This document shows, piece by piece, positions 1 to 64,000 of a stretch of 64,000 nucleotides of DNA (position 1 is the stretch's first letter; every line of letters begins with the position of its first letter). Under the pieces are notes generated by a model. The model was not told the origin of the DNA, made no database searches, and saw nothing but the letters and a program-made list of their open reading frames with translations. Origin of the DNA: a virus; the IMG/VR virus record IMGVR_UViG_3300025435_000010, positions 1 to 64,000 of that record, one strand, 5' to 3'. A program made the position numbers and the translations under genes.

Positions 1-154
1 GTCAGAGTTTGCTATTCAGGATACTGACCCTGGTCACTTTGATACTGATCCTAAGCCTTGTACAAAGATTATCTTTGATAACTGTAACTTAGATGCTATC
101 ATTCATGCTCTCTTAATTTATCAGGATAATCTTAAGTCTATTAACAATCAATAA
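1..154 (+). CDS. C-terminal end of a hypothetical protein, cut by window edge
   Basis: The frame beginning at base 2 is open to a TAA at 152-154 and gives the last 50 residues of a protein ending in SINNQ. I recognise no motif. It is followed by the next gene through a TAA-T-ATG junction, so it is probably the upstream member of the same small operon. Confidence 0.6.
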   Translation, partial: SEFAIQDTDPGHFDTDPKPCTKIIFDNCNLDAIIHALLIYQDNLKSINNQ

Positions 155-155
155 T

Positions 156-380
156 ATGAAAGTAAAAGAACTAATCGAGAAGCTTCAGAAGTTTGACTCA
201 GAGCTTGAAGTCTATGTAGATGGTTACGAGGGAGGTTATGATACCCCTCAAGAACCTTTTCAATCTCCTATGAAGCTAAATGTACACAGTAAAGAGTTTT
301 GGTATTATGGATTACATGAGCTTCATAGAGTAACGGATAATGGTCAACCTGATGCCGAAGCTATAATCATTTCTAGGTAA
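156..380 (+). CDS. small phage protein, MKVKELIEKLQKFD-type
   Basis: 74 residues with an amphipathic N-terminal helix (KELIEKLQKFDSELEVYV) of a type common in small phage proteins. Two other proteins here start similarly (8271-8462 and 5946-6134), suggesting a small paralogous family. The ATG lies one base after the upstream TAA with no Shine-Dalgarno site, so translation is probably by reinitiation. Function unknown. Confidence 0.75.
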   Translation: MKVKELIEKLQKFDSELEVYVDGYEGGYDTPQEPFQSPMKLNVHSKEFWYYGLHELHRVTDNGQPDAEAIIISR

Positions 381-381
381 T

Positions 382-615
382 ATGCTGCAATATATCTTTT
401 GGTCTTCGGTTCTAGGTGATGATGATAAACCAGTTGTTCATCATGGTCATATTACCACATCACCTCCACATTCTACTGATCCTTATATGGCAATTTGGTT
501 TTTTAGCATTATATTTGCAGTAGTCTTTTTAGTTATTAGTATACCTATTCTATCAATCTGGTGGGATATAAAGAAACATCCTAATAAACCGGTAAGGAGA
601 GTGGCAAAGAAATGA
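382..615 (+). CDS. small membrane protein
   Basis: 77 residues. The N-terminal part is His-rich (VVHHGHITTSPPH). One strong transmembrane segment lies at about residues 37-60, followed by a basic cytoplasmic tail ending in RRVAKK. It follows the previous gene by a TAATATG junction and overlaps the next by ATGA. Likely inner-membrane; role unknown. Confidence 0.7.
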   Translation: MLQYIFWSSVLGDDDKPVVHHGHITTSPPHSTDPYMAIWFFSIIFAVVFLVISIPILSIWWDIKKHPNKPVRRVAKK

Positions 616-716
616 AATTTCTATTCTGTTTAATCTTTGGACACGATTACGAAGTCAGACATTACTATGAAGATCCACATCTTCATTGTACAAGGTGTAA
701 CTATAAGAAGTTCTAA
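612..716 (+). CDS. 34-residue putative zinc-binding protein (DUF1660-like layout)
   Basis: The ATG overlaps the upstream stop (ATGA at 612-615). FGHDY near the N-terminus and a C-terminal CxxC (C26, C29) with His23 and His25 resemble the short zinc-binding DUF1660 phage proteins. The family assignment is by pattern only. Confidence 0.55.
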   Translation: MKFLFCLIFGHDYEVRHYYEDPHLHCTRCNYKKF

Positions 717-721
717 GGGAC

Positions 722-1207
722 TTACTTCTTCTTATTAGCTTTAGCCTTAGCAGCGCCAGCAATCTTCTCAGCTACCTTTTTACTATAACCAGCCTTTTCA
801 GCAGCTTTCTCTACCTTTGTAAAGACGTGCTTTTCTTTCTTCTCTTCAATGAGACCTAACTCAGGGAGAATATTCTCGCTAACAAAACCCTTAATGCTAT
901 CATCATAAAAACCAGTCATAACATACTCAAGAAATGTTTCAACAGCCTTGTTATTATGTGTACGAGCACGGTCTAATGTCCTCTCCAAGAGGGCCTTATT
1001 AATCTTACCCTCATACCACTTATAGGCAATGAACTTAACTGTACCTTCCTGAATAGGATTATAAGCAGGAGACATAAAAGTAAAACTCGATGTAATTCTA
1101 GAAACAATATCCATCATAAGATCACTATCTCCTACAGTAAGTTGTTCTTCAGGTTGGTTATAGATGCTAGCATAAGCTTCACCTAAGATCTTGTATTCAT
1201 CACGCAT
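722..1207 (-). CDS. late protein with capsid-targeting-like N-terminus and basic tail
   Basis: 161 residues. The N-terminus MRDEYKILGE-AY has the form of the T4 internal-protein capsid-targeting sequence (about ten residues ending hydrophobic-x-Glu, cut by the gp21 protease). The C-terminus is Lys/Ala-rich, as expected for a DNA-associated internal protein. TAAATA stands six bases before the ATG on the minus strand, indicating late expression. Packaging into the head is inferred; biochemical function unknown. Confidence 0.75.
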   Translation of the reverse strand: MRDEYKILGEAYASIYNQPEEQLTVGDSDLMMDIVSRITSSFTFMSPAYNPIQEGTVKFIAYKWYEGKINKALLERTLDRARTHNNKAVETFLEYVMTGFYDDSIKGFVSENILPELGLIEEKKEKHVFTKVEKAAEKAGYSKKVAEKIAGAAKAKANKKK

Positions 1208-1213
1208 ATAGAT

Positions 1214-1219
1214 TATTTA
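1214..1219 (-). promoter_or_regulatory. late promoter TAAATA, 6 nt before ATG 1207
   Basis: CTAAATA on the minus strand resembles the core of the T4 late promoter TATAAATA. The spacing puts the predicted +1 on or next to the start codon. Confidence 0.55.
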
Positions 1220-1238
1220 GTCATATTAGTTAGTTTTA

Positions 1239-1580
1239 TTAGTGGCAGGAGTGAAGAAGACAGGTTATACAAATAAAAGCTATTGTAAATCCTCCAATTT
1301 TAATATACAAACTAGTCTGCTTTTCGATCTTTTCTTTCTCTTCTAGTTCTCTAGCTCGTTGCTCTCTCCACGCTCTTGTTATCTCTTCTTGATGCTGTTC
1401 CTCTTCTATTCTTTCTCGCTCTACTTTTTCTTCTCTCTCCCATAGTCCTGGTTGATCTCTATAATAGACATTCAAGCACTTACGGCAGCAGAATAGATTG
1501 ATAGGATTAGCACCTCTAAGACCTGAAGACGGTGCCACTAATCTTCCACACTCTAAACAATTATTCATGTTTCTATACAT
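1239..1580 (-). CDS. zinc-ribbon, coiled-coil, membrane-anchored protein
   Basis: 113 residues in three parts: an N-terminal zinc ribbon (C8, C11, C32, C35), a highly charged Glu/Arg helix at about 48-90, and a C-terminal transmembrane segment at about 92-108 ending LLHSCH. The start at 1580 follows TAAATA by eight bases; an alternative start is Met5. Probably a tail-anchored protein with the ribbon in the cytoplasm. Role unknown. Confidence 0.7.
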   Translation of the reverse strand: MYRNMNNCLECGRLVAPSSGLRGANPINLFCCRKCLNVYYRDQPGLWEREEKVERERIEEEQHQEEITRAWREQRARELEEKEKIEKQTSLYIKIGGFTIAFICITCLLHSCH

Positions 1581-1598
1581 TGTAAAGATATTTACAAT
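1579..1598. promoter_or_regulatory. 8-bp inverted repeat over the start of gene 1239-1580
   Basis: ATTGTAAA-GATA-TTTACAAT is a perfect 8+8 inverted repeat that overlaps the start codon and the late-promoter-like TAAATA. It could be an operator or simply an effect of the promoter sequence. Confidence 0.35.
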
Positions 1599-1696
1599 CT
1601 ATAAAATTAAGGCAAATCTAATCGTTGTTTTGATCTAATAAACTTGTTTATTTTTATACTTGCCTACTGAAGATAACACTGTAATATATTTACATC

Positions 1697-1897
1697 ATGC
1701 ACTTATGGCCTAATCCATCAATTATTCGCGCATCTAAAAAATGGGATGTAAACAATATTCTAGCTAATCGCCCTAAGGGATTATCTGATGAGGAATGGAA
1801 AACTATCGTAGCTGAACATAAGCTTAATAAAAAGATTATGCTTAATATTGTTCCTAAGGAGTCCAAGAAGATCATTAAGCAATCAGATAGAAAGTAA
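1697..1897 (+). CDS. small basic hypothetical protein
   Basis: 66 residues, basic, with the motif LSDEEWKTIVAEHKL. TATATT lies six bases before the ATG, the same distance as in other promoters here, but I see no good -35. An antisense frame of similar length exists (1690-1875). I prefer this strand because of the -10 spacing and the direction of the following tRNAs. Confidence 0.5.
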   Translation: MHLWPNPSIIRASKKWDVNNILANRPKGLSDEEWKTIVAEHKLNKKIMLNIVPKESKKIIKQSDRK

Positions 1898-1933
1898 TTT
1901 CGGAGGGAAGCGAGTTTAGCTACGGTAATTTAT

Positions 1934-2010
1934 TCCTCGGTGGGCTAAAGGTAAGCCAACAAACTGTTAATTTGTTCATCATGGAAGTTCGAATCTTCCC
2001 CGGGGAGCCA
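1934..2010 (+). tRNA. tRNA-Asn (anticodon GTT)
   Basis: Full cloverleaf: acceptor TCCTCGG/CCGGGGA, D-stem GGCT/AGCC, anticodon stem ACAAA/TTTGT with loop CTGTTAA, T-arm GGAAG-TTCGAAT-CTTCC, discriminator G and an encoded CCA at 2008-2010. The variable loop is about seven bases, slightly long. Confidence 0.92.
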
Positions 2011-2028
2011 TTTTTAAAATAATTTAAC

Positions 2029-2100
2029 TCCCTTGTAGTGTAATAGGTAACACTTCAGAATTTGGATCTGACATTTGTCGTTCGAGCCGACACGAGGGAA
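2029..2100 (+). tRNA. tRNA-Gln (anticodon TTG)
   Basis: Acceptor TCCCTTG/CGAGGGA, D-stem GTGT/ACAC, anticodon stem TCAGA/TCTGA with loop ATTTGGA, T-arm TGTCG-TTCGAGC-CGACA, discriminator A. No CCA is encoded, unlike the neighbouring tRNA-Asn. Its 3' half lies antisense to the end of the nuclease gene on the other strand. Confidence 0.9.
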
Positions 2101-2756
2101 GTTTTTTTATTAATAATACCTGTAATAATAACCAAGTAAGGAAGAGCGTTTTGCTCTTTAAAATAACCAAGTGAGGAAGCATCAATTATACAGAGTTCAA
2201 TACCTCTCTCAATACAGGCTTGGAACTTTCTGTTATCGTTGTTTTGTATTTTTGAAAGAAGTTCTATTCCGTGTATTGGCTCATAATGGTATATGCCGTT
2301 GAGCTCGAACGCAAGCTTTAACGACGGAATGTAAATATCTAACTCTGAATCAATCGCATCCTTTTTATTAAAATGTAATTCTATATCAGAGTATTGCTCT
2401 GTTAATTTTTTTTCTAACCATACTTCAAGTTTTGAGCGCCTGTTACCAGTTGTTTTATGGGTGTTATTATATTTTGCTGCACATGATTTTGTACAAAATA
2501 TGTTTTTGTATTCTTTAAATTTTCTATTGCTAACCCTATCTTTAGCTTTATTGTATGGTACAGTAGCTGTACAATGCGTACATATTAGAGGAGAAGAGTA
2601 GTAATTTCGCTCGTTTTGTATTCTTTTTTGCTTATTTCTTTCTATTGCTTTTTGAATCTCAATACCTGATCGAGGTTTTTTAGAATGTACTCTCTGATGA
2701 CCGCCACGCGCGTGAGCAGTCTCAAAAACTCTTTCACAATAATCGCATTTATACAT
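2055..2756 (-). CDS. zinc-finger homing-type endonuclease (PD-(D/E)XK / VSR-like)
   Basis: 233 residues. A C2H2 finger (C4, C7, H20, H24) is followed by a second Cys cluster (CTHC about residue 59, CTKSC about 88). A C-terminal nuclease-like domain carries ELDIYIP...AFELNG and NRKFQACIERGIEL, as in Hef/VSR-type homing endonucleases. A late promoter (TAAATA, five bases) precedes it. The last 15 codons lie antisense to tRNA-Gln, a typical niche for homing elements. Confidence 0.72.
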   Translation of the reverse strand: MYKCDYCERVFETAHARGGHQRVHSKKPRSGIEIQKAIERNKQKRIQNERNYYSSPLICTHCTATVPYNKAKDRVSNRKFKEYKNIFCTKSCAAKYNNTHKTTGNRRSKLEVWLEKKLTEQYSDIELHFNKKDAIDSELDIYIPSLKLAFELNGIYHYEPIHGIELLSKIQNNDNRKFQACIERGIELCIIDASSLGYFKEQNALPYLVIITGIINKKTSLVSARTTNVRSKF

Positions 2757-2761
2757 ATATT

Positions 2762-2767
2762 TATTTA
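2762..2767 (-). promoter_or_regulatory. late promoter TAAATA, 5 nt before ATG 2756
   Basis: AATAAATA followed by AATAT and the ATG of the nuclease on the minus strand. Confidence 0.5.
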
Positions 2768-2960
2768 TTCGAATATATGTTTTCGACTCCTACTCAAGGA
2801 GCTTTTCCCTCGTAGCCAGAAATTAACGGTCGTTCTTATTGTATAACATTCGAGCAATAACTAGTGAGGTTAACAAACAAACAGCTAACAATAAACAATC
2901 GTTCTGATTCATACAAAAATATTATAGATACTTAAAAAGTTATCAAGCAGAAAATTCTGC

Positions 2961-2989
2961 TTGTGGTTCCTATTTGTTTGAGCCATAAT
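2961..2989 (+). promoter_or_regulatory. leaderless cassette promoter for gene 2996
   Basis: TTGTGG, 17-bp spacer, CATAAT, then AATAGT and ATG at 2996. The predicted +1 is the A of the ATG. Confidence 0.75.
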
Positions 2990-2995
2990 AATAGT

Positions 2996-3466
2996 ATGAA
3001 AAATAAAAACAACGTCAACGATATTATTCTAACTTTTACTAATACTGGAAAGCTTCCGACAAAGTATATTACCTGTACAAAGTGTAACGCCGAAGTTACA
3101 GCCTTTGGAAGTAACCTTGAAGGTAAGATTAAGAAGTTCGGAACTCTCTTTAATCTTCTTACAACTTTTGAGTGCCGGAAGTGTGTGTCAGCTTCCAAAC
3201 CTAAGAAGGAGAAGAAGATCTCTGTTCGGATTATGAAGCGGGAGAAGAAAGAGGAGATTAAGAACTATGAGATTCCTAAGATGAAGTGGAGTATCCCGCG
3301 GAACGTTTTTCTTAAAGACGCTCCTGATCTTATCGAGGATCATACAAAGCATAGTTGCGCTGCTCCTCAGCTCTTTCTCAACAACGGACGGAATTGCGAT
3401 GGATGCGCTTTTTGGAATAACTGTCAGTGTCCGATTAAGACTGCTAACGAATTTGCTGCAAAATAA
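2996..3466 (+). CDS. zinc-ribbon protein with C-terminal Cys cluster
   Basis: 156 residues. Start chosen at the cassette ATG giving MKNKNN. A zinc ribbon (C27, C30, C60, C63) surrounds FGSNLEGKIKKFG...LLTTF. The C-terminus has a second cluster of five Cys (HSCAAP...CDGCAFWNNCQC) that could hold zinc or an Fe-S cluster. The core is paralogous to the protein at 12296-12640, which has lost most ribbon cysteines. Function unknown, probably regulatory or nucleic-acid binding. Confidence 0.8.
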   Translation: MKNKNNVNDIILTFTNTGKLPTKYITCTKCNAEVTAFGSNLEGKIKKFGTLFNLLTTFECRKCVSASKPKKEKKISVRIMKREKKEEIKNYEIPKMKWSIPRNVFLKDAPDLIEDHTKHSCAAPQLFLNNGRNCDGCAFWNNCQCPIKTANEFAAK

Positions 3467-3467
3467 T

Positions 3468-3629
3468 ATGCAATACAAACTCGCTTATTTTATTATTTGG
3501 TCCTACAGACTTCTCTTTAAGGTAGGTACATACGATCATTATAGGCTTACGTACTTACTTGAGGATATTAACGAAGAAGAGTATCGTTATAGTATTTCTA
3601 AACTTCTAAATAGAACCTGGGACATTTAA
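3468..3629 (+). CDS. small hypothetical protein
   Basis: 53 residues, aromatic-rich (MQYKLAYFIIWSYRLLFKVG). The start is set by the TAATATG junction with the upstream stop. A possible peripheral membrane helix lies at residues 4-20. No family recognised. Confidence 0.6.
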   Translation: MQYKLAYFIIWSYRLLFKVGTYDHYRLTYLLEDINEEEYRYSISKLLNRTWDI

Positions 3630-3630
3630 T

Positions 3631-4017
3631 ATGAACAGATACAAAGTATATATTGCTAAACTAAAGAGAACAAATACTATTCCCCGTGTTGTTCTAAAGA
3701 TAGGCATTACATCCTCTTCGGATGCTATGGATAGGCTTACTTACAAGGGAGCTGATGAATTATATCCTATTTCCAATTACTTTTCTGATATTAAGATTAT
3801 GAAAACATCTCAGAGAATTTACTCTAAAGAAGAGGCAGAGAGTATTGAAGCCTATATTATGCAAAGTATTAAGGGATCTGATTTATATTTTCATAATTGG
3901 AGAGAACCAGATCAAATCTCTGGTATTACAGAGATGCGTACTTGGAACTACGATGAGTTTCTCAAGGCAGTAGATCTACTAAAACAAGCTTGTAGTTCCC
4001 AGCCTGTTCATACATAA
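3631..4017 (+). CDS. GIY-YIG-like (T5orf172/MUG113-type) protein
   Basis: 128 residues. YKVYIAKLK...VVLKIGITSSSDAMDRL resembles the first strands of GIY-YIG domains of the T5orf172/MUG113 type, followed by RIYSKEEAESIEAYI where a catalytic Glu would sit. Linked to the upstream gene by TAATATG. Possibly a small nuclease; the assignment is by pattern. Confidence 0.55.
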   Translation: MNRYKVYIAKLKRTNTIPRVVLKIGITSSSDAMDRLTYKGADELYPISNYFSDIKIMKTSQRIYSKEEAESIEAYIMQSIKGSDLYFHNWREPDQISGITEMRTWNYDEFLKAVDLLKQACSSQPVHT

Positions 4018-4036
4018 TCCTTTTATCAATTAAATT

Positions 4037-4369
4037 ATGGGTGCGTACATCTACAGACTAAAAGGAACAAAAGCTTTTGAAGAGCTTACTATTGAAGGTA
4101 AGAAGGAAAAGGTCTACGATTACGTTTACTGGTACAAGCCCTATTACACAGGTCTTTACGAGAAGGAACCTAAATGGATGAAGCCTATTAAGATGCTTGA
4201 TGCCAGACTCCGTAAGGCTTTTGAGAAGGTCGAGCCTGTCAAGTGGGTTCGTCATGTTAATGAAGGGGGCGTTAAGGATGACGAGATCATTGAATGGCCT
4301 GGTGGTATTTGTATTAGTGATTACAACGAGCGTTATCAGACTGCTCGGAGAATTTCGATTAAAAAATAA
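4037..4369 (+). CDS. hypothetical protein
   Basis: 110 residues, rich in Lys, Tyr and Trp (YDYVYWYKPYYTGLYEK). No Cys cluster, membrane segment or known motif. Followed by a TAATATG junction, so cotranscribed with 4371-4790. Confidence 0.65.
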   Translation: MGAYIYRLKGTKAFEELTIEGKKEKVYDYVYWYKPYYTGLYEKEPKWMKPIKMLDARLRKAFEKVEPVKWVRHVNEGGVKDDEIIEWPGGICISDYNERYQTARRISIKK

Positions 4370-4370
4370 T

Positions 4371-4790
4371 ATGTTAAAGAGAGATAATTGGACTACAGCT
4401 GAAGCAATCAACATTATTAAAGGTGGGACAATTGCATGGTGTAGTGAAGGTGGAGACATAGAAGACAATCCAGACTATTACGCAAACCTTGATCGTAACA
4501 AAGGTATCTATAAAGTTATTGAGAGTGTTAAAGGGTGGGATAGGGAGATTTGGACTAATGACGAATTGATTGAATTTCTTGATGAAGCAAAAATTCGTGT
4601 CAAGATGGATGATGCAAAAACTTGGTCCAAAGCTGAATATGACTCTGTAGTAGAGTACAATCATGGTCTTGAATGTAGTATTATTCAACTCTGGGATCTT
4701 AAAGCAAATCCAGAAGAGTCTTATAGTGCTATGGCTTTAGATACAGAGACAGGACAAATTGTAGTTATCAGTTCACCGCTTCCTCAATAA
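4371..4790 (+). CDS. acidic hypothetical protein
   Basis: 139 residues. The start at MLKRDNWTT is set by the TAATATG junction. The N-terminal NWTTAEAINIIKGG and the predicted alternating helix and strand suggest a small globular cytoplasmic protein. No recognisable family. Confidence 0.7.
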   Translation: MLKRDNWTTAEAINIIKGGTIAWCSEGGDIEDNPDYYANLDRNKGIYKVIESVKGWDREIWTNDELIEFLDEAKIRVKMDDAKTWSKAEYDSVVEYNHGLECSIIQLWDLKANPEESYSAMALDTETGQIVVISSPLPQ

Positions 4791-4795
4791 TCTTC

Positions 4796-4824
4796 TTGCA
4801 CTATTCAGCTCGTTCATACATAAT
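4796..4824 (+). promoter_or_regulatory. leaderless cassette promoter for ORF 4831
   Basis: TTGCAC, 17 bp, CATAAT, ACTTGT, ATG 4831. Confidence 0.7.
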
Positions 4825-4830
4825 ACTTGT

Positions 4831-4866
4831 ATGAAGAATAAATCAACCCTAACCCCAACTAAGTAA
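4831..4866 (+). CDS. 11-residue leaderless ORF (possible leader peptide)
   Basis: The cassette ATG opens MKNKSTLTPTK and stops at 4864-4866, four bases before the ATG of the membrane protein at 4871. The cassette N-terminus is kept but the body is missing. It may act as a leader ORF delivering ribosomes to the next start, or be the stump of a lost gene. Confidence 0.5.
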   Translation: MKNKSTLTPTK

Positions 4867-4870
4867 CCCC

Positions 4871-5044
4871 ATGTCAACATACTCAAAAATTATTGCTTTT
4901 ACCTCGTTCTTTAACATCCTATTCTGTACCTTTGAACTCGGTCGGATCTCAGCAGGTGGTCAAATGTCCTTGCTTTCAACTCTTATCATTGCTGTAATCT
5001 CTATAGCTTCAATGGTCGATGCCTTCTCTACTCCATCAAAGTAA
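4871..5044 (+). CDS. 57-residue membrane protein
   Basis: MSTYSKIIAFTSFF start; two hydrophobic segments at about residues 6-24 and 34-51 separated by ELGRISAGGQ. No own promoter, so it relies on the cassette promoter and leader ORF upstream. A TAATATG junction leads to the next gene. Confidence 0.6.
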   Translation: MSTYSKIIAFTSFFNILFCTFELGRISAGGQMSLLSTLIIAVISIASMVDAFSTPSK

Positions 5045-5045
5045 T

Positions 5046-5216
5046 ATGGAACCAACACTACTAACCGAAACTATAGATCCTAATAAATGTGTAGGAGCTG
5101 TACATGATTGTAAGAATCCTGCTACCTGCTCCGTTAATCATCGTACTCTTGGTGATATAAGAGTATGTGAAGCCTGTAAAGTTATTGTAGAGAATCTAAA
5201 CTATGAATCTAACTGA
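5046..5216 (+). CDS. small Cys-rich zinc-binding protein
   Basis: 56 residues with C15, C22, C28, H32, C41 and C44 (pattern C-x6-C-x5-C-x3-H-x8-C-x2-C), enough for one zinc site. The start is fixed by TAATATG. Overlaps the next gene by 14 bases. Function unknown. Confidence 0.65.
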   Translation: MEPTLLTETIDPNKCVGAVHDCKNPATCSVNHRTLGDIRVCEACKVIVENLNYESN

Positions 5217-5454
5217 ACCAACTCTCCGTAGATCGGAGTTTCGTAAACTATTAAACATTCGTTGCTGTAATGAATTTGGGCTAGGTTTAATGGATCTTCC
5301 TGATATTATCTGTATTGATGATGTTTATTGGGAGGGTATTACTCTCAAAGAAGCTAATCAAATGATTGATGGATGTATAGATGATATTAAGGACGAGCTT
5401 GGATATACTACTGTACATACGGTTAACGCACCTGTTTACGATATAAACGAATAA
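5203..5454 (+). CDS. acidic hypothetical protein
   Basis: 83 residues, overlapping the upstream gene by 14 bases. Acidic C-terminal half (MIDGCIDDIKDELG). No family recognised. Confidence 0.65.
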   Translation: MNLTEPTLRRSEFRKLLNIRCCNEFGLGLMDLPDIICIDDVYWEGITLKEANQMIDGCIDDIKDELGYTTVHTVNAPVYDINE

Positions 5455-5457
5455 ACT

Positions 5458-5679
5458 ATGAGGACAATTAAACTAAAGGCAACTATCAACTACACTGTTA
5501 ATATCGAACAGATTGTTGAAGTCTCTGAAGAGGATAATCGTAATACACTTCATGAGAAGGCAAAAGAACTAGCTCTAATTGGCATTGAGTCTAATCCTAA
5601 TGTCAGTAGTGAGGTGAGGGAGCTGTACATTGCTGATATCGATTCTGAAGGTAATCCTATTGTCTGGGTTCGACCATAA
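5458..5679 (+). CDS. hypothetical protein
   Basis: 73 residues. N-terminal strands (TIKLKATINYTVNIEQIVEVS) followed by a helix suggest a small alpha/beta protein. Three bases separate it from the upstream stop. Confidence 0.65.
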   Translation: MRTIKLKATINYTVNIEQIVEVSEEDNRNTLHEKAKELALIGIESNPNVSSEVRELYIADIDSEGNPIVWVRP

Positions 5680-5684
5680 TAGGC

Positions 5685-5713
5685 TTGCTACTTCCTTAAA
5701 ATCTATCTATACT
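5685..5713 (+). promoter_or_regulatory. leaderless cassette promoter for gene 5720
   Basis: TTGCTA, 17 bp, TATACT, AATAGT, ATG 5720. Confidence 0.75.
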
Positions 5714-5719
5714 AATAGT

Positions 5720-5944
5720 ATGGAAAATAAGACATATACAAAGAAGCAAATCAACAACTACAAGAATTACGAGATCATTCGTAAGTCTGGAGCATATAAT
5801 ATGTTCTCCTCTCAAGCTCGGCTCTCTACAGGATTAACTAAAGATGAGTATCTATTTGTAATGGAGAACTATAAAGAGCTTAAAGATGTTGCTGCAAGCT
5901 TTGATGCTGATAACTATCTTCTCAAACAAGTAGATCATAACTAA
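5720..5944 (+). CDS. small hypothetical protein (cassette gene)
   Basis: 74 residues from the cassette ATG (MENKTYTKKQINN). Basic N-terminus and helical C-terminus. The longer frame starting at 5630 would run through the promoter and is rejected. Confidence 0.7.
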   Translation: MENKTYTKKQINNYKNYEIIRKSGAYNMFSSQARLSTGLTKDEYLFVMENYKELKDVAASFDADNYLLKQVDHN

Positions 5945-5945
5945 T

Positions 5946-6134
5946 ATGACATACCAAGATCTCATAGATAAGATTCATCTTCTTGGATGTTACAAAGATC
6001 CAGTTAAGCTCATGTCTATGCATACCAATGATGTGTTTAAGATTTCTACTTGGCATGAAGCGAAAGAAAATATACCATATGAAGATATTGAGAAAGATCA
6101 AATTATCTTTGATATTGAACTAAACAACTACTAA
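5946..6134 (+). CDS. small phage protein, MTYQDLIDKI-type
   Basis: 62 residues following a TAATATG junction. The N-terminus resembles those of 156-380 and 8271-8462. Acidic, probably cytoplasmic. Unknown role. Confidence 0.65.
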   Translation: MTYQDLIDKIHLLGCYKDPVKLMSMHTNDVFKISTWHEAKENIPYEDIEKDQIIFDIELNNY

Positions 6135-6162
6135 CATTTTATAAACGATCTAGAAATAGAAT

Positions 6163-6190
6163 GCAAGGAGAGCTTGCTCGGGTCTTTTTT
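6163..6190 (+). terminator. possible weak intrinsic terminator
   Basis: GCAAG-GAGAG-CTTGC forms a 5-bp stem, followed by CGGGTC and a T-run at 6184-6190, downstream of the operon ending at 6134. The stem is short. The rest of 6135-6242 shows nothing I recognise. Confidence 0.4.
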
Positions 6191-6242
6191 AACATAAAAG
6201 TTAATTTTATTAACCTCATTGAACATCTAGATTGTTTTTTTC

Positions 6243-6271
6243 TTGTTGATTCCTAAAACTAAAGCCATAAT
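6243..6271 (+). promoter_or_regulatory. leaderless cassette promoter for gene 6278
   Basis: TTGTTG, 17 bp, CATAAT, AAGCGT, ATG 6278. Confidence 0.7.
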
Positions 6272-6277
6272 AAGCGT

Positions 6278-6430
6278 ATGAAAAATGAAATACCAGAACA
6301 AGTAAAAGCTGAAATCGAAGCTCTCTATATGGAGATTGAAGGCCTAAAGGAGGTCGTTAATAACAATAAAGCTGTTCTTCATGATTTAATTGAAATTCTC
6401 AAGAACGTAAAAATTCCCTATCATGCTTAA
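6278..6430 (+). CDS. 50-residue coiled-coil protein (cassette gene)
   Basis: MKNEIPEQVKAEIEALYMEIE opens a nearly continuous helix with heptad-like Ile/Leu spacing to about residue 44. Overlaps the next start by eight bases, so translation is probably coupled. Confidence 0.65.
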   Translation: MKNEIPEQVKAEIEALYMEIEGLKEVVNNNKAVLHDLIEILKNVKIPYHA

Positions 6431-6635
6431 TCTACAGCCATACGTTGATAAGGTCTGGGCTGCTTCAGACCGAGAGGAGAAGATTAAAGCTCTTACGGAG
6501 ATGGTTAATGCTTCTACAGCTAAGAAACTCACAAAGATTAAAACCCTCCGTGATATGGTTCACATGAGCAATACTCAGTTAGATTTTCTAGCGAGTAACT
6601 ATTCAATGTCTGGAATGGGTATGAAGGTTATTTAA
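6423..6635 (+). CDS. small helical hypothetical protein
   Basis: 70 residues starting inside the 3' end of the preceding gene. Lys-rich central helix (STAKKLTKIKTL). No motif known. Confidence 0.65.
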   Translation: MLNLQPYVDKVWAASDREEKIKALTEMVNASTAKKLTKIKTLRDMVHMSNTQLDFLASNYSMSGMGMKVI

Positions 6636-6641
6636 GATGAT

Positions 6642-6647
6642 TAAATA
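6642..6647 (+). promoter_or_regulatory. late-type TAAATA, 5 nt before GTG 6653
   Basis: TTAAATA, then CCTAT and GTG. Matches the spacing of the late promoters elsewhere. Confidence 0.4.
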
Positions 6648-6652
6648 CCTAT

Positions 6653-6826
6653 GTGCAGGAACAACCTAAGGTAGAACAACTTATAAGCATACTTGAGCAG
6701 ATAGGAAAACCTCCGCTCGTAATCATAGATATTCTATCTAACATAATTAAACAACAAATGATGTATGGAGGTTCTTTAGAAGATAAACTTCAATATCATA
6801 TTGAAACAAATAAAAAAAGCTTGTAA
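6653..6826 (+). CDS. 57-residue GTG-start hypothetical protein
   Basis: Frame from GTG 6653 to TAA 6824-6826 reads MQEQPKVEQLISILEQIGKP, a helical, amphipathic small protein. No ATG is available in frame near the beginning; the GTG lies five bases after TAAATA. Its stop overlaps the -35 of the next cassette. Confidence 0.5.
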   Translation: MQEQPKVEQLISILEQIGKPPLVIIDILSNIIKQQMMYGGSLEDKLQYHIETNKKSL

Positions 6827-6849
6827 CTTCCGATAGAAGCATTCATAAT
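6821..6849 (+). promoter_or_regulatory. leaderless cassette promoter for gene 6856
   Basis: TTGTAA, 17 bp, CATAAT, GAATGT, ATG 6856. Confidence 0.75.
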
Positions 6850-6855
6850 GAATGT

Positions 6856-7050
6856 ATGAAAAATAAAGATACAGAAATTGTTGCTGAATACATTCACGAT
6901 CTTATCATCGAGCATGATGGTAAGGATATTGATACTGCTATCTTTGGCGGTGAAGAATGGATGGTAAAGATGTCAGCTCTTGATCATTCCGCTGTTACTC
7001 TCTCCGGAGGTGAAGGGCGAGTGTTTAGGATTACAGTTGAGGAGATTTAA
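6856..7050 (+). CDS. small hypothetical protein (cassette gene)
   Basis: 64 residues, MKNKDTEIVAEYIHD. Acidic helix followed by beta-prone SAVTLSGGEGRVFRITV. Cotranscribed with the membrane protein after it via TAATATG. Confidence 0.7.
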   Translation: MKNKDTEIVAEYIHDLIIEHDGKDIDTAIFGGEEWMVKMSALDHSAVTLSGGEGRVFRITVEEI

Positions 7051-7051
7051 T

Positions 7052-7330
7052 ATGTACCGCAGATCATTTAAGCACAAGTATTGGTATCCGATATCAGTAG
7101 ACATTGAGAGAACTTTGCGGAAGTTTCGCAGACTTGTAGATCGAACTTATCGAAAGATCTGGCCTTATATTTTTACTGCTTTTATTCTCTTCTGGCTTTT
7201 TATTGCCTATACACGAATGAAGTATGATTACTCACTCATTCATAATTACGCTAATCTTGATACTCCTTTCTCTGACTACTATACAAAGTGGAACACAGAA
7301 GGTAAGCCTGGACAGGACCCTCCAAAGTAA
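7052..7330 (+). CDS. single-span membrane protein
   Basis: 92 residues from the TAATATG junction (MYRRSFKHKYWYP). A basic N-terminal half precedes one transmembrane segment at about residues 43-60 (IFTAFILFWLFIAY), then a polar tail ending GQDPPK. N-in topology is likely. Unknown role. Confidence 0.7.
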   Translation: MYRRSFKHKYWYPISVDIERTLRKFRRLVDRTYRKIWPYIFTAFILFWLFIAYTRMKYDYSLIHNYANLDTPFSDYYTKWNTEGKPGQDPPK

Positions 7331-7333
7331 TTC

Positions 7334-7362
7334 TTGTAATTCCTTTTCGATTTCTTTATACT
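7334..7362 (+). promoter_or_regulatory. leaderless cassette promoter for gene 7369
   Basis: TTGTAA, 17 bp, TATACT, GAATGT, ATG 7369. Confidence 0.78.
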
Positions 7363-7368
7363 GAATGT

Positions 7369-7587
7369 ATGAAAATTGAAACTGACGAAGACATGGTAAC
7401 TACTGATGATATTGTTGAAACTCTCATGGATGCGTATGAAGGATATGCAGACATCAATGATATGAACGCTAAGATTCAAGGAACGTTTGAGGGTCTAGGT
7501 TACCTCACTCGAAATAAAGGATTCACTATTAGGGTTGGTTCTAGGCCTAATGTTCAGGAGTTTCAAGTCACAGTAACACCTCGTTAA
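7369..7587 (+). CDS. small acidic protein (cassette gene)
   Basis: 72 residues, MKIETDEDMVTTDD. Acidic helix first, beta-prone C-terminus (GFTIRVGSRPNVQEFQVTV). No known family. Confidence 0.7.
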   Translation: MKIETDEDMVTTDDIVETLMDAYEGYADINDMNAKIQGTFEGLGYLTRNKGFTIRVGSRPNVQEFQVTVTPR

Positions 7588-7588
7588 T

Positions 7589-7756
7589 ATGACTGAAAAG
7601 ACATTTGAAAAGAAGCACAAACTTCTCTGGTCTCAATATAAGAAGGCTTACACAAAGTCGATTAAACAACAGCAAAAAGCTGACCTTCTTAGGGATGAAG
7701 CTAATAAACTTCACGTCAAAGTCTGGGAGTTAGAAGCGAAATTTGCCAATCAATAA
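7589..7756 (+). CDS. 55-residue basic coiled-coil protein
   Basis: MTEKTFEKKHKLLWSQYKKA continues as a Lys/Gln-rich helix to the end. Start one base after the upstream TAA (TAATATG). The length is below usual gene-calling limits, but the junction supports it. Confidence 0.6.
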   Translation: MTEKTFEKKHKLLWSQYKKAYTKSIKQQQKADLLRDEANKLHVKVWELEAKFANQ

Positions 7757-7758
7757 GC

Positions 7759-7787
7759 TTGAAATTCCTATAGGATTTCTTTATCAT
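7759..7787 (+). promoter_or_regulatory. leaderless cassette promoter for gene 7794
   Basis: TTGAAA, 17 bp, TATCAT, AAGAGT, ATG 7794. Confidence 0.75.
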
Positions 7788-7793
7788 AAGAGT

Positions 7794-7982
7794 ATGAAAA
7801 ATAAAAACGAAGAGTTCATCAGTTGGATTGCCGATTACTTGCATGAGTTGGAATACAAGTACTCTGAGACTTCAGCAGATAGAGAGAAGTTTCTACTAGT
7901 TAATGAGATTTCTGATACCATTAACGAGAAGTATAGTGAGATGGTTCTAGGTCTTCCGTCAGAGTCTGAAGAAGAAGCTTGA
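7794..7982 (+). CDS. small acidic helical protein (cassette gene)
   Basis: 62 residues (MKNKNEEFISWIADYLHELE). The longer frame from 7743 runs through the promoter and is rejected. Its TGA stop (7980-7982) is embedded in the TTGAAA -35 of the next cassette. Confidence 0.7.
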   Translation: MKNKNEEFISWIADYLHELEYKYSETSADREKFLLVNEISDTINEKYSEMVLGLPSESEEEA

Positions 7983-8007
7983 AATTCCTAAGGGATTACC
8001 TTATACT
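7979..8007 (+). promoter_or_regulatory. leaderless cassette promoter for gene 8014
   Basis: TTGAAA, 17 bp, TATACT, GGTAGT, ATG 8014. The -35 contains the upstream stop codon. Confidence 0.8.
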
Positions 8008-8013
8008 GGTAGT

Positions 8014-8265
8014 ATGAAAATTAAGGCATACGAATACAAACAAATGACAGAGGAAGAGCGTTCGATGACTCTCTTCTATACGATCGAGGGAATGGTTGAA
8101 TCTCTTCAAATTATTGGAAATGAGTTAGATACTGAATCTTCGACTGGATGTTCACGCCTAGCTCTTATCTCTGAACTTGAAGAGAAAATTGAAGCCCTTT
8201 ACTCTAGAGTTCACAAGGACTTTGTAGATAACAAAACCAAAAATACAATCACCTACTCCATCTAA
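8014..8265 (+). CDS. small helical protein (cassette gene)
   Basis: 83 residues, MKIKAYEYKQMTEEERSMT. Mostly helical and acidic; no motif recognised. Confidence 0.7.
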   Translation: MKIKAYEYKQMTEEERSMTLFYTIEGMVESLQIIGNELDTESSTGCSRLALISELEEKIEALYSRVHKDFVDNKTKNTITYSI

Positions 8266-8270
8266 AACAT

Positions 8271-8462
8271 ATGACATACAAAGAACTAATCGAAGAACTG
8301 CAGAAGATTCCAGCAGATAGACTTGGAGATACAATTACTGTATACGATCCGGATAGGGATGACTATTGTGGGGTTAATCATATGTCAGTAGCCCTAGATA
8401 ATAACAACGATGTATTGGATGAAGGACATGCCTATTTGGTTCTTCGTTCATATGGATTCTAA
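8271..8462 (+). CDS. small phage protein, MTYKELIEELQ-type
   Basis: 63 residues. Shares the ELIEELQK helix and following TVYDPDRDD with the 156-380 type. Preceded by AACATATG, a recurrent operon start here. The tiny frame 8464-8496 (MNEDFDGLGL) follows but is not called. Confidence 0.7.
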   Translation: MTYKELIEELQKIPADRLGDTITVYDPDRDDYCGVNHMSVALDNNNDVLDEGHAYLVLRSYGF

Positions 8463-8498
8463 CATGAACGAAGACTTTGATGGACTAGGTCTTTAGAC

Positions 8499-8527
8499 TT
8501 GAAATTCCTTTTTGATTCCTTTATACT
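8499..8527 (+). promoter_or_regulatory. leaderless cassette promoter for gene 8534
   Basis: TTGAAA, 17 bp with two ATTCC half-sites, TATACT, AATAGT, ATG 8534; a near-consensus example. Confidence 0.82.
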
Positions 8528-8533
8528 AATAGT

Positions 8534-8800
8534 ATGAAAAAAGCTAAGATTGAGGATGTACTCAATACAATCTCCGAACTTAGTAGAAGGAGGGAAGAAG
8601 GAGACAATCCTTACCGTAAAGTAAACGAACTTCAATCTATTATAGGAAGTACATTAAATGGTGTATATCCTAGCCTTCAGGAAGCTATTAACATTAGATA
8701 CAAGAAGATTAAAGAAGAAGTTGATGGACTAAAACCTATTCGTAAACCTTTTAGTAGCGGGATGGAGGATGAGATGCTCGTAAGAGAGTATGATTGGTAA
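8534..8800 (+). CDS. small hypothetical protein (cassette gene)
   Basis: 88 residues, MKKAKIEDVLNTISELSRRRE. Helical, charged. Shares TL.G.Y...LQ.AIN..Y...K.E.D-like spacing with the protein at 13427-13684, which may be a paralogue. Confidence 0.7.
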   Translation: MKKAKIEDVLNTISELSRRREEGDNPYRKVNELQSIIGSTLNGVYPSLQEAINIRYKKIKEEVDGLKPIRKPFSSGMEDEMLVREYDW

Positions 8801-8809
8801 TAGTAAAGC

Positions 8810-8838
8810 TTGAATTCCTAATAGAATTCCCATATACT
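8810..8838 (+). promoter_or_regulatory. leaderless cassette promoter for gene 8845
   Basis: TTGAAT, 17 bp, TATACT, CATAGT, ATG 8845. Confidence 0.78.
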
Positions 8839-8844
8839 CATAGT

Positions 8845-9096
8845 ATGAAAAATAACAACGACGTTACACACAATTGTAAGAGTGAACTAGTTCTCTGGTT
8901 GGATAACGATCCGTTCTTTCACCAGGAATGGAGAACGACTATTAGAACAGGTAACCTCACATATATTAAAGATGCATTTGAGGAGGCGGGATTTAAGTAC
9001 AGGAAAGATCAGTGGGAAGAGGTAGTGGATCAATTTGAATTTGAACTGAAGGAAGAGGAAGAAAGATTAGATTCCTATTGCAGTATCCTTCAATAG
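8845..9096 (+). CDS. small acidic protein (cassette gene)
   Basis: 83 residues, MKNNNDVTHNCKSELVLWLDN. The acidic C-terminal helix (QFEFELKEEEERLD) ends over the -35 of the next cassette. Upstream frame from 8794 rejected. Confidence 0.7.
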   Translation: MKNNNDVTHNCKSELVLWLDNDPFFHQEWRTTIRTGNLTYIKDAFEEAGFKYRKDQWEEVVDQFEFELKEEEERLDSYCSILQ

Positions 9097-9106
9097 CCTG
9101 TATACT
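9078..9106 (+). promoter_or_regulatory. leaderless cassette promoter for gene 9113
   Basis: TTGCAG, 17 bp, TATACT, AATAGT, ATG 9113; lies inside the end of the previous gene. Confidence 0.75.
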
Positions 9107-9112
9107 AATAGT

Positions 9113-9322
9113 ATGAAAAATAAAGCAACCCTGAAGTCCGACGGCTGGTATATTATCTTTGTTAATGGTGTGGAGGAAGAGCTCCATCTAGCAGCTAACA
9201 CCAATCTTTTCATCTTTGACGAAGAACATGATGGGGAGGGACATGTTGATATGTATCACTGTGAATCTGATGAATTTCAAGGCTCTATTTCACTTGAGCC
9301 TCATCAACTAATTCTAGCTTGA
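9113..9322 (+). CDS. small acidic beta-prone protein (cassette gene)
   Basis: 69 residues, MKNKATLKSDGWYIIFVNGVE. His/Asp/Glu-rich centre (DEEHDGEGHVDMYH). No family known. Confidence 0.7.
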   Translation: MKNKATLKSDGWYIIFVNGVEEELHLAANTNLFIFDEEHDGEGHVDMYHCESDEFQGSISLEPHQLILA

Positions 9323-9347
9323 AATTCCTTTAAGATTCCATCATAAT
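9319..9347 (+). promoter_or_regulatory. leaderless cassette promoter for gene 9354
   Basis: TTGAAA, 17 bp, CATAAT, AATAGT, ATG 9354. Confidence 0.8.
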
Positions 9348-9353
9348 AATAGT

Positions 9354-9545
9354 ATGAAAAATAAGAACACATCAGTAAACGAATACTACGAGAACGTAAC
9401 AACGGCTGCTAAGGTCCTGGAGGAGTACTACGGGAGGCTAACGAAGTTCACTTCTAGTGAAGAGCGAAAGAAGGAGTATAATACCTTTAGACGTGAGATG
9501 AGAGATTTGTGGAAGACTCATGCGTCGTACGCCTTAGAACAATAA
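9354..9545 (+). CDS. small helical protein (cassette gene)
   Basis: 63 residues, MKNKNTSVNEYYENVTTAAKV. Charged helices; no motif. Confidence 0.7.
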   Translation: MKNKNTSVNEYYENVTTAAKVLEEYYGRLTKFTSSEERKKEYNTFRREMRDLWKTHASYALEQ

Positions 9546-9547
9546 GC

Positions 9548-9576
9548 TTGAAATTCCTTTTGAATTCCTTTATACT
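9548..9576 (+). promoter_or_regulatory. leaderless cassette promoter for gene 9583
   Basis: TTGAAA, 17 bp with two ATTCC half-sites, TATACT, GATAGT, ATG 9583. Confidence 0.82.
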
Positions 9577-9582
9577 GATAGT

Positions 9583-9834
9583 ATGAAAAATAAGAACACC
9601 CTAGTAAAAGAATACTTCTTCGGATATGATTTGAAGAATGTTAAAGCAGTTCAAGACTATGTTCAAAAGACATATAAGGACGAAGTAGATTATGAGATGT
9701 ATGTTGGGTATGGAGACGATGTAATGAACGCTCTAGAAGTCTATAACGAGAGTCTTACTAAGGATATAACATTCCTAGGGCTAGTAAATGAATGCGAAGG
9801 AAGAGGAGAGTTTGAAAGCGAAGACGAGGAATAA
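9583..9834 (+). CDS. small acidic protein (cassette gene)
   Basis: 83 residues, MKNKNTLVKEYFFGYDLKNV; the acidic tail ends ESEDEE. Same first five residues as 9354-9545, but the bodies are unrelated by eye. Confidence 0.7.
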   Translation: MKNKNTLVKEYFFGYDLKNVKAVQDYVQKTYKDEVDYEMYVGYGDDVMNALEVYNESLTKDITFLGLVNECEGRGEFESEDEE

Positions 9835-9836
9835 GC

Positions 9837-9865
9837 TTTAAGTTCCAATCAAATTACAATATACT
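9837..9865 (+). promoter_or_regulatory. leaderless cassette promoter for gene 9872
   Basis: TTTAAG, 17 bp, TATACT, AATAGT, ATG 9872; weakest -35 of the set. Confidence 0.7.
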
Positions 9866-9871
9866 AATAGT

Positions 9872-10093
9872 ATGAAAATTAACGGATACAAGAAAGAGTT
9901 CATGAAAGTAGTAACCTATAGAGTTGAAGACGTCCCGGGTGTAGGAACAGTTATGTATTCAGATTACTACGATGATAACGATAAGATTGTAGATAGTATT
10001 ATGAGAACGGAGGAAGGGTATACAATTGAAGTACCATCAGTTCTAGAAGAAGTTCAGAACTTTATTGATGAAGAGATGAACGTAAAGATCTAA
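9872..10093 (+). CDS. small beta-rich protein (cassette gene)
   Basis: 73 residues, MKINGYKKEFMKVVTYRVED. Alternating strands and acidic turns. Unknown. Confidence 0.7.
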   Translation: MKINGYKKEFMKVVTYRVEDVPGVGTVMYSDYYDDNDKIVDSIMRTEEGYTIEVPSVLEEVQNFIDEEMNVKI

Positions 10094-10099
10094 ACAAAC

Positions 10100-10354
10100 A
10101 TGGAATACAAATTGATTCAATACAAGGATAAGGATCTAGATCTCTTCAATAAAGAGGTTAACGAGTTACTAAAAGATAATTGGAAACTCGAAGGAGACTA
10201 TAGGATTACAACCATTAAGTCAAAGGTAGTAGATAGCTATCTTATCTATAGTCAGGTACTAACTAAGGAAGAAGAGAAGAAAGCTCTAGGATTTAACGTA
10301 CATCTATTAGAGGAAGAGAATAAAAACATAGAGAAAAAGAAGAAAAAGAGTTAG
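10100..10354 (+). CDS. small charged protein with poly-Lys tail
   Basis: 84 residues. YKLIQYKDKDLDLFNKEVNEL and LKDNWKLEGDYRI resemble the DUF1737-type small phage domain by pattern. The C-terminus is a run of Glu/Lys ending KKKKKS. No own promoter; cotranscribed with 9872. Confidence 0.65.
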   Translation: MEYKLIQYKDKDLDLFNKEVNELLKDNWKLEGDYRITTIKSKVVDSYLIYSQVLTKEEEKKALGFNVHLLEEENKNIEKKKKKS

Positions 10355-10742
10355 TTTTTACTAAAAAGAAAAGAAAAGACTAAGAAAGTTAGTCTAGACT
10401 AACATTTAAGTACGAGGAAAGGTAACAATAAGTCGTAGAAGTTCAAACAACGATTAGCCCCGGTTAGTTATTAAAAGCGGGCGGGATTAAAAGAACCCCT
10501 TAGGGAGAACCTGTTGTCCCTAGTCGATAGATAGAGTAGATAGAATATAGAAGGGGATAGAGAAATATAGAAATCCCTAGGAATCTCCAAAGAAAGAGGG
10601 AAAGAGCTGTTAGAGCTTGTTTATAGCCGTTCAAAGCCGTTCGAGCTCGTATAAACTGTAGCACATCCCACCTCCGTTCAGGAACTTCTAGCGTTATCTC
10701 CGAGCTACAAACTGCAACATCTACGGCAAAAACGGTTTCTTC
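10355..10742. other. 388-base gene-free region with palindrome and repeats
   Basis: No convincing ORF. It holds GACTAA (10378-10383), TTAGTC (10389-10394) and GACTAA (10396-10401), allowing two alternative hairpins, and the 16-bp palindrome at 10388-10403. Near 10610-10660 there are direct repeats: GAGCTTGTTTATA and GAGCTCGTATA flanking two GCCGTTC. It may contain a terminator or attenuator and possibly a small RNA. Confidence 0.45.
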
Positions 10743-10771
10743 TTGCGTTCCAGCCCAGAAACCCATATACT
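10743..10771 (+). promoter_or_regulatory. near-leaderless promoter for gene 10781
   Basis: TTGCGT, 17 bp, TATACT, nine bases, ATG 10781; predicted leader about three bases. Confidence 0.65.
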
Positions 10772-10780
10772 GTATAGATA

Positions 10781-10993
10781 ATGACGACTACACCCAACTA
10801 CTACGATTGTTTTATTGACTCCGTTCTTAGTCTTCCACCGAAGCTCCGAATGAGCATCCTTAAGGGTGCAGGTACCGGGTGTACGGACAACAACCCCTAT
10901 CTCTACCTCTGGAACCACTATAGTGATCTAGATAGTGAGATCGGTCAATTCCTCCATGCTATTCTAGATGAGTACAACCTTGCCCTTGACTAA
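10781..10993 (+). CDS. small hypothetical protein
   Basis: 70 residues, MTTTPNYYDCFIDSVLSLPPK. Mixed alpha/beta, three Cys without a clear metal pattern. Own promoter. The next start follows its stop by one base. Confidence 0.65.
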   Translation: MTTTPNYYDCFIDSVLSLPPKLRMSILKGAGTGCTDNNPYLYLWNHYSDLDSEIGQFLHAILDEYNLALD

Positions 10994-10994
10994 G

Positions 10995-11171
10995 ATGAAG
11001 AAATTTATTAAAAATCCCTATGCTTACTTCCTATCTAAACTCGGATATAAGTACGTTCCTAACTCACCAATTTTAACCTACTTAACTCGATTTTCTAACT
11101 CTACTTACTTTGAAGATAGAATGAATAACAATGACCTAGATAGGTATACTTACAAGCTTTATTCTCTATAG
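10995..11171 (+). CDS. small basic hypothetical protein
   Basis: 58 residues from the ATG one base after the upstream stop (MKKFIKNPYAYFLSKLGYK). An in-frame ATG at 10968 would overlap the upstream gene by 26 bases and is less likely. Confidence 0.6.
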   Translation: MKKFIKNPYAYFLSKLGYKYVPNSPILTYLTRFSNSTYFEDRMNNNDLDRYTYKLYSL

Positions 11172-11423
11172 TTATTATCCATACTCCTCTAGAAGGTGCT
11201 AGCAGGAACTTTGTTAAGCCGATGTTAAATTAATCAAAGTTCCTGACGTTAGATTGATGTTAGTGCATCTAGGTAGGGTCAGCTAACAAACGTAGCAAAG
11301 TATTACCTTCTCTTCGAGCTGTTTTCCTCTCCTAGGTCCCTGCTCAACGACCTCTTCTTTATTATCCATTCAGTATATAGAGATTCAGAAGGAACTACAA
11401 GCGGAATCTGAAAAACTTTCCTC
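11172..11423. other. gene-free region with a strong hairpin
   Basis: About 250 bases without an ORF. CAGGAACTTTG (11203-11213) and CAAAGTTCCTG (11235-11245) form a perfect 11-bp stem with a 21-base loop. Near 11382-11410 TTCAGA pairs with TCTGAA. The GGAAC/GTTCC content recalls the RTTCC half-sites of the cassette promoters. Could be a structured RNA, terminator or operator. Confidence 0.45.
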
Positions 11424-11452
11424 TTGAGTTCCTCTGAATGTTCCGCCATAAT
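11424..11452 (+). promoter_or_regulatory. leaderless cassette promoter for gene 11459
   Basis: TTGAGT, 17 bp, CATAAT, GAATGT, ATG 11459. Confidence 0.75.
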
Positions 11453-11458
11453 GAATGT

Positions 11459-11554
11459 ATGAAAAATAAGAACAGCACAACCAAGATCAAGAATCAGAAA
11501 ACCGGAAAATATGTTGATATCAACAAAGTTCCGGTTTCAGCGTTCTTTGAATAG
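11459..11554 (+). CDS. 31-residue basic peptide (cassette gene)
   Basis: MKNKNSTTKIKNQKTGKYVD opens a 31-residue basic peptide ending SAFFE. Short, but it has a full cassette promoter and a stop just before the next cassette. Confidence 0.6.
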   Translation: MKNKNSTTKIKNQKTGKYVDINKVPVSAFFE

Positions 11555-11556
11555 GC

Positions 11557-11585
11557 TTGAATGTTTCTAATCCTTCCATCATAAT
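11557..11585 (+). promoter_or_regulatory. leaderless cassette promoter for gene 11592
   Basis: TTGAAT, 17 bp, CATAAT, AAAATT, ATG 11592. Confidence 0.75.
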
Positions 11586-11591
11586 AAAATT

Positions 11592-11858
11592 ATGAAAAAT
11601 ACAATAGAGGAACAGAATTATTCAATTGCAAGCAAAGAGGCTATTAATGCAGGTGATGATGTAGCTTTTTACAGTTTTCAGCTATCTCATCTCACTGAGA
11701 ACTTACCTATTAAAATTGTTTTGAAAAAGATTGGCAATCTTGAAATTCTTAACAAGATTGATAAGGCTAAGAAACAACTTAAACAAGCTGAAAAGCTGCT
11801 AGTTCTTGCTAAAGCCAAAGAGAGAGCAGCTTGGGCAGCTTTGCAAATGCAGGCTTGA
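11592..11858 (+). CDS. helical protein with Lys/Ala coiled-coil tail (cassette gene)
   Basis: 88 residues, MKNTIEEQNYSIASKEAINA. The C-terminal half (KIDKAKKQLKQAEKLLVLAK) is a strongly predicted coiled coil. Unknown partner. Confidence 0.7.
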   Translation: MKNTIEEQNYSIASKEAINAGDDVAFYSFQLSHLTENLPIKIVLKKIGNLEILNKIDKAKKQLKQAEKLLVLAKAKERAAWAALQMQA

Positions 11859-11883
11859 AGTTCCTTTTAGAATCCCTTATACT
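11855..11883 (+). promoter_or_regulatory. leaderless cassette promoter for gene 11890
   Basis: TTGAAG, 17 bp, TATACT, AATGGT, ATG 11890; overlaps the upstream stop. Confidence 0.78.
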
Positions 11884-11889
11884 AATGGT

Positions 11890-12069
11890 ATGAAACTTGA
11901 TAGAATGATTGGCAATTGTACTATGGAAGATGTTGTAGAAGATATCTTTGGAAGCGTTAGTGAGTTCGCCCGCCTTGTAGAAGAGAACGGAGATGAATTT
12001 CTATATAAGAATTCTATAGTTGTCAAATACGACGAAGATAATGATGTTCATTATTTCTTCGAGCTTTAA
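11890..12069 (+). CDS. small acidic protein (cassette gene)
   Basis: 59 residues, MKLDRMIGNCTMEDVVEDIF. Acidic, ends VHYFFEL. The longer frame from 11806 is read through the promoter and rejected. Confidence 0.7.
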   Translation: MKLDRMIGNCTMEDVVEDIFGSVSEFARLVEENGDEFLYKNSIVVKYDEDNDVHYFFEL

Positions 12070-12072
12070 GCC

Positions 12073-12101
12073 TTGAAGTTCCAACCAAAATCAAATATAC
12101 T
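12073..12101 (+). promoter_or_regulatory. leaderless cassette promoter for gene 12108
   Basis: TTGAAG, 17 bp, TATACT, AATAGT, ATG 12108. Confidence 0.78.
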
Positions 12102-12107
12102 AATAGT

Positions 12108-12215
12108 ATGAAAAATAAGAACATCGTAACTAACCCAATCAACCTTCCCTTCCTCTTTGCTACGACTTTGATTGTAGTGATTAACGTAATAGCGTTCGCT
12201 TTGATGCCTCGATAA
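12108..12215 (+). CDS. 35-residue single-span membrane peptide, copy A
   Basis: MKNKN leader, then NPINL, a transmembrane segment (FATTLIVVINVIAFAL) and MPR at the end. Near-identical in plan to the peptide at 13277-13384. Two conserved copies argue that it is a real product; such peptides often act on membrane complexes. Confidence 0.72.
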   Translation: MKNKNIVTNPINLPFLFATTLIVVINVIAFALMPR

Positions 12216-12220
12216 AAGGC

Positions 12221-12249
12221 TTGAGGTTCCTTTAAAGATCAGACATAAT
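12221..12249 (+). promoter_or_regulatory. cassette-type promoter with a long leader, for gene 12296
   Basis: TTGAGG, 17 bp, CATAAT. Unlike the others, the ATG is 46 bases after the -10. The predicted 40-base leader (12256-12295) consists mainly of CAA units and lacks a Shine-Dalgarno site. Confidence 0.7.
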
Positions 12250-12295
12250 AGAAGAGTAGAATAAGTCAAACAACAACAACCAACAACAAACTAAA

Positions 12296-12640
12296 ATGAA
12301 CAAAAATACAACCCCAATTGAAGTCATCGAGTATCTTACTAACTACTTCGAGACGTTTGGCAACTTGCCTGTTCCAGTCATCGAATGCCAGGCTTCAGGT
12401 ACTGCCTTCACCTGCTTCGGAACTAACCTCAAAAATAAGATTGAGAAGTTCGGCGGAATTAAGGAGCTTCTTACCACGTTTACTGGACGTGGAGTAGTGA
12501 AGAAGACTACGACTAAGGTCGAGGTTAAGGAGGAGACTCCAACTACTGTAGAGGCAACGATCACTAAGCGTTCACGTCCTAGCCGTTCGAAGGCTGCAAT
12601 TGCCGAGCGTCAAGCAGCTCAGGTCGAAGTCCAAGCCTAA
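12296..12640 (+). CDS. paralogue of the 2996 zinc-ribbon protein with lost zinc ligands
   Basis: 114 residues. FGNLPVPVIECQ...CFGTNLKNKIEKFGG...LLTTF aligns with the ribbon region of 2996-3466, but the CxxC pairs are reduced to single Cys. The tail is Thr/Val/Lys-rich and basic (KRSRPSRSKAAIAERQAAQ), fitting nucleic-acid binding. The only cassette-type gene with a real leader, so perhaps highly expressed. Confidence 0.75.
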   Translation: MNKNTTPIEVIEYLTNYFETFGNLPVPVIECQASGTAFTCFGTNLKNKIEKFGGIKELLTTFTGRGVVKKTTTKVEVKEETPTTVEATITKRSRPSRSKAAIAERQAAQVEVQA

Positions 12641-12666
12641 AACCTAACCCATTAACATATACTAAT

Positions 12667-12888
12667 ATGAAGATTGATTATCGTAAAGGCCCGATGGCTA
12701 AGTCACCAAAGCTTGCCAACATTCTCCACGACTTAACAATTGGTGAGACGTTTGTAACTTCAAATCCTGATGCCCGAAGGATGGCAAACTCCCTCTCCAG
12801 GGCTTCAAAGAAGTACGGAACCAGACTTACTACACTGTCGTTAGGTAATGGATTTACGCTTGTAGAAGCGATTCGTTACAATAGTTAA
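12667..12888 (+). CDS. small basic hypothetical protein
   Basis: 73 residues, MKIDYRKGPMAKSPKLANIL. GETFVTSNPDARRMANSLSRASKKYG suggests a small helical, possibly nucleic-acid-contacting domain. Downstream of 12296 without a clear promoter. Confidence 0.65.
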   Translation: MKIDYRKGPMAKSPKLANILHDLTIGETFVTSNPDARRMANSLSRASKKYGTRLTTLSLGNGFTLVEAIRYNS

Positions 12889-12904
12889 TTCAGGCTTGGG
12901 ATAA

Positions 12905-12935
12905 GGAGGTGGAGGTGTTTTGGCCCTCCACCTCC
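12905..12935 (+). terminator. strong hairpin, probable terminator or RNA processing site
   Basis: GGAGGTGGAGG (12905-12915) pairs perfectly with CCTCCACCTCC (12925-12935) around a nine-base loop, just after the stop of 12667-12888. No clear T-run follows, so it may protect a 3' end instead. The left arm resembles a Shine-Dalgarno sequence but no start codon follows. Confidence 0.5.
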
Positions 12936-12947
12936 AAACCTTTCCGC

Positions 12948-12976
12948 TTGTAGTTCCCTTCAAATTCCCTTATACT
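12948..12976 (+). promoter_or_regulatory. leaderless cassette promoter for gene 12983
   Basis: TTGTAG, 17 bp, TATACT, AATAGT, ATG 12983. Confidence 0.78.
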
Positions 12977-12982
12977 AATAGT

Positions 12983-13237
12983 ATGAAAAATAAGAACAAC
13001 GCAATGTACATACTGGCTGGCAACTTGGGTTATGATGGAGATGTTACCTTGGGAGTTTACTCCTCGGAAGCTGGAGCTAAAGAGGCTGCAGTTAACTATG
13101 AGAAGGCTCTAAAGAATGATACGGAGAATGACTTAACTGACTTCAACGGTGAGTATCTGATTACAGTAATGAATTTGGATAATGCTGCAACTGATGAGAA
13201 GTTTTTGAGGTCTTCTAACATTAACTTCAAGCTGTAA
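12983..13237 (+). CDS. small hypothetical protein (cassette gene)
   Basis: 84 residues, MKNKNNAMYILAGNLGYDGD. GVYSSEAGAKEAAVNYEKAL looks like a small alpha/beta fold. Upstream frame from 12920 rejected. Confidence 0.7.
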   Translation: MKNKNNAMYILAGNLGYDGDVTLGVYSSEAGAKEAAVNYEKALKNDTENDLTDFNGEYLITVMNLDNAATDEKFLRSSNINFKL

Positions 13238-13241
13238 AGGC

Positions 13242-13270
13242 TTGACCATCCCCAGAAGTTCCTTTATACT
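13242..13270 (+). promoter_or_regulatory. leaderless cassette promoter for gene 13277
   Basis: TTGACC, 17 bp, TATACT, GATTGT, ATG 13277. Confidence 0.8.
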
Positions 13271-13276
13271 GATTGT

Positions 13277-13384
13277 ATGAAAAATAAGAACAACGTAAAC
13301 AATCCAATCAATCTCTGGATCCTGGCTGCTAGCTCACTAGTGGTTGTAATTAACATAGTAGCTTTTGCTTTGATGCCTAGATAG
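13277..13384 (+). CDS. 35-residue single-span membrane peptide, copy B
   Basis: Same length and layout as 12108-12215: MKNKNNVNNPINL, transmembrane segment with VVVINIVAFAL, ending MPR. The two differ mainly in the first half of the membrane span. Confidence 0.72.
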   Translation: MKNKNNVNNPINLWILAASSLVVVINIVAFALMPR

Positions 13385-13391
13385 AAGAGAC

Positions 13392-13420
13392 TTGAAGTTC
13401 CAATCAAATTCCCTTATACT
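13392..13420 (+). promoter_or_regulatory. leaderless cassette promoter for gene 13427
   Basis: TTGAAG, 17 bp, TATACT, GATAGT, ATG 13427. Confidence 0.8.
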
Positions 13421-13426
13421 GATAGT

Positions 13427-13684
13427 ATGAAAAATAAGAACAACGTAACGAACAGAACGGTATCAGAGCTTGTAGACCTCATTTGTGAGCTCCAGACAAA
13501 GAAGGGTAATGGAGACTTCAAACATTCATATGCATTGGGTACAGTGCAGGCCATCTTAGATTGGCACGTTAAGGGCTATACAACTGACCTTCAGGGAACG
13601 ATTAACGATTCATATAACAATGTAAAGAAAGAGATGGATACTTTTGAACCGCTAACAGCAGTCACCGACTACCCAACAGACTAA
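13427..13684 (+). CDS. small hypothetical protein (cassette gene)
   Basis: 85 residues, MKNKNNVTNRTVSELVDLIC. Helical. Similar spacing of LQ-x-INDSYNNVKKEMD to 8534-8800. A TAATATG junction to the next gene. Confidence 0.7.
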   Translation: MKNKNNVTNRTVSELVDLICELQTKKGNGDFKHSYALGTVQAILDWHVKGYTTDLQGTINDSYNNVKKEMDTFEPLTAVTDYPTD

Positions 13685-13685
13685 T

Positions 13686-13757
13686 ATGAAAAAGAGATAC
13701 ATCATTCTATTCATCCTAGCACTCGTTACCATTACCTATCTAACCGATAGCTTCTAA
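13686..13757 (+). CDS. 23-residue membrane peptide
   Basis: MKKRY followed by a hydrophobic span (IILFILALVTITYL) and TDSF. Start fixed by TAATATG. Very short, but one of three consecutive small ORFs with regular junctions. Confidence 0.5.
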   Translation: MKKRYIILFILALVTITYLTDSF

Positions 13758-13760
13758 CAT

Positions 13761-13871
13761 ATGAACATATTCATCCTAGCTCTTGTAATACTATTGGCTG
13801 TATATACCATACCATTCCATCTGATCATAGTAGCTCTCTTAGTAGCGTTACTTGTTAAAGCTCTAAACTAA
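13761..13871 (+). CDS. 36-residue hydrophobic peptide
   Basis: Almost entirely hydrophobic (MNIFILALVILLAVYTIPFH); one long or two short spans. Preceded by AACATATG. Membrane insertion likely; role unknown. Confidence 0.5.
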   Translation: MNIFILALVILLAVYTIPFHLIIVALLVALLVKALN

Positions 13872-13878
13872 TTAACAT

Positions 13879-14034
13879 ATGAATAAACTACAAGAGTATA
13901 TCTTACAGATAGAACGTATTAAGTTACTACAGACTTTGGATTGGGAGAACAAATACACTTCCGAATACAAAGGTGAGAAGGAAGTACTCTACATGCTCCT
14001 AAAGCCTTTACTTAAACAATCTTCTGAGACGTAA
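13879..14034 (+). CDS. 51-residue helical hypothetical protein
   Basis: MNKLQEYILQIERIKLLQTL begins an amphipathic helix; the rest is charged. Preceded by AACATATG. Confidence 0.55.
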   Translation: MNKLQEYILQIERIKLLQTLDWENKYTSEYKGEKEVLYMLLKPLLKQSSET

Positions 14035-14059
14035 GTGACTGTATAGATAGGGATGATAG

Positions 14060-14120
14060 GTGGGGGTTCTAGAACAGAGGTGGTGTTCTAAAATCACATA
14101 GTGGGTTCTAGAACCCCCAC
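14060..14120. repeat. 16-bp inverted repeat with palindromic GTTCTAGAAC cores
   Basis: GTGGGGGTTCTAGAAC (14060-14075) is exactly complementary to GTTCTAGAACCCCCAC (14105-14120); each arm contains the palindrome GTTCTAGAAC. A degenerate third copy (GTGGTGTTCTAAAA) lies between. Could be a hairpin at the end of the small-gene block or a multi-site operator. Confidence 0.6.
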
Positions 14121-14154
14121 GGGGATATAACCCTAAGTACGGGAATTTATAGAT

Positions 14155-14388
14155 GTGAGAAAAGGGGTTGGGGAATTGGATAGACCCATGCCAAAATTTG
14201 TTCGCGGAAAAATTTTTTTAGCGCTTTTTTGGGGAGTTCTCTATATAGGCCTTTTTAAAGCTAAGTATCTATATATGAACGAGTGTACAAGGTTCTGGGT
14301 ACTGTGGTTTATTATATTAAACAATCTAGCCTGGCTTGTTTGGGTAGCCTATACATTCTATGATTTTAGAGTGATAACTATACCGTAA
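14155..14388 (+). CDS. two-span membrane protein
   Basis: 77 residues from GTG 14155, or 66 from ATG 14188 (MPKFVRGKIFL). Hydrophobic segments at about residues 19-35 and 47-68 enclose a short polar loop. The start is uncertain. Unknown role. Confidence 0.55.
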   Translation: MRKGVGELDRPMPKFVRGKIFLALFWGVLYIGLFKAKYLYMNECTRFWVLWFIILNNLAWLVWVAYTFYDFRVITIP

Positions 14389-14430
14389 CCTCTACCTGGG
14401 GGTGTTCAGCTTCTTTAGAGCTATTAGCTA

Positions 14431-14459
14431 TTGCATTCTTTTTATTCATTCATTATAAT
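14431..14459 (+). promoter_or_regulatory. strong promoter for gene 14469
   Basis: TTGCAT, 17 bp, TATAAT, nine bases, ATG 14469; predicted leader about three bases. Confidence 0.75.
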
Positions 14460-14468
14460 AGGACCTAT

Positions 14469-14723
14469 ATGAAGTCTAATACTCTAGTTTTCCTATTACT
14501 CACTATGCTTCTAAGTGCCTGCACGTCAGCCCGAGTAGCTAAGTTCCAATCATTAGGCTCTAAACATAAGATCATTCTCTATAGTGGAGGTGTAGTAGTG
14601 GGTACTTGGCATTCCTCCGGCTATATTCAAAATGAAGAGAAGTCCGATGGCTATTACTTTAAGGATGATAGTACTGGGAAGCTCATTAGTGTATCTGGTA
14701 CAGTGGTAATTGAACAGGAATAA
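14469..14723 (+). CDS. small lipoprotein
   Basis: 84 residues. Signal sequence MKSNTLVFLLLTM with lipobox LLSAC (Cys18), so the product should be lipidated and anchored in the envelope. The mature part is a small beta-rich domain (KIILYSGGVVVGTWHSSGYI). Phage-encoded lipoproteins can block receptor function and exclude superinfecting phages; that role is inference. First gene of the 14.4-17.3 kb envelope block. Confidence 0.8.
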   Translation: MKSNTLVFLLLTMLLSACTSARVAKFQSLGSKHKIILYSGGVVVGTWHSSGYIQNEEKSDGYYFKDDSTGKLISVSGTVVIEQE

Positions 14724-14726
14724 ACT

Positions 14727-14999
14727 ATGGCTACTATTCTAATACCTACCCCTCTTCGGAGACTTACTAACAATGTAGATACTATCCATTGTTCTGGTTC
14801 TACTATTGAAGAGATTATCGATAACCTGGAATTCGGCTATCCAGATATTAAAGAACGTATCTGTAATCCCGATGGTCAGATCCGTTCATTTGTTAATATC
14901 TATTTGAATAACGAAGATGTTCGATTTAGTTCCGGGACGGCTACGCCAGTAAAGGATTCTGATGAAGTCTCTATTGTACCTGCTATTGCCGGCGGTTAG
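14727..14999 (+). CDS. CysO-like sulfur-carrier protein (MoaD/ThiS, ubiquitin-like)
   Basis: 90 residues, the usual length for CysO. The N-terminus MATILIPTPLRRL, FVNIYLNNEDVRF (55-67) and the C-terminal IVPAIAGG with a free Gly-Gly end closely follow mycobacterial CysO. CysO carries sulfur as a C-terminal thiocarboxylate for CysM-type cysteine synthesis. The thiocarboxylating enzyme and the Mec+ peptidase are not seen here, so the host would have to supply them or the protein has another role. Three bases after the lipoprotein gene. Confidence 0.8.
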   Translation: MATILIPTPLRRLTNNVDTIHCSGSTIEEIIDNLEFGYPDIKERICNPDGQIRSFVNIYLNNEDVRFSSGTATPVKDSDEVSIVPAIAGG

Positions 15000-15036
15000 A
15001 CTATTGATAAAGTTCTATAACGTACTAAGTACCTAT

Positions 15037-15237
15037 ATGTCTGTAAGATTCTATGATAGCTTTGTTAAGCGTTTAACCCGGGATCAGGTTCCGGGACCTA
15101 CGGGGGAAGGATCAACCCCTTCTACCGATAGATATATGAAAGATGAAGGTAAGATGAACCCTGAGCTTAAGAACAACCTTCCTAAGCTTACGGACTATAA
15201 GGATAAGTCCGATTCCGGGCCGGGCTCAGAGGCATGA
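15037..15237 (+). CDS. small polar hypothetical protein
   Basis: 66 residues from ATG 15037 (MSVRFYDSFVKRLTRDQVPG). Pro/Gly/Ser-rich and probably disordered. A TTG at 15004 would add 11 residues. No motif. Confidence 0.5.
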   Translation: MSVRFYDSFVKRLTRDQVPGPTGEGSTPSTDRYMKDEGKMNPELKNNLPKLTDYKDKSDSGPGSEA

Positions 15238-15257
15238 AGGATTAGCTTTTTTTCTCT

Positions 15258-15524
15258 ATGAAAGCAGAAGACCTAATTGAAACATTTAATAATCTTAAAG
15301 AAGCCTATAGCAAGGCTATTCTACCGGAGAATATGGAGAGACAGAAAAAGCTTCAAGAATTAGTTGATAATCATAGAGAGAATCTAGAGATATTAACCCA
15401 GCGATTTCAGAATAATAAAATAAGCGCTAATACGTTTAATAAGAAACTTCAAGAGGTAACTGATGAGTATCTAAAGAATTTTAATCTTCTTAATAATACT
15501 AGTATTGATATTAAAGAAGAATAA
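15258..15524 (+). CDS. coiled-coil protein
   Basis: 88 residues, nearly all helix with heptad-like spacing (LIETFNNLKEAYSKA, LEILTQRFQNNKI). No other motif. Transcribed towards the permease gene. Confidence 0.7.
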   Translation: MKAEDLIETFNNLKEAYSKAILPENMERQKKLQELVDNHRENLEILTQRFQNNKISANTFNKKLQEVTDEYLKNFNLLNNTSIDIKEE

Positions 15525-15532
15525 TCTATAAT
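15505..15532 (+). promoter_or_regulatory. promoter for permease gene 15542
   Basis: TTGATA, 16 bp, TATAAT, nine bases, ATG 15542; predicted leader about three bases. Confidence 0.65.
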
Positions 15533-15541
15533 ACTCTGTCT

Positions 15542-16636
15542 ATGGGACACATACTTGACTGGGTTAACTGGTCATATCTAGAAGACGAGATCTATCTGTT
15601 CGTACTCGGTGCGATTATGATTGTATCTGGAATCATTAAGGACAATGGTATCTTCACCGACATTTACGGGTACCTAAAGTCAAAGTTCAAGAGTAACCGT
15701 GCTGTTATCTCTGTGCTTTCCTTCATCAGTGGAGTACTTCCTCTAGAGGGCCGGGCCACAGTGTCTGCAGGTATCCTGGATACAGCTACTTCAAATTGTA
15801 ATTGTGTAGGACATGAAGAGAGTAATAACGAGAGTCGTAAGAAGCTAGGGATTGTTGACTTTTTAACCACCCATCACTTCTATATGTGGTCACCATTGGA
15901 GAAGCCAGTCATACTCCCTATGGCCGCTTTCGGCATTGGCTATACTGCTTGGTTGGGTATGATGTGGCCGTTAATCATTGTTTCAGCTCTCTTCATTGGA
16001 TCTTATATCTGGCTTGGGGTTAGTGAGAATGAAGTTCAGATTCAAGAACAACCTAAGTTTAAACTCTGGGGATTTATTAAGAATGTAGCTCCATTCCTTA
16101 CCGCTATTGTTGGTTACATTCTTATGGGCGGGGAAGGGGTAACCCCTGTTCTTACTATCTTCGGTGCTTTAACTGCCTATTACATTCTTCTCACAAAGAC
16201 ATTCAGTCTTAAGAAGCTTAATAGCTATATCAATTGGACAACAATGCTTATTATCGGTGTTGTCTTCTTTGCTTCCGGCTATATGCAGGAACACCGTGAT
16301 TGGATTGAGAACACTGTACGTCACATTGGTCTTGATATGCATACGTTTAAAGGTGTTGCTATTATTAGTCTTATTACCTTTATTGCTTCCTTCTCTATGG
16401 GATCTGATGGTAAGTTCGCCGCCCTCACCGTCCTCATGAGTTCAATCTTTGGTAAAGAGTATCTCCTTTGGTTCTTTGCTTTAGATTATGCTGGCTATCT
16501 TGTTACCCCGATGCATGAGTGTGTTATGATAGGTAAGCGGTACTTTGGTACAAGCCTTAGGACTTACTATACAGCATTAATTGCTTGGGCTTTACTCTTG
16601 ATTTCCGTCGCCGGTGCCTTTACATTCATCAAGTAA
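15542..16636 (+). CDS. DUF401-family integral membrane permease-like protein
   Basis: 364 residues, about nine to ten transmembrane segments. GVLPLEGRATVSAGILD (about 64-80) and GYLVTPMHECVMIGKRYFG near the C-terminus match the two conserved motifs of the DUF401 family of anion-permease-like proteins; the length also fits (about 380). The substrate is unknown. A full-size permease is unusual in a phage. The outer-membrane barrel gene follows after eight bases, so the pair may move a solute across both membranes. Confidence 0.78.
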   Translation: MGHILDWVNWSYLEDEIYLFVLGAIMIVSGIIKDNGIFTDIYGYLKSKFKSNRAVISVLSFISGVLPLEGRATVSAGILDTATSNCNCVGHEESNNESRKKLGIVDFLTTHHFYMWSPLEKPVILPMAAFGIGYTAWLGMMWPLIIVSALFIGSYIWLGVSENEVQIQEQPKFKLWGFIKNVAPFLTAIVGYILMGGEGVTPVLTIFGALTAYYILLTKTFSLKKLNSYINWTTMLIIGVVFFASGYMQEHRDWIENTVRHIGLDMHTFKGVAIISLITFIASFSMGSDGKFAALTVLMSSIFGKEYLLWFFALDYAGYLVTPMHECVMIGKRYFGTSLRTYYTALIAWALLLISVAGAFTFIK

Positions 16637-16644
16637 TTTAACAT

Positions 16645-17298
16645 ATGAAACATACAAACAAATACATCGCACTAATTACAGCAATACTACTCACAGTTAC
16701 AGCTTATGCTGGTAATGAGAATAAAGCCGTACTCGTGAGTACAAATGAGCCAATTGAATTCAACATCGAACCACACTGGACAGGAATGTATCAGCGTACA
16801 AAGTCTGACGGTCAATGGGGACCATATCAGTGGAATAACACCGAACAACTCTCTATGGGTGCTAACTTTAAGAACGGTTGGGATATAGAAGCTGAAACTG
16901 GTGTTTCGCGTAATACCGGGCTTGATCAACAAACCGGTGGATATACAGAGCTCAAACTTCGCTATACATGGGATCTTGGTAAAGATTGGGCGTTTAGTCT
17001 ACGTGGTGGTCTTGGTGATAGTTATAGCTACACTGATCCCTCGGCACCTAATATTGGTTATTGGCTTGCACAAGTTAAACTCGAGCGTAAGCTTAGTGAA
17101 AGATGGAGTACCTTTGTACGATATGAGCCTGGTAGTCTTCTCAATAGTCAATATGGTGATACATTTGTCAATACCTTTAAGCTTGGTCTAACCTATAAGG
17201 TTTCAAAGAGCGTAGAGCTTGGTACACGGTATATTACCGCCTTTGGACAAAACTATCAGGGTAACGGTGTGGAGACGACTCTTGGCTATTCTTTTTAG
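16645..17298 (+). CDS. outer-membrane beta-barrel (porin-like) protein
   Basis: 217 residues. Signal peptide with likely cleavage after AYA (residue 22), alternating amphipathic strands, and a C-terminal strand ending TTLGYSF, the terminal-Phe signal used by the BAM complex. The size suits a 10-12-strand barrel, as in KdgM-type porins. Roles could be solute uptake with the adjacent permease, or alteration of the surface to exclude other phages. It follows the permease through AACATATG. Confidence 0.82.
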   Translation: MKHTNKYIALITAILLTVTAYAGNENKAVLVSTNEPIEFNIEPHWTGMYQRTKSDGQWGPYQWNNTEQLSMGANFKNGWDIEAETGVSRNTGLDQQTGGYTELKLRYTWDLGKDWAFSLRGGLGDSYSYTDPSAPNIGYWLAQVKLERKLSERWSTFVRYEPGSLLNSQYGDTFVNTFKLGLTYKVSKSVELGTRYITAFGQNYQGNGVETTLGYSF

Positions 17299-17326
17299 GA
17301 ATTCATTAAAACTCATATAGAGATAA

Positions 17327-17332
17327 TAAATA
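17327..17332 (+). promoter_or_regulatory. late promoter TAAATA, 6 nt before ATG 17339
   Basis: AATAAATA followed by CTCTAT and ATG. Confidence 0.6.
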
Positions 17333-17338
17333 CTCTAT

Positions 17339-17785
17339 ATGAGTTCAAGAGATTATCAGCGTATTGATGAAGTCTATCACAATATGTATAGGAATAGGTT
17401 TCATAGAGAAGAGCCTTTTACAATAAATGAAGATGATGCGGCTGCTATGGCCGAAGATGAAGAATATAAGTCAAAAGCTAAATCACATATGCCTGAAGCT
17501 GCTAAGGTGATTATGCACAAGCTTAAGCTTGAATACGGTGACAAGTATAATCCAGAGAAGGCTAAAGCTGCTGTAAAGCATGCCCTTGCTTCAACAACAG
17601 AAGAGGATTGTGAGGAGTGGATGTTAAAACAAGACTACTCACATACACCTGATCAAAAGCAGAACGCTGTAAAGTATTTAAAGAGTGACGAAGAGAATGC
17701 TGAAGAAAAGCATTGTAAATGGGCTGCCCAGGGATGTGATTGCGGAGAGTGTGAGGAGTGTCAAGATAACGCAATAAAGGGCTAA
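17339..17785 (+). CDS. late protein with capsid-targeting-like N-terminus and Cys-rich tail
   Basis: 148 residues. MSSRDYQRIDE-VY matches the internal-protein targeting pattern (hydrophobic-x-Glu near residue 11). The C-terminal CKWAAQGCDCGECEEC holds six Cys and may bind metal. Late promoter directly upstream. Predicted to be packaged; function unknown. Confidence 0.72.
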   Translation: MSSRDYQRIDEVYHNMYRNRFHREEPFTINEDDAAAMAEDEEYKSKAKSHMPEAAKVIMHKLKLEYGDKYNPEKAKAAVKHALASTTEEDCEEWMLKQDYSHTPDQKQNAVKYLKSDEENAEEKHCKWAAQGCDCGECEECQDNAIKG

Positions 17786-17790
17786 GATAG

Positions 17791-18051
17791 ATGAACCAAG
17801 ATACTAATTATATCTTTAAAGCTTACGGTAAGGTTTTAGTAAAAGAAGATATAGAGCAAGAGCTTGGAGTTGATCCAAAGGATGTAGCTGAGTACGACCA
17901 GTTAAAGAAAGATATTTGCTATGATAACTACCCGTTCTGGGACGCATATCATGCAGTAAAAGAAGGAGCTTGGTCAGAGGAAGACTTTCATCAGTGGGCT
18001 TCTTCGGTATGGGCAGCTGGAGCCGACGAAAGCCAAAACTATCATTCCTAA
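17791..18051 (+). CDS. late protein with capsid-targeting-like N-terminus
   Basis: 86 residues. MNQDTNYIFKAYGKVLVKE is closely similar to the start of the next gene (MNKDSNLIFEAYKKKLVNE), although Glu10 is Lys here; VKE at 17-19 is an alternative cleavage site. Acidic body. Same operon as 17339. Confidence 0.7.
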   Translation: MNQDTNYIFKAYGKVLVKEDIEQELGVDPKDVAEYDQLKKDICYDNYPFWDAYHAVKEGAWSEEDFHQWASSVWAAGADESQNYHS

Positions 18052-18056
18052 ATTTT

Positions 18057-18494
18057 ATGAATAAAGATTCGAATCTCATTTTTGAAGCTTATAAAAAGAA
18101 ACTCGTTAATGAGTCTCAAGATCGAGATTACGTACCTTCTTTAGAGGAGATTAAAGCTACTCTGGAAGATGAGTATAAGAAAAGAATAGCCTCTTATGGC
18201 AGTAGAGGTAGTGAGTTAGGTTACGCGGTAAGAAATGCACAAGCAAAACTTAATAACATCGATCAAGAAGCAGCAGAGCTTAAGAAGATTATTGATAATG
18301 AAAAAGAGCAGATAGATAAATGGAATGCTGAAGTAGCAGGTACAGGTAGAACAACTTATACACTTTGGGATGCCCTCTATAGTTTTGTATCTGATACATC
18401 GAAAGATGTAGACGGTTATAGATTCCGTACAACATTTGAAAAGACACCAACTATTCAAATGGCTGAGCTTTATAAAAAGTACCTAAGCAGATAA
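18057..18494 (+). CDS. late coiled-coil protein with capsid-targeting-like N-terminus
   Basis: 145 residues from ATG 18057; the longer frame from 17970 overlaps the upstream gene. MNKDSNLIFE-AYKKKLVNES is a good match to the targeting pattern. A long coiled coil spans about residues 20-90 (LNNIDQEAAELKKIIDNEKE). Likely a head-internal protein. Confidence 0.72.
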   Translation: MNKDSNLIFEAYKKKLVNESQDRDYVPSLEEIKATLEDEYKKRIASYGSRGSELGYAVRNAQAKLNNIDQEAAELKKIIDNEKEQIDKWNAEVAGTGRTTYTLWDALYSFVSDTSKDVDGYRFRTTFEKTPTIQMAELYKKYLSR

Positions 18495-18496
18495 TA

Positions 18497-18628
18497 CTAC
18501 TTTCTTTTCTTACCGGCGTCTGAGCGTTGAGCACGTGACTTGATACCAGCAGCTCGATGATATGAAGCCATAAACTTTTGTGCTTTAGGTGATCCGTTTT
18601 TAATAATATTGTTCTTTGTTGTTGCCAT
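18497..18628 (-). CDS. 43-residue basic protein
   Basis: Minus-strand frame MATTKNNIIKNGSPKAQKFM... ending DAGKKRK, strongly basic. Convergent with 18057-18494 (stops two bases apart). May be a DNA- or RNA-binding peptide. The other frame over the same bases is longer but has no plausible composition. Confidence 0.6.
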   Translation of the reverse strand: MATTKNNIIKNGSPKAQKFMASYHRAAGIKSRAQRSDAGKKRK

Positions 18629-18659
18629 AATACCAAACATAATATAAACTAATTATTAT

Positions 18660-18947
18660 ATGATTTGCAAGAATGTAATAAGAGATATTTCAGGTGCAGT
18701 AATGGCTCTATCGTTCATGATGTGCTATGTTCCGCAGATTATTAAGATTATAAAAACAAAATCTAGTTCCGATATTTCCCCTGCTATGATTTTTCTCGGT
18801 CTTTCAGGTTATATTTTTGGTATGATTTACATGTTCCTTAATGTATTCGGAACCTGGTGGTTACTTAATTACCTGACCGGAATCATAAGTTCCTTAGTTC
18901 TTTTATACTATTGGTACGTTCATAGGAACGATCCTGAGGAACCTTAG
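18660..18947 (+). CDS. SemiSWEET / PQ-loop-like transporter
   Basis: 95 residues with three hydrophobic helices. YVPQIIKIIKTKSSSDIS (about 25-42) is the PQ-loop motif and length and topology match SemiSWEETs, which transport sugars as dimers. Rare in phages. It might feed the glycosylation locus or alter host sugar traffic; both are inference. Divergent from the basic protein upstream. Confidence 0.78.
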   Translation: MICKNVIRDISGAVMALSFMMCYVPQIIKIIKTKSSSDISPAMIFLGLSGYIFGMIYMFLNVFGTWWLLNYLTGIISSLVLLYYWYVHRNDPEEP

Positions 18948-18980
18948 TGCTAGACGTGCCTTGTTCCGAGGAACCCTATG
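18921..18980. terminator. extended hairpin between convergent genes
   Basis: CATAGG/CCTATG form the base of a stem, with CC..GGAAC and GTTCC..GG pairing inside around the stop of 18660-18947. Several GGAAC/GTTCC copies lie within 100 bases. It may terminate transcription from both sides. Confidence 0.4.
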
Positions 18981-19001
18981 TTTATTAGGAACGAAACTAA
19001 A

Positions 19002-19931
19002 TTAACCTTGTGCCGCGGAACCAGTTCCTTGAGTAAATATATTCATGTTAATGTACAGTGCTGCATTACTTGCAAATACATTACTGAGAATGGTACCTGT
19101 ATCCATATTCTTAATAGCCTTTTCATCTACATAATAGAATTCGGCATGTCCATCTGCTGTGATATTAACAATATAACCGCCAAATCTAGGTTTCGTCGCA
19201 AGCTTTGTAACAAGGAACAACTTAAGAACAGCAGCAGCGCCTTCCTCGGCTGTAAATTTATTAGGGGATAGTCCTAAAGCTGTTATTGTTGAATCAATTT
19301 GCTGATATAGTGTCTGTATAGGAACGAATTGCGGCGCAAGGGATCTAAGCTGCTTATTGCTTATAAACTCTTTTATTGTATTAAAAGCATCAACCAATTC
19401 ATTTTCTCTAAATGACATTAGTGAAGGTGGTCCTTGTTTACGCTTCTTAAGTGTTGTTTCGCTTGCAGTTCCAAGAAGTACTTGTATACCGAATATAATT
19501 GACAGAAGCTTGAGATTCTCGCCTTGTGATTCAAATCTGCCCAATGGTATTAAAGAGGCACCTGGCTTAAAGGATTTCACTTCCACACCATGACCATCTA
19601 CAGTGAGATCAGGATGATCTTTACCACGTGTATCGGATACAGTATAATTTTTAGATAGAAGCCAGTAAAGAGCTATTTCACCGTTACCGGATGCTTTTGT
19701 ACCTGCTGTATAGCTCTGAACAGTCTCACCTTTCTTAGGCGGTGTGACAGGAAATAAAAGTTTAAAAATATTAAAATCCTTTTTATCGACAGTAAAATCA
19801 ACGCCGAGTTTGTAATTACCAAATGGTGTCGGTACACTATCAGTACCGAGATGTTTAATTATTACCTGGTTATATTGCTCAGATCCATTTTCTACAGCCT
19901 CGTATAATTCATGATACTCTCTAAAATTCAT
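19002..19931 (-). CDS. PD-(D/E)XK nuclease-like protein with capsid-targeting-like N-terminus
   Basis: 309 residues. GNGEIAL (Glu85), HPDLTV (Pro107-Asp108) and GVEVKSF (Glu117, Lys119) reproduce the E / PD / ExK spacing of PD-(D/E)XK nucleases. The N-terminus MNFREYHELYE-AV is of the capsid-targeting type, predicting packaging and injection with the genome. The C-terminal half has no clear motif. A full TATAAATA late promoter precedes it. It could act on host DNA or competitors early after entry. Catalytic activity is not shown. Confidence 0.68.
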   Translation of the reverse strand: MNFREYHELYEAVENGSEQYNQVIIKHLGTDSVPTPFGNYKLGVDFTVDKKDFNIFKLLFPVTPPKKGETVQSYTAGTKASGNGEIALYWLLSKNYTVSDTRGKDHPDLTVDGHGVEVKSFKPGASLIPLGRFESQGENLKLLSIIFGIQVLLGTASETTLKKRKQGPPSLMSFRENELVDAFNTIKEFISNKQLRSLAPQFVPIQTLYQQIDSTITALGLSPNKFTAEEGAAAVLKLFLVTKLATKPRFGGYIVNITADGHAEFYYVDEKAIKNMDTGTILSNVFASNAALYINMNIFTQGTGSAAQG

Positions 19932-19941
19932 AGTATATAGA

Positions 19942-19949
19942 TATTTATA
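19942..19949 (-). promoter_or_regulatory. perfect TATAAATA late promoter, 10 nt before ATG 19931
   Basis: Exact match to the T4 late consensus on the minus strand. Confidence 0.75.
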
Positions 19950-19953
19950 TGCA

Positions 19954-19959
19954 TAAATA
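19954..19959 (+). promoter_or_regulatory. late promoter ATAAATA, 5 nt before ATG 19965
   Basis: Divergent partner of the minus-strand late promoter at 19942-19949. Confidence 0.6.
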
Positions 19960-19964
19960 ATAAT

Positions 19965-20285
19965 ATGCTTAGAGATTCGAGAATAATTGCAGAGATTGCA
20001 TATAATAGTACAGATGCTATGATACCTGGAAGAGGTATTGCTACATCGCAGACTATACCTAATATGCCATCGGTTGCAAATGAAGAGCCTAAGAAAGAGG
20101 TAAAGTCTGCTGTTAAGGATTGGATTAGACTAGAACCCGGGCTTTGTCCTATTGATACTGTTCGCAAGGCTGACCATACAGCTCACATGATTCTTCAATT
20201 CATTTATTCTGTCTGTGCAAGTCCTGACGCCGTAAGCCGCGTACTTAAAACAATTAATAAGGCTTATAAGCAAGACCATAAGTAA
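19965..20285 (+). CDS. late protein with capsid-targeting-like N-terminus
   Basis: 106 residues. MLRDSRIIAE-IA is very close to the T4 IPIII targeting sequence MKTYQEFIAE-A. The body has a helical C-terminus (ADHTAHMILQFIYSVCASPD). Divergent from the nuclease-like gene. Unknown biochemical role. Confidence 0.72.
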   Translation: MLRDSRIIAEIAYNSTDAMIPGRGIATSQTIPNMPSVANEEPKKEVKSAVKDWIRLEPGLCPIDTVRKADHTAHMILQFIYSVCASPDAVSRVLKTINKAYKQDHK

Positions 20286-20345
20286 GAGCTTGATACTTTA
20301 ATTCGTAGGCTTAAAATACCTATACGAATAAAGGAATAAATAATT

Positions 20346-20558
20346 ATGGCAATGACAACAACTAATAAGAAAGGTCAGCCGCAAAAAGTCGAAGCAAGAA
20401 CATCGACGTTTATTACTTCAGATATGGTCTTAGACCTTTATGCAAAGGCTAAGAAAACAAAAGGCAAGGAAAAGAAAGCTTTAATGGATAAAGTTATTTT
20501 TCTCAGTCAGCATCTAAATCGATATACTCCAATTGTTGTGAGTCAATATCTCGCTTAA
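20346..20558 (+). CDS. small basic hypothetical protein
   Basis: 70 residues, Lys-rich (KKGQPQKVEARTSTFITSD; AKKTKGKEKKALM). TAAATA lies three bases before the ATG. Its 3' end overlaps the convergent gene by 56 bases. Confidence 0.65.
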   Translation: MAMTTTNKKGQPQKVEARTSTFITSDMVLDLYAKAKKTKGKEKKALMDKVIFLSQHLNRYTPIVVSQYLA

Positions 20559-20763
20559 ATTTAGCTTCATACTTAGATACTATTGTATCAATAATTCTCT
20601 TTCGATTTTCATCGAATCGGTAACCGCGACATTTTGGACAAAATATTGCTGAGAACATAGCCGGGTGCTCACAGCCCTCACAAACCTTATACCAAAACCA
20701 AGTAAGCTTTATTTCCTTTTTAATATCTTCTATTGTTATTCCCTTAGGCTTTTCATCACTCAT
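20503..20763 (-). CDS. zinc-ribbon protein
   Basis: 86 residues. WYKVCEGCEHPAMFSAIFCPKCRGYRF forms a CxxC...CxxC ribbon. Helical flanks and an acidic tail (QQLEYIDLDAD). The 3' end is antisense to 20346-20558. Probably a small regulatory or adaptor protein. Confidence 0.7.
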   Translation of the reverse strand: MSDEKPKGITIEDIKKEIKLTWFWYKVCEGCEHPAMFSAIFCPKCRGYRFDENRKRIIDTIVSKYEAKFKRDIDSQQLEYIDLDAD

Positions 20764-20767
20764 TTAC

Positions 20768-20773
20768 TAAATA
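20768..20773 (+). promoter_or_regulatory. late promoter TAAATA, 6 nt before ATG 20780
   Basis: CTAAATA, GTATAT, ATG. Confidence 0.5.
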
Positions 20774-20779
20774 GTATAT

Positions 20780-21106
20780 ATGGTTAATGACATGTATGCC
20801 ATCTATGAGTCGTATAAACAGCTAAGTGAGGATCGAGCTGACTTGAGCGGATTATCTACTGGTTCAAGTCTTCCAGCTCAGGCCAATAACACTAATAGAT
20901 TTGGTGGTAATATACCTTCTGGGGCTATAGCAACAGTTGATCAGGGTGTGAGTCAGGATAATGAGGAAAAGAATATTCCAAAAGATATCTTAAGACTTTT
21001 ACAGAGTATAACAAACGGTGCACATAAAGCAGATCACGGTAGTGTTATCGTAGATTGCAAACGGTTGAGAAAGGTATTATCCAAATATAATATAAATCGT
21101 AATTGA
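20780..21106 (+). CDS. late protein with capsid-targeting-like N-terminus
   Basis: 108 residues. MVNDMYAIYE-SY fits the targeting pattern, with a second possible site at QLSE-D. The middle is Gly/Ser/Asn-rich and probably flexible (NNTNRFGGNIPSGAIATV). The C-terminus is basic. Confidence 0.7.
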   Translation: MVNDMYAIYESYKQLSEDRADLSGLSTGSSLPAQANNTNRFGGNIPSGAIATVDQGVSQDNEEKNIPKDILRLLQSITNGAHKADHGSVIVDCKRLRKVLSKYNINRN

Positions 21107-21131
21107 TTAATAAAAAGCATTATATTATAAT
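21103..21131 (+). promoter_or_regulatory. leaderless early promoter for gene 21138
   Basis: TTGATT, 17 bp, TATAAT, GCTTAC, ATG 21138: same geometry as the small-gene cassettes. Confidence 0.78.
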
Positions 21132-21137
21132 GCTTAC

Positions 21138-21599
21138 ATGAACAAAGATATATCTTGGTCGGATATTTTTTATGGTGTTACAAGCCTTGAAGAGTTACTT
21201 CGTGGTGATGATTTTGTACCCGATGTTGTTGTAACTATTGGACGTGGTGGTATGATTCCCGGTACGCTTTTAGCCTATCGTCTTGACGTAAAGATTATAC
21301 ATAATTTTTCTGTACAAACATATAACGAGAAAAATATAAAATCAGGTTTCATTATTGCTATTCAAGAACCTGGTCATAGTTTAACTGTTAAGCACCGGGA
21401 TCATAAGGTACTTGTTGTTGATGATATCTCTGACGGCGGAAGTACACTCGAGTATATTAAGCACGAGCTTGTTGAAAACTATGGTCTTAATAACCTAAGG
21501 TTTGCAACTCTTTACACAAAACCTCATACTACCTTTGTACCTGACTATTATGTTACTGAATATCCTAACGATTCTTGGATAATCTTTCCCTGGGAATAA
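21138..21599 (+). CDS. phosphoribosyltransferase
   Basis: 153 residues. VLVVDDISDGGSTLEY (91-106) is the PRPP-binding motif of type I phosphoribosyltransferases, and TIGRGGMIPG (about 33-42) is the PPi loop region. The size fits xanthine/hypoxanthine-guanine enzymes. It may salvage purines for phage DNA synthesis, or guanine-type bases if connected to the 7-deazaguanine pathway; the latter is speculation. Confidence 0.82.
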   Translation: MNKDISWSDIFYGVTSLEELLRGDDFVPDVVVTIGRGGMIPGTLLAYRLDVKIIHNFSVQTYNEKNIKSGFIIAIQEPGHSLTVKHRDHKVLVVDDISDGGSTLEYIKHELVENYGLNNLRFATLYTKPHTTFVPDYYVTEYPNDSWIIFPWE

Positions 21600-21798
21600 A
21601 CTTCTTACGCTTTAATCTTTTTATATCTTTTTTATTAGGTAAGAGCTTCCCGCTTAATTGCTCCTGTCTTGATGGAAATGAACCGTTAATATCACCTCTT
21701 GTTGTACCTATATCAGGTCCATTATTAGAGGTATTTTGATATTGCGGGGAGATATTAAAATCCTCTAATAGTCGATTTATTTCATCATTAAATTTCAT
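21565..21798 (-). CDS. small late protein with capsid-targeting-like N-terminus
   Basis: 77 residues. MKFNDEINRLLE-DF matches the targeting form. Polar, low-complexity middle and a basic tail (KKDIKRLKRKKFIPRERL) suited to DNA binding. Overlaps the 3' end of the phosphoribosyltransferase (convergent) and the end of the fibre chaperone gene. Confidence 0.65.
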   Translation of the reverse strand: MKFNDEINRLLEDFNISPQYQNTSNNGPDIGTTRGDINGSFPSRQEQLSGKLLPNKKDIKRLKRKKFIPRERLSKNR

Positions 21799-22129
21799 CT
21801 GGTTTAGGGTATTTAGCTTTTACAGCTCTACACTGTTCAATATACTTATTAATTTGATCTTGATCATTCTTTACTATACCGTCGATAATATCGTATATTG
21901 GTGGGTACTCCCTTGCACGTAACTCCTGATATCTTGGCGTAATGTCAATAATACACCATTCATCTCTTTCTTCGTTAAACTGAGCTAGCTCGTATTTTTT
22001 TAATTTGGGCGGAGCTTTTAAAGTAGCATGAGCAGGTACTAACCACCTACCGGGTATCAAAGGATCTTCATCAGCGAATTCTTCGTTAATGAAAGTCTTT
22101 GTTATTCTGTCGTAATTATATACCTTCAT
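21788..22129 (-). CDS. tail fibre assembly chaperone
   Basis: 113 residues. MKVYNYDRITKTFINEEFAD and DPLIPGRWLVPAHATLKAPP are characteristic of Tfa-type tail fibre assembly proteins, followed by the usual Trp-containing strand (ERDEWCIID). Adjacent to the collar-domain fibre gene, as expected for its client. Confidence 0.82.
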   Translation of the reverse strand: MKVYNYDRITKTFINEEFADEDPLIPGRWLVPAHATLKAPPKLKKYELAQFNEERDEWCIIDITPRYQELRAREYPPIYDIIDGIVKNDQDQINKYIEQCRAVKAKYPKPDEI

Positions 22130-22143
22130 CGGTATATTATATC

Positions 22144-22821
22144 TTAGTACTTGATACAGGCAAGTAAAGCAACGTTGTAAGGACGAGTTTCTGTGTCTCC
22201 GGTTGTATTTGTTGTTATAGGACCAGTTGATGTACTTAATTCGTAATTAGTATAATTACCTGATGAAACAAGAGAATATGCATAACCTGGATTGTGCGAA
22301 AGCCCATTAACGACTGTTGCTGTATGCGTATGGGATTTAAAAGCGTCCGTTTGATATGAACCAAACGCTCTACCAATATTATCATGAGACGAAATATCAG
22401 TAATACCGGATGGTGGATTGGTATCAGGGTTACCTGCAGCTACGTTTGTTAAACCATCGTTCCACCCGCGTACAAACACACCGCGAAGATCTGGTATACG
22501 GAAATAGCCAGGTGTATCACCAGCTTGAGTCCAGGGTGTTTGAATTGAATTCTGTAACCTCAACGCTGTATAAAGATTAGCGTATGTTGAGGTGCTAATT
22601 AATGCACCGTTTGCCTTTAACCAGCCTGCTGGAGCCGTAGGAGCTGAATTAGCATATGTCGTTGCAAAGAAAGCAACCATACCAACAGGTACAAAGTAAT
22701 TAGCAGAAAGACTATTAACATAGCTTGTTAAGTAGGATAAATTAACAGCATCGGTACCGAGAATAGGTCCTCTCGGTAGATATACTCCCTGATCAATAAC
22801 TTGTGTAATGTGTGGTGCCAT
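22144..22821 (-). CDS. short fibre protein with phage tail-collar domain
   Basis: 225 residues. PVGMVAFFA...APAGWLKANGALIS...YFRIPDLRGVFVRGWNDG is the tail-collar domain (about 40-130). A His motif (KSHTHTATV) near residue 170, as in T4 gp12-like fibres, can bind metal in trimers. Ends in a short strand. Likely host recognition at the tail tip. Confidence 0.85.
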   Translation of the reverse strand: MAPHITQVIDQGVYLPRGPILGTDAVNLSYLTSYVNSLSANYFVPVGMVAFFATTYANSAPTAPAGWLKANGALISTSTYANLYTALRLQNSIQTPWTQAGDTPGYFRIPDLRGVFVRGWNDGLTNVAAGNPDTNPPSGITDISSHDNIGRAFGSYQTDAFKSHTHTATVVNGLSHNPGYAYSLVSSGNYTNYELSTSTGPITTNTTGDTETRPYNVALLACIKY

Positions 22822-22826
22822 AATAA

Positions 22827-24638
22827 TTAGAAGTATGATACTACTGTTATCGCAGCACCAGAGTATGGAGCTTTTGTAAACGATATATTACCTGCTGTGG
22901 GTATTGTGTAATCAACTGTAGGTGCTTGTAGTACACCATTTAAATCTACTCTATAGGCTGCAGCATTAGTTGTTGTACCGCCGTTCAATGCAAAAGATGT
23001 CGTTGTTCCGTTACCGGTTAGACCTGTATAGACAGGATTGAATGCATTCGTATTAGCAACTGCTATTGTACCGCTACCATTGTCACTAATGCTTATACCT
23101 GTACCGGCACTTAAAGATTTAAACGCAAGGTTACTTGCTGTCGAACCACCGCTATAATAAACACTAGTACCTGTGCCAGCATTTGATGCAGTCTGTACTG
23201 TACCGGATCCACCACTACCGCTTAGTGATAAAAGACTAACTGAATTACCATTGGATATTGTAAGCTGTGCGTTATTTTGATTGTATGATAAGGTCTGCGC
23301 TCCGGCTGGTGTTGGTAGAGCTGCTGTAACCGTCTTTAGGTATGTGAGATTTATAACATCATTAGGACTTGTCGGTGTAGTGCTAGTAGTAAATTTATAC
23401 GGCGAAAGAGCGTTTAAATTACCTGCTAAATTACCACCGCTAAACGGTACATACTTACCGTCAGTATATGTCTTGTTTGTAAGATCATATGCTCCAACAG
23501 GTGCAGCTACGACTATAACTTTATTAGCTGTAAGTGTATTTGATGTGCTGATACTACCGTCGTAGTTAAGATTGAATTGTGCTACGTTAGTATTATCAAG
23601 AACCCGTAATACGGTACCATCTACTTGCTGCAGAGTAATTGCTGGTGTAGAGCCAGATGAAGAGATTTTTGAGGTAATCGGTCCAGTTAGTGTGCTGTTA
23701 CCAGATAGAGGTAAATAGTTAGCAAGCACTGAAAGATTAACAGGAAGACCCGTCCCGGTAGCCGATTGTAAGAATGTTAGATTAATAACATCGTAGGGAT
23801 TTACAGGTGTTGTGCTGGTAACAAATTTAACACCATTGAATGCACTTAAATTACCAGTTAAGCTACCACCACTTACAGGTAGTAACCCAGGATTACTAAA
23901 ATTAAATTGAAAGGTATTTTGGTTCGCACTGAGTGAGATACCTGTACCGGCTGCAAGAGTAACACCTCCAAGTGACCCACCAGTACTCGATGAATAACCA
24001 AATACCTGACCTGCAGCAATTTGAACATCCTGTATTGCTGTCCCGGTACTATTTGTTGTTTTAACACTGTTTGCCGGTCCTGTGGTAATGTATGCGTTAC
24101 CAATACTACCCACTCTAACACCGATCTGGGACCCACTACCGCCGGAGAGTATGTTTTGTGCTGTGTTTAGGGCAGTACTGTTAATCTCGGTTGAAGTCAC
24201 GCCACCCGCTTTAATGTTTAATGTACCACCTGGGCTAGTAAATTGAGAGCTATTATATTTTATCGACGCAGGATATGAAACAAAATTAGATAAGTTTGGT
24301 GTTAAGTTTGAGGCAGTTAACGTGTAGATAGATGATGTAGCTTGATCGTAAACAATGTCACCAACGAGAGCTGAGCTTAGTAGTTGATATGCAGTTTGTG
24401 TTAAACCACTGTTTAGATAAGAACCAGAGAGTGCAGAAAGTAGTCCAAAGTTTACAATACCAACAGGTGTACCGCCGTATGTAGTACCATCACCTACAAA
24501 TAAACGCTTAGTGTCAATTGTATAAGCAGGTTCACCTGAGTTAAATATAACACCAGGATTTAAATTAGTTGCCGTAGCGCTTATTCTCTGTACATTTGTA
24601 CCTTGACGGAATAGAATCTTAGTGATATTGTTAGCCAT
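22827..24638 (-). CDS. tail fibre / receptor-binding protein
   Basis: 603 residues, Ser/Thr/Gly/Asn-rich. The N-terminal 65 residues (ILFRQGTNVQR...GEPAYTIDTKRLFVGDG) form the baseplate-attachment motif common in fibres. Two homologous repeats (about 253-298 and 397-440) share SGG-L-GNL...DVINLT-L. The C-terminal 75 residues (GLTGNGTTTSFALNG...VDLNGVLQ) form a small beta domain. Upstream TAAATA is 14 bases from the ATG. Confidence 0.85.
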   Translation of the reverse strand: MANNITKILFRQGTNVQRISATATNLNPGVIFNSGEPAYTIDTKRLFVGDGTTYGGTPVGIVNFGLLSALSGSYLNSGLTQTAYQLLSSALVGDIVYDQATSSIYTLTASNLTPNLSNFVSYPASIKYNSSQFTSPGGTLNIKAGGVTSTEINSTALNTAQNILSGGSGSQIGVRVGSIGNAYITTGPANSVKTTNSTGTAIQDVQIAAGQVFGYSSSTGGSLGGVTLAAGTGISLSANQNTFQFNFSNPGLLPVSGGSLTGNLSAFNGVKFVTSTTPVNPYDVINLTFLQSATGTGLPVNLSVLANYLPLSGNSTLTGPITSKISSSGSTPAITLQQVDGTVLRVLDNTNVAQFNLNYDGSISTSNTLTANKVIVVAAPVGAYDLTNKTYTDGKYVPFSGGNLAGNLNALSPYKFTTSTTPTSPNDVINLTYLKTVTAALPTPAGAQTLSYNQNNAQLTISNGNSVSLLSLSGSGGSGTVQTASNAGTGTSVYYSGGSTASNLAFKSLSAGTGISISDNGSGTIAVANTNAFNPVYTGLTGNGTTTSFALNGGTTTNAAAYRVDLNGVLQAPTVDYTIPTAGNISFTKAPYSGAAITVVSYF

Positions 24639-24652
24639 ATCTTATACCAAAT

Positions 24653-24658
24653 TATTTA
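24653..24658 (-). promoter_or_regulatory. late promoter GATAAATA, 14 nt before ATG 24638
   Basis: Longer leader than most late genes in this window. Confidence 0.5.
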
Positions 24659-24687
24659 TCATATTAGCATAAATTACCATAGTATCA

Positions 24688-24693
24688 TAAATA
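24688..24693 (+). promoter_or_regulatory. late promoter ATAAATA, 5 nt before ATG 24699
   Basis: CATAAATA, CTATT, ATG; divergent from the fibre gene promoter. Confidence 0.6.
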
Positions 24694-24698
24694 CTATT

Positions 24699-24932
24699 AT
24701 GGCAAAGATCTATTCTGCTGTTGCTTCAGGTAAAAACATGTTAGCTGTATTTGATATAACTAATGGTATTACAAGCTACAAGATTAACCTAGGTAATGTT
24801 GAAATCGTTAATGGCCCTGTTGTTACACAGGATAAAATGACTGTTGTTGTTAAGGATAACCAAGGAAAATTACAAGGTAAGGTATATTCTTTACCAAAGG
24901 GTATTCTTTCTTATTCTTTTCAGATTAAATAA
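24699..24932 (+). CDS. small beta-rich protein
   Basis: 77 residues with regular strands (MAKIYSAVASGKNMLAVFDI, KMTVVVKDNQGKLQGKVYSL). Late promoter. Possibly a small structural component; no family recognised. Confidence 0.68.
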   Translation: MAKIYSAVASGKNMLAVFDITNGITSYKINLGNVEIVNGPVVTQDKMTVVVKDNQGKLQGKVYSLPKGILSYSFQIK

Positions 24933-24950
24933 TTCAAATTTTTAAGTATT

Positions 24951-25340
24951 ATGGCTGCAATATCTAAGACATCGGAATTAGCAAACTTAAGAGATGAAGT
25001 AGAACATTTATATAAAACCGTCTATCAGGGTAACGGTAAACCGTCAATTGTCAATCAAATTACTAGTATTGATCACAGGTTAACATCTCTCGAGGAAAAA
25101 TTAGATACAAGCTTTAAGACAATGGAAACAGAGATGTCGTTAAAGTTTGATAATATTACAGAGATAGTAAACGAACGCTTTAACCATATATCATATCAAA
25201 TCTCACGTGAGTTTGAAACCGAAAAAGTTCATACAGCAGGCAAACACCAATTAAAAGCAAGTCTTATTGCTGCTGTAATAGCAACAGTCACCACATTTGG
25301 TGCTCTTCTTATAAATCACGCGATAGCTGCTACACGTTAA
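24951..25340 (+). CDS. coiled-coil protein with C-terminal membrane anchor
   Basis: 129 residues. Long coiled coil at about 8-95 (LANLRDEVEHLYKTV; LTSLEEKLDTSFKTM) and one C-terminal transmembrane helix (LIAAVIATVTTFGALLI), like small phage membrane proteins near lysis or tail genes. A role in lysis is possible but not shown. Confidence 0.7.
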   Translation: MAAISKTSELANLRDEVEHLYKTVYQGNGKPSIVNQITSIDHRLTSLEEKLDTSFKTMETEMSLKFDNITEIVNERFNHISYQISREFETEKVHTAGKHQLKASLIAAVIATVTTFGALLINHAIAATR

Positions 25341-25375
25341 TAAAATAGTAGATTTATCAATAACTTAGTCATATA

Positions 25376-25924
25376 ATGTTAGGTATGACTTTAGTTGATG
25401 TAAATAGTACAGCAGATCCGTTGCAGTTGGATAATTTTTATGTTATACCGAAAACTGACTACCCATACTGTTTGTTTGGCTTTCAATTAAAAAATTCATA
25501 CGATCAAGAGCGTATTAAAATTAAGTCAAAGTATAAGGTAAAGGACGTTATCCATCTTCTCCCGACATCAGAAATGTCTCCGATGTGTTTTAGAGGTATT
25601 AAATTACAATTAAATAAAAAATTAGATTCGCTTATTAGACATTTGCAGACATATAATATATCTCTAAAGGCTAATATTAGTGTTGACGAATACAAGAAAT
25701 TACTCAGTAAATATAATTTAACATGTAACGATAGTTATGCTTATCTACGTAAAGGTGTTTATCCAGTTGACGGTAGTTGCATTGAGAGTATAACAGATCT
25801 AAAATGGTCTATAGAGGAGCTCTATGAGGACGCTTTTGATAATAGTGTACCGTTTTTTCAATCTTTTAGTTGTTTTACTATATTCATTCTCTGTAATGAA
25901 TCAATTTTTCCAAGATTAGAATAA
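25376..25924 (+). CDS. hypothetical protein
   Basis: 182 residues, MLGMTLVDVNSTADPLQLDN. Mixed alpha/beta, five Cys without a clear metal pattern. No family recognised. Followed two bases later by 25927-26109. Confidence 0.65.
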   Translation: MLGMTLVDVNSTADPLQLDNFYVIPKTDYPYCLFGFQLKNSYDQERIKIKSKYKVKDVIHLLPTSEMSPMCFRGIKLQLNKKLDSLIRHLQTYNISLKANISVDEYKKLLSKYNLTCNDSYAYLRKGVYPVDGSCIESITDLKWSIEELYEDAFDNSVPFFQSFSCFTIFILCNESIFPRLE

Positions 25925-25926
25925 AT

Positions 25927-26109
25927 ATGTATATGGCACTTCTTATAGAACAGATGTTATTCTATAAGAAGTATATGGAAGAAAAGGAACATATACTTAG
26001 AAATAAATGGTATATGTCCGAACGAGCCGGCAAAGATGTAGGATATGAAAAAGCTCTTCTTGATTGGATAATTAATAAGAAGAAGTATTTAGCATTAAGC
26101 AGTCGGTAA
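25927..26109 (+). CDS. small helical protein
   Basis: 60 residues. KWYMSERAGKDVGYEKALLDWI is a motif seen in small conserved phage proteins. Met3 is an alternative start. Its end overlaps the convergent hub gene by 15 bases. Confidence 0.65.
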   Translation: MYMALLIEQMLFYKKYMEEKEHILRNKWYMSERAGKDVGYEKALLDWIINKKKYLALSSR

Positions 26110-29043
26110 CTGTAATGCTTGTAATACCATATTTGTACCAAGCGAGTTAACTGTCTTGGGTGCAGAGAAGTCATCGTTTTCTAGAGCTGCAAGACTGCCC
26201 ATACCAATCTGACGTATAGCCATATGTGAACCCACTTCACCTTCATCGTGACTATGGGAGTGTTTAGCCATAACGTGACTATCAGCATGAGCACCAACAC
26301 CAAGATTCATAACCGGGAAAGGTATAGCACCAGCACCTGCTACAGATCCATTTGCTAATCCAACAAATTTTGCTACTTCAAGAGGCGGTAAACCACGTAG
26401 GGTAACTTGTGAGGTGATATCCATTGGAACAGGTGACGCAGTGGGTACTTTAGGTGATACATAATTTGGTGTAAATTGCAGGGTACCGGTTGTACCGATA
26501 GGCCCGGTACCAGCAACGCAGAAGCCTGTCGGTGTTATAACTGGAGCTAGACTAGGTGTTGGCGTACCAGCGGTTACAGTAATAAACGCAACAGGTACAT
26601 TTAATTCACCTGAAACCTCACCTGTTGTAAGATTTGCTACAAGACCTGGACCTACCGGTCCGGATATCACTGCCGTAATTACTGTAGGTAAGAATCCAAC
26701 AGTTGTTCCAAGTGGTGTAAAGCCTACATATCTACCTTGATCCGTATATCCCATATGTACAGGGGCACCGGCTCCAAGGGACGGTGAAAGTTCTCTTGTT
26801 ATAGGATTAATTACAAGTCCAGTTGTGTCGACAGGTAGACCGACACCTGTACATTGATTTGCTGTCGGGCTTCCAGATACAACAACGGGGTCAGTTTGTT
26901 TCTTATGCTGTGGTGTATCTGTAGATTGAGCTGCAAGATTACCTTCAATATAAACACCACCCTTAATGTAGAGGTTACCGCTAATACCAACGTTACTATC
27001 GAGCATAATTTGCTCATTGTTACGCTGTTTAATATGAACAATGTCACCGGTAAGAGATAGACGTTTACCACCATCGATATTAACCTCGTTGGCGCTACCT
27101 ACGTTAACCTGTTCACCGGCAATATTGGTAATAGCACCAGATACATTAACAACACCATAGGACTTAAGATTCAATCCACCGGCGCCGACCAATACGTTAT
27201 ATCTATTACAAACGTTAAGAGAGTACGTACCACCGGGTAGATCGTCGACATGCACCTGTTCAATAAGAGGTGATGGCTTACGAACAGTTATCGTGGCACC
27301 AGGGTGTATTTGCACATACGCCGGTTCCATCTTACCCTTAGGGTCAACTCTTATAGCACCCCAATCATTCATAACGGTACCAATTGTCTCTACCTTGTGT
27401 TTAGTGATTTCAATTATCTCTGTACCGCCCTGACCCATCTGAGCTTCAATCTTTGCAAGTTGAGGAATAACAGCAGCTATTTGTACAGGTAGTGTTAATT
27501 TTTTTGGTTCTGGTAACCATACACCGTTGAACGAGCTTGGACTCATTCCTGTACCATTACAAGCCGGACAATTATGACCAGCAGGATATCCAGGTCTATT
27601 CTGTAATAACGAGCCATCGGATCCAATAAGTGGAAGACTCGCTGTAATAGCTTTTGGAATACTGGCACCGAATATCTGCAATAGACCAGATAAAAAGCTA
27701 CCTACAAATCCTGTACCGGGAATACTTGAACCTCTACCCCATTGAGGTAGAGCGAATAGATTTTGCTTACCAGTGGAATCACCATCTACAACACCGGTAT
27801 GACCGACGTTTGCGTATGCTCTATAGCCAGGAGCAAAAGAATTATTGAGTGCCATTGTTGTAGCGCCTCCCGCGCAAACCGGGCATAGAGCCGGATTACC
27901 GTTTTTAGATTGGCCTGTACCGTTAAGTTTTAATAGTTTGGTTACATCATCAACCGCGCCTGATGTTCTTTGAATATCAAATAACTGCTTAATATCAGCA
28001 ATAGGATCCATTAATGATTTCCATTTTTGATATAAAGCTACATTTAGATCACCAACCTTACGATAATGGTCTCCTGCAATAACGCTATCATAATCACGTT
28101 GAGTGAATTCATTACGAGTACCTCTTATAGTCTCAAACATGTCACCGAGAACAAGCTTTTGATCATTGTTAGTGGCTAGTTCGATATTAGCTTGGTTATT
28201 AAACTCTTTAAAGGATCCACTATAGTGAGTGAGTTTTAAAATCTCTCTATTATCGGTATTAACAAACGCAAGTGTACCGCCTTTTTGATTGATAACATAT
28301 TTGTTACGGTATGTCTCAGAATTAATTGTATTGGAACTTGTAGCGCTATTCTCCCATTCACCTGGGTAATCTAAACCTGGTTGATCTTTAGTAGCGTCAA
28401 AGATACTATTCCATTCTGATGCCCCGTGTGATACGCTAAATACAACCGGATGTAAGGGGTCACCTGCATTAAAGAATACCCAAACATGTGAACCTACATT
28501 AGGTACAGCGAATGAACCTTTACCACTGTTACTATAACACTCAGGGGTATAATTATAACTTAGCTTATTAACATTATTGACGTTTGTAAGTTGAGGGTTG
28601 TTAAAGGCATCACTTAAATTTACTGTTGCCATATCAAAGATATGGCCTGGTTTTTCAGCAATGTTATCTGTGTTTTGTGCGTAATTTGTAGGAGGTGCTC
28701 CGAAGAGATATGAAAAATTGCTACCGTCACTTGTTGTGGCTTTCTTAGAAGAAGCATGATATCTTCCAGCACTTGATTCACCAGTGATGGGAGAAGCTAC
28801 TTCTGACCATGGGAGAATTAATTTTAAATCTTCTAAAATATCTGTTAAATCGCTTCCAACATTGGTGCCAATAAATTTAAAAATTCTGTCTACAGCAGGT
28901 TTATTGTCACTATTTTCGATCCAATTCTTATATACAGTAGGAGTTACATGCGGTACAAAAACCTTTACTCTACCACGATATTGCGGGTCGTTGTTCTGTA
29001 CAACGATGCCCATATAATTGCCAAAATATTTTGGATAATCCAT
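26095..29043 (-). CDS. gp5: baseplate hub protein, gp5-like (no lysozyme domain seen)
   Basis: 982 residues. The N-terminal OB-fold (FGNYMGIVVQNNDPQYRGRV; SHVWVFFNAGDPLHPV about 185-200) is that of gp5/VgrG-type hubs. The next region holds two zinc-knuckle pairs, CPVC (387-390) and CPAC (492-495), unusual for gp5. Repeated short strands at about 560-690 suggest the needle beta-helix, and a long Pro/Gly/Val-rich C-terminal region follows. No T4-lysozyme-like Glu/Asp/Thr active site is visible. The product would pierce the outer membrane. Confidence 0.82.
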   Translation of the reverse strand: MDYPKYFGNYMGIVVQNNDPQYRGRVKVFVPHVTPTVYKNWIENSDNKPAVDRIFKFIGTNVGSDLTDILEDLKLILPWSEVASPITGESSAGRYHASSKKATTSDGSNFSYLFGAPPTNYAQNTDNIAEKPGHIFDMATVNLSDAFNNPQLTNVNNVNKLSYNYTPECYSNSGKGSFAVPNVGSHVWVFFNAGDPLHPVVFSVSHGASEWNSIFDATKDQPGLDYPGEWENSATSSNTINSETYRNKYVINQKGGTLAFVNTDNREILKLTHYSGSFKEFNNQANIELATNNDQKLVLGDMFETIRGTRNEFTQRDYDSVIAGDHYRKVGDLNVALYQKWKSLMDPIADIKQLFDIQRTSGAVDDVTKLLKLNGTGQSKNGNPALCPVCAGGATTMALNNSFAPGYRAYANVGHTGVVDGDSTGKQNLFALPQWGRGSSIPGTGFVGSFLSGLLQIFGASIPKAITASLPLIGSDGSLLQNRPGYPAGHNCPACNGTGMSPSSFNGVWLPEPKKLTLPVQIAAVIPQLAKIEAQMGQGGTEIIEITKHKVETIGTVMNDWGAIRVDPKGKMEPAYVQIHPGATITVRKPSPLIEQVHVDDLPGGTYSLNVCNRYNVLVGAGGLNLKSYGVVNVSGAITNIAGEQVNVGSANEVNIDGGKRLSLTGDIVHIKQRNNEQIMLDSNVGISGNLYIKGGVYIEGNLAAQSTDTPQHKKQTDPVVVSGSPTANQCTGVGLPVDTTGLVINPITRELSPSLGAGAPVHMGYTDQGRYVGFTPLGTTVGFLPTVITAVISGPVGPGLVANLTTGEVSGELNVPVAFITVTAGTPTPSLAPVITPTGFCVAGTGPIGTTGTLQFTPNYVSPKVPTASPVPMDITSQVTLRGLPPLEVAKFVGLANGSVAGAGAIPFPVMNLGVGAHADSHVMAKHSHSHDEGEVGSHMAIRQIGMGSLAALENDDFSAPKTVNSLGTNMVLQALQLPTA

Positions 29044-29045
29044 AC

Positions 29046-29073
29046 TTGATATATTATTATTTACACGTATAAT
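29046..29073 (+). promoter_or_regulatory. leaderless early promoter for dpdA 29080
   Basis: TTGATA, 16 bp, TATAAT, TCATAT, ATG 29080. Confidence 0.75.
29058..29063 (-). promoter_or_regulatory. late promoter GTAAATA, 14 nt before ATG 29043
   Basis: Minus-strand late promoter for the hub gene; it lies inside the divergent early promoter of dpdA, so early and late transcription share this interval. Confidence 0.5.
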
Positions 29074-29079
29074 TCATAT

Positions 29080-29898
29080 ATGCTAATTAAAGTATCACAC
29101 GAATCTCCGATTTCTATACTTCAAACATCAACTCTTTATAACGATTTCGATTACGCATTAGTCCATTTATTCGAATCGCATCCAAAGTATTATCATTACT
29201 TTAAGTCAGCTCGAGATGTCTATAATCGCGAAGTACTCCTCGATAATTCTATTTTTGAACTTGGTCATGCTTTTGATAGCGATAAGTTCTTAAAGGCAGC
29301 TATTGATCTTAAGCCTAATATGTTTATCGTTCCAGACGTTTTAGAGGATAGTGATCAAACAAGACGTAGTTTTGTTAACTGGATTGCTGAAGGTAAAATC
29401 AATGAAGTAAAGCAACACTGCATAACAAAAGCAATTGGAGCTGTACAGGGTAAGACTTGGCAGGAGCTTATTGATTGTTATAAGTTTATGTCAGATCATG
29501 CTGATATGATTGCTATTAGCTTTGATTTCTCGTACTACGAGACAACAGGTGAAGGGTACGCAAAGCTTGATAAATGGTGCTCAGGTCGTCAACGGTTTAT
29601 TAGTCAGCTTATTGATAAGGGTATCTGGAACTGGAATAAACCGCATCATCTTTTAGGATGTTCCCTAGCTAAGGAATTCCGGTATTATGTTAGTCATAAT
29701 ATCTTTAATATTGTAAGTTGTGATACGAGTAACCCTATTGTTGCAGCTCTTCATAATATGCGGTATGATGCTGATTATGGTCTACCTATCAAGCCCTCAA
29801 CTAAGCTTGCTGATCTTATTGATCACCAGGTGACAAAAGATGAGATGGAAATTATCGATTATAATACTAAAATGTTTAAGAAAATTTTATGCCGATAG
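29080..29898 (+). CDS. dpdA: DpdA-like DNA 7-deazaguanine transglycosylase (TGT superfamily)
   Basis: 272 residues. LLDNSIFELG (53-62), FIVPDVLED (82-90), AISFDFSYY (about 145-153) and SCDTSNP (213-219) are the Asp-bearing segments typical of phage DpdA proteins, which exchange guanine in DNA for a 7-deazaguanine base. Context is decisive: a formyltransferase overlaps its end, QueF follows, and QueE, QueD and FolE are also present. Early, leaderless promoter. The subfamily is not determined. Confidence 0.8.
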   Translation: MLIKVSHESPISILQTSTLYNDFDYALVHLFESHPKYYHYFKSARDVYNREVLLDNSIFELGHAFDSDKFLKAAIDLKPNMFIVPDVLEDSDQTRRSFVNWIAEGKINEVKQHCITKAIGAVQGKTWQELIDCYKFMSDHADMIAISFDFSYYETTGEGYAKLDKWCSGRQRFISQLIDKGIWNWNKPHHLLGCSLAKEFRYYVSHNIFNIVSCDTSNPIVAALHNMRYDADYGLPIKPSTKLADLIDHQVTKDEMEIIDYNTKMFKKILCR

Positions 29899-30446
29899 AT
29901 CAAAATTGGGTCACATTTTTTAGTCGTTCTGGTTCTGAGATAAGTAATATTATCTATCAGACTAATAGAGTACCTGCTGCTGTGATAACTAATAGACAGG
30001 ATGATAAGGGATTGAATCCTTATCTTAAGGAACTAAAAGATGCAGGACTTAAGTGGATAATTTTACCTAAGAATCCTGAGCTTAAGGATTATAGAAAAGC
30101 TCTTAAACCGTATAAAGATCCTCTTATTACCTTGCATGGTTATTTGAGAATTATACCAAAGGAGATTTGTAAAAAATATAAAAATATTTACAACCTACAT
30201 CCTGGTCTTATTACAGAATATCCAGAACTTAAAGGTAAAGATCCACAAGTACGCGCTGTACAGCTAGGGCATAAAACCGCTGGTGCTGTAATACATAAAG
30301 TGATTCCTGAAGTTGATGAAGGTGAAATCATCGCTTCACACGCTATTAATATACCTGGCTTAAATGAGGAGGAGGTAATTGAACATTTGCATTCCCTTGC
30401 TAGCGTTATGTGGTACAACTTTTTTGAAACTTATGAGCATAGATGA
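29889..30446 (+). CDS. dpdN: PurN-like formyltransferase, probable DpdN (dPreQ1 formyltransferase)
   Basis: 185 residues. NLHPG (Asn102, His104) and VDEGEII (Asp143) match the Asn/His/Asp catalytic set of GART-type formyltransferases; HGYLRIIP (83-90) precedes them. The gene starts inside dpdA, so the two are translationally coupled. In published phage systems DpdN is predicted to formylate preQ1 in DNA; that role is assigned here from context. A purine-synthesis GART is the alternative. Confidence 0.78.
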   Translation: MPIDQNWVTFFSRSGSEISNIIYQTNRVPAAVITNRQDDKGLNPYLKELKDAGLKWIILPKNPELKDYRKALKPYKDPLITLHGYLRIIPKEICKKYKNIYNLHPGLITEYPELKGKDPQVRAVQLGHKTAGAVIHKVIPEVDEGEIIASHAINIPGLNEEEVIEHLHSLASVMWYNFFETYEHR

Positions 30447-30780
30447 AATAGTAAACGCAATTGAAACCCAGTATCCATCGACTTGCGCTGAATTTAAAAA
30501 GATTCAGCACGATCACTATCTTACATTTTGTAAGAAACAGTTCGATTATGGACCAGGTAATATCTCCCTTGGTTCGTCGTTGAATACAGCGGAAGAGAGA
30601 AAGGCATCGATTTCAGCTATTGTTGTTAGACTTAATGATAAGCTTCAACGATTGATTAATCTTGTCTTGAGAAAGAATAGTCTTGAGTCAGCTAACGAAT
30701 CTGTCTTTGATGCGTTTCTTGATATTTCAGTTTACAGTATTATTGCTGAGATTGTTAATCGTGGCAAGTGGGCGAAGTAA
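30433..30780 (+). CDS. Nmad1-like (DUF1599) nucleotide-modification-associated protein
   Basis: 115 residues from ATG 30433, overlapping the formyltransferase by 14 bases. CKKQFDYGPGNIS, RLNDKLQRLINL and FDAFLDISVYSIIAEI match the DUF1599/Nmad1 pattern, a domain found with base-modification genes in phages. Its biochemical role is unknown even in the family. Confidence 0.68.
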   Translation: MSIDEIVNAIETQYPSTCAEFKKIQHDHYLTFCKKQFDYGPGNISLGSSLNTAEERKASISAIVVRLNDKLQRLINLVLRKNSLESANESVFDAFLDISVYSIIAEIVNRGKWAK

Positions 30781-30795
30781 TAGTATAATAGTAAT

Positions 30796-31344
30796 ATGAT
30801 TATTAGTTTCTCAGGTGTTCAAAGCTCAGGTAAGACTACGCTACTAAAGGGTTGTAAGGAGATCTATAGCGACCGGTTTGAGTTTGTAGATGAAGTAACG
30901 AGATTAGTAAAGCGGGAGTTTAATGTACCTATTAATGAACAAGGTACAGGTTTGACTCAATGTTTAATTACTAATAAACATATTGAGAATGTATTACGGT
31001 ATAGAGAGAAGAGTGCGATACTCGATCGTTGTATTCTAGATGGGTTATGTTATACGGGTTATTTACATCTAGAGGGTAGTGTACCTGGATGGGTATTTGA
31101 TTATACGAAGAATGTTTTTAAGAAACTTATTACACAATATGATGTAATCTTTTATACAGATCCATACGACGTAGCTCTTGTTGATGATGGTGAGAGAAGT
31201 ACAGATATTGTGTTTAGAGATAAGATGATCGAAACGTTTGAACAGGCTATTATCTCGTATAGTGATTTATTAGAAAATAAACTCGTTCGGCTAAAAGGAA
31301 CAGTTGAAGAACGAATGGAAGCTATTAAAATAAAACTACAATAA
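30796..31344 (+). CDS. P-loop kinase (NadR/thymidylate-kinase-like)
   Basis: 182 residues. GVQSSGKTT (7-15) is the Walker A motif; AILDRCILDGLCYTGYL (about 75-91) is the DR-containing segment of nucleoside/nucleotide kinases, and FYTDPYDVAL follows. Related in layout to the protein at 57829-58578. It may phosphorylate a nucleoside or nicotinamide riboside; the substrate is unknown. TATAAT lies six bases before the ATG but the -35 is weak. Confidence 0.75.
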   Translation: MIISFSGVQSSGKTTLLKGCKEIYSDRFEFVDEVTRLVKREFNVPINEQGTGLTQCLITNKHIENVLRYREKSAILDRCILDGLCYTGYLHLEGSVPGWVFDYTKNVFKKLITQYDVIFYTDPYDVALVDDGERSTDIVFRDKMIETFEQAIISYSDLLENKLVRLKGTVEERMEAIKIKLQ

Positions 31345-31347
31345 TTT

Positions 31348-32256
31348 ATGACAACAAACCTAACTGATATTGCATCCAAAACTCTTGGCTCATCAGCATC
31401 ATATGCTGTATACACTGAACAGTATGATCCTTCACTACTCAATCCTATGCCTCGAATTCTTGCTCGTGAAGGCTGGGGTATTAAGGGTGATGAGTTTGTA
31501 GGGTTCGATACATGGCATTGTCATGAAGCTACATTTCTTTTGAATAACGGTGTACCTATTGCAGGTACTGTTAAGTTTGTTTATTCATCTGATTCTGAGT
31601 TTATGGTTGAGTCTAAGTCAGCTAAGCTTTATATGAATTCATTTGATATGTGTAAGATGGGTGATACCGTTGATGAGGCTATTGCTAACTATGAGAAACA
31701 GATTGCTCTAGATCTCACTAATGCAATTGGTAAAGATGTTAAAGTTATGTTCTTTAAATCTGGTTCATCGGGCCTCTTTCCTCTTAATAATTATATTGAT
31801 CTATACGATATTGTAAATAAAACGTCAAATGTAGAGATAACTGATTATGATGCTAAGGAGAATCATCTCAAATTTATTGAACGGGTTAATAGCGGTACAC
31901 TTACCGATAACAAGTATTTTACTAACGCATTAAGATCACGTTGTCGTCATACTAAGCAGAAGGATACCGGTGCTGCTTATATTAATATTATTACTAAAGG
32001 TACCACTGTTGACCCTGTATCGCTTTTTAAGCAGATTGTATCATTGCGTGAAGTTAACGAATTCCATGAGTTCTGCGCTGAAAAGCTTCTTACTAGTATT
32101 ATGGAGCATAAAGAAGTTGTTGATTGCGTTGTAACACTTCTTTATTCACGCCGTGGTTCGTTAGATATTAACCCGTCTCGTGCTACCAATCGTCATCTTC
32201 TTCCAGTATTGCTTAGTGATACAAACGCTTATACCGAAAAAGCAATGGGTCAATAG
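31348..32256 (+). CDS. queF: QueF, NADPH-dependent preQ0 reductase
   Basis: 302 residues, the long two-domain form (E. coli QueF is 282). FMVESKSAKLYMNSF (85-99), LRSRCRH with catalytic Cys199, NEFHEFC (237-243) and RRGSLDINP (268-276) match conserved QueF blocks. The enzyme reduces preQ0 to preQ1. Its place after dpdA and the formyltransferase implies that the base inserted or formed is at preQ1 level. A terminator follows. Confidence 0.92.
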   Translation: MTTNLTDIASKTLGSSASYAVYTEQYDPSLLNPMPRILAREGWGIKGDEFVGFDTWHCHEATFLLNNGVPIAGTVKFVYSSDSEFMVESKSAKLYMNSFDMCKMGDTVDEAIANYEKQIALDLTNAIGKDVKVMFFKSGSSGLFPLNNYIDLYDIVNKTSNVEITDYDAKENHLKFIERVNSGTLTDNKYFTNALRSRCRHTKQKDTGAAYINIITKGTTVDPVSLFKQIVSLREVNEFHEFCAEKLLTSIMEHKEVVDCVVTLLYSRRGSLDINPSRATNRHLLPVLLSDTNAYTEKAMGQ

Positions 32257-32283
32257 TTTAGTTCGTTAGTTGTTGTTACAAAA

Positions 32284-32312
32284 AAAAAGCCTCGACTATG
32301 TCGAGGCTTTTT
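32284..32312. terminator. bidirectional intrinsic terminator
   Basis: GCCTCGAC (32289-32296) and GTCGAGGC (32300-32307) with loop TAT, flanked by A-run and T-run, between the convergent queF operon and 32332-32856. Confidence 0.9.
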
Positions 32313-32331
32313 AAATTTATTTATATAGATA

Positions 32332-32856
32332 TTAACCGAGGTATGATACGAGTCTTGAATTGCCGAATGTTGTACGGACTTGATGATTAACATCAGGGCT
32401 ACCTGTAAGATAGAAGAAATTGTCAAGGTTTGATGTCTTTGTAGGATCAAGGACAATTGTCGATGCGTTTGAAGAAAGACTAATAACAGTATTCCATAAG
32501 CTACTTGCAACACCAGCAGCAGGTGGCCAATAAACAGTGAAAGTACTACTAACAGCACTCTTATATGTTGAACCGGGTTGAATCTGTCCGGGCCAGACTT
32601 GTGGTGTCGTTAATACTGAAGGTGAACTAAGGGTAAGGTTAATACTTGTATTACCAGCGGTAGCGCTAAGACCTGTACCTGTACTATCAGGATCAGTATT
32701 AATTGTAAGTTTTGCAACTAAGTCGCTGTACTTTGCACCAAGTGTTGTATTTGCTGCACTGAGTACAAGAACCACATCTACGCCTGCGTTAGCGACAAAG
32801 CCAATAGGTGTACCGGAAAGAATTGGAGTAACTGTTAAAGCTGTTTCGTATGCCAT
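32332..32856 (-). CDS. probable virion protein, downstream of major capsid gene
   Basis: 174 residues, Ser/Thr/Val/Leu-rich and beta-prone (LTVTPILSG, NTSINLTLSSP, STFTVYWPPAAG). Own late promoter and enclosed by two terminators, so it is a separate late unit. Position after gp23 suits a head decoration protein, but no family is recognised. Confidence 0.7.
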   Translation of the reverse strand: MAYETALTVTPILSGTPIGFVANAGVDVVLVLSAANTTLGAKYSDLVAKLTINTDPDSTGTGLSATAGNTSINLTLSSPSVLTTPQVWPGQIQPGSTYKSAVSSTFTVYWPPAAGVASSLWNTVISLSSNASTIVLDPTKTSNLDNFFYLTGSPDVNHQVRTTFGNSRLVSYLG

Positions 32857-32863
32857 ATACTAT

Positions 32864-32869
32864 TATTTA
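32864..32869 (-). promoter_or_regulatory. late promoter AATAAATA, 7 nt before ATG 32856
   Basis: GAATAAATA, ATAGTAT, ATG on the minus strand. Confidence 0.6.
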
Positions 32870-32907
32870 TTCATCATGACATCTTTTTTTATAACATTAT
32901 AAAAGGG

Positions 32908-32933
32908 AAAACCCGGTCTTTCGACCGGGTTTT
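32908..32933 (-). terminator. intrinsic terminator after the major capsid gene
   Basis: AAAACCCGGTC (32908-32918) pairs with GACCGGGTTTT (32923-32933) around a four-base loop. It lies 33 bases after the gp23 stop; T-rich sequence follows on the minus strand. Confidence 0.85.
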
Positions 32934-32965
32934 CTTTATTGATCTTTTGCGGATCGTTATACTTC

Positions 32966-34513
32966 TTAGAAGTAAACAGACTGAGTAGCCGGTGTGAAGG
33001 CAGTACTGAGACCCTGGAGAACGATAACGTGATAATAAAGGTTTGCACCAAAGATATTATCAACGACACCGTAACGGGTGAGTAAGCCAACACGGGGACT
33101 GAAGTCGTTAGGACCGATAGTACGCTGAACCATAACAGGGATGTATGGGCAGTAGATGATACCGGTGTCGTAGAATTCAGGTCCCTTGTAACCGAGAAGC
33201 GCGTAGTCAAGGCGAGTTGAGCGAGTTGAGGCGGATGCACCACCGGTTGCACCGGGGAAACCACCTTTACCGCCGAAGTTACCTCCAGCGTTTGCTTCGA
33301 ACTGAGCCTCTGTACGTGTATCACGATAAACATTGAAGCGACCAGCTAAGGAGCCTACTTTTGCAACACCGACGGGCTGTGTATTGACAGAGCCTTGAAC
33401 GGGTACCCACTGGAATTCAGGGAGCATTTCAAGGATCGCGCAAACGCGAGGTGTACCAACAACGAAGTTGGCGGAACCACGGCGGTTACGGACGGCAATA
33501 CGATTAGCCTCAACGATGAGTCTCTGATAGAAGTCACGATTACGCTCAACGAGCCAGCGACCATCGGCTGAAGCAGGATTCCAGATGGAGTACCCAACGC
33601 CGTAACCGGCATTGAGAGCTGTCTGGATCATACGAATGATCATTTCACGGTCGATTTCGGCCTGAAGCTCATACGACATAGCGTTAGTGAGCTCAGTATC
33701 GATATCGATACCGTTCATGTTCTTAAGATCCTGTTCAAGTTCAACGGACCAGCGAGCTGCAAGACGGCGGGTACCGGCTTCAACTGCTGTCTTTTCAAAC
33801 GAAACGACGATCTGAGGAATATTGCTGGACAACTCAAACTGGCTGAGAAGTGCGGCAACACCCTGATCTTCAGGAACGAATGTAAAGGCTGAACCTGCGC
33901 CGAGACCGGAGAGAGCTGAAGAGCTAGCACCGGTGAAGGCTGTGTTGAGGTACTGATAACCTAATTCAGGGTTACCGGAGAGAGTGGATACACCAGTGGT
34001 GGCTCCACCGAGAGCGCCGCCAGGGTACTGTGTAGTACCGGAAGCGTCGAGACCGGTTGTCTGGTTCTGATAACCAAGAGCGGTAGGTTCGTACTTATAA
34101 CGGAGAGCAAAAGCAAGACCGACTGGACCACTCATAGGCTGAACGCCAACGATTTCGTTGGTGATCAACTCAGGGAATGTACGTCTGATCATCGGAATGA
34201 GGATCTTAGGAAGACGAGCATCACCAGCAGCATAAGCGGAGTCGTTCTGTGAAGGGAACTGGTTACCATAAGCACCAGCACCAGCAGCAGGACCACCGAA
34301 TACACCACCTGTACCACCTTCGGAGTTTGAGGCTTCGAAGCACCACTTCTCTTGGTTTTCAAGGAGGATGGCTGTGTTTAAACGGGTGTGATCATCTTCA
34401 ATCGGGCGGACGTTGTTGGAGGTGTAATCCAAAACTGGATTCCACTTTTCAAGCAATGTCTTTGCGCTTCTCTCATCGATGTAAGACTGTGAAGGACGGA
34501 TTGATTTTGACAT
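32966..34513 (-). CDS. gp23: major capsid protein, T4 gp23-like
   Basis: 515 residues (T4 gp23 is 521). TLLEKWNPVLDY and ILLENQEKW near the N-terminus, IVGVQPMSGPVGLAFALRY, LAARWSVELEQDL with ELQAEIDREM, and YALLGYKGPEFYDTGII align with gp23. An N-terminal region of about 60 residues should be removed by the gp21 protease. Unlike most late genes here, no TAAATA lies within the 96-base upstream gap; the leader contains AAAGAAAG, so translation may be conventional. Confidence 0.95.
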   Translation of the reverse strand: MSKSIRPSQSYIDERSAKTLLEKWNPVLDYTSNNVRPIEDDHTRLNTAILLENQEKWCFEASNSEGGTGGVFGGPAAGAGAYGNQFPSQNDSAYAAGDARLPKILIPMIRRTFPELITNEIVGVQPMSGPVGLAFALRYKYEPTALGYQNQTTGLDASGTTQYPGGALGGATTGVSTLSGNPELGYQYLNTAFTGASSSALSGLGAGSAFTFVPEDQGVAALLSQFELSSNIPQIVVSFEKTAVEAGTRRLAARWSVELEQDLKNMNGIDIDTELTNAMSYELQAEIDREMIIRMIQTALNAGYGVGYSIWNPASADGRWLVERNRDFYQRLIVEANRIAVRNRRGSANFVVGTPRVCAILEMLPEFQWVPVQGSVNTQPVGVAKVGSLAGRFNVYRDTRTEAQFEANAGGNFGGKGGFPGATGGASASTRSTRLDYALLGYKGPEFYDTGIIYCPYIPVMVQRTIGPNDFSPRVGLLTRYGVVDNIFGANLYYHVIVLQGLSTAFTPATQSVYF

Positions 34514-34609
34514 AGTTTTAAAAAATTTCTTTCTTTGTGTCGACCTTAATTTCTATTCAGGGGAAATCCCTCAACAATAAATCTTCTATTCTTTAGAAGA
34601 AAATAAAAC
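34514..34609 (-). other. gp22-gp23 intergenic leader with small hairpin
   Basis: TCTTCTA (34582-34588) and TAGAAGA (34594-34600) form a 7-bp stem. No late promoter is seen on the minus strand, so gp23 is probably read from an upstream promoter, perhaps with RNA processing. Confidence 0.4.
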
Positions 34610-35488
34610 TTAGTACTTATGAAGCTCGTTCAAGTAAAGATTGAATGTACGATCTCCACTTGCAGGTGTCTCAACGGACTCCTCGATTACAGGACGGTCA
34701 ATTGCTGTTGCAATTGTTTCTTCCCTAGCTTCGGTAACAAGATTGTTGAACCGCTCTTCTTCGGATTTTTCAAAAAGACCGAGTGTATAATCAAAGTTTT
34801 CTGCGATGAATTTAGCGGACTTAGAACCAAGCATCTTTTTCATATACTTCTTCTTGTCCTCATCAAGAGAAGAAACCTTCTTCTCGAGAATTAAACTCGC
34901 ATTGACATTGTTTAGTTGCTCGGTCAATGTGGCAACCCGCTTATTGGCGGTTTCAAGCTGCTGTGCAGCTTCATCAATCTTTGTTTTACCGTCAATAACG
35001 GCATCACGAATACTCTCTTGTGCGAGAGCCATGTCAACTGAGAGCATGTTGCGCATATCGGTTAAGACGTTTGCAGCACGCTTGTTGTTAACAGCTTCTT
35101 GAATATCGGCTACGGGGAGCTTCTCTTCAAGATAAAGTTCAAGGTAATTGCTTACCTGGTCAATCATTTGATTTTTAAAATTAGCAGCTTCAGTTGTAAG
35201 AGCATTTTCATACTTCTCAATAACAACTCTAAGCTTATTAGCACGATCAGCATCAATAGCGGCTACAACCTTATTGAGCTTACCGACATGATCAGCATCA
35301 ACAGCCTCTAAGAGAGTCTCAAGTTTCTTAGCATAATCTTCATCCTGTTCGTTAAGAGCCTTTTCTACATGAAGTCTTACTTTAGCGTCAACTGAAGCTT
35401 CGTAAGCTGATTCAATTTCCTTAAGAACGTCTTCTGTGAGAATGTCCTTTGTGGCGGCCTTGAGGAGTTCGGAGATATTGTTTTGCAT
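34610..35488 (-). CDS. gp22: prohead core scaffold, gp22-like
   Basis: 292 residues, almost wholly helical and highly charged, with alternating coiled-coil segments (AKKLETLLEAVDADHV; ATLTEQLNNVNASLIL) and a C-terminal NLYLNELHKY. Position between the protease and capsid genes and composition match the T4 gp22 scaffold, which is degraded to internal peptides in the mature head. Confidence 0.85.
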   Translation of the reverse strand: MQNNISELLKAATKDILTEDVLKEIESAYEASVDAKVRLHVEKALNEQDEDYAKKLETLLEAVDADHVGKLNKVVAAIDADRANKLRVVIEKYENALTTEAANFKNQMIDQVSNYLELYLEEKLPVADIQEAVNNKRAANVLTDMRNMLSVDMALAQESIRDAVIDGKTKIDEAAQQLETANKRVATLTEQLNNVNASLILEKKVSSLDEDKKKYMKKMLGSKSAKFIAENFDYTLGLFEKSEEERFNNLVTEAREETIATAIDRPVIEESVETPASGDRTFNLYLNELHKY

Positions 35489-35493
35489 ATAAA

Positions 35494-35997
35494 TTATTTA
35501 GAATTTTGGATGGCTTTGTTAATAGCAGCTTTGAGCTTGCTTTCGACTGTACCCTGTAAATACTTATCGGCCTGGGCATAATTTTTCTGAGAAATGGCCT
35601 TTAAAAAGTTAGCAATGTTTGTTGATTCTTTACGTATATCTGATGTAGTTTTACTTGTACCTCTTGACTGAAGATAGGATTGAATAACATTTTTGATCTC
35701 GTCATAGTAATGCTCAAAAAGTGATTTAGCATTACTTCCGCCTTGAGCATGGAGGGTACGATCTGGCTCTTCTAAGATAACTATAACTTTACCGTTAATA
35801 TTAACCTCAAAATGTTCATTATCATCCTGATCGTAACCAAGACTATTAACAACAAAAATACCATGCTTTGTTTCAGCATCTTCCTCTTCAACGGGTTGAT
35901 TACTTTGAAGCTTCTTAAGCTTATCCTGAGCAGCTTGAATTTTTAATTTCGTAATATCCTGCTCTTTAGCTCTAATAGTCTGTGTGAGATCGGCCAT
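35494..35997 (-). CDS. probable prohead core protein (gp67/68 position)
   Basis: 167 residues. Charged N-terminal coiled coil (TKLKIQAAQDKLKKLQ), a beta-prone centre (HFEVNINGKVIVILEEPD) and a helical, basic C-terminus. Located between gp21 and gp22 where core components usually lie. Own late promoter. Not clearly homologous by eye to gp67 or gp68. Confidence 0.65.
   Translation of the reverse strand: MADLTQTIRAKEQDITKLKIQAAQDKLKKLQSNQPVEEEDAETKHGIFVVNSLGYDQDDNEHFEVNINGKVIVILEEPDRTLHAQGGSNAKSLFEHYYDEIKNVIQSYLQSRGTSKTTSDIRKESTNIANFLKAISQKNYAQADKYLQGTVESKLKAAINKAIQNSK
35495..35500 (-). promoter_or_regulatory. late promoter CTAAATA, 6 nt before ATG 35488
   Basis: TAAATA, ATTTAT, ATG; it lies inside the end of the upstream gene. 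Confidence 0.55.
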
Positions 35998-36005
35998 ATA
36001 TAATT

Positions 36006-36011
36006 TATTTA
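36006..36011 (-). promoter_or_regulatory. late promoter ATAAATA, 8 nt before ATG 35997
   Basis: CATAAATA, AATTATAT, ATG. Confidence 0.55.
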
Positions 36012-36013
36012 TG

Positions 36014-36676
36014 TTAGAGTTTAGATAAAAACGTTAAAATCTGTTCCTTTAAAAAGCTAGCAACATCATGTTTAGGTAAGCCACGAATACTCTTTTCAAA
36101 AGATTCGTATACTTCTTCAAACTTTCCATCCATACCGAGGACATATTGTTTGGATTCAAGAATACCATTGACAAATGCCTTAGGGCAACTTGGATCAGCT
36201 ACACAGTCAACAGCAATAAGACGCATTTCATTGACGCGGTTAATACCATCAGATTGCTCTTCAAGTTGACCAAGGGCACGACTCGACATACCAACCTTAA
36301 CACCGTCATTAATAAGTGAGCGGACAATTTGACCAACAGGAGTGGAAAGAACAATTGATTCACCGATAATAATATTACCATCCTTGCGTAAAGAGGTTAC
36401 CATGTGACAGGCTCTTTCGAGGTCAACTTCAGCTGAAGCAGGGTGATTTAATTCACCTAAAGCACGCTTTGGAATAACCATTTCTTGAACATAACGGTTA
36501 ACCTCGCGCTCCATGTCACTCTCTGTATAGATTCTTTTGTTCTTATTAACCTCTTCGCACGCCATATAAGGGCCACGAATTTTCATTACTGATTGACCTT
36601 TGAGGTTTTTTTGTTCTTCGATATATTCGAATTGCTCTTCTGAAGCTGGTGTTTCAACTAGTAATCTAAGTGACAT
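36014..36676 (-). CDS. gp21: prohead protease, gp21-like
   Basis: 220 residues (T4 gp21 is 212). NKNKRIYTESDMEREVNRYV, ALGELNHPASAEVDL with the catalytic-site His, and VGMSSRALGQL with the nucleophile Ser match the gp21/herpesvirus assemblin-type fold. It should mature the capsid proteins and remove the capsid-targeting leaders proposed for other genes here. Confidence 0.92.
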   Translation of the reverse strand: MSLRLLVETPASEEQFEYIEEQKNLKGQSVMKIRGPYMACEEVNKNKRIYTESDMEREVNRYVQEMVIPKRALGELNHPASAEVDLERACHMVTSLRKDGNIIIGESIVLSTPVGQIVRSLINDGVKVGMSSRALGQLEEQSDGINRVNEMRLIAVDCVADPSCPKAFVNGILESKQYVLGMDGKFEEVYESFEKSIRGLPKHDVASFLKEQILTFLSKL

Positions 36677-36681
36677 ACAGA

Positions 36682-36687
36682 TATTTA
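36682..36687 (-). promoter_or_regulatory. late promoter AATAAATA, 5 nt before ATG 36676
   Basis: TAAATA, TCTGT, ATG. Confidence 0.6.
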
Positions 36688-36699
36688 TTGTCCGAATAG

Positions 36700-37158
36700 T
36701 TATTTATCTATACCTAATTCTTTTTCTGTTAAAATTAAGAAGTTATAACCATACTTCTGACACCACTTTCTAGCTGCTTCCCACTTTGCTTGATTTTGAG
36801 CAAAGCGAGCGGTTTCATAAACCATTGTCGACATACGCTTTCTACCTTTTACCGGTAATACGGTTTGAGCACTCGGCTTAATCTCAATGATATATTTTTT
36901 TATTATATTGCCCTCTTTTATTGCAACAACACCATCGGTGTGGTAGCGGTGTACCTTGCGATCTAGTGGACTGACATAAGGTATAATTACAGCTTCTGAC
37001 GCCCATTCAACAACGTTATCGTTATCATCACACCATCTAAAAAATTTCAACTCCCAGCCTGAACGATATACAGGATCTTCTTTACCGATATATTTTGCTT
37101 GGTTCTTTGGCTTAAAGACACCTTGTTTAAATTTACCCTTACCGTTGAGAGGGATCAT
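36700..37158 (-). CDS. gp4: head completion nuclease, gp4-like
   Basis: 152 residues (T4 gp4 is 150). YRSGWELKFFRWCDDNDNVVEWASE, HRYHTDGVV and KKYIIEIKP reproduce the T4 gp4 layout, including D...EIK of a PD-(D/E)XK core. It closes the filled head before neck attachment. Directly follows gp13. Confidence 0.88.
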   Translation of the reverse strand: MIPLNGKGKFKQGVFKPKNQAKYIGKEDPVYRSGWELKFFRWCDDNDNVVEWASEAVIIPYVSPLDRKVHRYHTDGVVAIKEGNIIKKYIIEIKPSAQTVLPVKGRKRMSTMVYETARFAQNQAKWEAARKWCQKYGYNFLILTEKELGIDK

Positions 37159-37160
37159 AA

Positions 37161-38243
37161 TTAACCAACGAAGAACATCGGAGGCATAGCATCGCCCATA
37201 CCGGGAGAGGCACCTGTAAAGAGTTGATCTTCGAGTTTTTTCTTCTCTTCTAAACCTTGATTTAAAATATCGTTGTAGTTAATTGAGCCACCTCCAAAGA
37301 GAGTCGTGCCGGTATACTTGCCTCTAACATTACTAATGGCAATCTTACTCAATGCTAGAGCATATTGGTATACCCACGGCTCCTTAATAACATCCCTTAA
37401 AGGTCTTTCAACATAACATGCAACAGTGCCCCAGAATTGACCACTTGATCCAGAGATATGCGGTGGTGGATAGAAAGTAAGAAGTTGTGTACGCGGATCA
37501 AAAGTAAACGCACGACGTGTAGCTAATAATTTATCTCTTACCTCAAGCCAGTTTTTTAATGTATACCAACTAATAAGATCGAATCCATAATTACCCATCG
37601 CGTAGCTAAAATATGTCTGCTGGGCAAGAGTCTGTTCAATAGTAAATAACGAATTAATACCATCTGATGTACCTTCTTCAAAATTATAGATATCAATGAC
37701 TTTTCTATAATCCATTGTATCATAATCAAAACTGTTTACGTATTTGGTCTGATCAGTTGTCGATGGGTTGAAATATTGAGTTAATGTACTGTTAAAGTTT
37801 AATACGCTAAGATATGCTGATGTTGTTAAGAGTTGATTCTGAAATATTCCTGTCGCGTAAATGCTTGAAAGTGTTGACGACGTGCTAAATGTTGCTGCAG
37901 GTATTGTTGATGTTGCGGCGTAAACAGTCGATGCAATAGGTGGATTAGTACGTGAGAAGTTTGGTGTTATGCTGAATAAGTCGTCAAGCTTAATACCAAC
38001 ACCATCAACATATAAATTAGAATTAAAGACGATATACTCCTCTGTATAACCGGCGTACTTAGTGAATAATTCACAGGCTTGTGATATAAATTCAAATAAT
38101 TGATCTTGATGAATTTCTATATTAATCATTGGTGCTCCAAGAGCACGTGTAATACGATCACCTAATCTACTAAAAGAATTAATTCTACTAGTTAAATTAG
38201 TACTTTGAAAAGCAGAAATTGGTGTTACGGCAGAGCAATCCAT
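37161..38243 (-). CDS. gp13: neck protein, gp13-like
   Basis: 360 residues (T4 gp13 is 309). ALGAPMINIEIHQDQLFEFI near the N-terminus and the C-terminal half (PWVYQYALALSKIAISNVRG, GLEEKKKLEDQLF, PPMFFVG) align with gp13. Part of the head-tail connector below the portal. Own late promoter. Confidence 0.85.
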   Translation of the reverse strand: MDCSAVTPISAFQSTNLTSRINSFSRLGDRITRALGAPMINIEIHQDQLFEFISQACELFTKYAGYTEEYIVFNSNLYVDGVGIKLDDLFSITPNFSRTNPPIASTVYAATSTIPAATFSTSSTLSSIYATGIFQNQLLTTSAYLSVLNFNSTLTQYFNPSTTDQTKYVNSFDYDTMDYRKVIDIYNFEEGTSDGINSLFTIEQTLAQQTYFSYAMGNYGFDLISWYTLKNWLEVRDKLLATRRAFTFDPRTQLLTFYPPPHISGSSGQFWGTVACYVERPLRDVIKEPWVYQYALALSKIAISNVRGKYTGTTLFGGGSINYNDILNQGLEEKKKLEDQLFTGASPGMGDAMPPMFFVG

Positions 38244-38248
38244 AACAT

Positions 38249-38254
38249 TATTTA
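38249..38254 (-). promoter_or_regulatory. late promoter AATAAATA, 5 nt before ATG 38243
   Basis: TAAATA, ATGTT, ATG. Confidence 0.6.
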
Positions 38255-40018
38255 TTAAGCAGGAGGCGCCTCAGCGGCAGGAGCTGCAGCGCCAGCTTCA
38301 GGTGCTGCCCCAGCTTCAGGAGGTGCTTCCTCGCCACCTGTCGGACCTGGACCGAATGCTGGTGGTGTACCGGAGGGGGCACTTCCTCCTCCACCAGCGG
38401 TAGCTCCAGTTCCGGGAGCTGCAAGAGATCCAGCTTCACGCCAATCAGGCCCGGTATTTTCAATTTGAGCTAATTCCCACATAAGTTCTTTATCCTTACG
38501 TAAGAACTCTCTATTTGCCATAACTTCGGAATCTGACCAACCGAGATATTTCTTTTGAGCGTACGTCTTTGAAACAAAATCACTCTGAGTGATAGTATTA
38601 AAATTTTCAGCTCTAAGTTGAAATTTTTGTTGCTCTCTTAATTCGTAAAAATTTGTTGGGACGTTAAAGGTGAGGTCAATATGAACATCTCTCAACTTCA
38701 TCTCCTCATAAATGCCTTTAAGCTTGAGATGAGTTACAAATCCATTCTTTAAACCTGATGCAAATCGTTGTTGTTGACGAATAACAAAGCGTGCGAATTT
38801 AAGCTCTTCTCTTAAAATATCAGCTCCATCTTTGTATGGATCCTCTGGATTAAGACGAGAGGAAGGTACTTTAAGAGACTTATAAAGCTTCTTAACAAAG
38901 TACATTAAATCAGTAAGCTCACCAAGGTTAGCACCACCGGCAAGTTGTGTAACTGATGTCCCCTCTGAGCCTGCACGCTTGGCAAACCAAAAGCTATCAA
39001 GCATGGATTGGGGATTAAACTTCTGTACTGTAGCTCCTTGATTAGCATCATACGTTCTCTTTGACCAGTAGTTGGTCATGAGTTTGCGTAGATAAGCCTC
39101 GGCCTTAGGGGGAGCCATATTACCAACATCAACATTAAAGACAAGACGTTCAGGCGCCCTGACCAAGCGATAGATTACAATTGAATCTTCAATTAAGCTT
39201 AGCTGACGATAAGCACGTCTTGCATTTTCAATAAATGGTAGTCTTAAATTTTTATTTTCATTCCAGATACCAGAATTGACATATGTAACCTGATTGATAT
39301 CCATTGGTACGAGCTCTGTTCTCGCTATTTTGCCAGGATTTTTAGCATCATAAATAGGCTTTCTAAGAAGATAGCCTTTTACGATCATATTCTGTACATT
39401 TTCAAATACCGGATCAATTACGTCTGACGGAATCGAGACAACACCTAGAATACCTTCTTTTGTATGTTGTTTGTGAATGATATGCTCCCAATAAATCTCA
39501 GCATCAACAAGCATTTGACGGACATATTCCCAGCCTTTATGTTCAAGATCAAAATAACCAATATACTTTTGAAATTCTCTTTTAACTTTTGCTTTTTGTG
39601 TTTCAGATAATCCAGAATCAACAAAATTAAGCTTAACTATTTCGCCCTGATCGTCTTTATTAATAAATTCATCGCAGATTTCATCTAATGCGTCAGCAAC
39701 CTCTGAATAGGCAGCCATAACACGGTAATCCATGAGTCGACGACCTTTATCCGGTTGGATATTGGCGTACATGAAGTCATGATAATCCTTATTCTGTAGA
39801 ATACTTGCATACTGATCATCTGTCATCGAGATCGATGACGAGACAGACTGGCGTGTGAGAGCGCCTATCCTATCAGTACCTTTACCGTAGAAGTTTTCAT
39901 ACTTTGGGTTAAGAGATTTAATCTTATCGTTTATATCATAAGACTGGTATGGGAGTTTTGAAGAAACATACTTCATTAACTCCCTTCCAAATGTACTTTC
40001 TCTATTAGAATCTACCAT
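38255..40018 (-). CDS. gp20: portal vertex protein, gp20-like
   Basis: 587 residues. RRLMDYRVMAAYSEVADALD, VDAEIYWEHII, YRLVRAPERLVFNVDVG and SSRLNPEDPYK match T4 gp20. The last 60 residues are an Ala/Pro/Gly/Glu-rich tail not present in T4. TAAATA lies 24 bases before the ATG. Confidence 0.93.
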   Translation of the reverse strand: MVDSNRESTFGRELMKYVSSKLPYQSYDINDKIKSLNPKYENFYGKGTDRIGALTRQSVSSSISMTDDQYASILQNKDYHDFMYANIQPDKGRRLMDYRVMAAYSEVADALDEICDEFINKDDQGEIVKLNFVDSGLSETQKAKVKREFQKYIGYFDLEHKGWEYVRQMLVDAEIYWEHIIHKQHTKEGILGVVSIPSDVIDPVFENVQNMIVKGYLLRKPIYDAKNPGKIARTELVPMDINQVTYVNSGIWNENKNLRLPFIENARRAYRQLSLIEDSIVIYRLVRAPERLVFNVDVGNMAPPKAEAYLRKLMTNYWSKRTYDANQGATVQKFNPQSMLDSFWFAKRAGSEGTSVTQLAGGANLGELTDLMYFVKKLYKSLKVPSSRLNPEDPYKDGADILREELKFARFVIRQQQRFASGLKNGFVTHLKLKGIYEEMKLRDVHIDLTFNVPTNFYELREQQKFQLRAENFNTITQSDFVSKTYAQKKYLGWSDSEVMANREFLRKDKELMWELAQIENTGPDWREAGSLAAPGTGATAGGGGSAPSGTPPAFGPGPTGGEEAPPEAGAAPEAGAAAPAAEAPPA

Positions 40019-40042
40019 AGGTCAACACGATTACTTAATGAG

Positions 40043-40048
40043 TATTTA
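40043..40048 (-). promoter_or_regulatory. late promoter CTAAATA, 24 nt before ATG 40018
   Basis: ACTAAATA on the minus strand; longest leader among the late genes with this motif. Confidence 0.4.
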
Positions 40049-40062
40049 GTAGAATATCAAAT

Positions 40063-40893
40063 TTATAAATATAAATTTGCATTCGCATTTGATGTTGTGT
40101 ATGTTACACTTGGTGTTATTTGCGGATACGCGTATGTTGATAGCTTCTCCACCTCTGTAACCAGTCCTGAGCTAGTATAAGTGAAGTTAGTAGCTGTAAG
40201 TTGATTAACAGATGTAAGCACATCTACAGCATAGAAATTACTATCAATATAAAAGATATTACCAACGGGATCTTGAGCTGCGGGGAACAACCACCCTTTA
40301 ATAGTAAATGAAGTATCACCGGAAATTTTATATTTTTCATTTGCTGTTATATCTGTAGGGTAGTTTAAATTAACGGATCCACTCCAGAGTACCTCACTAC
40401 GAATTTCTTGCGGAATAGCAAAGCCGGATGATGATAAGTCAAGAGGTACTTTCCACGATATAATAATATATGGATTATTGTAGGGGATAAAATTAGATAA
40501 AATTTGATCCATGTCAGTCTGAAATTTTGTCAAAATAGACATATTAACAGTAATATTGACTGGTACGGGACTGTTATAATGAATAGAAGTACTACCGTCA
40601 GTAGCTTCGCTTGTTCCACTTGAAAAGTAATAACCGTTTATCTTGTTAAAAACACGTGTTTCATCTCTCGAGACATTGCTAATGCTGACAGAAACGACAG
40701 GTACAGTAATATTTTGAGCTAAATTGACAAGATCGTAAAGCACACGTTGCTTTGGTGCATATACGTATCGAACTTGTACTTTATTCTGAGCTACACGGTT
40801 TTTATCATACCTATTAATAATGATATTATCAAACGCAGTGACGAACTGCGTTAAGAGGTCCTTAATTTCAAAATGATAGGTCTGAAGCTTCAC
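40063..40893 (-). CDS. gp15: tail sheath stabiliser / completion protein, gp15-like
   Basis: 276 residues (T4 gp15 is 272), GTG start. PVNITVNMSILTKFQTDMDQ, ILSNFIPYNNPYIIIS and FTIKGWLFPA follow the order of conserved segments in gp15, which caps the contracted-tail tube and sheath at the neck. The GTG is six bases after TAAATA. Confidence 0.75.
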   Translation of the reverse strand: MKLQTYHFEIKDLLTQFVTAFDNIIINRYDKNRVAQNKVQVRYVYAPKQRVLYDLVNLAQNITVPVVSVSISNVSRDETRVFNKINGYYFSSGTSEATDGSTSIHYNSPVPVNITVNMSILTKFQTDMDQILSNFIPYNNPYIIISWKVPLDLSSSGFAIPQEIRSEVLWSGSVNLNYPTDITANEKYKISGDTSFTIKGWLFPAAQDPVGNIFYIDSNFYAVDVLTSVNQLTATNFTYTSSGLVTEVEKLSTYAYPQITPSVTYTTSNANANLYL

Positions 40894-40899
40894 TATAGA

Positions 40900-40905
40900 T
40901 ATTTA
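40900..40905 (-). promoter_or_regulatory. late promoter GATAAATA, 6 nt before GTG 40893
   Basis: TAAATA, TCTATA, GTG. Confidence 0.6.
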
Positions 40906-42528
40906 TCAATGAATACGCTCGATAAAATATTTTGGTAACTTAGACTTGGCTCTTTTAACAGTATTAATAAAATTACCATCAAGTATATATGTACTCGAGT
41001 AATCATCTTTATTACGTGTAGCACGGCCTGAGGCTTGAACCACGGCATTAAGCATTTTGTTTTCGTACCAGTCCTTATCTAATTCAAATAACTTTTTAAT
41101 ACGCTTTGACGAGAGAGGTAAGAAAGGTGATTTAACAATAATTTGAAATCTAGCTAGATTATCTTTAAGATCGATACCATACACCAGGGAAGGTGAAACG
41201 AGAATAGTGGGGTCATTATTCTCAGTATGTATCTTCAATATATCTTCATTAGTATTATTTGTATCTCTGCAGAGTAAACGGTCATTCTTTATTCTTTCCT
41301 TAATGAAGGATGTTATATCGTTAGAGTGTGTATGTATAATGCCTTTGTCAGCTTTATGATGCTCAATAATAGTTTTAATTTGATCGCAAATACCAGGTAA
41401 TGCATTAGCTAGAGTTTTGTAATTAAGTTTATATTTTGAAGAAATATAAATTGGTGACTTTGCTGGTTCAAATGTACTATCTACTTCAATATACTCATAG
41501 TCAGTAATACCGAGAGATTTTGCAAAATGCTTGTGATCAATAATAGTCGCAGACATTAATACAACTCTTTCTCCGTGATTGAAAATATATTTTGATAGAG
41601 AGTAAGCTCTAAGCGGGGTAAGAATAACACGCTTTGAATCAATATCGATTACAAATTCACAATCCTGCCAGTGAGAATTTATAATCGTAAGGGACCGGTG
41701 TATGTTCTTAAGAAATTGATACTTTATTTTTTCGGTCTGCGTTATTAACTTTTTATTTGACCTATTCAAGAAAATATTAAGCTCGTCAGATATTTTTTCA
41801 ATTAAATTACTAGTCCAAATATGAGCACGGTCTCTGTTATCAGTTACCAGTACTTCATAGGGTATGTTATAATTGCTTAGCTTTTCATAACTAATTTCTG
41901 CAGAAAATTGACGAATGAGCTCATCTTCAAGTTCTGACGCTTCATCGCATATCAAAAAATTCTTTTGCTTAATATGAGATGGTAGTGATAAGAACATTTT
42001 ATAATTAAGAACGGCAAACTGCGATAACATCGCTTCATTACGTGCATTATAATAAGGACATCTATTTTCCACCCAACAACTATCACGCAACGTAGGTGCA
42101 AACGTGCAGGGAGCTAACTCCGCATCGTAGTTCTTATCAATATCGCAGATGTAATTTGTCTTTCCCTTTAGTGCATCTGTACCCTTAAACAGTTCTTGAT
42201 ATTGATCTTGTAATGATTTGGTTATAGTTAAAGCAAATGTACCAAAAGCGGGTTCATCTTTACATTCTTTTTCATAAGAATAATTCCCGTCAAAGTCGAC
42301 CCTATATGCATCGTAATTGCGAATTAATTGCTTAAACGTTTCACTAGGTAAATCGCTTGTATTAGCAAGAGTCTTAGCTAAAAAGCTCTTGCCCGAGCCT
42401 GTAGGGGCACAGCAAATAACAAACTTCTTACCCCCGCTAAAAGCTTTCTCTATCTTATTAATTAAATTTACCTGAAGCTTACTCGGGGTAAAATCACTAG
42501 GAAACTGCGATATATAACTAGTCGTCAC
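40906..42528 (-). CDS. DinG/Rad3(XPD)-like Fe-S helicase
   Basis: 540 residues, GTG start. Walker A APTGSGKS (41-48), four Cys (128, 141, 151, 157) between motifs I and II suited to an Fe-S cluster, motif II ICDEASELED (193-202, DEAS in place of DEAH) and a C-terminal helicase half ending QASGRATRNKDDYSSTYILDG. A 5'-3' DNA helicase in repair or replication is the likely role. Leaderless early promoter directly before the GTG. Confidence 0.85.
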   Translation of the reverse strand: MTTSYISQFPSDFTPSKLQVNLINKIEKAFSGGKKFVICCAPTGSGKSFLAKTLANTSDLPSETFKQLIRNYDAYRVDFDGNYSYEKECKDEPAFGTFALTITKSLQDQYQELFKGTDALKGKTNYICDIDKNYDAELAPCTFAPTLRDSCWVENRCPYYNARNEAMLSQFAVLNYKMFLSLPSHIKQKNFLICDEASELEDELIRQFSAEISYEKLSNYNIPYEVLVTDNRDRAHIWTSNLIEKISDELNIFLNRSNKKLITQTEKIKYQFLKNIHRSLTIINSHWQDCEFVIDIDSKRVILTPLRAYSLSKYIFNHGERVVLMSATIIDHKHFAKSLGITDYEYIEVDSTFEPAKSPIYISSKYKLNYKTLANALPGICDQIKTIIEHHKADKGIIHTHSNDITSFIKERIKNDRLLCRDTNNTNEDILKIHTENNDPTILVSPSLVYGIDLKDNLARFQIIVKSPFLPLSSKRIKKLFELDKDWYENKMLNAVVQASGRATRNKDDYSSTYILDGNFINTVKRAKSKLPKYFIERIH

Positions 42529-42534
42529 GACTTG

Positions 42535-42562
42535 ATTATACTATATCAATTAAAATTAGCAA
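42535..42562 (-). promoter_or_regulatory. leaderless early promoter for helicase, GTG 42528
   Basis: TTGCTA, 16 bp, TATAAT, CAAGTC, GTG on the minus strand. Confidence 0.7.
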
Positions 42563-42893
42563 TTACCTTTTTATTAAAAAATTTAGATGTCTTGAGTAAT
42601 TTAATTTTGTTTGTCTGCTCTCTTATTGCGCTATTAGATAAGCAGAATGCATCTAAAGTATAATCAAATTCAATGCTAGTATCTGTACTTGAGATAGCAA
42701 AAGGATACGGGAGTTCATATAAAACTTTTTTATTTTCTTTCTCTAAGCCAAGAAGAGTGAAAATACAAAAGAAATCTTTAATACAAAAAAGTTGCAATTT
42801 CCCTTGCTTTACTGTCTTATTATCAACAGTAAACGAAGCCTTTAGTAAGAGAAAGGGCTTTATAATTTGTTCGATTTCTTCTATAGATGTCAT
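42546..42893 (-). CDS. hypothetical protein
   Basis: 115 residues, MTSIEEIEQIIKPFLLLKAS. Alternating strands and helices (LQLFCIKDFFCIFTLLGLEK). Overlaps the upstream gene by ATGA. The helicase promoter lies across its 3' end. No family recognised. Confidence 0.65.
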   Translation of the reverse strand: MTSIEEIEQIIKPFLLLKASFTVDNKTVKQGKLQLFCIKDFFCIFTLLGLEKENKKVLYELPYPFAISSTDTSIEFDYTLDAFCLSNSAIREQTNKIKLLKTSKFFNKKVIANFN

Positions 42894-43267
42894 GAGTTCA
42901 TAAAGCTTACTTTTTGTGGAGCTGAAAGTCCAGCAAGCTTTTCATTAAAAAAATTCCAAAATGTCTTATTTGCAGGTATAACCTGTATAAGATCGCAAGC
43001 TATCATATTAATACATCGATAGTCTTGCATAAAAATGTCCCAAGTGATAATGAGATCTTTCATATTAGGGTCAAACTTAGGTATATTAATGGCACGTTTA
43101 TAGTTTAACGCTAATCTACCCTCAGGGCTATTAAGCAAAGTTAAAGAATTCGTACAAAGCATTCGTCTTGTTAATCCAGCGCCCGGTTTCAGACGGCGGC
43201 GATTAAACTTTATTTCGACGACGTTGTTTAGCAGCAGACTTTTTAAGGTGGGCAGCGACGCTTTCAT
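42890..43267 (-). CDS. SH3-like DUF2693-type phage protein
   Basis: 125 residues from Met at 43267 (MKASLPTLKSLLLNN). VVEIKFNRRRLKPG...TRRMLCTNS and LIITWDIFMQDYRCINM are motifs of a small conserved protein of T4-like phages (DUF2693/WYL_2-like). The first 65 bases overlap the end of the GroES-like gene in another frame. A start at 43297 is also possible. Confidence 0.65.
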   Translation of the reverse strand: MKASLPTLKSLLLNNVVEIKFNRRRLKPGAGLTRRMLCTNSLTLLNSPEGRLALNYKRAINIPKFDPNMKDLIITWDIFMQDYRCINMIACDLIQVIPANKTFWNFFNEKLAGLSAPQKVSFMNS

Positions 43268-43676
43268 TATCATCTCCTCGTAGTGAACAGATACCAAAGA
43301 TACGTTGCTCGTTTAAGAAAATACCTTTCTTAAGAGTGCCGTAACCCTCAATATCGATATTAGCAACCGGGACACCTAGATTGTTAGGAAAACAGACATA
43401 TTCACCTTTCTTTGCATATCTAACATTAGGCCCTGCGAGGATTACCTCGCCAATTCTCCACGCTTTTGTATCAGTATTAACGGGAACATGTAGACCATTT
43501 CTAATAATACTAGATCCGTCTTCTGTTTCGTCAACAAAAGTACAGAGTAAAATATCATCAAGAACTGTCTTGAGGTTATACCCGTAAAACACAGAATTAA
43601 AAGAGTTTTTTGGGAGTGAAGAAAAGTCAATTAAACTCTTCGGGAGAGGTCCAAGCATGTCGATATCGGCTACCAT
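43203..43676 (-). CDS. GroES-like co-chaperonin (putative gp31 analogue)
   Basis: 157 residues. DDILLCTFVDETEDGSSI, HVPVNTDTKAWRIGEVILAG, KKGEYVCFPN and ILNEQRI-type C-terminal strand (FLNEQRIFGICSL) follow the GroES fold order. T4 uses gp31 for capsid folding with host GroEL. Sequence identity to gp31 is low; assignment is structural by pattern. The basic tail KKSAAKQRRRNKV is in the overlap. Confidence 0.55.
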   Translation of the reverse strand: MVADIDMLGPLPKSLIDFSSLPKNSFNSVFYGYNLKTVLDDILLCTFVDETEDGSSIIRNGLHVPVNTDTKAWRIGEVILAGPNVRYAKKGEYVCFPNNLGVPVANIDIEGYGTLKKGIFLNEQRIFGICSLRGDDNESVAAHLKKSAAKQRRRNKV

Positions 43677-43682
43677 ATACGT

Positions 43683-44054
43683 TTAATTAGATAGGTTTTC
43701 TGAAAATGCAATGTATTGATTTATTTCTCTCTTTGAAAGCTCAAGATTATTAGCAAGCATTTCAATGTCATTATTTTCTTCTTTTTTTTCTTCTTTAACT
43801 TTCTTTATATAAGATATTCGCTTTGAGGTGACTCTTGGCATTACCGCGACAAATAAGCTATACAGATCTTTTTTGTCGTTAAAAACGCCAATGTATTTGT
43901 TTAGTATATTGCTAAATGTAGCAATAGATGGCGAGTACATGCTACACCATCTATTGAGCATATAGGGCGAAAAGTTGCTCTCTTCGTCTACAGAGTTAAA
44001 ACAAGTTTTCTTTTTAGAAAAGAGTGTACTCGATATAAAATCAAATATCGTCAT
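43683..44054 (-). CDS. gp62: clamp-loader small subunit, gp62-like
   Basis: 123 residues. FSPYMLNRWCSMYSPSIATF, NKYIGVFNDKKDLYSLFVAV and RISYIKK resemble gp62 of T4-like cyanophages (NPY-NR, DK..YDFL). The gene overlaps the next by one base. With a gp44 elsewhere it would load the sliding clamp for replication and late transcription. Confidence 0.6.
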   Translation of the reverse strand: MTIFDFISSTLFSKKKTCFNSVDEESNFSPYMLNRWCSMYSPSIATFSNILNKYIGVFNDKKDLYSLFVAVMPRVTSKRISYIKKVKEEKKEENNDIEMLANNLELSKREINQYIAFSENLSN

Positions 44055-44638
44055 TAACTAATGACTTTTGTAGTTGCAAGAAAGATATCTTCTACCATTG
44101 CATAGAAGATTTCGATAATATCTCTCATAAACTGCTCAGCTTCTGTATCACCTAACTTAGTCGAAAAAGCAAATGCTGGGGCTTTCTTACCAGCTTCTAT
44201 ATTAATACCGGTATGACCGAGTGCTACATTATTCTTCGAATAGGTAATACTAACACTACACTTACCCTTCATCTGTGTAACGCCGCCTTGGTTATGCTCC
44301 TTATGAACCATGAGGTCGTCTCCGTCAACTTCAATAGGTGCTCTAAGATACTTGCTACTAAGGATATTAGCAATCTGCGTATTAAGAAGACGTTGAAACG
44401 CTACAGCGCCAAAAGGGTCTAAGTTAGGGATCTCCCAACAGAAGTTAATTGCATCGTCACTGTAGATATAATCAGCATTAAGGATATCTTCATTGTCAAT
44501 CATACCTTCAGCCTCCACTTTCATAGGAGCTCTAAAAGCTACAATGTTACCAATGGGCAATGTATTCTTACGAAAATATTTGTAAGCAAAGCGATTGTGA
44601 ATGAGATCTCCGTCGTATAATGGTACGTTAATAATCAT
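44054..44638 (-). CDS. DUF366-like protein
   Basis: 194 residues. IVAFRAPMKVEAEGMIDNED, FQRLLNTQIANIL, DGDDLMVH and KCSVSITYSKNNVALGHTGI match the order of conserved segments in the otherwise archaeal-type DUF366. Function of the family is unknown. Last gene upstream of gp62. Confidence 0.6.
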   Translation of the reverse strand: MIINVPLYDGDLIHNRFAYKYFRKNTLPIGNIVAFRAPMKVEAEGMIDNEDILNADYIYSDDAINFCWEIPNLDPFGAVAFQRLLNTQIANILSSKYLRAPIEVDGDDLMVHKEHNQGGVTQMKGKCSVSITYSKNNVALGHTGINIEAGKKAPAFAFSTKLGDTEAEQFMRDIIEIFYAMVEDIFLATTKVIS

Positions 44639-44670
44639 ATGCTATAATAATAACTGGTTAACTTGATTAA

Positions 44671-46272
44671 TCAAGAGGTATATGGATGCCACTCACACTT
44701 TTTAAAGAAATCACGCCAGTAGTTATACACACGGTAATCGTTAGGTGTTCCCCAGCAGATATAATTCTTTACTTCAAATACTTTTACATTGAGACCTGCT
44801 TCTATATTCTGGTTAATAACATCATCAACGTAAAATTCTTCGTTCGTACGAATATCTTTACTATAGCAACCTTGCAAGCCACTTATAAAATATTCTGCTT
44901 TTCTATAAAACATTGTACCGATAATAGCGTGCGTTTTAAGAGGATCGTCAAAGACAAACTTTTTACAATATACATGTTTTATATTATTATCATCATCAAC
45001 GTCTAACCAAGAATACATATTAGGATTAACTTTACTCGTTTGATTATTTCTAAACGACCAAACAATAACATCAACACTCTGATCGTCTAATAATTTCTTA
45101 TATTCTTCGGTATCATAAAATACACCGTTATCGCAAGCAGAAATTAATATAGGCTTATCTAAGTCTATATTTCCGTCACGTACTCCGATTTCGCAGGTAC
45201 AGGCTTGACCAGAGGTAACACCTGTTAAACAAACGATACTTGTACCACTAAAATACTTCGGTAGTATTGAGTCCAGCTTAAATTGCTGTACATGATCATC
45301 CTGAGCGACGAATATATTGTGCCTAGATTGCGGTAAGCACTTCACTGCCTGTACTATCATAGGCAAACCGTCTACATCTAAAAGAGGTTTTGGAGTTGTA
45401 TAACCTTCATCAGCAAAACGGCTACCTCGACCTGCCATAGGCAGTATAAGCGTTACGTCGTTATCATGCTCAAGTATAGGTTGTTTAACGGATATATTTT
45501 TAAAATAATTTGACCAGCCTTTATAAATCTCTAAATCGTACGGTGTACCCCATTGTAGCATTTTCTCAATTTCAAATATACCAACCTTTAAACCATCTTC
45601 TACAAGTAGGTTATATACAAGGCTGACATAATACTCACCTTTCAAGTTAATATCACGATCTATAAGCTCTTGAAAATATTTCTTTAGAATAGCGCCGTTC
45701 TTAAAATAATATGTACCGTTCGATGCATACTCGTTCATCTTGTTATCGGTAAATGATTCTTTTTCCTTTATCTGAAGAAGTGTTTTATTCTCTTCTTTGC
45801 AGAAAGCGTAATTGTCACCGCCAAGCATATGGGGATGAAATCCGGTGTAACACGGTATCATGCCGTCGTATATACCATTAGCTGTCTGTTTTAAGAATTG
45901 GTTAAAATTCCAAACTGTACTGTAATCACAATAGCTTACAATAATCTCTGCGTCGTCGTTTATATGGTCTTTTATTTGATATATAGCATCAACAGGACCT
46001 TTTCTATTTTCATTCGAAACACTTATAATTTTACCGGTAGGAGCAATATTTGTAAGAATATTACGCATATCCGTTTCAGCTAAATGTCTTTCATTACAGA
46101 TAAACGTAATATCCTTAATGCCGGAAAACATATTTACCACATGTTCGATAATTGGTTTTCCATCAACGTTTATTAGAGGCTTCGGATCCGTGTAACCGGC
46201 TTCAATAAATCTTCGACCAATACCTGACATCGGTATTATTAATTGTATGTTTCTACCCTGCATATTATACAT
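44671..46272 (-). CDS. tandem-fused sugar nucleotidyltransferase
   Basis: 533 residues consisting of two complete nucleotidyltransferase domains. Each begins with LI-PM-G-G-RF...GY-PKPL-VDG (11-38 and 274-302) and ends with WGTP-D-Y (about 241-250 and near 512). Both signature Gly-rich loops and Lys residues are intact. Probably activates sugars as NDP- or CMP-forms for the adjacent glycosyltransferases. Met4 is an alternative start. Confidence 0.82.
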   Translation of the reverse strand: MYNMQGRNIQLIIPMSGIGRRFIEAGYTDPKPLINVDGKPIIEHVVNMFSGIKDITFICNERHLAETDMRNILTNIAPTGKIISVSNENRKGPVDAIYQIKDHINDDAEIIVSYCDYSTVWNFNQFLKQTANGIYDGMIPCYTGFHPHMLGGDNYAFCKEENKTLLQIKEKESFTDNKMNEYASNGTYYFKNGAILKKYFQELIDRDINLKGEYYVSLVYNLLVEDGLKVGIFEIEKMLQWGTPYDLEIYKGWSNYFKNISVKQPILEHDNDVTLILPMAGRGSRFADEGYTTPKPLLDVDGLPMIVQAVKCLPQSRHNIFVAQDDHVQQFKLDSILPKYFSGTSIVCLTGVTSGQACTCEIGVRDGNIDLDKPILISACDNGVFYDTEEYKKLLDDQSVDVIVWSFRNNQTSKVNPNMYSWLDVDDDNNIKHVYCKKFVFDDPLKTHAIIGTMFYRKAEYFISGLQGCYSKDIRTNEEFYVDDVINQNIEAGLNVKVFEVKNYICWGTPNDYRVYNYWRDFFKKCEWHPYTS

Positions 46273-46276
46273 CTAC

Positions 46277-46738
46277 TTAAATTTTACACTTATATTTGCA
46301 ATATGTGACATAGTCAGTGCAAATACCATGAACAATATCGCCAGGATATGTATCAATATCTTCTTTTGATAAAAGCGGTATTATACAGCTTTCAGTCAAC
46401 GGTAATGTTAAATCATGTACCCAAAGATGTCGAGTACTAGTAAGTACGTATGTATCTATTGAATGGCAGAAATATTTTGCTGCTGTAAATTCTTTTAATT
46501 TGTAAGCCGCAGCAACATCCTTACAGTGGAGCCAGAGATACTTTAACCGTGGTTCTAACCACTCACGATTAATTTTATAGTCGGGTGTATCGTGACCTAA
46601 CCAGAACTGATTATTGATATAGCGTATATCGATTTCAACTTCATATCCTAGCTGTATTGCGCAATCAATATACGACGGTCTGTTTTCCTTATCAGGTATA
46701 GGTCCGATAATATTACCTCTATGTGATATTAATTTCAT
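46277..46738 (-). CDS. GDPD-like (glycerophosphodiesterase fold) protein
   Basis: 153 residues. LISHRGN (His6, Arg7), ENRPSYIDCAI and YEVEIDIRYINNQFWLGHD (Glu-x-Asp and His-Asp) are the active-site segments of the GDPD TIM barrel. Shorter than usual (about 240), so a minimal form. May process a phosphodiester-linked glycan. Overlaps the HAD gene by ATGA. Confidence 0.72.
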   Translation of the reverse strand: MKLISHRGNIIGPIPDKENRPSYIDCAIQLGYEVEIDIRYINNQFWLGHDTPDYKINREWLEPRLKYLWLHCKDVAAAYKLKEFTAAKYFCHSIDTYVLTSTRHLWVHDLTLPLTESCIIPLLSKEDIDTYPGDIVHGICTDYVTYCKYKCKI

Positions 46739-47028
46739 AGTTCTTCAATTCGTAATGTTTTATCATCAATAAAACGGTCATAGTAAGGTTTATCAACACG
46801 AAGTTCGTGATACTTTACGCCCCATTCATCTAATTGATTTTTTGTTAAATCATACCAGTTGATCTGTTTTCTACTACCTCGTGACGTCCAATAAACGATC
46901 GTATTACCTGCTGCATATAGTTTGTTTATTTTTTCTATATTTTCCTTTATAGGAATTGCGTCATGGTAATTTCGAGAAGCTGGCGAAGTGCATATCGTTT
47001 CATCAATATCTACGTAATATATTTTCAT
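46735..47028 (-). CDS. HAD-superfamily phosphatase
   Basis: 97 residues from Met at 47028 (MKIYYVDIDETIC). DVD-type motif I (Asp7, Asp9), VYWTSRGSRKQ (motif II) and RFIDDKTL (motif IV) make a small HAD enzyme of the capsule-biosynthesis type. Likely acts on a sugar or nucleotide phosphate in this pathway. Confidence 0.78.
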   Translation of the reverse strand: MKIYYVDIDETICTSPASRNYHDAIPIKENIEKINKLYAAGNTIVYWTSRGSRKQINWYDLTKNQLDEWGVKYHELRVDKPYYDRFIDDKTLRIEEL

Positions 47029-47042
47029 ACTTAACGTATAAA

Positions 47043-47771
47043 TTAAAAGTCTGTCTTGTAGAGATAGGCGGTAGGCGCAATCCAATCAGTACTCTTGAGT
47101 TCAAATTTTATATTCTTCTCTCTCAAGAATCTCTCGACACCGCAGCTTTCTGTAAACTTACCATACTCAAATTCATCAAAAATAACGACACCACCAGGTA
47201 ATATTCTATCCCAGAGATGTTTGAGTGCAAAATAGGTCGGTCTTTCTAAATCAACATCTATGTACAGCATAGAAATTCTAAAGCCAGGATTTTCCTCTAC
47301 ATAGCCTGGTATTGTCTGCTCCACATCACCCTGTACAAGCTCGTACCGATCTTTGCAAATACCAGCTCCATCGAGCCTCTTTATTACAGACTCGTACGTT
47401 AATTCATCGCTATTAACCCTATTATAAACGATGTTCATACACTCTTTATCGAGTTCACTGTCTTTATTAAGAATCTTGTTTGCATGAGCAGTGTCAAATA
47501 TATCAAACCCGATAATTTTCTTATTAGAATTAGGACAGAATACGTTAACAAATTTTGCAAATGTTGCGATGCCAGAGCCTTTGAAAACACCGATTTCAAC
47601 AATATCGCCAGGGAGATGTCTGGTATTAAGAAAGTGATTAAAGCGATGAAGCAGCTTACCTGTAAGTTTTATATCTTTCGAAAAGATAAAATCATTAAAT
47701 GCTGCGTAATGTTCATCTTTTGGATTGTTTATGGTGTTCTTATTTGTTATATCGTGTATATTGTAATTCAT
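47043..47771 (-). CDS. TylF-like SAM-dependent methyltransferase
   Basis: 242 residues. PGDIVEIGVFKGSGIATFAKF (SAM loop, about 55-75), LYIDVDLERPTYFAL and LPGGVVIFDEFEYGKF are TylF/macrocin O-methyltransferase motifs. Probably methylates a sugar in the glycan. A strong promoter (TTGACT-17-TATAAT) lies just upstream. Confidence 0.82.
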   Translation of the reverse strand: MNYNIHDITNKNTINNPKDEHYAAFNDFIFSKDIKLTGKLLHRFNHFLNTRHLPGDIVEIGVFKGSGIATFAKFVNVFCPNSNKKIIGFDIFDTAHANKILNKDSELDKECMNIVYNRVNSDELTYESVIKRLDGAGICKDRYELVQGDVEQTIPGYVEENPGFRISMLYIDVDLERPTYFALKHLWDRILPGGVVIFDEFEYGKFTESCGVERFLREKNIKFELKSTDWIAPTAYLYKTDF

Positions 47772-47788
47772 AAAACCGTTAAAATACT

Positions 47789-47817
47789 ATTATAAACTAC
47801 ACCATAACAGTAGTCAA
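47789..47817 (-). promoter_or_regulatory. strong internal promoter in glycosylation locus
   Basis: TTGACT, 17 bp, TATAAT on the minus strand, 17 bases before ATG 47771. It would express the methyltransferase, phosphatase, GDPD-like and nucleotidyltransferase genes as a separate unit. Confidence 0.75.
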
Positions 47818-47826
47818 GTCTACTTC

Positions 47827-48597
47827 TTAACGTTGTGTATTAAACTCTCTGGATGTATTCTTTAAAAAATTTTCGCAGATATACTGATATTCATCTCTCA
47901 GTTCGTTAGTAAAATTAGTTTCTTGTACGGGGAGATACTTTCCACCATGTGTGAGATGTAGGAATTGAAAGAACTTATGACAGCAGTAATATCCGCAGAC
48001 AAGCTGCTCAGTACCGTGTATCTTGTACATCGATAATTTACTACAGGTGTTTTGTATTGAAGATGTTTCTATCGAACGATATGTTTCACCACTATGAAGC
48101 CCCATAACGTTAAGTAACGTACTCACTTTCCATATAGATGGATTAACGTTGTAGATGTAGGTGCTTGGATCCTCGGCCTTATAGAGAGATGCGGTGCAAT
48201 CATCTGTTATACGGATATTATTTTCGTTATCTGATGTATAGTTAAGATTACTCTGTAAATCTATTCGATCAATAGAATTATTAACGGCTATAGAATGAAG
48301 ACAGTCCATAATGATAGCATCTTGTGACACTAAAATATCCATATCATGGAGAAGCAGCATGTAGTCGTCTTTTAATTCACTGAGTGCTAACAACCTACTT
48401 GCATACGGTAAACTGTCATCATAAAAAATTATTTGCGTGTAATTCGTGGATAAATTGTTTAAAATTTCACTCTCTATATTTTTATTAATAAGGAGAATTT
48501 TCCTCTCATATTCAGCTATGTAGCTAGTTTGTACGTTGAGAATATCAATGTATTCGGAATGAGAATACACAACAATAGGTAATATACTTTTATTCAT
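47827..48597 (-). CDS. glycosyltransferase-like protein
   Basis: 256 residues. MLLLHDMDILVSQDAI carries a DxD-like motif (HDMDIL) typical of GT-A enzymes that bind metal and nucleotide sugar. Family not identified. Overlaps the upstream gene by ATGA. Confidence 0.6.
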   Translation of the reverse strand: MNKSILPIVVYSHSEYIDILNVQTSYIAEYERKILLINKNIESEILNNLSTNYTQIIFYDDSLPYASRLLALSELKDDYMLLLHDMDILVSQDAIIMDCLHSIAVNNSIDRIDLQSNLNYTSDNENNIRITDDCTASLYKAEDPSTYIYNVNPSIWKVSTLLNVMGLHSGETYRSIETSSIQNTCSKLSMYKIHGTEQLVCGYYCCHKFFQFLHLTHGGKYLPVQETNFTNELRDEYQYICENFLKNTSREFNTQR

Positions 48598-50024
48598 TTT
48601 TTATAGAGCGATAATATGAAGAACATAATATAGTCGTAATAATTGTTATGACATATATTATATTTTTCAAGCAATTTTGTTCGCTGGTATTGTTTAAATG
48701 TAATACTATTAAATGTCGGCTCACACTCGTAATTTACTTCATAAGATATATTATGACGTGTAAATTCATTAAGCATTTCCGCTATGTTGTATTTTTTATT
48801 AATTAAAATAGATAACTGTAAATCGTCGTTTCCTTCGATAGATGAAAAACTAATTACTATATCTGATAATTCACGTTGAGGGTATATGTATTTTTCGTAA
48901 TCTTTTTTTCGCCCATCTATTTGCTTTTGTATTTGCTCTGGTGTATAGTTTCTCGACGCTGTATCTCTAGCTATCTTCCATCTTGTTTTTAATTCTATAT
49001 CAGTATCAATAAAGATCTTTAAATTGTATAATTCGTTGTTGTGATGATAAAGACTATGTAACCCGCAAACAATAACATTATCAGAATTATTAATTTGCTC
49101 GGTTTCAGTAAATTTACCATTCTTGTGATCATAGTTAACGTGATACACCTTCTTACCAACTTTAAGATCGAAGATGTCTTTGTTCATCTTCGCAATATAA
49201 TTCGCATCCGGGTTTAAATGAGTGTATTTTTTCCAATTTTCGTCACCACGTTCCCATTTATGATACCTATCACATTCAAGTGTAAAGGAATTAGAAAAAT
49301 ACTGTTTTAATATATTACTGAGAGTTGTTTTACCTGATCCAGAGTCACCACAAATAGCGAATACGTTGCATGAAGATAATATTACGTTGTATTCGATATT
49401 AAGTGATTTGTATTTTATTTTATTATCGTTTAAATGATGAAATAGTAATGTTTCTGATACATGGCCGTGTTGTGAAATGAGATCTTCAATCTTTGTAAAT
49501 ATATCAAAATACGAATCCATTACAGCTGATTGACCGTAAGCAAAAATATCGCATAAAACAGGATCGTTGGGATTTTCTAATCTCGATGTATCGATAACGC
49601 TTTCTTCTGGAATGTAAATTATATCTTCCTCAATTTTTGCGCTAAAGATGTCATTAGTTATGATGTTAAGATCAGGTCGATATTTTATAACGAGATCGTA
49701 TTTTTTATTATTAATATCTTCGTTTATTTTTTTTATTTTATTAAGCTTATAATATTTTTGCCAAGTATTGATGATATCATCTCTTACATCACCATATTTT
49801 ATAATATTGCTTTCCTTTAAAGTTGCAATAGGGGAGAGTATTTTTTCAATATTATCAATTGCATTGTCATATGAATTTAGATATCTATCATCTTGGTATT
49901 CATTTTCTGTTATATGCAAATATACATCTACATTTTCAAACGCATCAAGTATCTTCTCTTTAATGAGAGGTATATTGTCGCCGAAAGATCTAAAATAACC
50001 TGATATGAGAAGAGCGACGTTCAT
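48594..50024 (-). CDS. fusion of a glycosyltransferase-like domain and a uridine-kinase-like domain
   Basis: 476 residues. The N-terminal 205 residues (LLISGYFRSFGDNI; LVIKYRPDLNI) look like a sialyl/capsular-type glycan-modifying domain. The second part starts with P-loop GDSGSGKTT (226-234) and contains CDRYHKWERGD and SDIVISF, as in uridine kinase/phosphoribulokinase enzymes. Such a fusion is unusual. It may phosphorylate a sugar or nucleoside used by the first domain. Confidence 0.7.
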   Translation of the reverse strand: MNVALLISGYFRSFGDNIPLIKEKILDAFENVDVYLHITENEYQDDRYLNSYDNAIDNIEKILSPIATLKESNIIKYGDVRDDIINTWQKYYKLNKIKKINEDINNKKYDLVIKYRPDLNIITNDIFSAKIEEDIIYIPEESVIDTSRLENPNDPVLCDIFAYGQSAVMDSYFDIFTKIEDLISQHGHVSETLLFHHLNDNKIKYKSLNIEYNVILSSCNVFAICGDSGSGKTTLSNILKQYFSNSFTLECDRYHKWERGDENWKKYTHLNPDANYIAKMNKDIFDLKVGKKVYHVNYDHKNGKFTETEQINNSDNVIVCGLHSLYHHNNELYNLKIFIDTDIELKTRWKIARDTASRNYTPEQIQKQIDGRKKDYEKYIYPQRELSDIVISFSSIEGNDDLQLSILINKKYNIAEMLNEFTRHNISYEVNYECEPTFNSITFKQYQRTKLLEKYNICHNNYYDYIMFFILSLYKK

Positions 50025-50848
50025 ACGTTAGACTTCAAATGCTCTTCAACCATATGTAAGAAATGTGTAGGGTCGAAGCTCTTTTTAAAAAAGTTTTTAT
50101 TATTCATAAAATGAAATAAGTGTATATCTACAGTTGTAAGTGAAAGTAAATTGTTACATAGTGCGAAAATTTTTAATCCTCCGCCCTCTCCTATATGAAT
50201 ATTAAAGTTAGATTTTCTCAGTATATTGAGGTTTCTTGTTATTATTTCTTTACTATATAATTTTATAGTATCATCAACAGTCAAGTCAATAATGTTTGTT
50301 AGTCGACTGTTTATAATGTCTTCATATATACAAAAGGTATTATGTATTCTATATTCATGACAGTCAGAATAGTTCTTTTCGCCAATTAGAATGACTCTTG
50401 TGTTGTAGCGATGTAGTAAATCGATTAAATTGTTTTTAATATGTTCATTCCAAGGTGTACGTATATCACCGTCGTTTCCAGATATAACTTTTGTATTAAT
50501 TACAATATAGTTATTGTATAATGCTGCTTCGTCATTAAACGAGTCAACTATATCCATAGAGTGCGGAGCGACTTCAAGTGCTGCAGCGATGACATGTGGT
50601 AAAACGTGTGGTAGATCGTCTCCCGGTATAACTCTTACGTTATTCATACTTGCAATCGAGGTTAACAAGTAGTCTCGAAGCAATTCGTAGTATTCTTCAC
50701 TATATTCGTTTCTCAATTCTTTAATTAACTTATCATTAAACTGAATCTCGAAATCAACGTGCTTGTTATTAGCAAATATGGTAACATACTCCCAGAGCAA
50801 CGAAAGTCCGAAAAGTAATGATATTCTCACTGTTGGTCTTGTTGTCAT
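50021..50848 (-). CDS. hypothetical protein in glycosylation locus (GT-B-like layout)
   Basis: 275 residues. Rossmann-like alternation (YIVINTKVISG, TRVILIGEKNY, IHIGEGGGLKIFALCN) resembles the C-terminal half of GT-B enzymes such as heptosyltransferases. No diagnostic motif. ATGA overlaps on both sides. Confidence 0.55.
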   Translation of the reverse strand: MTTRPTVRISLLFGLSLLWEYVTIFANNKHVDFEIQFNDKLIKELRNEYSEEYYELLRDYLLTSIASMNNVRVIPGDDLPHVLPHVIAAALEVAPHSMDIVDSFNDEAALYNNYIVINTKVISGNDGDIRTPWNEHIKNNLIDLLHRYNTRVILIGEKNYSDCHEYRIHNTFCIYEDIINSRLTNIIDLTVDDTIKLYSKEIITRNLNILRKSNFNIHIGEGGGLKIFALCNNLLSLTTVDIHLFHFMNNKNFFKKSFDPTHFLHMVEEHLKSNV

Positions 50849-51648
50849 ATCAATATGTGCCAGTTAGAAGGCTGTTGAGGCTCGATGTTTTGTATACGTC
50901 TATCACGTAAACAACCACCGCTTCTATGATCAGGTAAAAATGGATGTAGATAAATTGAACGGTTCTCTAGTAGACCGGTTCTACAATCTAATAGATAACA
51001 AAGCGAGCACCATACAGAGTCTATTACATGTATATCTCCTGTCGAGTGTTCTATGACCTTTATCATCTCTAGCATATTAGGTGTGCTCAAGTTAAGATTT
51101 ATATAGGGTGTATTATTTTGCTTATTGAAAGTAATCTCCCTATGAGAGATACCAGGTGTCGGGTTGTCGTGATATACTGCGTAGTTTGACCCGTGCTTTG
51201 TAACAAATTCGTCATATATTTTTTGCTCGTGTACATCATCTCTCTTAAAATCAAAGCAGTCTATTCGGGTATTGTAAGGTATATCGTATGCTGTATAAAA
51301 AAGCTCTATAAAATGGTCACGGCAAGGGTCATATAATTTACCGAAAGCTTCTCTGTAAGGGTCACTGGGAGGACGATAGTAATCGAGGTGACCATGAAAA
51401 AGAAAATCATACTCGCTAGATGAAAAGGATTTAAGTATGTTTTCAAAATTATGTGTCAATTCACTTAAACTATAAAACACACCTTTCACCCCTTGCTTAT
51501 CAGCGACGTAATAATCAAAAAGATCCTTTGAATCTGTTCTCATTATCACAGTCATGTCACTGTATCGAGGTAAGTAAAAATTAATTAAGGGTAGACAGTT
51601 CATTATATCTGTCATTCCTTGATGGAAATATAGTAACCCTTTTTTCAT
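50845..51648 (-). CDS. GT9/heptosyltransferase-like protein
   Basis: 267 residues. KGLLYFHQGMTDIMNCLPLI at the N-terminus and IHVIDSVWCSLCYLLDC near residue 210 are in the positions of the GDxI and DS-W/P-sugar-binding segments of GT-B heptosyl-type enzymes. Assigned by layout. Confidence 0.55.
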   Translation of the reverse strand: MKKGLLYFHQGMTDIMNCLPLINFYLPRYSDMTVIMRTDSKDLFDYYVADKQGVKGVFYSLSELTHNFENILKSFSSSEYDFLFHGHLDYYRPPSDPYREAFGKLYDPCRDHFIELFYTAYDIPYNTRIDCFDFKRDDVHEQKIYDEFVTKHGSNYAVYHDNPTPGISHREITFNKQNNTPYINLNLSTPNMLEMIKVIEHSTGDIHVIDSVWCSLCYLLDCRTGLLENRSIYLHPFLPDHRSGGCLRDRRIQNIEPQQPSNWHILI

Positions 51649-51653
51649 TTTCG

Positions 51654-52877
51654 TTATTTAAATCGGTTCAAGTTAATTTTCCAGGCACTGTTCAAACCGT
51701 TATCGATTAAAACGCATTCGCTTTTGTTAAAGTTTTTAGTAGTAAATCCCATTTCACTATTCCATCCCGCTACACTTTTATCGGAATATGATACATCAAT
51801 AGTATCATCATACGTCTCAACTATTTCGCCAATTATACCTTCCGATGGTACTTTAACGCGTATATATTTTTTCCAAGGCGATGCTTCAACGTGTTCCGTT
51901 TTTGTAAAAAACGTGACATTTTTATTAAAAAAGCTATATTCAAATCGCTTATTAATATCGAGAAATGTTGGCGATACTATTACCGTTATCGGAGTGTCAT
52001 TTTGCGCAAATAATACATTGCACATCCCACCGCCGATGGCACCGGTAATTTGTTTTGCATTGTAGAACAATAGTATCTTCTCTTTTGTTGTGAGAGTTTC
52101 GGTAAAAACTTCTTTATATCCAGATGCTATTAGCTTGTCAACAAGACAATCTTCATTAACTAAAAGTCTACGTGTTGTGTAATTCGTCCCTATGTTCTCT
52201 AGGTTATTATGCTTCCACGTCCTCCTGGATATGTATATCTGCTCTGGTGTGCTTGTAACTGAACTCGATGAAACAACGGTCTCAACTATATTACGGTAAA
52301 AGTCGTATATTTCTTTTCTCGGCGGTAAGTTAGAATCGATATCATGGGTAAAGGAGTTTGAAATATATACGTCGCGATAAAGTACATCCTCACGTGTAAG
52401 AATAATATCCTTATCAACATCGATTCCTGCAATTTGCAGGAATTCCTTTACAAAAGTATAAAAATCGTGCTTAACAGCGTTAGGATAATTCATTAGTAAT
52501 TTTAAATTACTAATACGTTTTTTAAGGTAAAAAAAGGAAAGTAAAATAGGTAGAGTGTCGTATATAAAATGATAATAATTATCCGTATTGTAAACAAAGA
52601 AAAATACCGGTGTATCTTCTATCGTACTATATGAACTAGAAAAAATTTGATCATACTCACTGACTATATCTTCGTTCTTAAGAGACATTGCTCTTTCTTT
52701 CAATGGGGTATAGAGCTGTTTATCCTTTATACTATACAAAAGGAGATTCGGATAAACAAGAGATTTACCAACAATGACACTGTCATCTAAATGATAGATG
52801 TTAATTATGCGCCCGTTTTCATCTACAGGTAAAAACGTCTCCTTATCTTGAATGAGATTAAAATCGTTTATTTTCAT
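51654..52877 (-). CDS. GT61-family glycosyltransferase
   Basis: 407 residues. YHFIYDTLPILLSF (about 102-115), YISRRTWKHNN and ITGAIGGGMCNVLFA (about 275-289) are GT61 (DUF563) signatures. Transfers a sugar from a nucleotide donor; acceptor unknown. A C-terminal 80-residue beta-rich extension follows. Confidence 0.78.
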   Translation of the reverse strand: MKINDFNLIQDKETFLPVDENGRIINIYHLDDSVIVGKSLVYPNLLLYSIKDKQLYTPLKERAMSLKNEDIVSEYDQIFSSSYSTIEDTPVFFFVYNTDNYYHFIYDTLPILLSFFYLKKRISNLKLLMNYPNAVKHDFYTFVKEFLQIAGIDVDKDIILTREDVLYRDVYISNSFTHDIDSNLPPRKEIYDFYRNIVETVVSSSSVTSTPEQIYISRRTWKHNNLENIGTNYTTRRLLVNEDCLVDKLIASGYKEVFTETLTTKEKILLFYNAKQITGAIGGGMCNVLFAQNDTPITVIVSPTFLDINKRFEYSFFNKNVTFFTKTEHVEASPWKKYIRVKVPSEGIIGEIVETYDDTIDVSYSDKSVAGWNSEMGFTTKNFNKSECVLIDNGLNSAWKINLNRFK

Positions 52878-53692
52878 ATACTAGTGATCCAAGATACATG
52901 CACGTCGTTATGTCTGAGAAACTGATACACGCCTCTCGCGTGACCTCTTAATAAAACAGCCCACATACCGCAATTACCTGAGTGTGTGACTATATATTTA
53001 GCCTTTGAGAGACAATATGTCATACCAAGCATCCGTATACCAAATTTCGGTCTATCTGTCTTATCAATTACATGATGCATAACGAGACCTTGATTTCGAT
53101 TTATTAAAGGCATTTCTCGTACTGCAAAACTGTTTGTAAATGTTGCACAAAAAGCTTCTTTAAATTCTAATTCGTCTGTCTGTACTAAAAATTGTATGGA
53201 AGGGTTTTGCGATTGTATTTCGCTACATTTTTCAAAAAAATCATTATATGAAGCAATGCCCGTCTCTGTACATTTATCATTACCTCTATAAAATACAGCA
53301 GCGGTGTTATTATAGTCGATATCATATTTTTGCTCAATTTTATTTACAAATTCTTCTACCACATCGCCTATAGTAAAGTATTGCTTTATAAAAGCATTTA
53401 TATTATTAAAATCGAGATCCTTGTAGGGTGCAAATTGATAATCATGATGAAAATCTATCGGCGGTACCGGTAGCATTACCTCGCCTTGCTGCATAGCTTC
53501 TTTAAAGAAGAGGTTATTTACATCTTCATTAAGATCTAATGGATCGATCTTGTAATTATAAAATTGTTTCGAGGCGTCAATCTTTACAGGTAATTGCTTA
53601 TACCGGTTATAATACTGAATTATATCAAATAGCTTGACCGAGCAGCAAGAAAAAAAACCAGCATTATGATCTACTACAAGAGTATCTGTCAT
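52874..53692 (-). CDS. fucosyltransferase-like protein (NodZ/FUT8-type layout)
   Basis: 272 residues. AAVFYRGNDKCTETG (about 132-146) recalls the R-x-x-D-K donor-binding motif of GT23-type enzymes, and YIVTHSGNCGMWAVLLRG near the C-terminus matches their T-S-x-N-x-S region. Linked by ATGA overlaps. Confidence 0.62.
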   Translation of the reverse strand: MTDTLVVDHNAGFFSCCSVKLFDIIQYYNRYKQLPVKIDASKQFYNYKIDPLDLNEDVNNLFFKEAMQQGEVMLPVPPIDFHHDYQFAPYKDLDFNNINAFIKQYFTIGDVVEEFVNKIEQKYDIDYNNTAAVFYRGNDKCTETGIASYNDFFEKCSEIQSQNPSIQFLVQTDELEFKEAFCATFTNSFAVREMPLINRNQGLVMHHVIDKTDRPKFGIRMLGMTYCLSKAKYIVTHSGNCGMWAVLLRGHARGVYQFLRHNDVHVSWITSI

Positions 53693-54555
53693 ACATCAAT
53701 TGTATTAAAATATCTTGCAACCGCCACATAAAAGTTATATTTTGTCAAAAGTAATTTTTTATTATTTGTCTGTAGGGCTGATTTGCTCTGTAAGAATTGT
53801 TTAAGTTCATCGACATTATCTAATGTCGTAAGCTGATAGACATTATCAAAGAAGCGAGACACATCAGGGCATCCATAATAGATAGGTGTCGTGTCTGTTA
53901 AGATACAGTCAGTGAGTTTTTCTGAGAAGTAATCCGATTCAACAGAATTTTCAATAGCTATAGAAAATTCATAATCTAACAATCCATCCTTTTTATTAAT
54001 TAATGTACCCTTAATGCGTTCATCATTAATACCACTCTTCTCCCATTCATTACCGTAGATATCTATATCTAAATCTGTATCGAGTATCTGTTTTACAAAA
54101 TTAACTCGTTTTGAGTATATAGCCTGTGGATAAGAATCAACACTATTATAGGAAGTTATAATGCTACACTTTTTTGTTTTTGTAAAACTATTATTAATAT
54201 AATAATCTAAATTTTCACCGTTATAATAATCGAAGTGAGGAGCTAGTAGCCCGGGATAATATATATATTGCGGGTTATCGTGCTTTACATGGTGAATAAT
54301 ATGTTGACAACGAGCTTGTAAGTATTGCTCAAAATAACAAGCCCAGGTTGGTTCAAGCATTACCCCTAGTGTCTTTTCACGAGGAAAATCAAGATGTTTT
54401 TGCGAAAAATTTACAACAACAAGAAAATCAAAATTATCTTCAATAGTAAATTGAAAGTCTTTATTTTGATTTTCACTTGTAATAAAGACTCTACTAAATC
54501 GCTCAAAAATTTGCTCGTCTGTGCACCAGTTACAGGTTAGTCTTATCTTTTTCAT
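53689..54555 (-). CDS. GT10 alpha-1,3-fucosyltransferase-like protein
   Basis: 288 residues. IAIENSVESDYFSEKL (199-214) and TPIYYGCPDVSRFF are the GT10 fucosyltransferase motif (FENS..DY.TEKL...PV.YG). This indicates GDP-fucose or a related donor. Confidence 0.82.
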   Translation of the reverse strand: MKKIRLTCNWCTDEQIFERFSRVFITSENQNKDFQFTIEDNFDFLVVVNFSQKHLDFPREKTLGVMLEPTWACYFEQYLQARCQHIIHHVKHDNPQYIYYPGLLAPHFDYYNGENLDYYINNSFTKTKKCSIITSYNSVDSYPQAIYSKRVNFVKQILDTDLDIDIYGNEWEKSGINDERIKGTLINKKDGLLDYEFSIAIENSVESDYFSEKLTDCILTDTTPIYYGCPDVSRFFDNVYQLTTLDNVDELKQFLQSKSALQTNNKKLLLTKYNFYVAVARYFNTIDV

Positions 54556-55390
54556 TTATAAAAGGACTCCATGTAGTAATATACTGCTCAAGTTCGGATT
54601 TATTCATTTTATCTACCTTGTCAGCTTCAATAAAATTATGGTTGTAATAAGGGTGATTATTTCTTACAGCATTCTGGTGAAAGAGATGAAAACAAATCGA
54701 ATAGTCTTTTGTATCTCTATAATCTTTTAATTCAAGTTTGAGAATTCTGTTAATAATTTCGTTGTCTTCAGCTCCCCAAGCAATAAAATTTGGATTATAT
54801 CCGCCTATTTTATAGAAGAGCTCACGATTAAACATAGCAATACCACCGACACTTGTATGTCTTGTAGGTGTACATCTTACCCCGAAATAATCATCACCGT
54901 AGCCGAGTTCAAGTTTTTCAAGTGGTGGTAATTCTTCAAGAAGTGAATTATAGTTATATACTGCATCAATAAATTTTTGATGTAATTGATATGAGGTATC
55001 GATGAAGAAGCCGTTATACGGGAACGCAATTACACAATCTTTCTGCGTTATAAGCGCATTATAACACTCGTCAATAGATTCCTTTGGTACAATTGCATCT
55101 GTATCAATTTGTATCAATACATCTGTTGTAGCAAATTTTGCGGCTGTATTGAGCCCCCAAGGCTTACGGTAGTAACTATTATTTGATATAAAATAAAAAC
55201 TTGTATTCTTTGGCCACTTTATATTATTAAGTTTTAGACAATGTACCACGTCATCTTCAACAATAATAAATTTAGCACCTATATACAAATTACTATAGTA
55301 ATTGAGAATTGTTTGGAGATTACGTACACGATCATCACTATCGTAACGAAAATGCATTATGAATGTAATGTTTGTATTAATATCGTTCAT
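54530..55390 (-). CDS. GT-A galactosyltransferase-like protein (Glyco_transf_7C-type)
   Basis: 286 residues. VLIQIDTDAIVP (DxD, about 91-102) and VGGIAMFNRELFYKIGGY followed by WGAEDNEIINR (about 193-225) are typical of GT7/GT27-type catalytic domains. Overlaps the GT10 gene by 26 bases. Confidence 0.82.
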   Translation of the reverse strand: MNDINTNITFIMHFRYDSDDRVRNLQTILNYYSNLYIGAKFIIVEDDVVHCLKLNNIKWPKNTSFYFISNNSYYRKPWGLNTAAKFATTDVLIQIDTDAIVPKESIDECYNALITQKDCVIAFPYNGFFIDTSYQLHQKFIDAVYNYNSLLEELPPLEKLELGYGDDYFGVRCTPTRHTSVGGIAMFNRELFYKIGGYNPNFIAWGAEDNEIINRILKLELKDYRDTKDYSICFHLFHQNAVRNNHPYYNHNFIEADKVDKMNKSELEQYITTWSPFINEKDKTNL

Positions 55391-55983
55391 TTTATTATAA
55401 CTCCAATACCTTTCTCTTGATTTTGTTCAAATAAAAATTCTTTATACTCAGCAAACTCGCCTTGTTGCTTAATTTCTTGCCATAAATCATGTACCCCGCC
55501 TTCCTCATTTTTGCCAATATCATGAAAAGCAACAATACCACCCTTACGAACAAGTGAGCCATACATTTCGTAATCTCTCTTTACACCATGATAAGTATGG
55601 TCACCATCGATAAAAAGAAAATCAATTTGTTCATTCTTAAATATATCTTTTGCTTTATCAAAGGTAGATTGTTTTTGTGAAGCATCAGGAATTAGATATA
55701 ATTTTGTTTTTTTTGCTTTTGCCCAAGCCGGCCAAGCATTTTTATAATTATCTTCCTGCTTAGCTACACGCCAATCATGAGGCCCTACGAAATTACGTAC
55801 TGGTAAATCGATTGATAAAACCGTAGAGCCTTCTTGACTATAATGAATAAAGTGTTGCAATGTCCATCCATATAGAGATCCAATCTCTATAATTTTAGAT
55901 GGGTTGAGGTTTTTATACTCATTAAGTAAACCTTCAAATTCTTGAAAATTTTGACTGTTAAGTTCATTTTCTGCTATAATCAT
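55387..55983 (-). CDS. class I SAM methyltransferase (Methyltransf_24/CmcI-like)
   Basis: 198 residues. IIEIGSLYGWTLQHFI is the SAM loop; IDFLFIDGDHTYHGVKRDYE and GGIVAFHDIG are conserved in this family. A second methyltransferase of the locus. Confidence 0.78.
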   Translation of the reverse strand: MIIAENELNSQNFQEFEGLLNEYKNLNPSKIIEIGSLYGWTLQHFIHYSQEGSTVLSIDLPVRNFVGPHDWRVAKQEDNYKNAWPAWAKAKKTKLYLIPDASQKQSTFDKAKDIFKNEQIDFLFIDGDHTYHGVKRDYEMYGSLVRKGGIVAFHDIGKNEEGGVHDLWQEIKQQGEFAEYKEFLFEQNQEKGIGVIIK

Positions 55984-56812
55984 TTTTTATTTGTTTTAGG
56001 GTTTTTATTACTTGCTCTTGACTAATATATGGTGGTTGATTTGGATAATGACCGTGTTTTTTAAGATATAACTCCCGGCCACCGTATACATTTTTCTCCC
56101 ACTGTTCAGATTTATTTGCAATTGAAGAATTATCAATAGCACCTGGTGCCTCAGTTAATAGCTCATGACTATTTGCAAGATCTGCAAACCACCAAAAAGG
56201 AGGATGATAGCCTGCCTTAATGATGCAATATGTATGATCTACGTGCTCCCAAGCGTTGTAAAATTGCTCGTCAATATACCCGACTTCTTCAATTACTTTT
56301 CTTGTAAAGAAAGAAAACATAGCCACTGTATGCTCATATAATGCAATCTTAACCGTCTTATAATCAATTATAAGTTTAGGATTTGGCTCTGTATCTTGAC
56401 TTAGAAGATGTCGATTATGCAGATCAAAATTCTGAATTGATTGCTTACGATTAAAAGGTGAACCAGGTCCATAGTTGAAATGCTGTATTCCTGATACTTT
56501 ACTCGCTTCAATATATTGCTTAAAAATTGAAGAATCTTTAATAAGCATATCATCTTCAATAATAAAAATATAATCGCATCCTTTTTCAAAAAGATCTTGT
56601 ATTGCTAGGTTTTTTGCTTTACCGACACCTATTCTCCCACTAGTGTGTTTTACAAAATTGACTTTTGGATGCGTATGTATAGTTTTCTTATCACCATCGT
56701 CAATAATGATGAGTTCGCTAATATTGGCGCTTACTCTATCAATGGTATCTAGTAAATTATTAAGATACTCAGGCCTTTCACATGTAATTATACCAACTCC
56801 TATTTTATCCAT
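55964..56812 (-). CDS. GT-A glycosyltransferase
   Basis: 282 residues from Met at 56812 (MDKIGVGIITCERPEYL). IIIDDGDKK, YIFIIEDDMLI (EDD in DxD position) and AWEHVDHTYCIIKAG support a GT2-like enzyme. The longer frame from 56866 would overlap the divergent structural gene. First gene of the minus-strand glycosylation run. Confidence 0.78.
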   Translation of the reverse strand: MDKIGVGIITCERPEYLNNLLDTIDRVSANISELIIIDDGDKKTIHTHPKVNFVKHTSGRIGVGKAKNLAIQDLFEKGCDYIFIIEDDMLIKDSSIFKQYIEASKVSGIQHFNYGPGSPFNRKQSIQNFDLHNRHLLSQDTEPNPKLIIDYKTVKIALYEHTVAMFSFFTRKVIEEVGYIDEQFYNAWEHVDHTYCIIKAGYHPPFWWFADLANSHELLTEAPGAIDNSSIANKSEQWEKNVYGGRELYLKKHGHYPNQPPYISQEQVIKTLKQIKNDYSRK

Positions 56813-56834
56813 GGTTAATTTATATATTGTATCA

Positions 56835-56840
56835 TAAATA
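56835..56840 (+). promoter_or_regulatory. late promoter ATAAATA, 6 nt before ATG 56847
   Basis: CATAAATA, TAATCA, ATG. Confidence 0.6.
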
Positions 56841-56846
56841 TAATCA

Positions 56847-57827
56847 ATGGCAACAAATCCATCCAATAGTACTTCAGTTAGTATAGTTAATTTACCGCAA
56901 GCGCAGCTTGCTACTGCTACAGATTATTTGATCTTACAAACATCAAATGGTACACAAATCATTCCTTTTGGTAATTTTAATGTCGTACGTACAGATATTA
57001 ACGGAAATGCGACTATTGTAGGTAATGTTACTGGTTCAAATGCATATTTTACGGGTAATGTTGGTGTTAATTCGTTGACAGCATCAAGCTTTTATACATC
57101 GAATCCATCATATGGCGTTGATATCGGTTGGACGGATTTAGCTCCAATATTAGGTATTAATAGCAATAATTATTATGACAGTTTTACTGTTGTTAATGGA
57201 CTGGTAATAAGCGCTACACCAACGAGTGTTGATTATTTTAATAACCCTATTTATACATCTTTAAATGTACAGCTCACTGCTCTTTCTGCACAAACTGTTG
57301 GTGTTGGTGGTACTGTATACTCAGCATTAACAAGCTTATCATCAACAACAAGTACAAATCTTTATAATACGTCAGCAGCACTTACAACACAAACACAAGC
57401 AGGTACAGCATATGCCTATGCACTTAATAATACAAACCTGCAGTTAATGACTGCTTATGCTACAGCTTTTTATGATAGCACGACCACTGGTACCATCTAC
57501 CAATTAGTAGGTAACCCAGCTGGTGCCGTTGGTGCCGCGACAATAACTTTTCCAAACTTTTTTGTAAATAGTGCTCTTAAAGCAAATAATATTCAAGCAT
57601 CAAATTTCATTATAACACCTAATGCAACAACGTATGCACAGGCTTCAGCGTTTTCAGTTATTTCACCGTTTGTATCAGCAGGTACAATTAATACAGATCC
57701 GAGCGGAAAGAATTTATTAGTTACTATTGCTGCTATTTCTAATACGAGTACGTGGCCTGCCGGATTTACAAGTAATCCAATTCCCATTAACGTGCGCATA
57801 CTCGCAACGTATAATGGTTATTATTAA
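56847..57827 (+). CDS. virion-like Ser/Thr/Ala/Asn-rich protein
   Basis: 326 residues. Low-complexity, beta-prone sequence like phage fibre or decoration proteins (SIVNLPQAQLATATDYLIL; ATIVGNVTGSNAYFTGNVGV). The N-terminal LPQA...A-ATDYLILQ resembles the start of phage structural proteins. Late promoter. Next to the glycosylation locus, so a possible glycan acceptor, which is only inference. Confidence 0.72.
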   Translation: MATNPSNSTSVSIVNLPQAQLATATDYLILQTSNGTQIIPFGNFNVVRTDINGNATIVGNVTGSNAYFTGNVGVNSLTASSFYTSNPSYGVDIGWTDLAPILGINSNNYYDSFTVVNGLVISATPTSVDYFNNPIYTSLNVQLTALSAQTVGVGGTVYSALTSLSSTTSTNLYNTSAALTTQTQAGTAYAYALNNTNLQLMTAYATAFYDSTTTGTIYQLVGNPAGAVGAATITFPNFFVNSALKANNIQASNFIITPNATTYAQASAFSVISPFVSAGTINTDPSGKNLLVTIAAISNTSTWPAGFTSNPIPINVRILATYNGYY

Positions 57828-57828
57828 T

Positions 57829-58578
57829 TTATTCGCCTAAATTTTTAGCACGAATAATTCCAGTACGGAATTTCTCTTCATTAACTTCAGCCTGTTGCGT
57901 ATCTTTCTGATCAGTTATCAACTTAGCCATTAAATCTAAATTTTTTTCATCAAGAATACTTGTCTCATCAACAACTGCATTACCTTCGCTATTAATATAA
58001 AGTTCGATCATCGCAATACGTTCTTCTCTTGATCCAAATACTTCAATGACAGGCGGACGATCTTCATCAGGAAAGAACGGTGATGTACCGGTGCGTGTAT
58101 AAGTATGCTCGATAGCTTTAAATAGATTATCAATTTCCTTAATATACTCTTCGTTAATATTTCGCGATTCGCGAGCTTCTTTAGGAATAGGTGAAAACTT
58201 AGTAATAGGTGTAAAGAAAATAATATCAAGTGAATGCATTGTTTCTTTTATAAGAGGTATACACTTCTTAATAAATTCATCACTTATTTGTGATGAATTT
58301 TTGCTATTAGCCCAGAGCGAATATACAAGATTATCTAATGGGCATCGATCGAAGAGTACATAATCATCTTTTGATGTTTTCTGAATATCATTAAGAAGAC
58401 AATTGAGAATGCGCCATTGACCGTCTTCTGTTACTTGATCGTTAAGTGGTATATTTTCTTCTTTAATTATTTTACGATACGATTCATCCGACCTCTTGTA
58501 CATTGGCCATTTTTTAATAATATCATCAATTAGTGTACTTTTACCTTGACAGGCTGAACCGGAAATCGCAATACGCAT
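57829..58578 (-). CDS. P-loop nucleoside/nicotinamide-type kinase
   Basis: 249 residues. GSACQGKST (7-15) is Walker A; VLFDRCPLDNLVYSLWA (about 93-109) is the DR/LID-type segment also present in 30796-31344. A 60-residue acidic C-terminal extension is extra. Late-type TAAATA six bases upstream. Substrate unknown. Confidence 0.72.
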   Translation of the reverse strand: MRIAISGSACQGKSTLIDDIIKKWPMYKRSDESYRKIIKEENIPLNDQVTEDGQWRILNCLLNDIQKTSKDDYVLFDRCPLDNLVYSLWANSKNSSQISDEFIKKCIPLIKETMHSLDIIFFTPITKFSPIPKEARESRNINEEYIKEIDNLFKAIEHTYTRTGTSPFFPDEDRPPVIEVFGSREERIAMIELYINSEGNAVVDETSILDEKNLDLMAKLITDQKDTQQAEVNEEKFRTGIIRAKNLGE

Positions 58579-58584
58579 ATAGTC

Positions 58585-58590
58585 TATTTA
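58585..58590 (-). promoter_or_regulatory. late promoter TTAAATA, 6 nt before ATG 58578
   Basis: TAAATA, GACTAT, ATG. Confidence 0.5.
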
Positions 58591-58613
58591 ATAATAAATT
58601 TTATTTTATCAAA

Positions 58614-59366
58614 TTACACACGCAGTGCTTTATCCCAAATTACCAATTGCAAACGAGGACTAAAATTCACGCAGAGCGCTTTTGCATACTCTGCTACTGC
58701 TACACTACGCTCAACGTGCTCGTTTCGCGACCCGCAACACGGCATAAACCAAATATGACTCTTCGGTATATTAATACCGTGCTTATCATCAACATACTTC
58801 TCCCAAATCTCATTAATATCCTCAGCAACATTAATAACAAACTTAAAACCCGAATGGTGAGCTTTATGCCATTTAAGAACTTCAGGCTTATAAGTTTTTT
58901 CCTCTGGATCGCCATTAGAGCGAAGCTTAGGGGATGTAGTAAACGTTGCCTTAAATTCTGTTACCCAACGTTCGTCTGGTAAAATTGTCGCGTTTGTCTC
59001 AAAGTCGATACGCGGTATAAAACCATAACGCTCTCTAAATGCTTCCATAAAGCGTAAAAGTGGTTCTTGTCTAAGCATCGGTTCACCGCCGGTGATTTTT
59101 AAAATAGCTCTGTCCTTAAGATGTTTAATAAAGTTATTTTTTTCATAAAATTCAAACATATCCTCGAAACTCCATTTATTTCTTTTCGACCATGAGATAT
59201 ATGAGTCACAGCCATGAGGCGAGTCTGGGCTTGCAAACGCTTTACAGGTTAAGTTACAACCGAAAAGTCTCAAGAATACTGATGGTTGACCTATAAACAT
59301 ACCTTCACCTTCGATAGTAAGGAATCCGGGCCCATCGTCACTGATTAGCAAATAATTTTCATCCAT
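58614..59366 (-). CDS. queE: QueE, 7-carboxy-7-deazaguanine synthase (radical SAM)
   Basis: 250 residues. GEGMFIGQPSVFLRLFGCNL and TGGEPM (92-97) are QueE/radical-SAM signatures. The cluster Cys are 37, 41 and 53 (C-x3-C-x11-C), so the last spacing differs from the canonical C-x3-C-x2-C. It forms CDG from carboxy-tetrahydropterin. Leaderless early promoter. Confidence 0.88.
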   Translation of the reverse strand: MDENYLLISDDGPGFLTIEGEGMFIGQPSVFLRLFGCNLTCKAFASPDSPHGCDSYISWSKRNKWSFEDMFEFYEKNNFIKHLKDRAILKITGGEPMLRQEPLLRFMEAFRERYGFIPRIDFETNATILPDERWVTEFKATFTTSPKLRSNGDPEEKTYKPEVLKWHKAHHSGFKFVINVAEDINEIWEKYVDDKHGINIPKSHIWFMPCCGSRNEHVERSVAVAEYAKALCVNFSPRLQLVIWDKALRV

Positions 59367-59372
59367 AAAAAT

Positions 59373-59400
59373 ATTATGTATGCTATTATAGCGATTTCAA
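59373..59400 (-). promoter_or_regulatory. leaderless early promoter for queE, ATG 59366
   Basis: TTGAAA, 16 bp, CATAAT, ATTTTT, ATG on the minus strand. Confidence 0.72.
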
Positions 59401-59429
59401 CTTTTTACTTAAATCCATTACAAATTATA

Positions 59430-59435
59430 TAAATA
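59430..59435 (+). promoter_or_regulatory. late promoter TATAAATA core, 5 nt before ATG 59441
   Basis: Full TATAAATA at 59428-59435, TTAAT, ATG. Confidence 0.65.
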
Positions 59436-59440
59436 TTAAT

Positions 59441-60112
59441 ATGACATATAACGGCTTTGTTTATATATGGTTTGATACTTATAGAAAGATGTTTTATATT
59501 GGTTCGCATAAAGGTAGCGTTGATGACAAATATATTTGCTCGAGTAGACGGATGTATCGTGCTTATAAAGCGCGATCGATGGATTTTAAGCGTCGTATTT
59601 TGAAATATGTAGAAGATAAAAGTGATATAATATACTGGGAGCAATATTATCTAAATATGATTAAGGATACCGAGCTACTATATAAGGGTGGTAAGTATTA
59701 TAACGTAAAACGAATTGCTGCTGGCGGTGATACAACCGCTCATTTACCGGATCGCGAGGAAGTTATTAAGCGAAGGTACGGTAAAAAGCACAGTGAATCA
59801 ATAAAACGTGCTATAAAAAATAGAAGTATTGAGATTAAAACATTGCATCAACAACGACGAAAAATATCTTTACAAAAAACCTTTTCTAATCCTTGCTATA
59901 GTAACTATCAAGATAAGCCGTTTGACGTTTTTTTGAATAACGTATTTTATAAAAGATACAGAAATAAAGAGCAGTTTATATGCGAGCAACAATGCGAACG
60001 AACGAACTTTAATCAAAATTTTCGTAAGGGTATCTGGATAATTAAGCAAAAGCGTAAGCATAACTTTGTACCTGGTGATGTTCTTACATTTAAGTATGTT
60101 GTGTTTGATTAA
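59441..60112 (+). CDS. GIY-YIG homing endonuclease with NUMOD3-like region
   Basis: 223 residues. GFVYIWFDTYRKMFYIGSHKG (5-25) is the GIY-YIG core (VYI/YIG), and YWEQYYLNM supplies the catalytic Glu. GKKHSESIKRAIKNRS is a NUMOD3-type DNA-binding module, repeated in spirit downstream. A T4 Seg-type free-standing element between queE and phoH. Late promoter. Confidence 0.82.
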   Translation: MTYNGFVYIWFDTYRKMFYIGSHKGSVDDKYICSSRRMYRAYKARSMDFKRRILKYVEDKSDIIYWEQYYLNMIKDTELLYKGGKYYNVKRIAAGGDTTAHLPDREEVIKRRYGKKHSESIKRAIKNRSIEIKTLHQQRRKISLQKTFSNPCYSNYQDKPFDVFLNNVFYKRYRNKEQFICEQQCERTNFNQNFRKGIWIIKQKRKHNFVPGDVLTFKYVVFD

Positions 60113-60115
60113 ATA
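60110..60115 (+). promoter_or_regulatory. late-type TAAATA, 7 nt before ATG 60123
   Basis: TTAAATA over the stop codon of the endonuclease, TTAATAG, ATG. Confidence 0.45.
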
Positions 60116-60122
60116 TTAATAG

Positions 60123-60959
60123 ATGAAAAAAACAAAACGCACTGCGAAAGCAGCCGCCGTTGTAACATCTAAAATTAATGATAATACATTAGTTAAGGAT
60201 AATTCACCCTATGTAGCCCAGAGAGAAAAAATTGATTTTACTCTTAATGTTCGAGAGCTTCCTTGGACAGATAAACAGAAAGAGATTATAAGTCTTTTTC
60301 TTGATAAGAATACAAAACTTATGATTCTCAAGGGACCAGCTGGTACATCGAAAACTATTCTGTCGATGTATCTCGGTTTACAGCTTCTGAATTTAAAGAA
60401 AGTATCTGATATTGTTCTTGTGCGTTCAGCGGTAGAGAGTTCAGATTCAAAGCTTGGTTATCTACCTGGTGATATTAATGAAAAGGTTAATGTTTATATG
60501 ACGCCATTTAATGAAAAATTTTCTGAACTCGTCACAGAGCCTCAAATTCATCGCTTACATAAAGATAATCGCATTACAATTTGCCCTATTAATTTTGCAC
60601 GCGGTCTTCACTTTGCTGTAAAGTTTGTATGTTGCGATGAGAGTCAAAATCTTACAATTCGTGAACTTCAGACACTCTTCACCCGTATGGGTGAATTCAG
60701 TAAAATGATTATATGCGGTGACCCAGATCAATCCGATTTACCATATGGTAAATCAGGCTTTAATACTGTATATAAGGCTTTTGATAATGACGATGCTAAA
60801 GCTCATGGTGTACATTGCGTAGAATTAACAGAGGACCATATTGTTCGCTCTGAGCTCTGCCGTTATGTTACCCATGTATTCAAGGGAATTATACCTATAA
60901 CAAATACAAAAGAAATAAATTCTAAAGAATACAGACCATCAGAGTTTAAATCTCATTAA
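60123..60959 (+). CDS. phoH: PhoH-like ATPase
   Basis: 278 residues. LPWTDKQKEIISLFL, Walker A GPAGTSKT (71-78), GYLPGDINEKV and Walker B CCDESQN (170-176), with CGDPDQSDLP, define PhoH. Common in T4-like phages and linked to phosphate stress or RNA processing; role unclear. An extra N-terminal 35 residues are basic. Confidence 0.9.
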   Translation: MKKTKRTAKAAAVVTSKINDNTLVKDNSPYVAQREKIDFTLNVRELPWTDKQKEIISLFLDKNTKLMILKGPAGTSKTILSMYLGLQLLNLKKVSDIVLVRSAVESSDSKLGYLPGDINEKVNVYMTPFNEKFSELVTEPQIHRLHKDNRITICPINFARGLHFAVKFVCCDESQNLTIRELQTLFTRMGEFSKMIICGDPDQSDLPYGKSGFNTVYKAFDNDDAKAHGVHCVELTEDHIVRSELCRYVTHVFKGIIPITNTKEINSKEYRPSEFKSH

Positions 60960-61350
60960 GAGCTTTTAGTTCTGCAAGTGCTCTAATAACTGCATCATTA
61001 GCTTGTTGTATATCGCTTGCAGATTGATCTTTTAATGTTGGTTTAAAATTAATATTTGTTTGACTATCAGACGTAAGTCCGTATTCTTGAGCTATTTTTG
61101 ACAATGTTATTTGTAATTGATCTACAAGGGGATCTGGCTGTCTCTCAATAAGAGCATCCATGCTTATATTAGCCGGTGATGCTGTTACTGCTACATGCCC
61201 GATTGGCTTAACTTGTGTATTATATATAGTTTCAAGTTTTTGATCATTATTAAAAAAAGAATCAACAAAATCAGGAGCTAACTTACCTTGAATTTTTAAA
61301 TGGTCTGATATTTCACCGCCATAAAGCTGGTGAGTAAACTCTGCGTTCAC
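60946..61350 (-). CDS. hypothetical protein downstream of queD
   Basis: 134 residues. YGGEISDHLKIQGKLAPDFV, then a helical C-terminus. Starts in the queD stop (ATGA) and converges on phoH with a 14-base overlap. No family recognised. Confidence 0.65.
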   Translation of the reverse strand: MNAEFTHQLYGGEISDHLKIQGKLAPDFVDSFFNNDQKLETIYNTQVKPIGHVAVTASPANISMDALIERQPDPLVDQLQITLSKIAQEYGLTSDSQTNINFKPTLKDQSASDIQQANDAVIRALAELKALNEI

Positions 61351-62024
61351 CGACTTCCCCAGCTAATGTTATCAAATAACCCTGAATAACCATTTGTTAC
61401 ATTATTACGTAGTGGGACAGGCTGATTATTAGGTGTAGGGTTAGTTGTTGTTACAGTAGTTTGTGTGATTTGTTCAAGTTCCTCAACAGGGATATGTGTC
61501 GAAGCAGCTTGTTCGTTGACAGTTGTCGGTGTTTCGGTTATCTGTTTGTCAGAACTATTAACAATCGACCAAGCTGTTGTTCTGACTGATTCAGAATAAA
61601 TTGCTGAATTCGCTTCATGCTCAAATACTTCTACTTTTTCTACCCAACAACGATCACCATACTTTTCATTAAGATATGTTTGAGCTGCTTTGTAGCACCA
61701 TTCAGCTGTTTTTTCAATTCCAACAGCATCCATGACACGTAGATCGCATCCACCAGCATCATGTAATTGATGAAATAATGGTAATAATGGATCATCTTTT
61801 GAGATGCAAAGTGTATGATCGAATTGTTTATTAAGAATAGCTTTAAGGTCCTTTAATCCACCGAAATCAACTGACCAGTTATTACTGTCGAGTTCGCGAC
61901 ATTCAAAATGGAATTTTGCCTTAAGTTGATAACCGTGAACTAGATGACAATGACTATGGGTAGCTCCAAATTGTCTGAAGGCACAAGATCCAAGATCGAT
62001 AAGTTTAGTACTCTGATAACTCAT
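61347..62024 (-). CDS. queD: QueD, 6-carboxy-tetrahydropterin synthase
   Basis: 225 residues. FRQFGATHSHCHLVHGYQLK carries catalytic Cys26 and zinc His30, with Tyr32 where many QueD proteins have His. FDHTLCISKDDP and VEVFEHEANSA are QueD hallmarks. A 60-residue Thr/Asn/Pro-rich tail follows the enzyme domain. It makes the substrate of QueE. Leaderless early promoter. Confidence 0.87.
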   Translation of the reverse strand: MSYQSTKLIDLGSCAFRQFGATHSHCHLVHGYQLKAKFHFECRELDSNNWSVDFGGLKDLKAILNKQFDHTLCISKDDPLLPLFHQLHDAGGCDLRVMDAVGIEKTAEWCYKAAQTYLNEKYGDRCWVEKVEVFEHEANSAIYSESVRTTAWSIVNSSDKQITETPTTVNEQAASTHIPVEELEQITQTTVTTTNPTPNNQPVPLRNNVTNGYSGLFDNISWGSR

Positions 62025-62030
62025 AAAGAT

Positions 62031-62058
62031 AGTATGACACGGAAAAGTTGAAAATCAA
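62031..62058 (-). promoter_or_regulatory. leaderless early promoter for queD, ATG 62024
   Basis: TTGATT, 16 bp, CATACT, ATCTTT, ATG on the minus strand. Nothing else is seen in 62059-62140. Confidence 0.68.
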
Positions 62059-62140
62059 CAGAAAAAGTTATTATTTGTCCACCGTTCCTCTTCTCAACTC
62101 CATATTCTCTATTAGTTATTCCGCGTGAAAAATAAATCAA

Positions 62141-62338
62141 CTAGGAGAGTAGCGTTTTCAATAAATTATTTACCCTCTGATTAAAACTTTCATGAGCGTG
62201 TTTGCTTATCTCAATGGCTGCAATACGTTTTTGAGCTTTTTCCTTAGATGATGAAGCCCCGGGTACTGTATGCATCTTACCGTTTTTCTTATAACGTACC
62301 TTATAACCTGCTTTGGATTTTTGTATATTATATGGCAT
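62141..62338 (-). CDS. small basic protein
   Basis: 65 residues, MPYNIQKSKAGYKVRYKKNG. Two basic beta strands followed by a helix (SSKEKAQKRIAAIEI); resembles small phage proteins that modify or bind nucleic acid or peptides. Unknown. Confidence 0.65.
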   Translation of the reverse strand: MPYNIQKSKAGYKVRYKKNGKMHTVPGASSSKEKAQKRIAAIEISKHAHESFNQRVNNLLKTLLS

Positions 62339-62341
62339 AAT

Positions 62342-63196
62342 TTATCGTCTTCTGTTAGGTGGTGTCCTATTAGTTAATGGATGAGATGGTAGTTTCATTT
62401 CTAATTCATCCTTTCTTGTTGGTGGTTTAACAGGTACACCTGTCTTTGTATGTGTAGCACCTTTTGTTACCGGTACAGCAGGGGTCATAACTTTAGGTGC
62501 CTGTTGTGTGGTATTAGTTGTTGATGCTGATTGTTGAGTAGCAGTAGTTTTTTGTACTTCAGGTGTTTTACCGGCTAAAAGATCTTGAACTACAGGGTCT
62601 TCTTTCTTACTATCCGCTTGTCGATAAAATAATGTAGAGTTTCTGCTAATATCTCTATCTGTAAGCCCTGGTACTGCTTTTTTGAGTGCCTTGTTGACAC
62701 CATTCATATCATTAGCAATGTCAATCTCACGCCTTTGATTTGCTGATAGCTTTGGATATTTTGTTTTAATAAATTCGCGGTACGGGTTTAAATATTTTTG
62801 TTTGAATTCATAGCTTTGACCGTATCTTCTAATAGCATTATCAATTCTTTCAGGTGTAGCAGCGATTGTCTTTCCTACACTTGCAACAGCTCCACCAATA
62901 TTCGTCACCGCACCACCAACTCTATTAGCTATAGCAGCACCTTGCGTACCTCCTAACGCGCCATAAACCTTCCCAGCACCTTGTATTGCTTTACCTGCTA
63001 GTTGTCCTAATTTACCTAATCCTTGAACTGCTCGACCTGGAGCCTGAGCAGCACCCTTTATAATACCTTTAGCTATTTTCTTACCGATGGGCTTTTTTGA
63101 AGCTGCATCAGATGCGCGCTTTGCAGCATTCATATAATCGGATAACGTACCTTCATTTAAAGCAAGTTTTGCTAAATTATTAAAATTATTATTCAT
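62342..63196 (-). CDS. Ala/Gly-rich late protein with capsid-targeting-like N-terminus
   Basis: 284 residues from Met at 63196. MNNNFNNLAKLALNE-GT ends a short amphipathic leader with Leu-x-Glu. Residues 20-120 are Ala/Gly/Lys-rich (AAKRASDAASKKPIGKKIAK; GKLGQLAGKAIQGAGK), suggesting membrane-active or DNA-binding helices. The tail is Pro/Thr-rich. A packaged, injected protein is a reasonable inference. Confidence 0.65.
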   Translation of the reverse strand: MNNNFNNLAKLALNEGTLSDYMNAAKRASDAASKKPIGKKIAKGIIKGAAQAPGRAVQGLGKLGQLAGKAIQGAGKVYGALGGTQGAAIANRVGGAVTNIGGAVASVGKTIAATPERIDNAIRRYGQSYEFKQKYLNPYREFIKTKYPKLSANQRREIDIANDMNGVNKALKKAVPGLTDRDISRNSTLFYRQADSKKEDPVVQDLLAGKTPEVQKTTATQQSASTTNTTQQAPKVMTPAVPVTKGATHTKTGVPVKPPTRKDELEMKLPSHPLTNRTPPNRRR

Positions 63197-63617
63197 TGGC
63201 AATATAATATTTATAGAGATTTGTAATATCTTCATCCGTTAAACCTCTATCTTTTAGAAAGACCTCTACGTCATCAATGGATTCAGCTGCTTGAAGAATT
63301 TGTAATAAAGGATCATCTATTGTTACATCAAGAGCTAGTAAGATAAATTCCTTTAAACCGTTGAGATTATTATTAATATTGGCAAGTCTTTCAAGATGCT
63401 CATTCGGAATATCCATTACTGACATATTACCTTCATGATCTGGTACTACAACGAGTACTTTTGTAAATTCTTGATCTTCAGCTAAAACATATCCTTCATA
63501 ACCATTACAGTTTGAAAGATCAGCACTTTGACTGACGCTAATAGGGTCAACTTTGATACGTACTTTTTTTAAAGTTACCTTCTGTAAACTCTCTAAAATG
63601 ACTTGATTATACTTCAT
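63189..63617 (-). CDS. late protein with capsid-targeting-like N-terminus
   Basis: 142 residues. MKYNQVILE-SL fits the targeting form. A beta-rich middle (GYVLAEDQEFTKVLVVVPDH) and acidic helical C-terminus. Overlaps the following gene by eight bases. Late promoter six bases before the ATG. Confidence 0.66.
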   Translation of the reverse strand: MKYNQVILESLQKVTLKKVRIKVDPISVSQSADLSNCNGYEGYVLAEDQEFTKVLVVVPDHEGNMSVMDIPNEHLERLANINNNLNGLKEFILLALDVTIDDPLLQILQAAESIDDVEVFLKDRGLTDEDITNLYKYYIANE

Positions 63618-63623
63618 CCTTAT

Positions 63624-63629
63624 TATTTA
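63624..63629 (-). promoter_or_regulatory. late promoter ATAAATA, 6 nt before ATG 63617
   Basis: CATAAATA, ATAAGG, ATG on the minus strand. Confidence 0.6.
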
Positions 63630-63631
63630 TG

Positions 63632-63659
63632 TTGAATTAAGCTAAGTCGCTAGTATAAT
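63632..63659 (+). promoter_or_regulatory. leaderless early promoter for folE, ATG 63666
   Basis: TTGAAT, 16 bp, TATAAT, AAGCAT, ATG. Confidence 0.78.
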
Positions 63660-63665
63660 AAGCAT

Positions 63666-64000
63666 ATGTCTGAATATACAAAAGAGTATAAACTTAAATT
63701 TGCTAACGGAAATCATCCTCATTCATCTGAAGAGAGACAAGCTATTATCGATAACGCTTCAAAAGCATATGAAGCCTATCTAGACGCTCTTGGCTTTGAT
63801 TGGCGTAACGATCCAAACAGTACCGGTACACCATTGAGAGTAGCTAAAGCATTCGTCAATGATCTTGCAAGTGGTTGTTATGATAACCCTCCGAAGATTA
63901 CATCATTTCCTAGTAATGGATATGATGGAATGGTGTTTCAAGGTGGTATCCCTGTAAAGTCACTCTGTAGCCATCATCACCTTGCTTTTACCGGTGTCGC
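63666..64000 (+). CDS. folE: FolE, GTP cyclohydrolase I (3' end outside window)
   Basis: First 111 residues. DPNSTGTPLRVAKAFVNDL and VKSLCSHHHLAFTG (zinc ligands Cys101 and His103/104 region) are FolE signatures. It converts GTP to dihydroneopterin triphosphate, the first step towards 7-deazaguanines. Early leaderless promoter, like queD, queE and dpdA. Confidence 0.9.
   Translation, partial: MSEYTKEYKLKFANGNHPHSSEERQAIIDNASKAYEAYLDALGFDWRNDPNSTGTPLRVAKAFVNDLASGCYDNPPKITSFPSNGYDGMVFQGGIPVKSLCSHHHLAFTGV

Follow-up and report, generated by a model that had tools for sequence, protein, structure and literature searches.

The window analysed here, 64 kb from the start of a 131-kb contig in IMG/VR that belongs to a T4-like phage (IMGVR_UViG_3300025435_000010), carries an array of putative early-gene cassettes in which promoter, start codon and first codons recur as one module, and its sequence makes it probable that the transcripts of these genes, and those of the late genes too, begin at the AUG itself and undergo leaderless translation.

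Geometry of the module array

The module follows the pattern TTGnnn-N17-[TC]AT[AC][ACT]T-N6-ATG and is present in 21 copies, with TTG in 20. In the following list each module extends from the -35 to codon 5, and the ORF named begins at the ATG of its module.

2961..3010, + strand: module 1, ORF 2996-3466, 156 aa
4796..4845, + strand: module 2, opens only an 11-codon ORF (4831-4866) before gene 4871-5044
5685..5734, + strand: module 3, ORF 5720-5944
6243..6292, + strand: module 4, ORF 6278-6430
6821..6870, + strand: module 5, ORF 6856-7050
7334..7383, + strand: module 6, ORF 7369-7587
7759..7808, + strand: module 7, ORF 7794-7982
7979..8028, + strand: module 8, ORF 8014-8265; TGA stop of the upstream gene (7980-7982) inside the -35 TTGA
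8499..8548, + strand: module 9, ORF 8534-8800
8810..8859, + strand: module 10, ORF 8845-9096
9078..9127, + strand: module 11, ORF 9113-9322
9319..9368, + strand: module 12, ORF 9354-9545; TGA stop of the upstream gene (9320-9322) inside the -35 TTGA
9548..9597, + strand: module 13, ORF 9583-9834
9837..9886, + strand: module 14 (-35 TTTAAG), ORF 9872-10093
11424..11473, + strand: module 15, 31-aa ORF from 11459
11557..11606, + strand: module 16, ORF 11592-11858
11855..11904, + strand: module 17, ORF 11890-12069
12073..12122, + strand: module 18, 35-aa membrane-type ORF from 12108
12948..12997, + strand: module 19, ORF 12983-13237
13242..13291, + strand: module 20, 35-aa membrane-type ORF from 13277, paralog of 12108
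13392..13441, + strand: module 21, ORF 13427-13684
12221..12295, + strand: leadered exception, module promoter without ATG at +1, CAA-rich leader of ~40 nt, then gene 12296-12640
11205..11400, - strand: module-type promoter (11400-11372), followed by a predicted structured non-coding RNA (~11365-11205, presumed 3' end)

A preliminary description of this DNA had reported spacers of 17 bp and a distance of exactly six bases from -10 to ATG, which is the case at all 21 sites; the -10 boxes are, as it said, TATACT (n=13), CATAAT (n=7) and TATCAT (n=1), and the -35, given there as mostly TTGNNN, departs from TTG only before the ATG at 9872, where it reads TTT. The strict pattern matches 20 times in 2901-13500, whereas 1000 shuffles that preserved dinucleotides gave 0.012 matches on average and never more than 1. 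A repeat search free of any promoter assumption recovered a 47-nt direct repeat in 21 copies, namely 20 module sites and an ATG-less copy at 12219, and placed the 4831 module in a sister repeat family (D3). The ORF from 4831 encodes only MKNKSTLTPTK, and 4 nt separate its end from the ATG at 4871, where the real gene starts; the homologous site in a related locus (L151, at 805) has no ATG.

Some genes of the array region have no module; copies at 3990 and 10743 are degenerate, and a single intact promoter, at 12221, lacks an ATG; a CAA-rich leader of ~40-50 nt replaces the promoter-adjacent ATG in one conserved gene family. At the minus-strand locus the module promoter is followed by conserved sequence that starts near its predicted +1, and Rfam gave no match for the predicted non-coding RNA. 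Pfam and PHROGs searches of the array proteins returned almost nothing functional.

Conservation of the module is continuous from -36 to ~+15. The base at -1 is T in 94% and C in 6%, +1 is A, and TTCC is strongly conserved in the spacer at -29..-26 and -18..-15, as two boxes 11 bp apart. The first 36 nt of the predicted module transcripts are nearly unfolded (-0.94 vs -5.69 kcal/mol). In 110 of 134 modules an upstream stop codon is found within the module itself or under 20 nt from its -35.

First codons as part of the module

The earlier statement that most genes continue as ATGAAAAATAAGAAC proved too strong, as this exact sequence is found in 7 of the 21 and ATGAAAAAT opens 14. The broader claim that promoter, start and first codons form a single module is upheld by third-base conservation and by the within-genome likeness of modules on unrelated genes. 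Lys2 is encoded by AAA and AAG in the ratio 113:5 in module-led ORFs, as against 247:569 elsewhere in the same genes; Asn3 is AAT in 99:0 and Asn5 AAC in 59:2 cases, and the nucleotide-level conservation of codons 2, 3 and 5 is significant at p = 1e-45, 2e-24 and 2e-16. Where codon 3 is replaced, the third-base T is retained (AAT to ATT). Modules on unrelated genes have a likeness of 0.531 within genomes and 0.466 between them, which is reached by 0/1000 label shuffles. Movement of the module between genes, which the preliminary description had concluded, is put here more cautiously, as what the differences in gene order and in ortholog promoters suggest.

Relatives carrying the module

Searching related phages, as had been proposed, revealed the exact module in 46 other IMG/VR stretches. 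Ten array contigs, which differ in gene order, contain 148 module-led ORFs of 84 protein families, and these modules share ancestry and hence are not 148 independent observations. Among 97 promoter matches from ~20 array loci that differ from the search pattern, the ATG follows exactly 6 nt on in 63, the next commonest distances being 7 nt (4) and 9 nt (2). Orthologous genes keep the 17/6 spacing with promoters of near chance-level likeness (variable positions down to 27% identity), as in the G007 ortholog of module 7, whose geometry is kept with only 27% of variable promoter positions identical. In this ortholog comparison the count of 107 is a lower bound, some rows labelled 'coupled' being modules with CTG for TTG; many such labels are wrong because the discriminator AATAGT contains TAA/TAG.

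Translation signals

Shine-Dalgarno sequences are not enriched genome-wide, with a match of at least 4 nt at 20.2% of first ATGs and 20.4% of all ATGs; some relatives show a modest enrichment (60/671 vs 3.5% background). By strict rules 63 of 163 genes are neither promoter-led nor coupled, in part because the first ATG was taken as the start. Terminator-like sites were not found on the + strand of the array; since the modules lack terminators, these ORFs would also be present, behind long 5' regions, on read-through transcripts.

The proposal that the mRNAs are leaderless gains support from several sides. Modules that played no part in finding the contigs also have the six-base spacing, which persists in orthologs whose promoters have diverged to near chance; T and A at -1/+1 form an initiator; a Shine-Dalgarno signal is missing; and late promoters, which belong to a different sequence class, stand at the equivalent distance. 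A positionally sharp -10-like signal ~10-12 bp before the start, together with the lack of a Shine-Dalgarno sequence, is what characterizes leaderless (TA-led) genes, and both are seen here.

Late and middle promoters

Both this phage and 80 relatives have T4-type late promoters (TAAATA) 5-7 nt upstream of ATG. Examples in the window, with one possible middle-type promoter, are as follows.

17327..17341, + strand: late promoter TAAATA, 6 nt before ATG 17339
19954..19967, + strand: late promoter TAAATA, 5 nt before ATG 19965
24688..24701, + strand: late promoter TAAATA, 5 nt before ATG 24699
36674..36687, - strand: late promoter TAAATA, 5 nt before ATG 36676 (gp21-like protease)
38241..38254, - strand: late promoter TAAATA, 5 nt before ATG 38243
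59430..59443, + strand: late promoter TAAATA, 5 nt before ATG 59441
21103..21140, + strand: possible middle-type promoter TTGATT-N17-TATAAT-N6-ATG (21138)

At T4 late promoters, transcription starts about one turn downstream of an 8-bp TATA box (PMC2988020). The phage resembles T4 in its TAAATA box, of the TATAAATA type, and in its gp55 homolog (72152-72763), which points to T4-type late transcription. In T4 the box is mostly 20-30 nt before ATG, which leaves a leader, whereas here the distance is 5-7 nt. Counted at 5-7 nt versus 15-35 nt before ATG, TAAATA gives 32:10 in this phage and 206:74 in the relatives, as opposed to 1:18 in T4, 1:10 in Syn19 and 1:13 in Melnitz-3. Two of the arrays (G003 and G012) have few TAAATA-N5-ATG sites.

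Phage identity and host

Homologs of gp17, gp18, gp20, gp21, gp23, gp43, gp44, gp46/47 and gp55 place the phage among the T4-like phages. None of the INPHARED isolates is close, the best matches being 32% for the MCP, which is long (515 aa), and 37% for the portal, and the 603-aa product of 22827-24638 has no isolate match. Of the Far-T4 phages (Roux 2015), the comparison covered RM378, named as their only isolate, whose portal and sheath are less similar to those of this phage than are those of Syn19 or HTVC008M. When the MCP was searched against GTDB, with each species represented by one genome, only two relatives appeared, of 28-30% identity and in MAGs, and no host was assigned. A phage-encoded translation factor was rejected as the cause: bS21 is absent from the contig, which is possibly incomplete, and occurs in only 3 of 7 related records.

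Alternative explanations

The fixed distance might reflect crowding, with ordinary strong early promoters pressed on the ATG by scarce space, leaders short or most transcripts read through, and translation ordinary. Intergenic space is tight, as the nearby upstream stops indicate, and an array without forward-strand terminators makes read-through likely. Varied distances would then be expected, yet a single value of six is kept across modules of low identity, and late promoters keep the same distance, often with room to spare; the leader behind the sole intact ATG-less promoter is long and CAA-rich rather than short and random, and no Shine-Dalgarno sequence is available, so that we hold crowding to be quite unlikely. 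The array could also consist of PeSL units, mobile promoter-terminator cassettes whose main role is shuffling, with leaderless starts incidental. A T4-like phage with hypervariable small early genes, gene order varying among relatives, and modules on unrelated genes more alike within a genome than between genomes would all suit this. The stem-loop terminator that gives PeSL its name, however, is missing, most modules leaving no space for it and the + strand showing no terminator-like site, and late genes share the spacing without having the module; this explanation appears unlikely.

Two further explanations concern parts of the module. A phage or host factor other than sigma70 might read the TTCC boxes, with transcription starting elsewhere, and the conservation of these boxes does exceed the needs of sigma70; yet the TTG and TATAAT-like boxes, the 17 bp between them and the T-A initiator all suit sigma70, and conserved sequence at the minus-strand locus begins near the predicted +1, which makes such a factor very unlikely. 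Since M-K-[NI]-K-[N] is common to many unrelated small proteins, MKNKN might instead be a targeting or stability tag, with which the promoters merely came along. But the fixed third bases go against the codon usage of the genes themselves, replacements keep the third-base T, and conservation is unbroken from the promoter into the codons, so that a tag is highly improbable.

Discussion

Outside mycobacteria, Deinococcus-Thermus and archaea, leaderless mRNAs have usually been regarded as minor exceptions. Their translation is comparatively resistant to kasugamycin. In the leaderless reading favoured here, a single element of ~50 bp would hold both a sigma70-type promoter and the point where transcription starts, together with the start codon and the first five codons, which are A-rich and unstructured. 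RNA polymerase would start on the A of ATG and give each small early gene a 5'-AUG leaderless mRNA, whose terminal AUG, rather than a Shine-Dalgarno sequence, would be recognised by ribosomes. Late genes behind gp55-type TAAATA promoters are likewise spaced for leaderless starts, many promoter-less genes start at the stop codon of the preceding gene, presumably by termination-reinitiation, and one gene family has the CAA-rich leader instead. As the late genes share the spacing, much of the protein synthesis of the phage is probably leaderless.

Phage leaderless transcripts have a precedent in the Thermus phage phiYS40, most of whose middle and late transcripts are reported to be leaderless (PMC3594737); they were measured there and are deduced here. 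Unlike in phiYS40, a T4-like clade is concerned here, leaderless spacing is predicted for its early genes as well as its late ones, and promoter and start codon form a repeated module. PeSL cassettes are described as mobile early promoter/stem-loop units of T4-type phages (Arbiol 2010 and Comeau 2014, as cited in PMC4503421). The array shares with them repeated sigma70-type early promoters between small hypervariable genes, may share a tie to shuffling, and differs in having no stem-loop terminator, a unit that runs through the ATG and ~5 codons, and a fixed promoter-ATG spacing. In bacteria, leaderless genes are marked by TA-like signals ~10 bp upstream of their start codons (Zheng 2011, PMC3160421), and genes with the '-10 adjacent to ORF' are known in Deinococcus-Thermus (PMC12340547). 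The -10 box ~10-12 bp before the start and the lack of Shine-Dalgarno sequences are common to those genes and the modules, whereas the latter belong to a phage, have a full -35/-10 at fixed spacing with conserved spacer boxes and first codons, and share their spacing with a gp55-type late promoter.

We lean slightly towards a still wider view, namely that a widespread uncultivated T4-like clade has switched its whole expression programme to translation from 5'-terminal AUGs, with +1 at the start codon for early and late (perhaps middle) genes, stop-start reinitiation for second cistrons, and an exchangeable fused early element. If so, the hosts, or ribosomes modified by the phage, would favour leaderless initiation during infection. 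Leaderless starts would account for the presence of a separate promoter at every small early gene, and would provide a compact expression element as well as a sequence rule for transcript starts and corrected start codons in many uncultivated phage genomes. A common phage clade using them both early and late would be a natural system for understanding how ribosomes are steered to 5' AUGs.

Geometry of the start modules

All 21 promoter-ATG sites proposed in the preliminary description were confirmed: in every one the spacer measures 17 bp and the -10 stands six bases ahead of the ATG. The further statement there that most genes read ATGAAAAATAAGAAC was too strong, since this exact string opens 7 of the 21, and ATGAAAAAT holds for 14. 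Within 2901-13500 there are 20 strict matches, whereas 1000 dinucleotide-preserving shuffles averaged 0.012 and never exceeded 1. When the ATG offset after TTG-N20-(-10) was scanned over the whole contig, a single peak appeared at 6 (21 sites; at most 5 at any other offset), and a repeat search free of any promoter assumption returned the module as a direct repeat of 47 nt in 21 copies. One module differs in its gene:
4796-4870: module whose ATG opens merely an 11-codon ORF immediately ahead of gene 4871
The homologous site in array contig G007 (locus L151, 805) has no ATG; start-codon decay or a leader peptide is possible.

A pyrimidine-purine initiator sits at the module start codon (-1 is T in 94% and C in 6% of 143 aligned modules, +1 is A), preceded by the conserved AATAGT at -6 to -1. 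Apart from TTG and the -10, the module has two TTCC boxes inside the promoter spacer (approximately -29 to -26 and -18 to -15), 11 bp or one helical turn apart; they are conserved in the clade and may form a binding site for an early-gene regulator. In 110 of 134 cases the preceding gene ends inside the module or fewer than 20 nt ahead of its -35, in 27 through the TGA within the -35 TTGA, and no terminator-like site was found on the plus strand of the array; thus a single element of ~50 bp frequently ends one gene and begins another.

Relatives and the conservation of spacing

The preliminary description expected a motif search to show how widespread the unit is, and TTG-N20-TATACT-N6-ATGAAAAATAA was found exactly in 46 IMG/VR stretches. 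Module-led ORFs number 148, in 84 sequence families on ten contigs (G000-G007, G009 and G012; loci L146-L153 and L030). Because the exact pattern required six bases, promoter matches differing from it were analysed apart, and the first ATG lay at 6 in 63 of 97 such non-identical matches, followed by 7 (4 cases) and 9 (2). Among tblastn orthologs of module genes, a search imposing no promoter requirement, the module stood at offset 6 in at least 107 sites, a lower bound owing to a labelling flaw. In 106 ortholog pairs both members carry the module, all with the 17/6 geometry, although identity at the variable promoter positions (median 0.54) drops to nearly chance level in the least similar pair (0.27); related modules and sequences do not count as independent observations.

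Other phage contigs (L054 at 3377-5325, L033, L048; L023, L027, L041) have differently built promoters, with a TGTG-extended -10 or TTGACA-N17-TATAAT, and the ATG is also six bases past the -10 (5/5 matches in L054, 3/3 in L033); these are possibly independent origins of leaderless arrays.

First codons

Across the 148 ORFs, AAA outnumbers AAG by 113 to 5 at Lys codon 2, against 247 and 569 further in the same genes (p = 1e-45); at Asn codon 3, AAT is used 99 times and AAC never, against 296:253 further in (p = 2e-24); Asn codon 5 shows the opposite preference, AAC 59 to AAT 2 (p = 2e-16), and Lys codon 4 has no codon bias. With search-pattern modules removed, the remaining 95 show the same direction (codon 2, AAA 63 and AAG 5; codon 3, AAT 50, AAC being outside its six commonest codons). 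Mean folding energy is -0.94 kcal/mol over the first 36 nt and -5.69 over nt 46-81 of these genes. Since codons 2, 3 and 5 are biased and the first 36 nt are open, the conserved unit is DNA or RNA and not protein, and it spans -36 to about +15.

Start signals beyond the array

With the first ATG taken as start of non-module genes, Shine-Dalgarno matches precede 20.2% of first ATGs (163 ORFs) vs 20.4% of any ATG. Counted strictly, a leaderless-distance promoter precedes 53 of the 163 genes, and 43 begin at a stop codon upstream. The T4-type late box TAAATA is likewise placed close to the ATG.

Table. TAAATA sites before ATG (about 50 kb for each named phage) and genes with leaderless-distance promoters
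Phage; TAAATA at 5-7 nt : 15-35 nt; leaderless-distance promoters
Window phage; 32:10; 53/163
T4; 1:18; 0/52
Syn19; 1:10; 1/56
Melnitz-3; 1:13; 1/57
HTVC008M; 2:4; 3/53
RM378; 1:5; -

In 80 loci related by major capsid protein (MCP; 889 kb), TAAATA-ATG offsets peak at 5 (150), 6 (51) and 7 (29), and 48 of 51 loci of at least 8 kb hold at least one site 5-7 nt before an ATG; at 160 offset-5 starts, -1 is T in 75% and C in 19%. Because the 8-bp TATA box of T4 late promoters lies about one turn ahead of the transcription start (PMC2988020), the late +1 would by analogy again fall on the ATG. A few TTGATT-N16-17-TATAAT-like promoters, 6-8 nt ahead of ATG, are perhaps a middle class.

A leadered exception and an opposite-strand element

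One module promoter lacks the ATG at +1:
12221-12640: module promoter at 12221, CAA-rich leader of ~40 nt, then gene 12296
The same gene family, with signature ..PxEVIEYL..VIEC..FGTNLKNKIEK.., has such a leader (~40-50 nt) in no fewer than five further contigs (G001 twice, G004, G005, G007, G009), and a member in L036 has it too. Family sites are:
L146: 4467 and 6527
L151: 8038
L153: 8704, minus strand
G004 and G005: in the arrays
Window gene 2996, a relative of this family, is module-led instead. Since the module promoter lacking an ATG has a leader of ~40 nt, a gene would have either no leader or a long one, which resembles Lactococcus, in which none of 4-14 nt was observed (PMC10986495).

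A further element is oppositely oriented:
11205-11400, minus strand: conserved intergenic element downstream of a module-type promoter
L146: ~2828, minus strand
L149: ~9128, minus strand
L150: ~7804, plus strand
L153: ~9645, plus strand
L047: ~10045, plus strand
It is predicted to be a structured non-coding RNA; its first hairpin surrounds UGAGCAG, stem pairs vary on both sides (UA/AU/CG), and Rfam gave no match.

Phage identity and module exchange

The window covers bases 1-64000 of a record of 131,144 bp; GC is 36.5%. By homology, it encodes a T4-like phage, with tblastn homologs of gp17, gp18, gp19, gp21, gp43, gp44, gp46, gp47, gp55 and UvsW. MCP and portal reach at most ~32-37% identity to T4-type phages (best-scoring named phages), and in the five array contigs tested (G001, G002, G003, G005, G012) the MCP is 68-84% identical to that of the window phage, which places the arrays in one clade. 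QueC and QueF of the queuosine pathway were found by Pfam elsewhere in the contig. Other observations are:
44671-56812, minus strand: long gene run resembling by eye sugar nucleotidyl-/glycosyl-transferases and methyltransferases
2055-2756: ORF opening with a C2H2-like zinc finger, neighbouring tRNA-Asn and tRNA-Gln
The scanned protein set as a whole gave a C2H2 match and homing/HNH endonuclease matches. A bS21-like ribosomal protein occurs in G001 (167052), G002 (15868) and G005 (190766), and was not found in the contig of the window phage, which may be incomplete.

Within a genome, the promoters ahead of unrelated genes resemble one another more than they do between genomes (0.531 vs 0.466; difference reached by 0 of 1000 label shuffles), about as much as those of homologous genes do between genomes (0.538), and gene-family order differs from contig to contig. 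This likeness and differing order would fit exchange or conversion between modules, to which base composition could contribute.

Discussion

Leaderless phage transcripts as such are already known: most middle and late mRNAs of phiYS40 are reported to have no leader (PMC3594737). Leaderless bacterial genes have been recognised by the same signal position (PMC3160421; PMC12340547). The PeSLs of T4-like phages are repeated early-promoter cassettes (PMC4503421) and carry stem-loops, whereas the window array has no plus-strand terminator-like site. A literature search, with subscription journals mostly outside its reach, found no publication that by its title and abstract deals with leaderless promoters in T4-like phages, and the Far-T4 paper does not mention promoters.

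We propose that host sigma70 polymerase would read each module early and begin on the A of AUG, and that ribosomes would load at the 5' AUG, aided by its A-rich open start; a gp55-type holoenzyme would later make leaderless late mRNAs. Internal cistrons without Shine-Dalgarno sequence are probably reachable solely through stop-start reinitiation, which may be why each unrelated small gene has its own start module.
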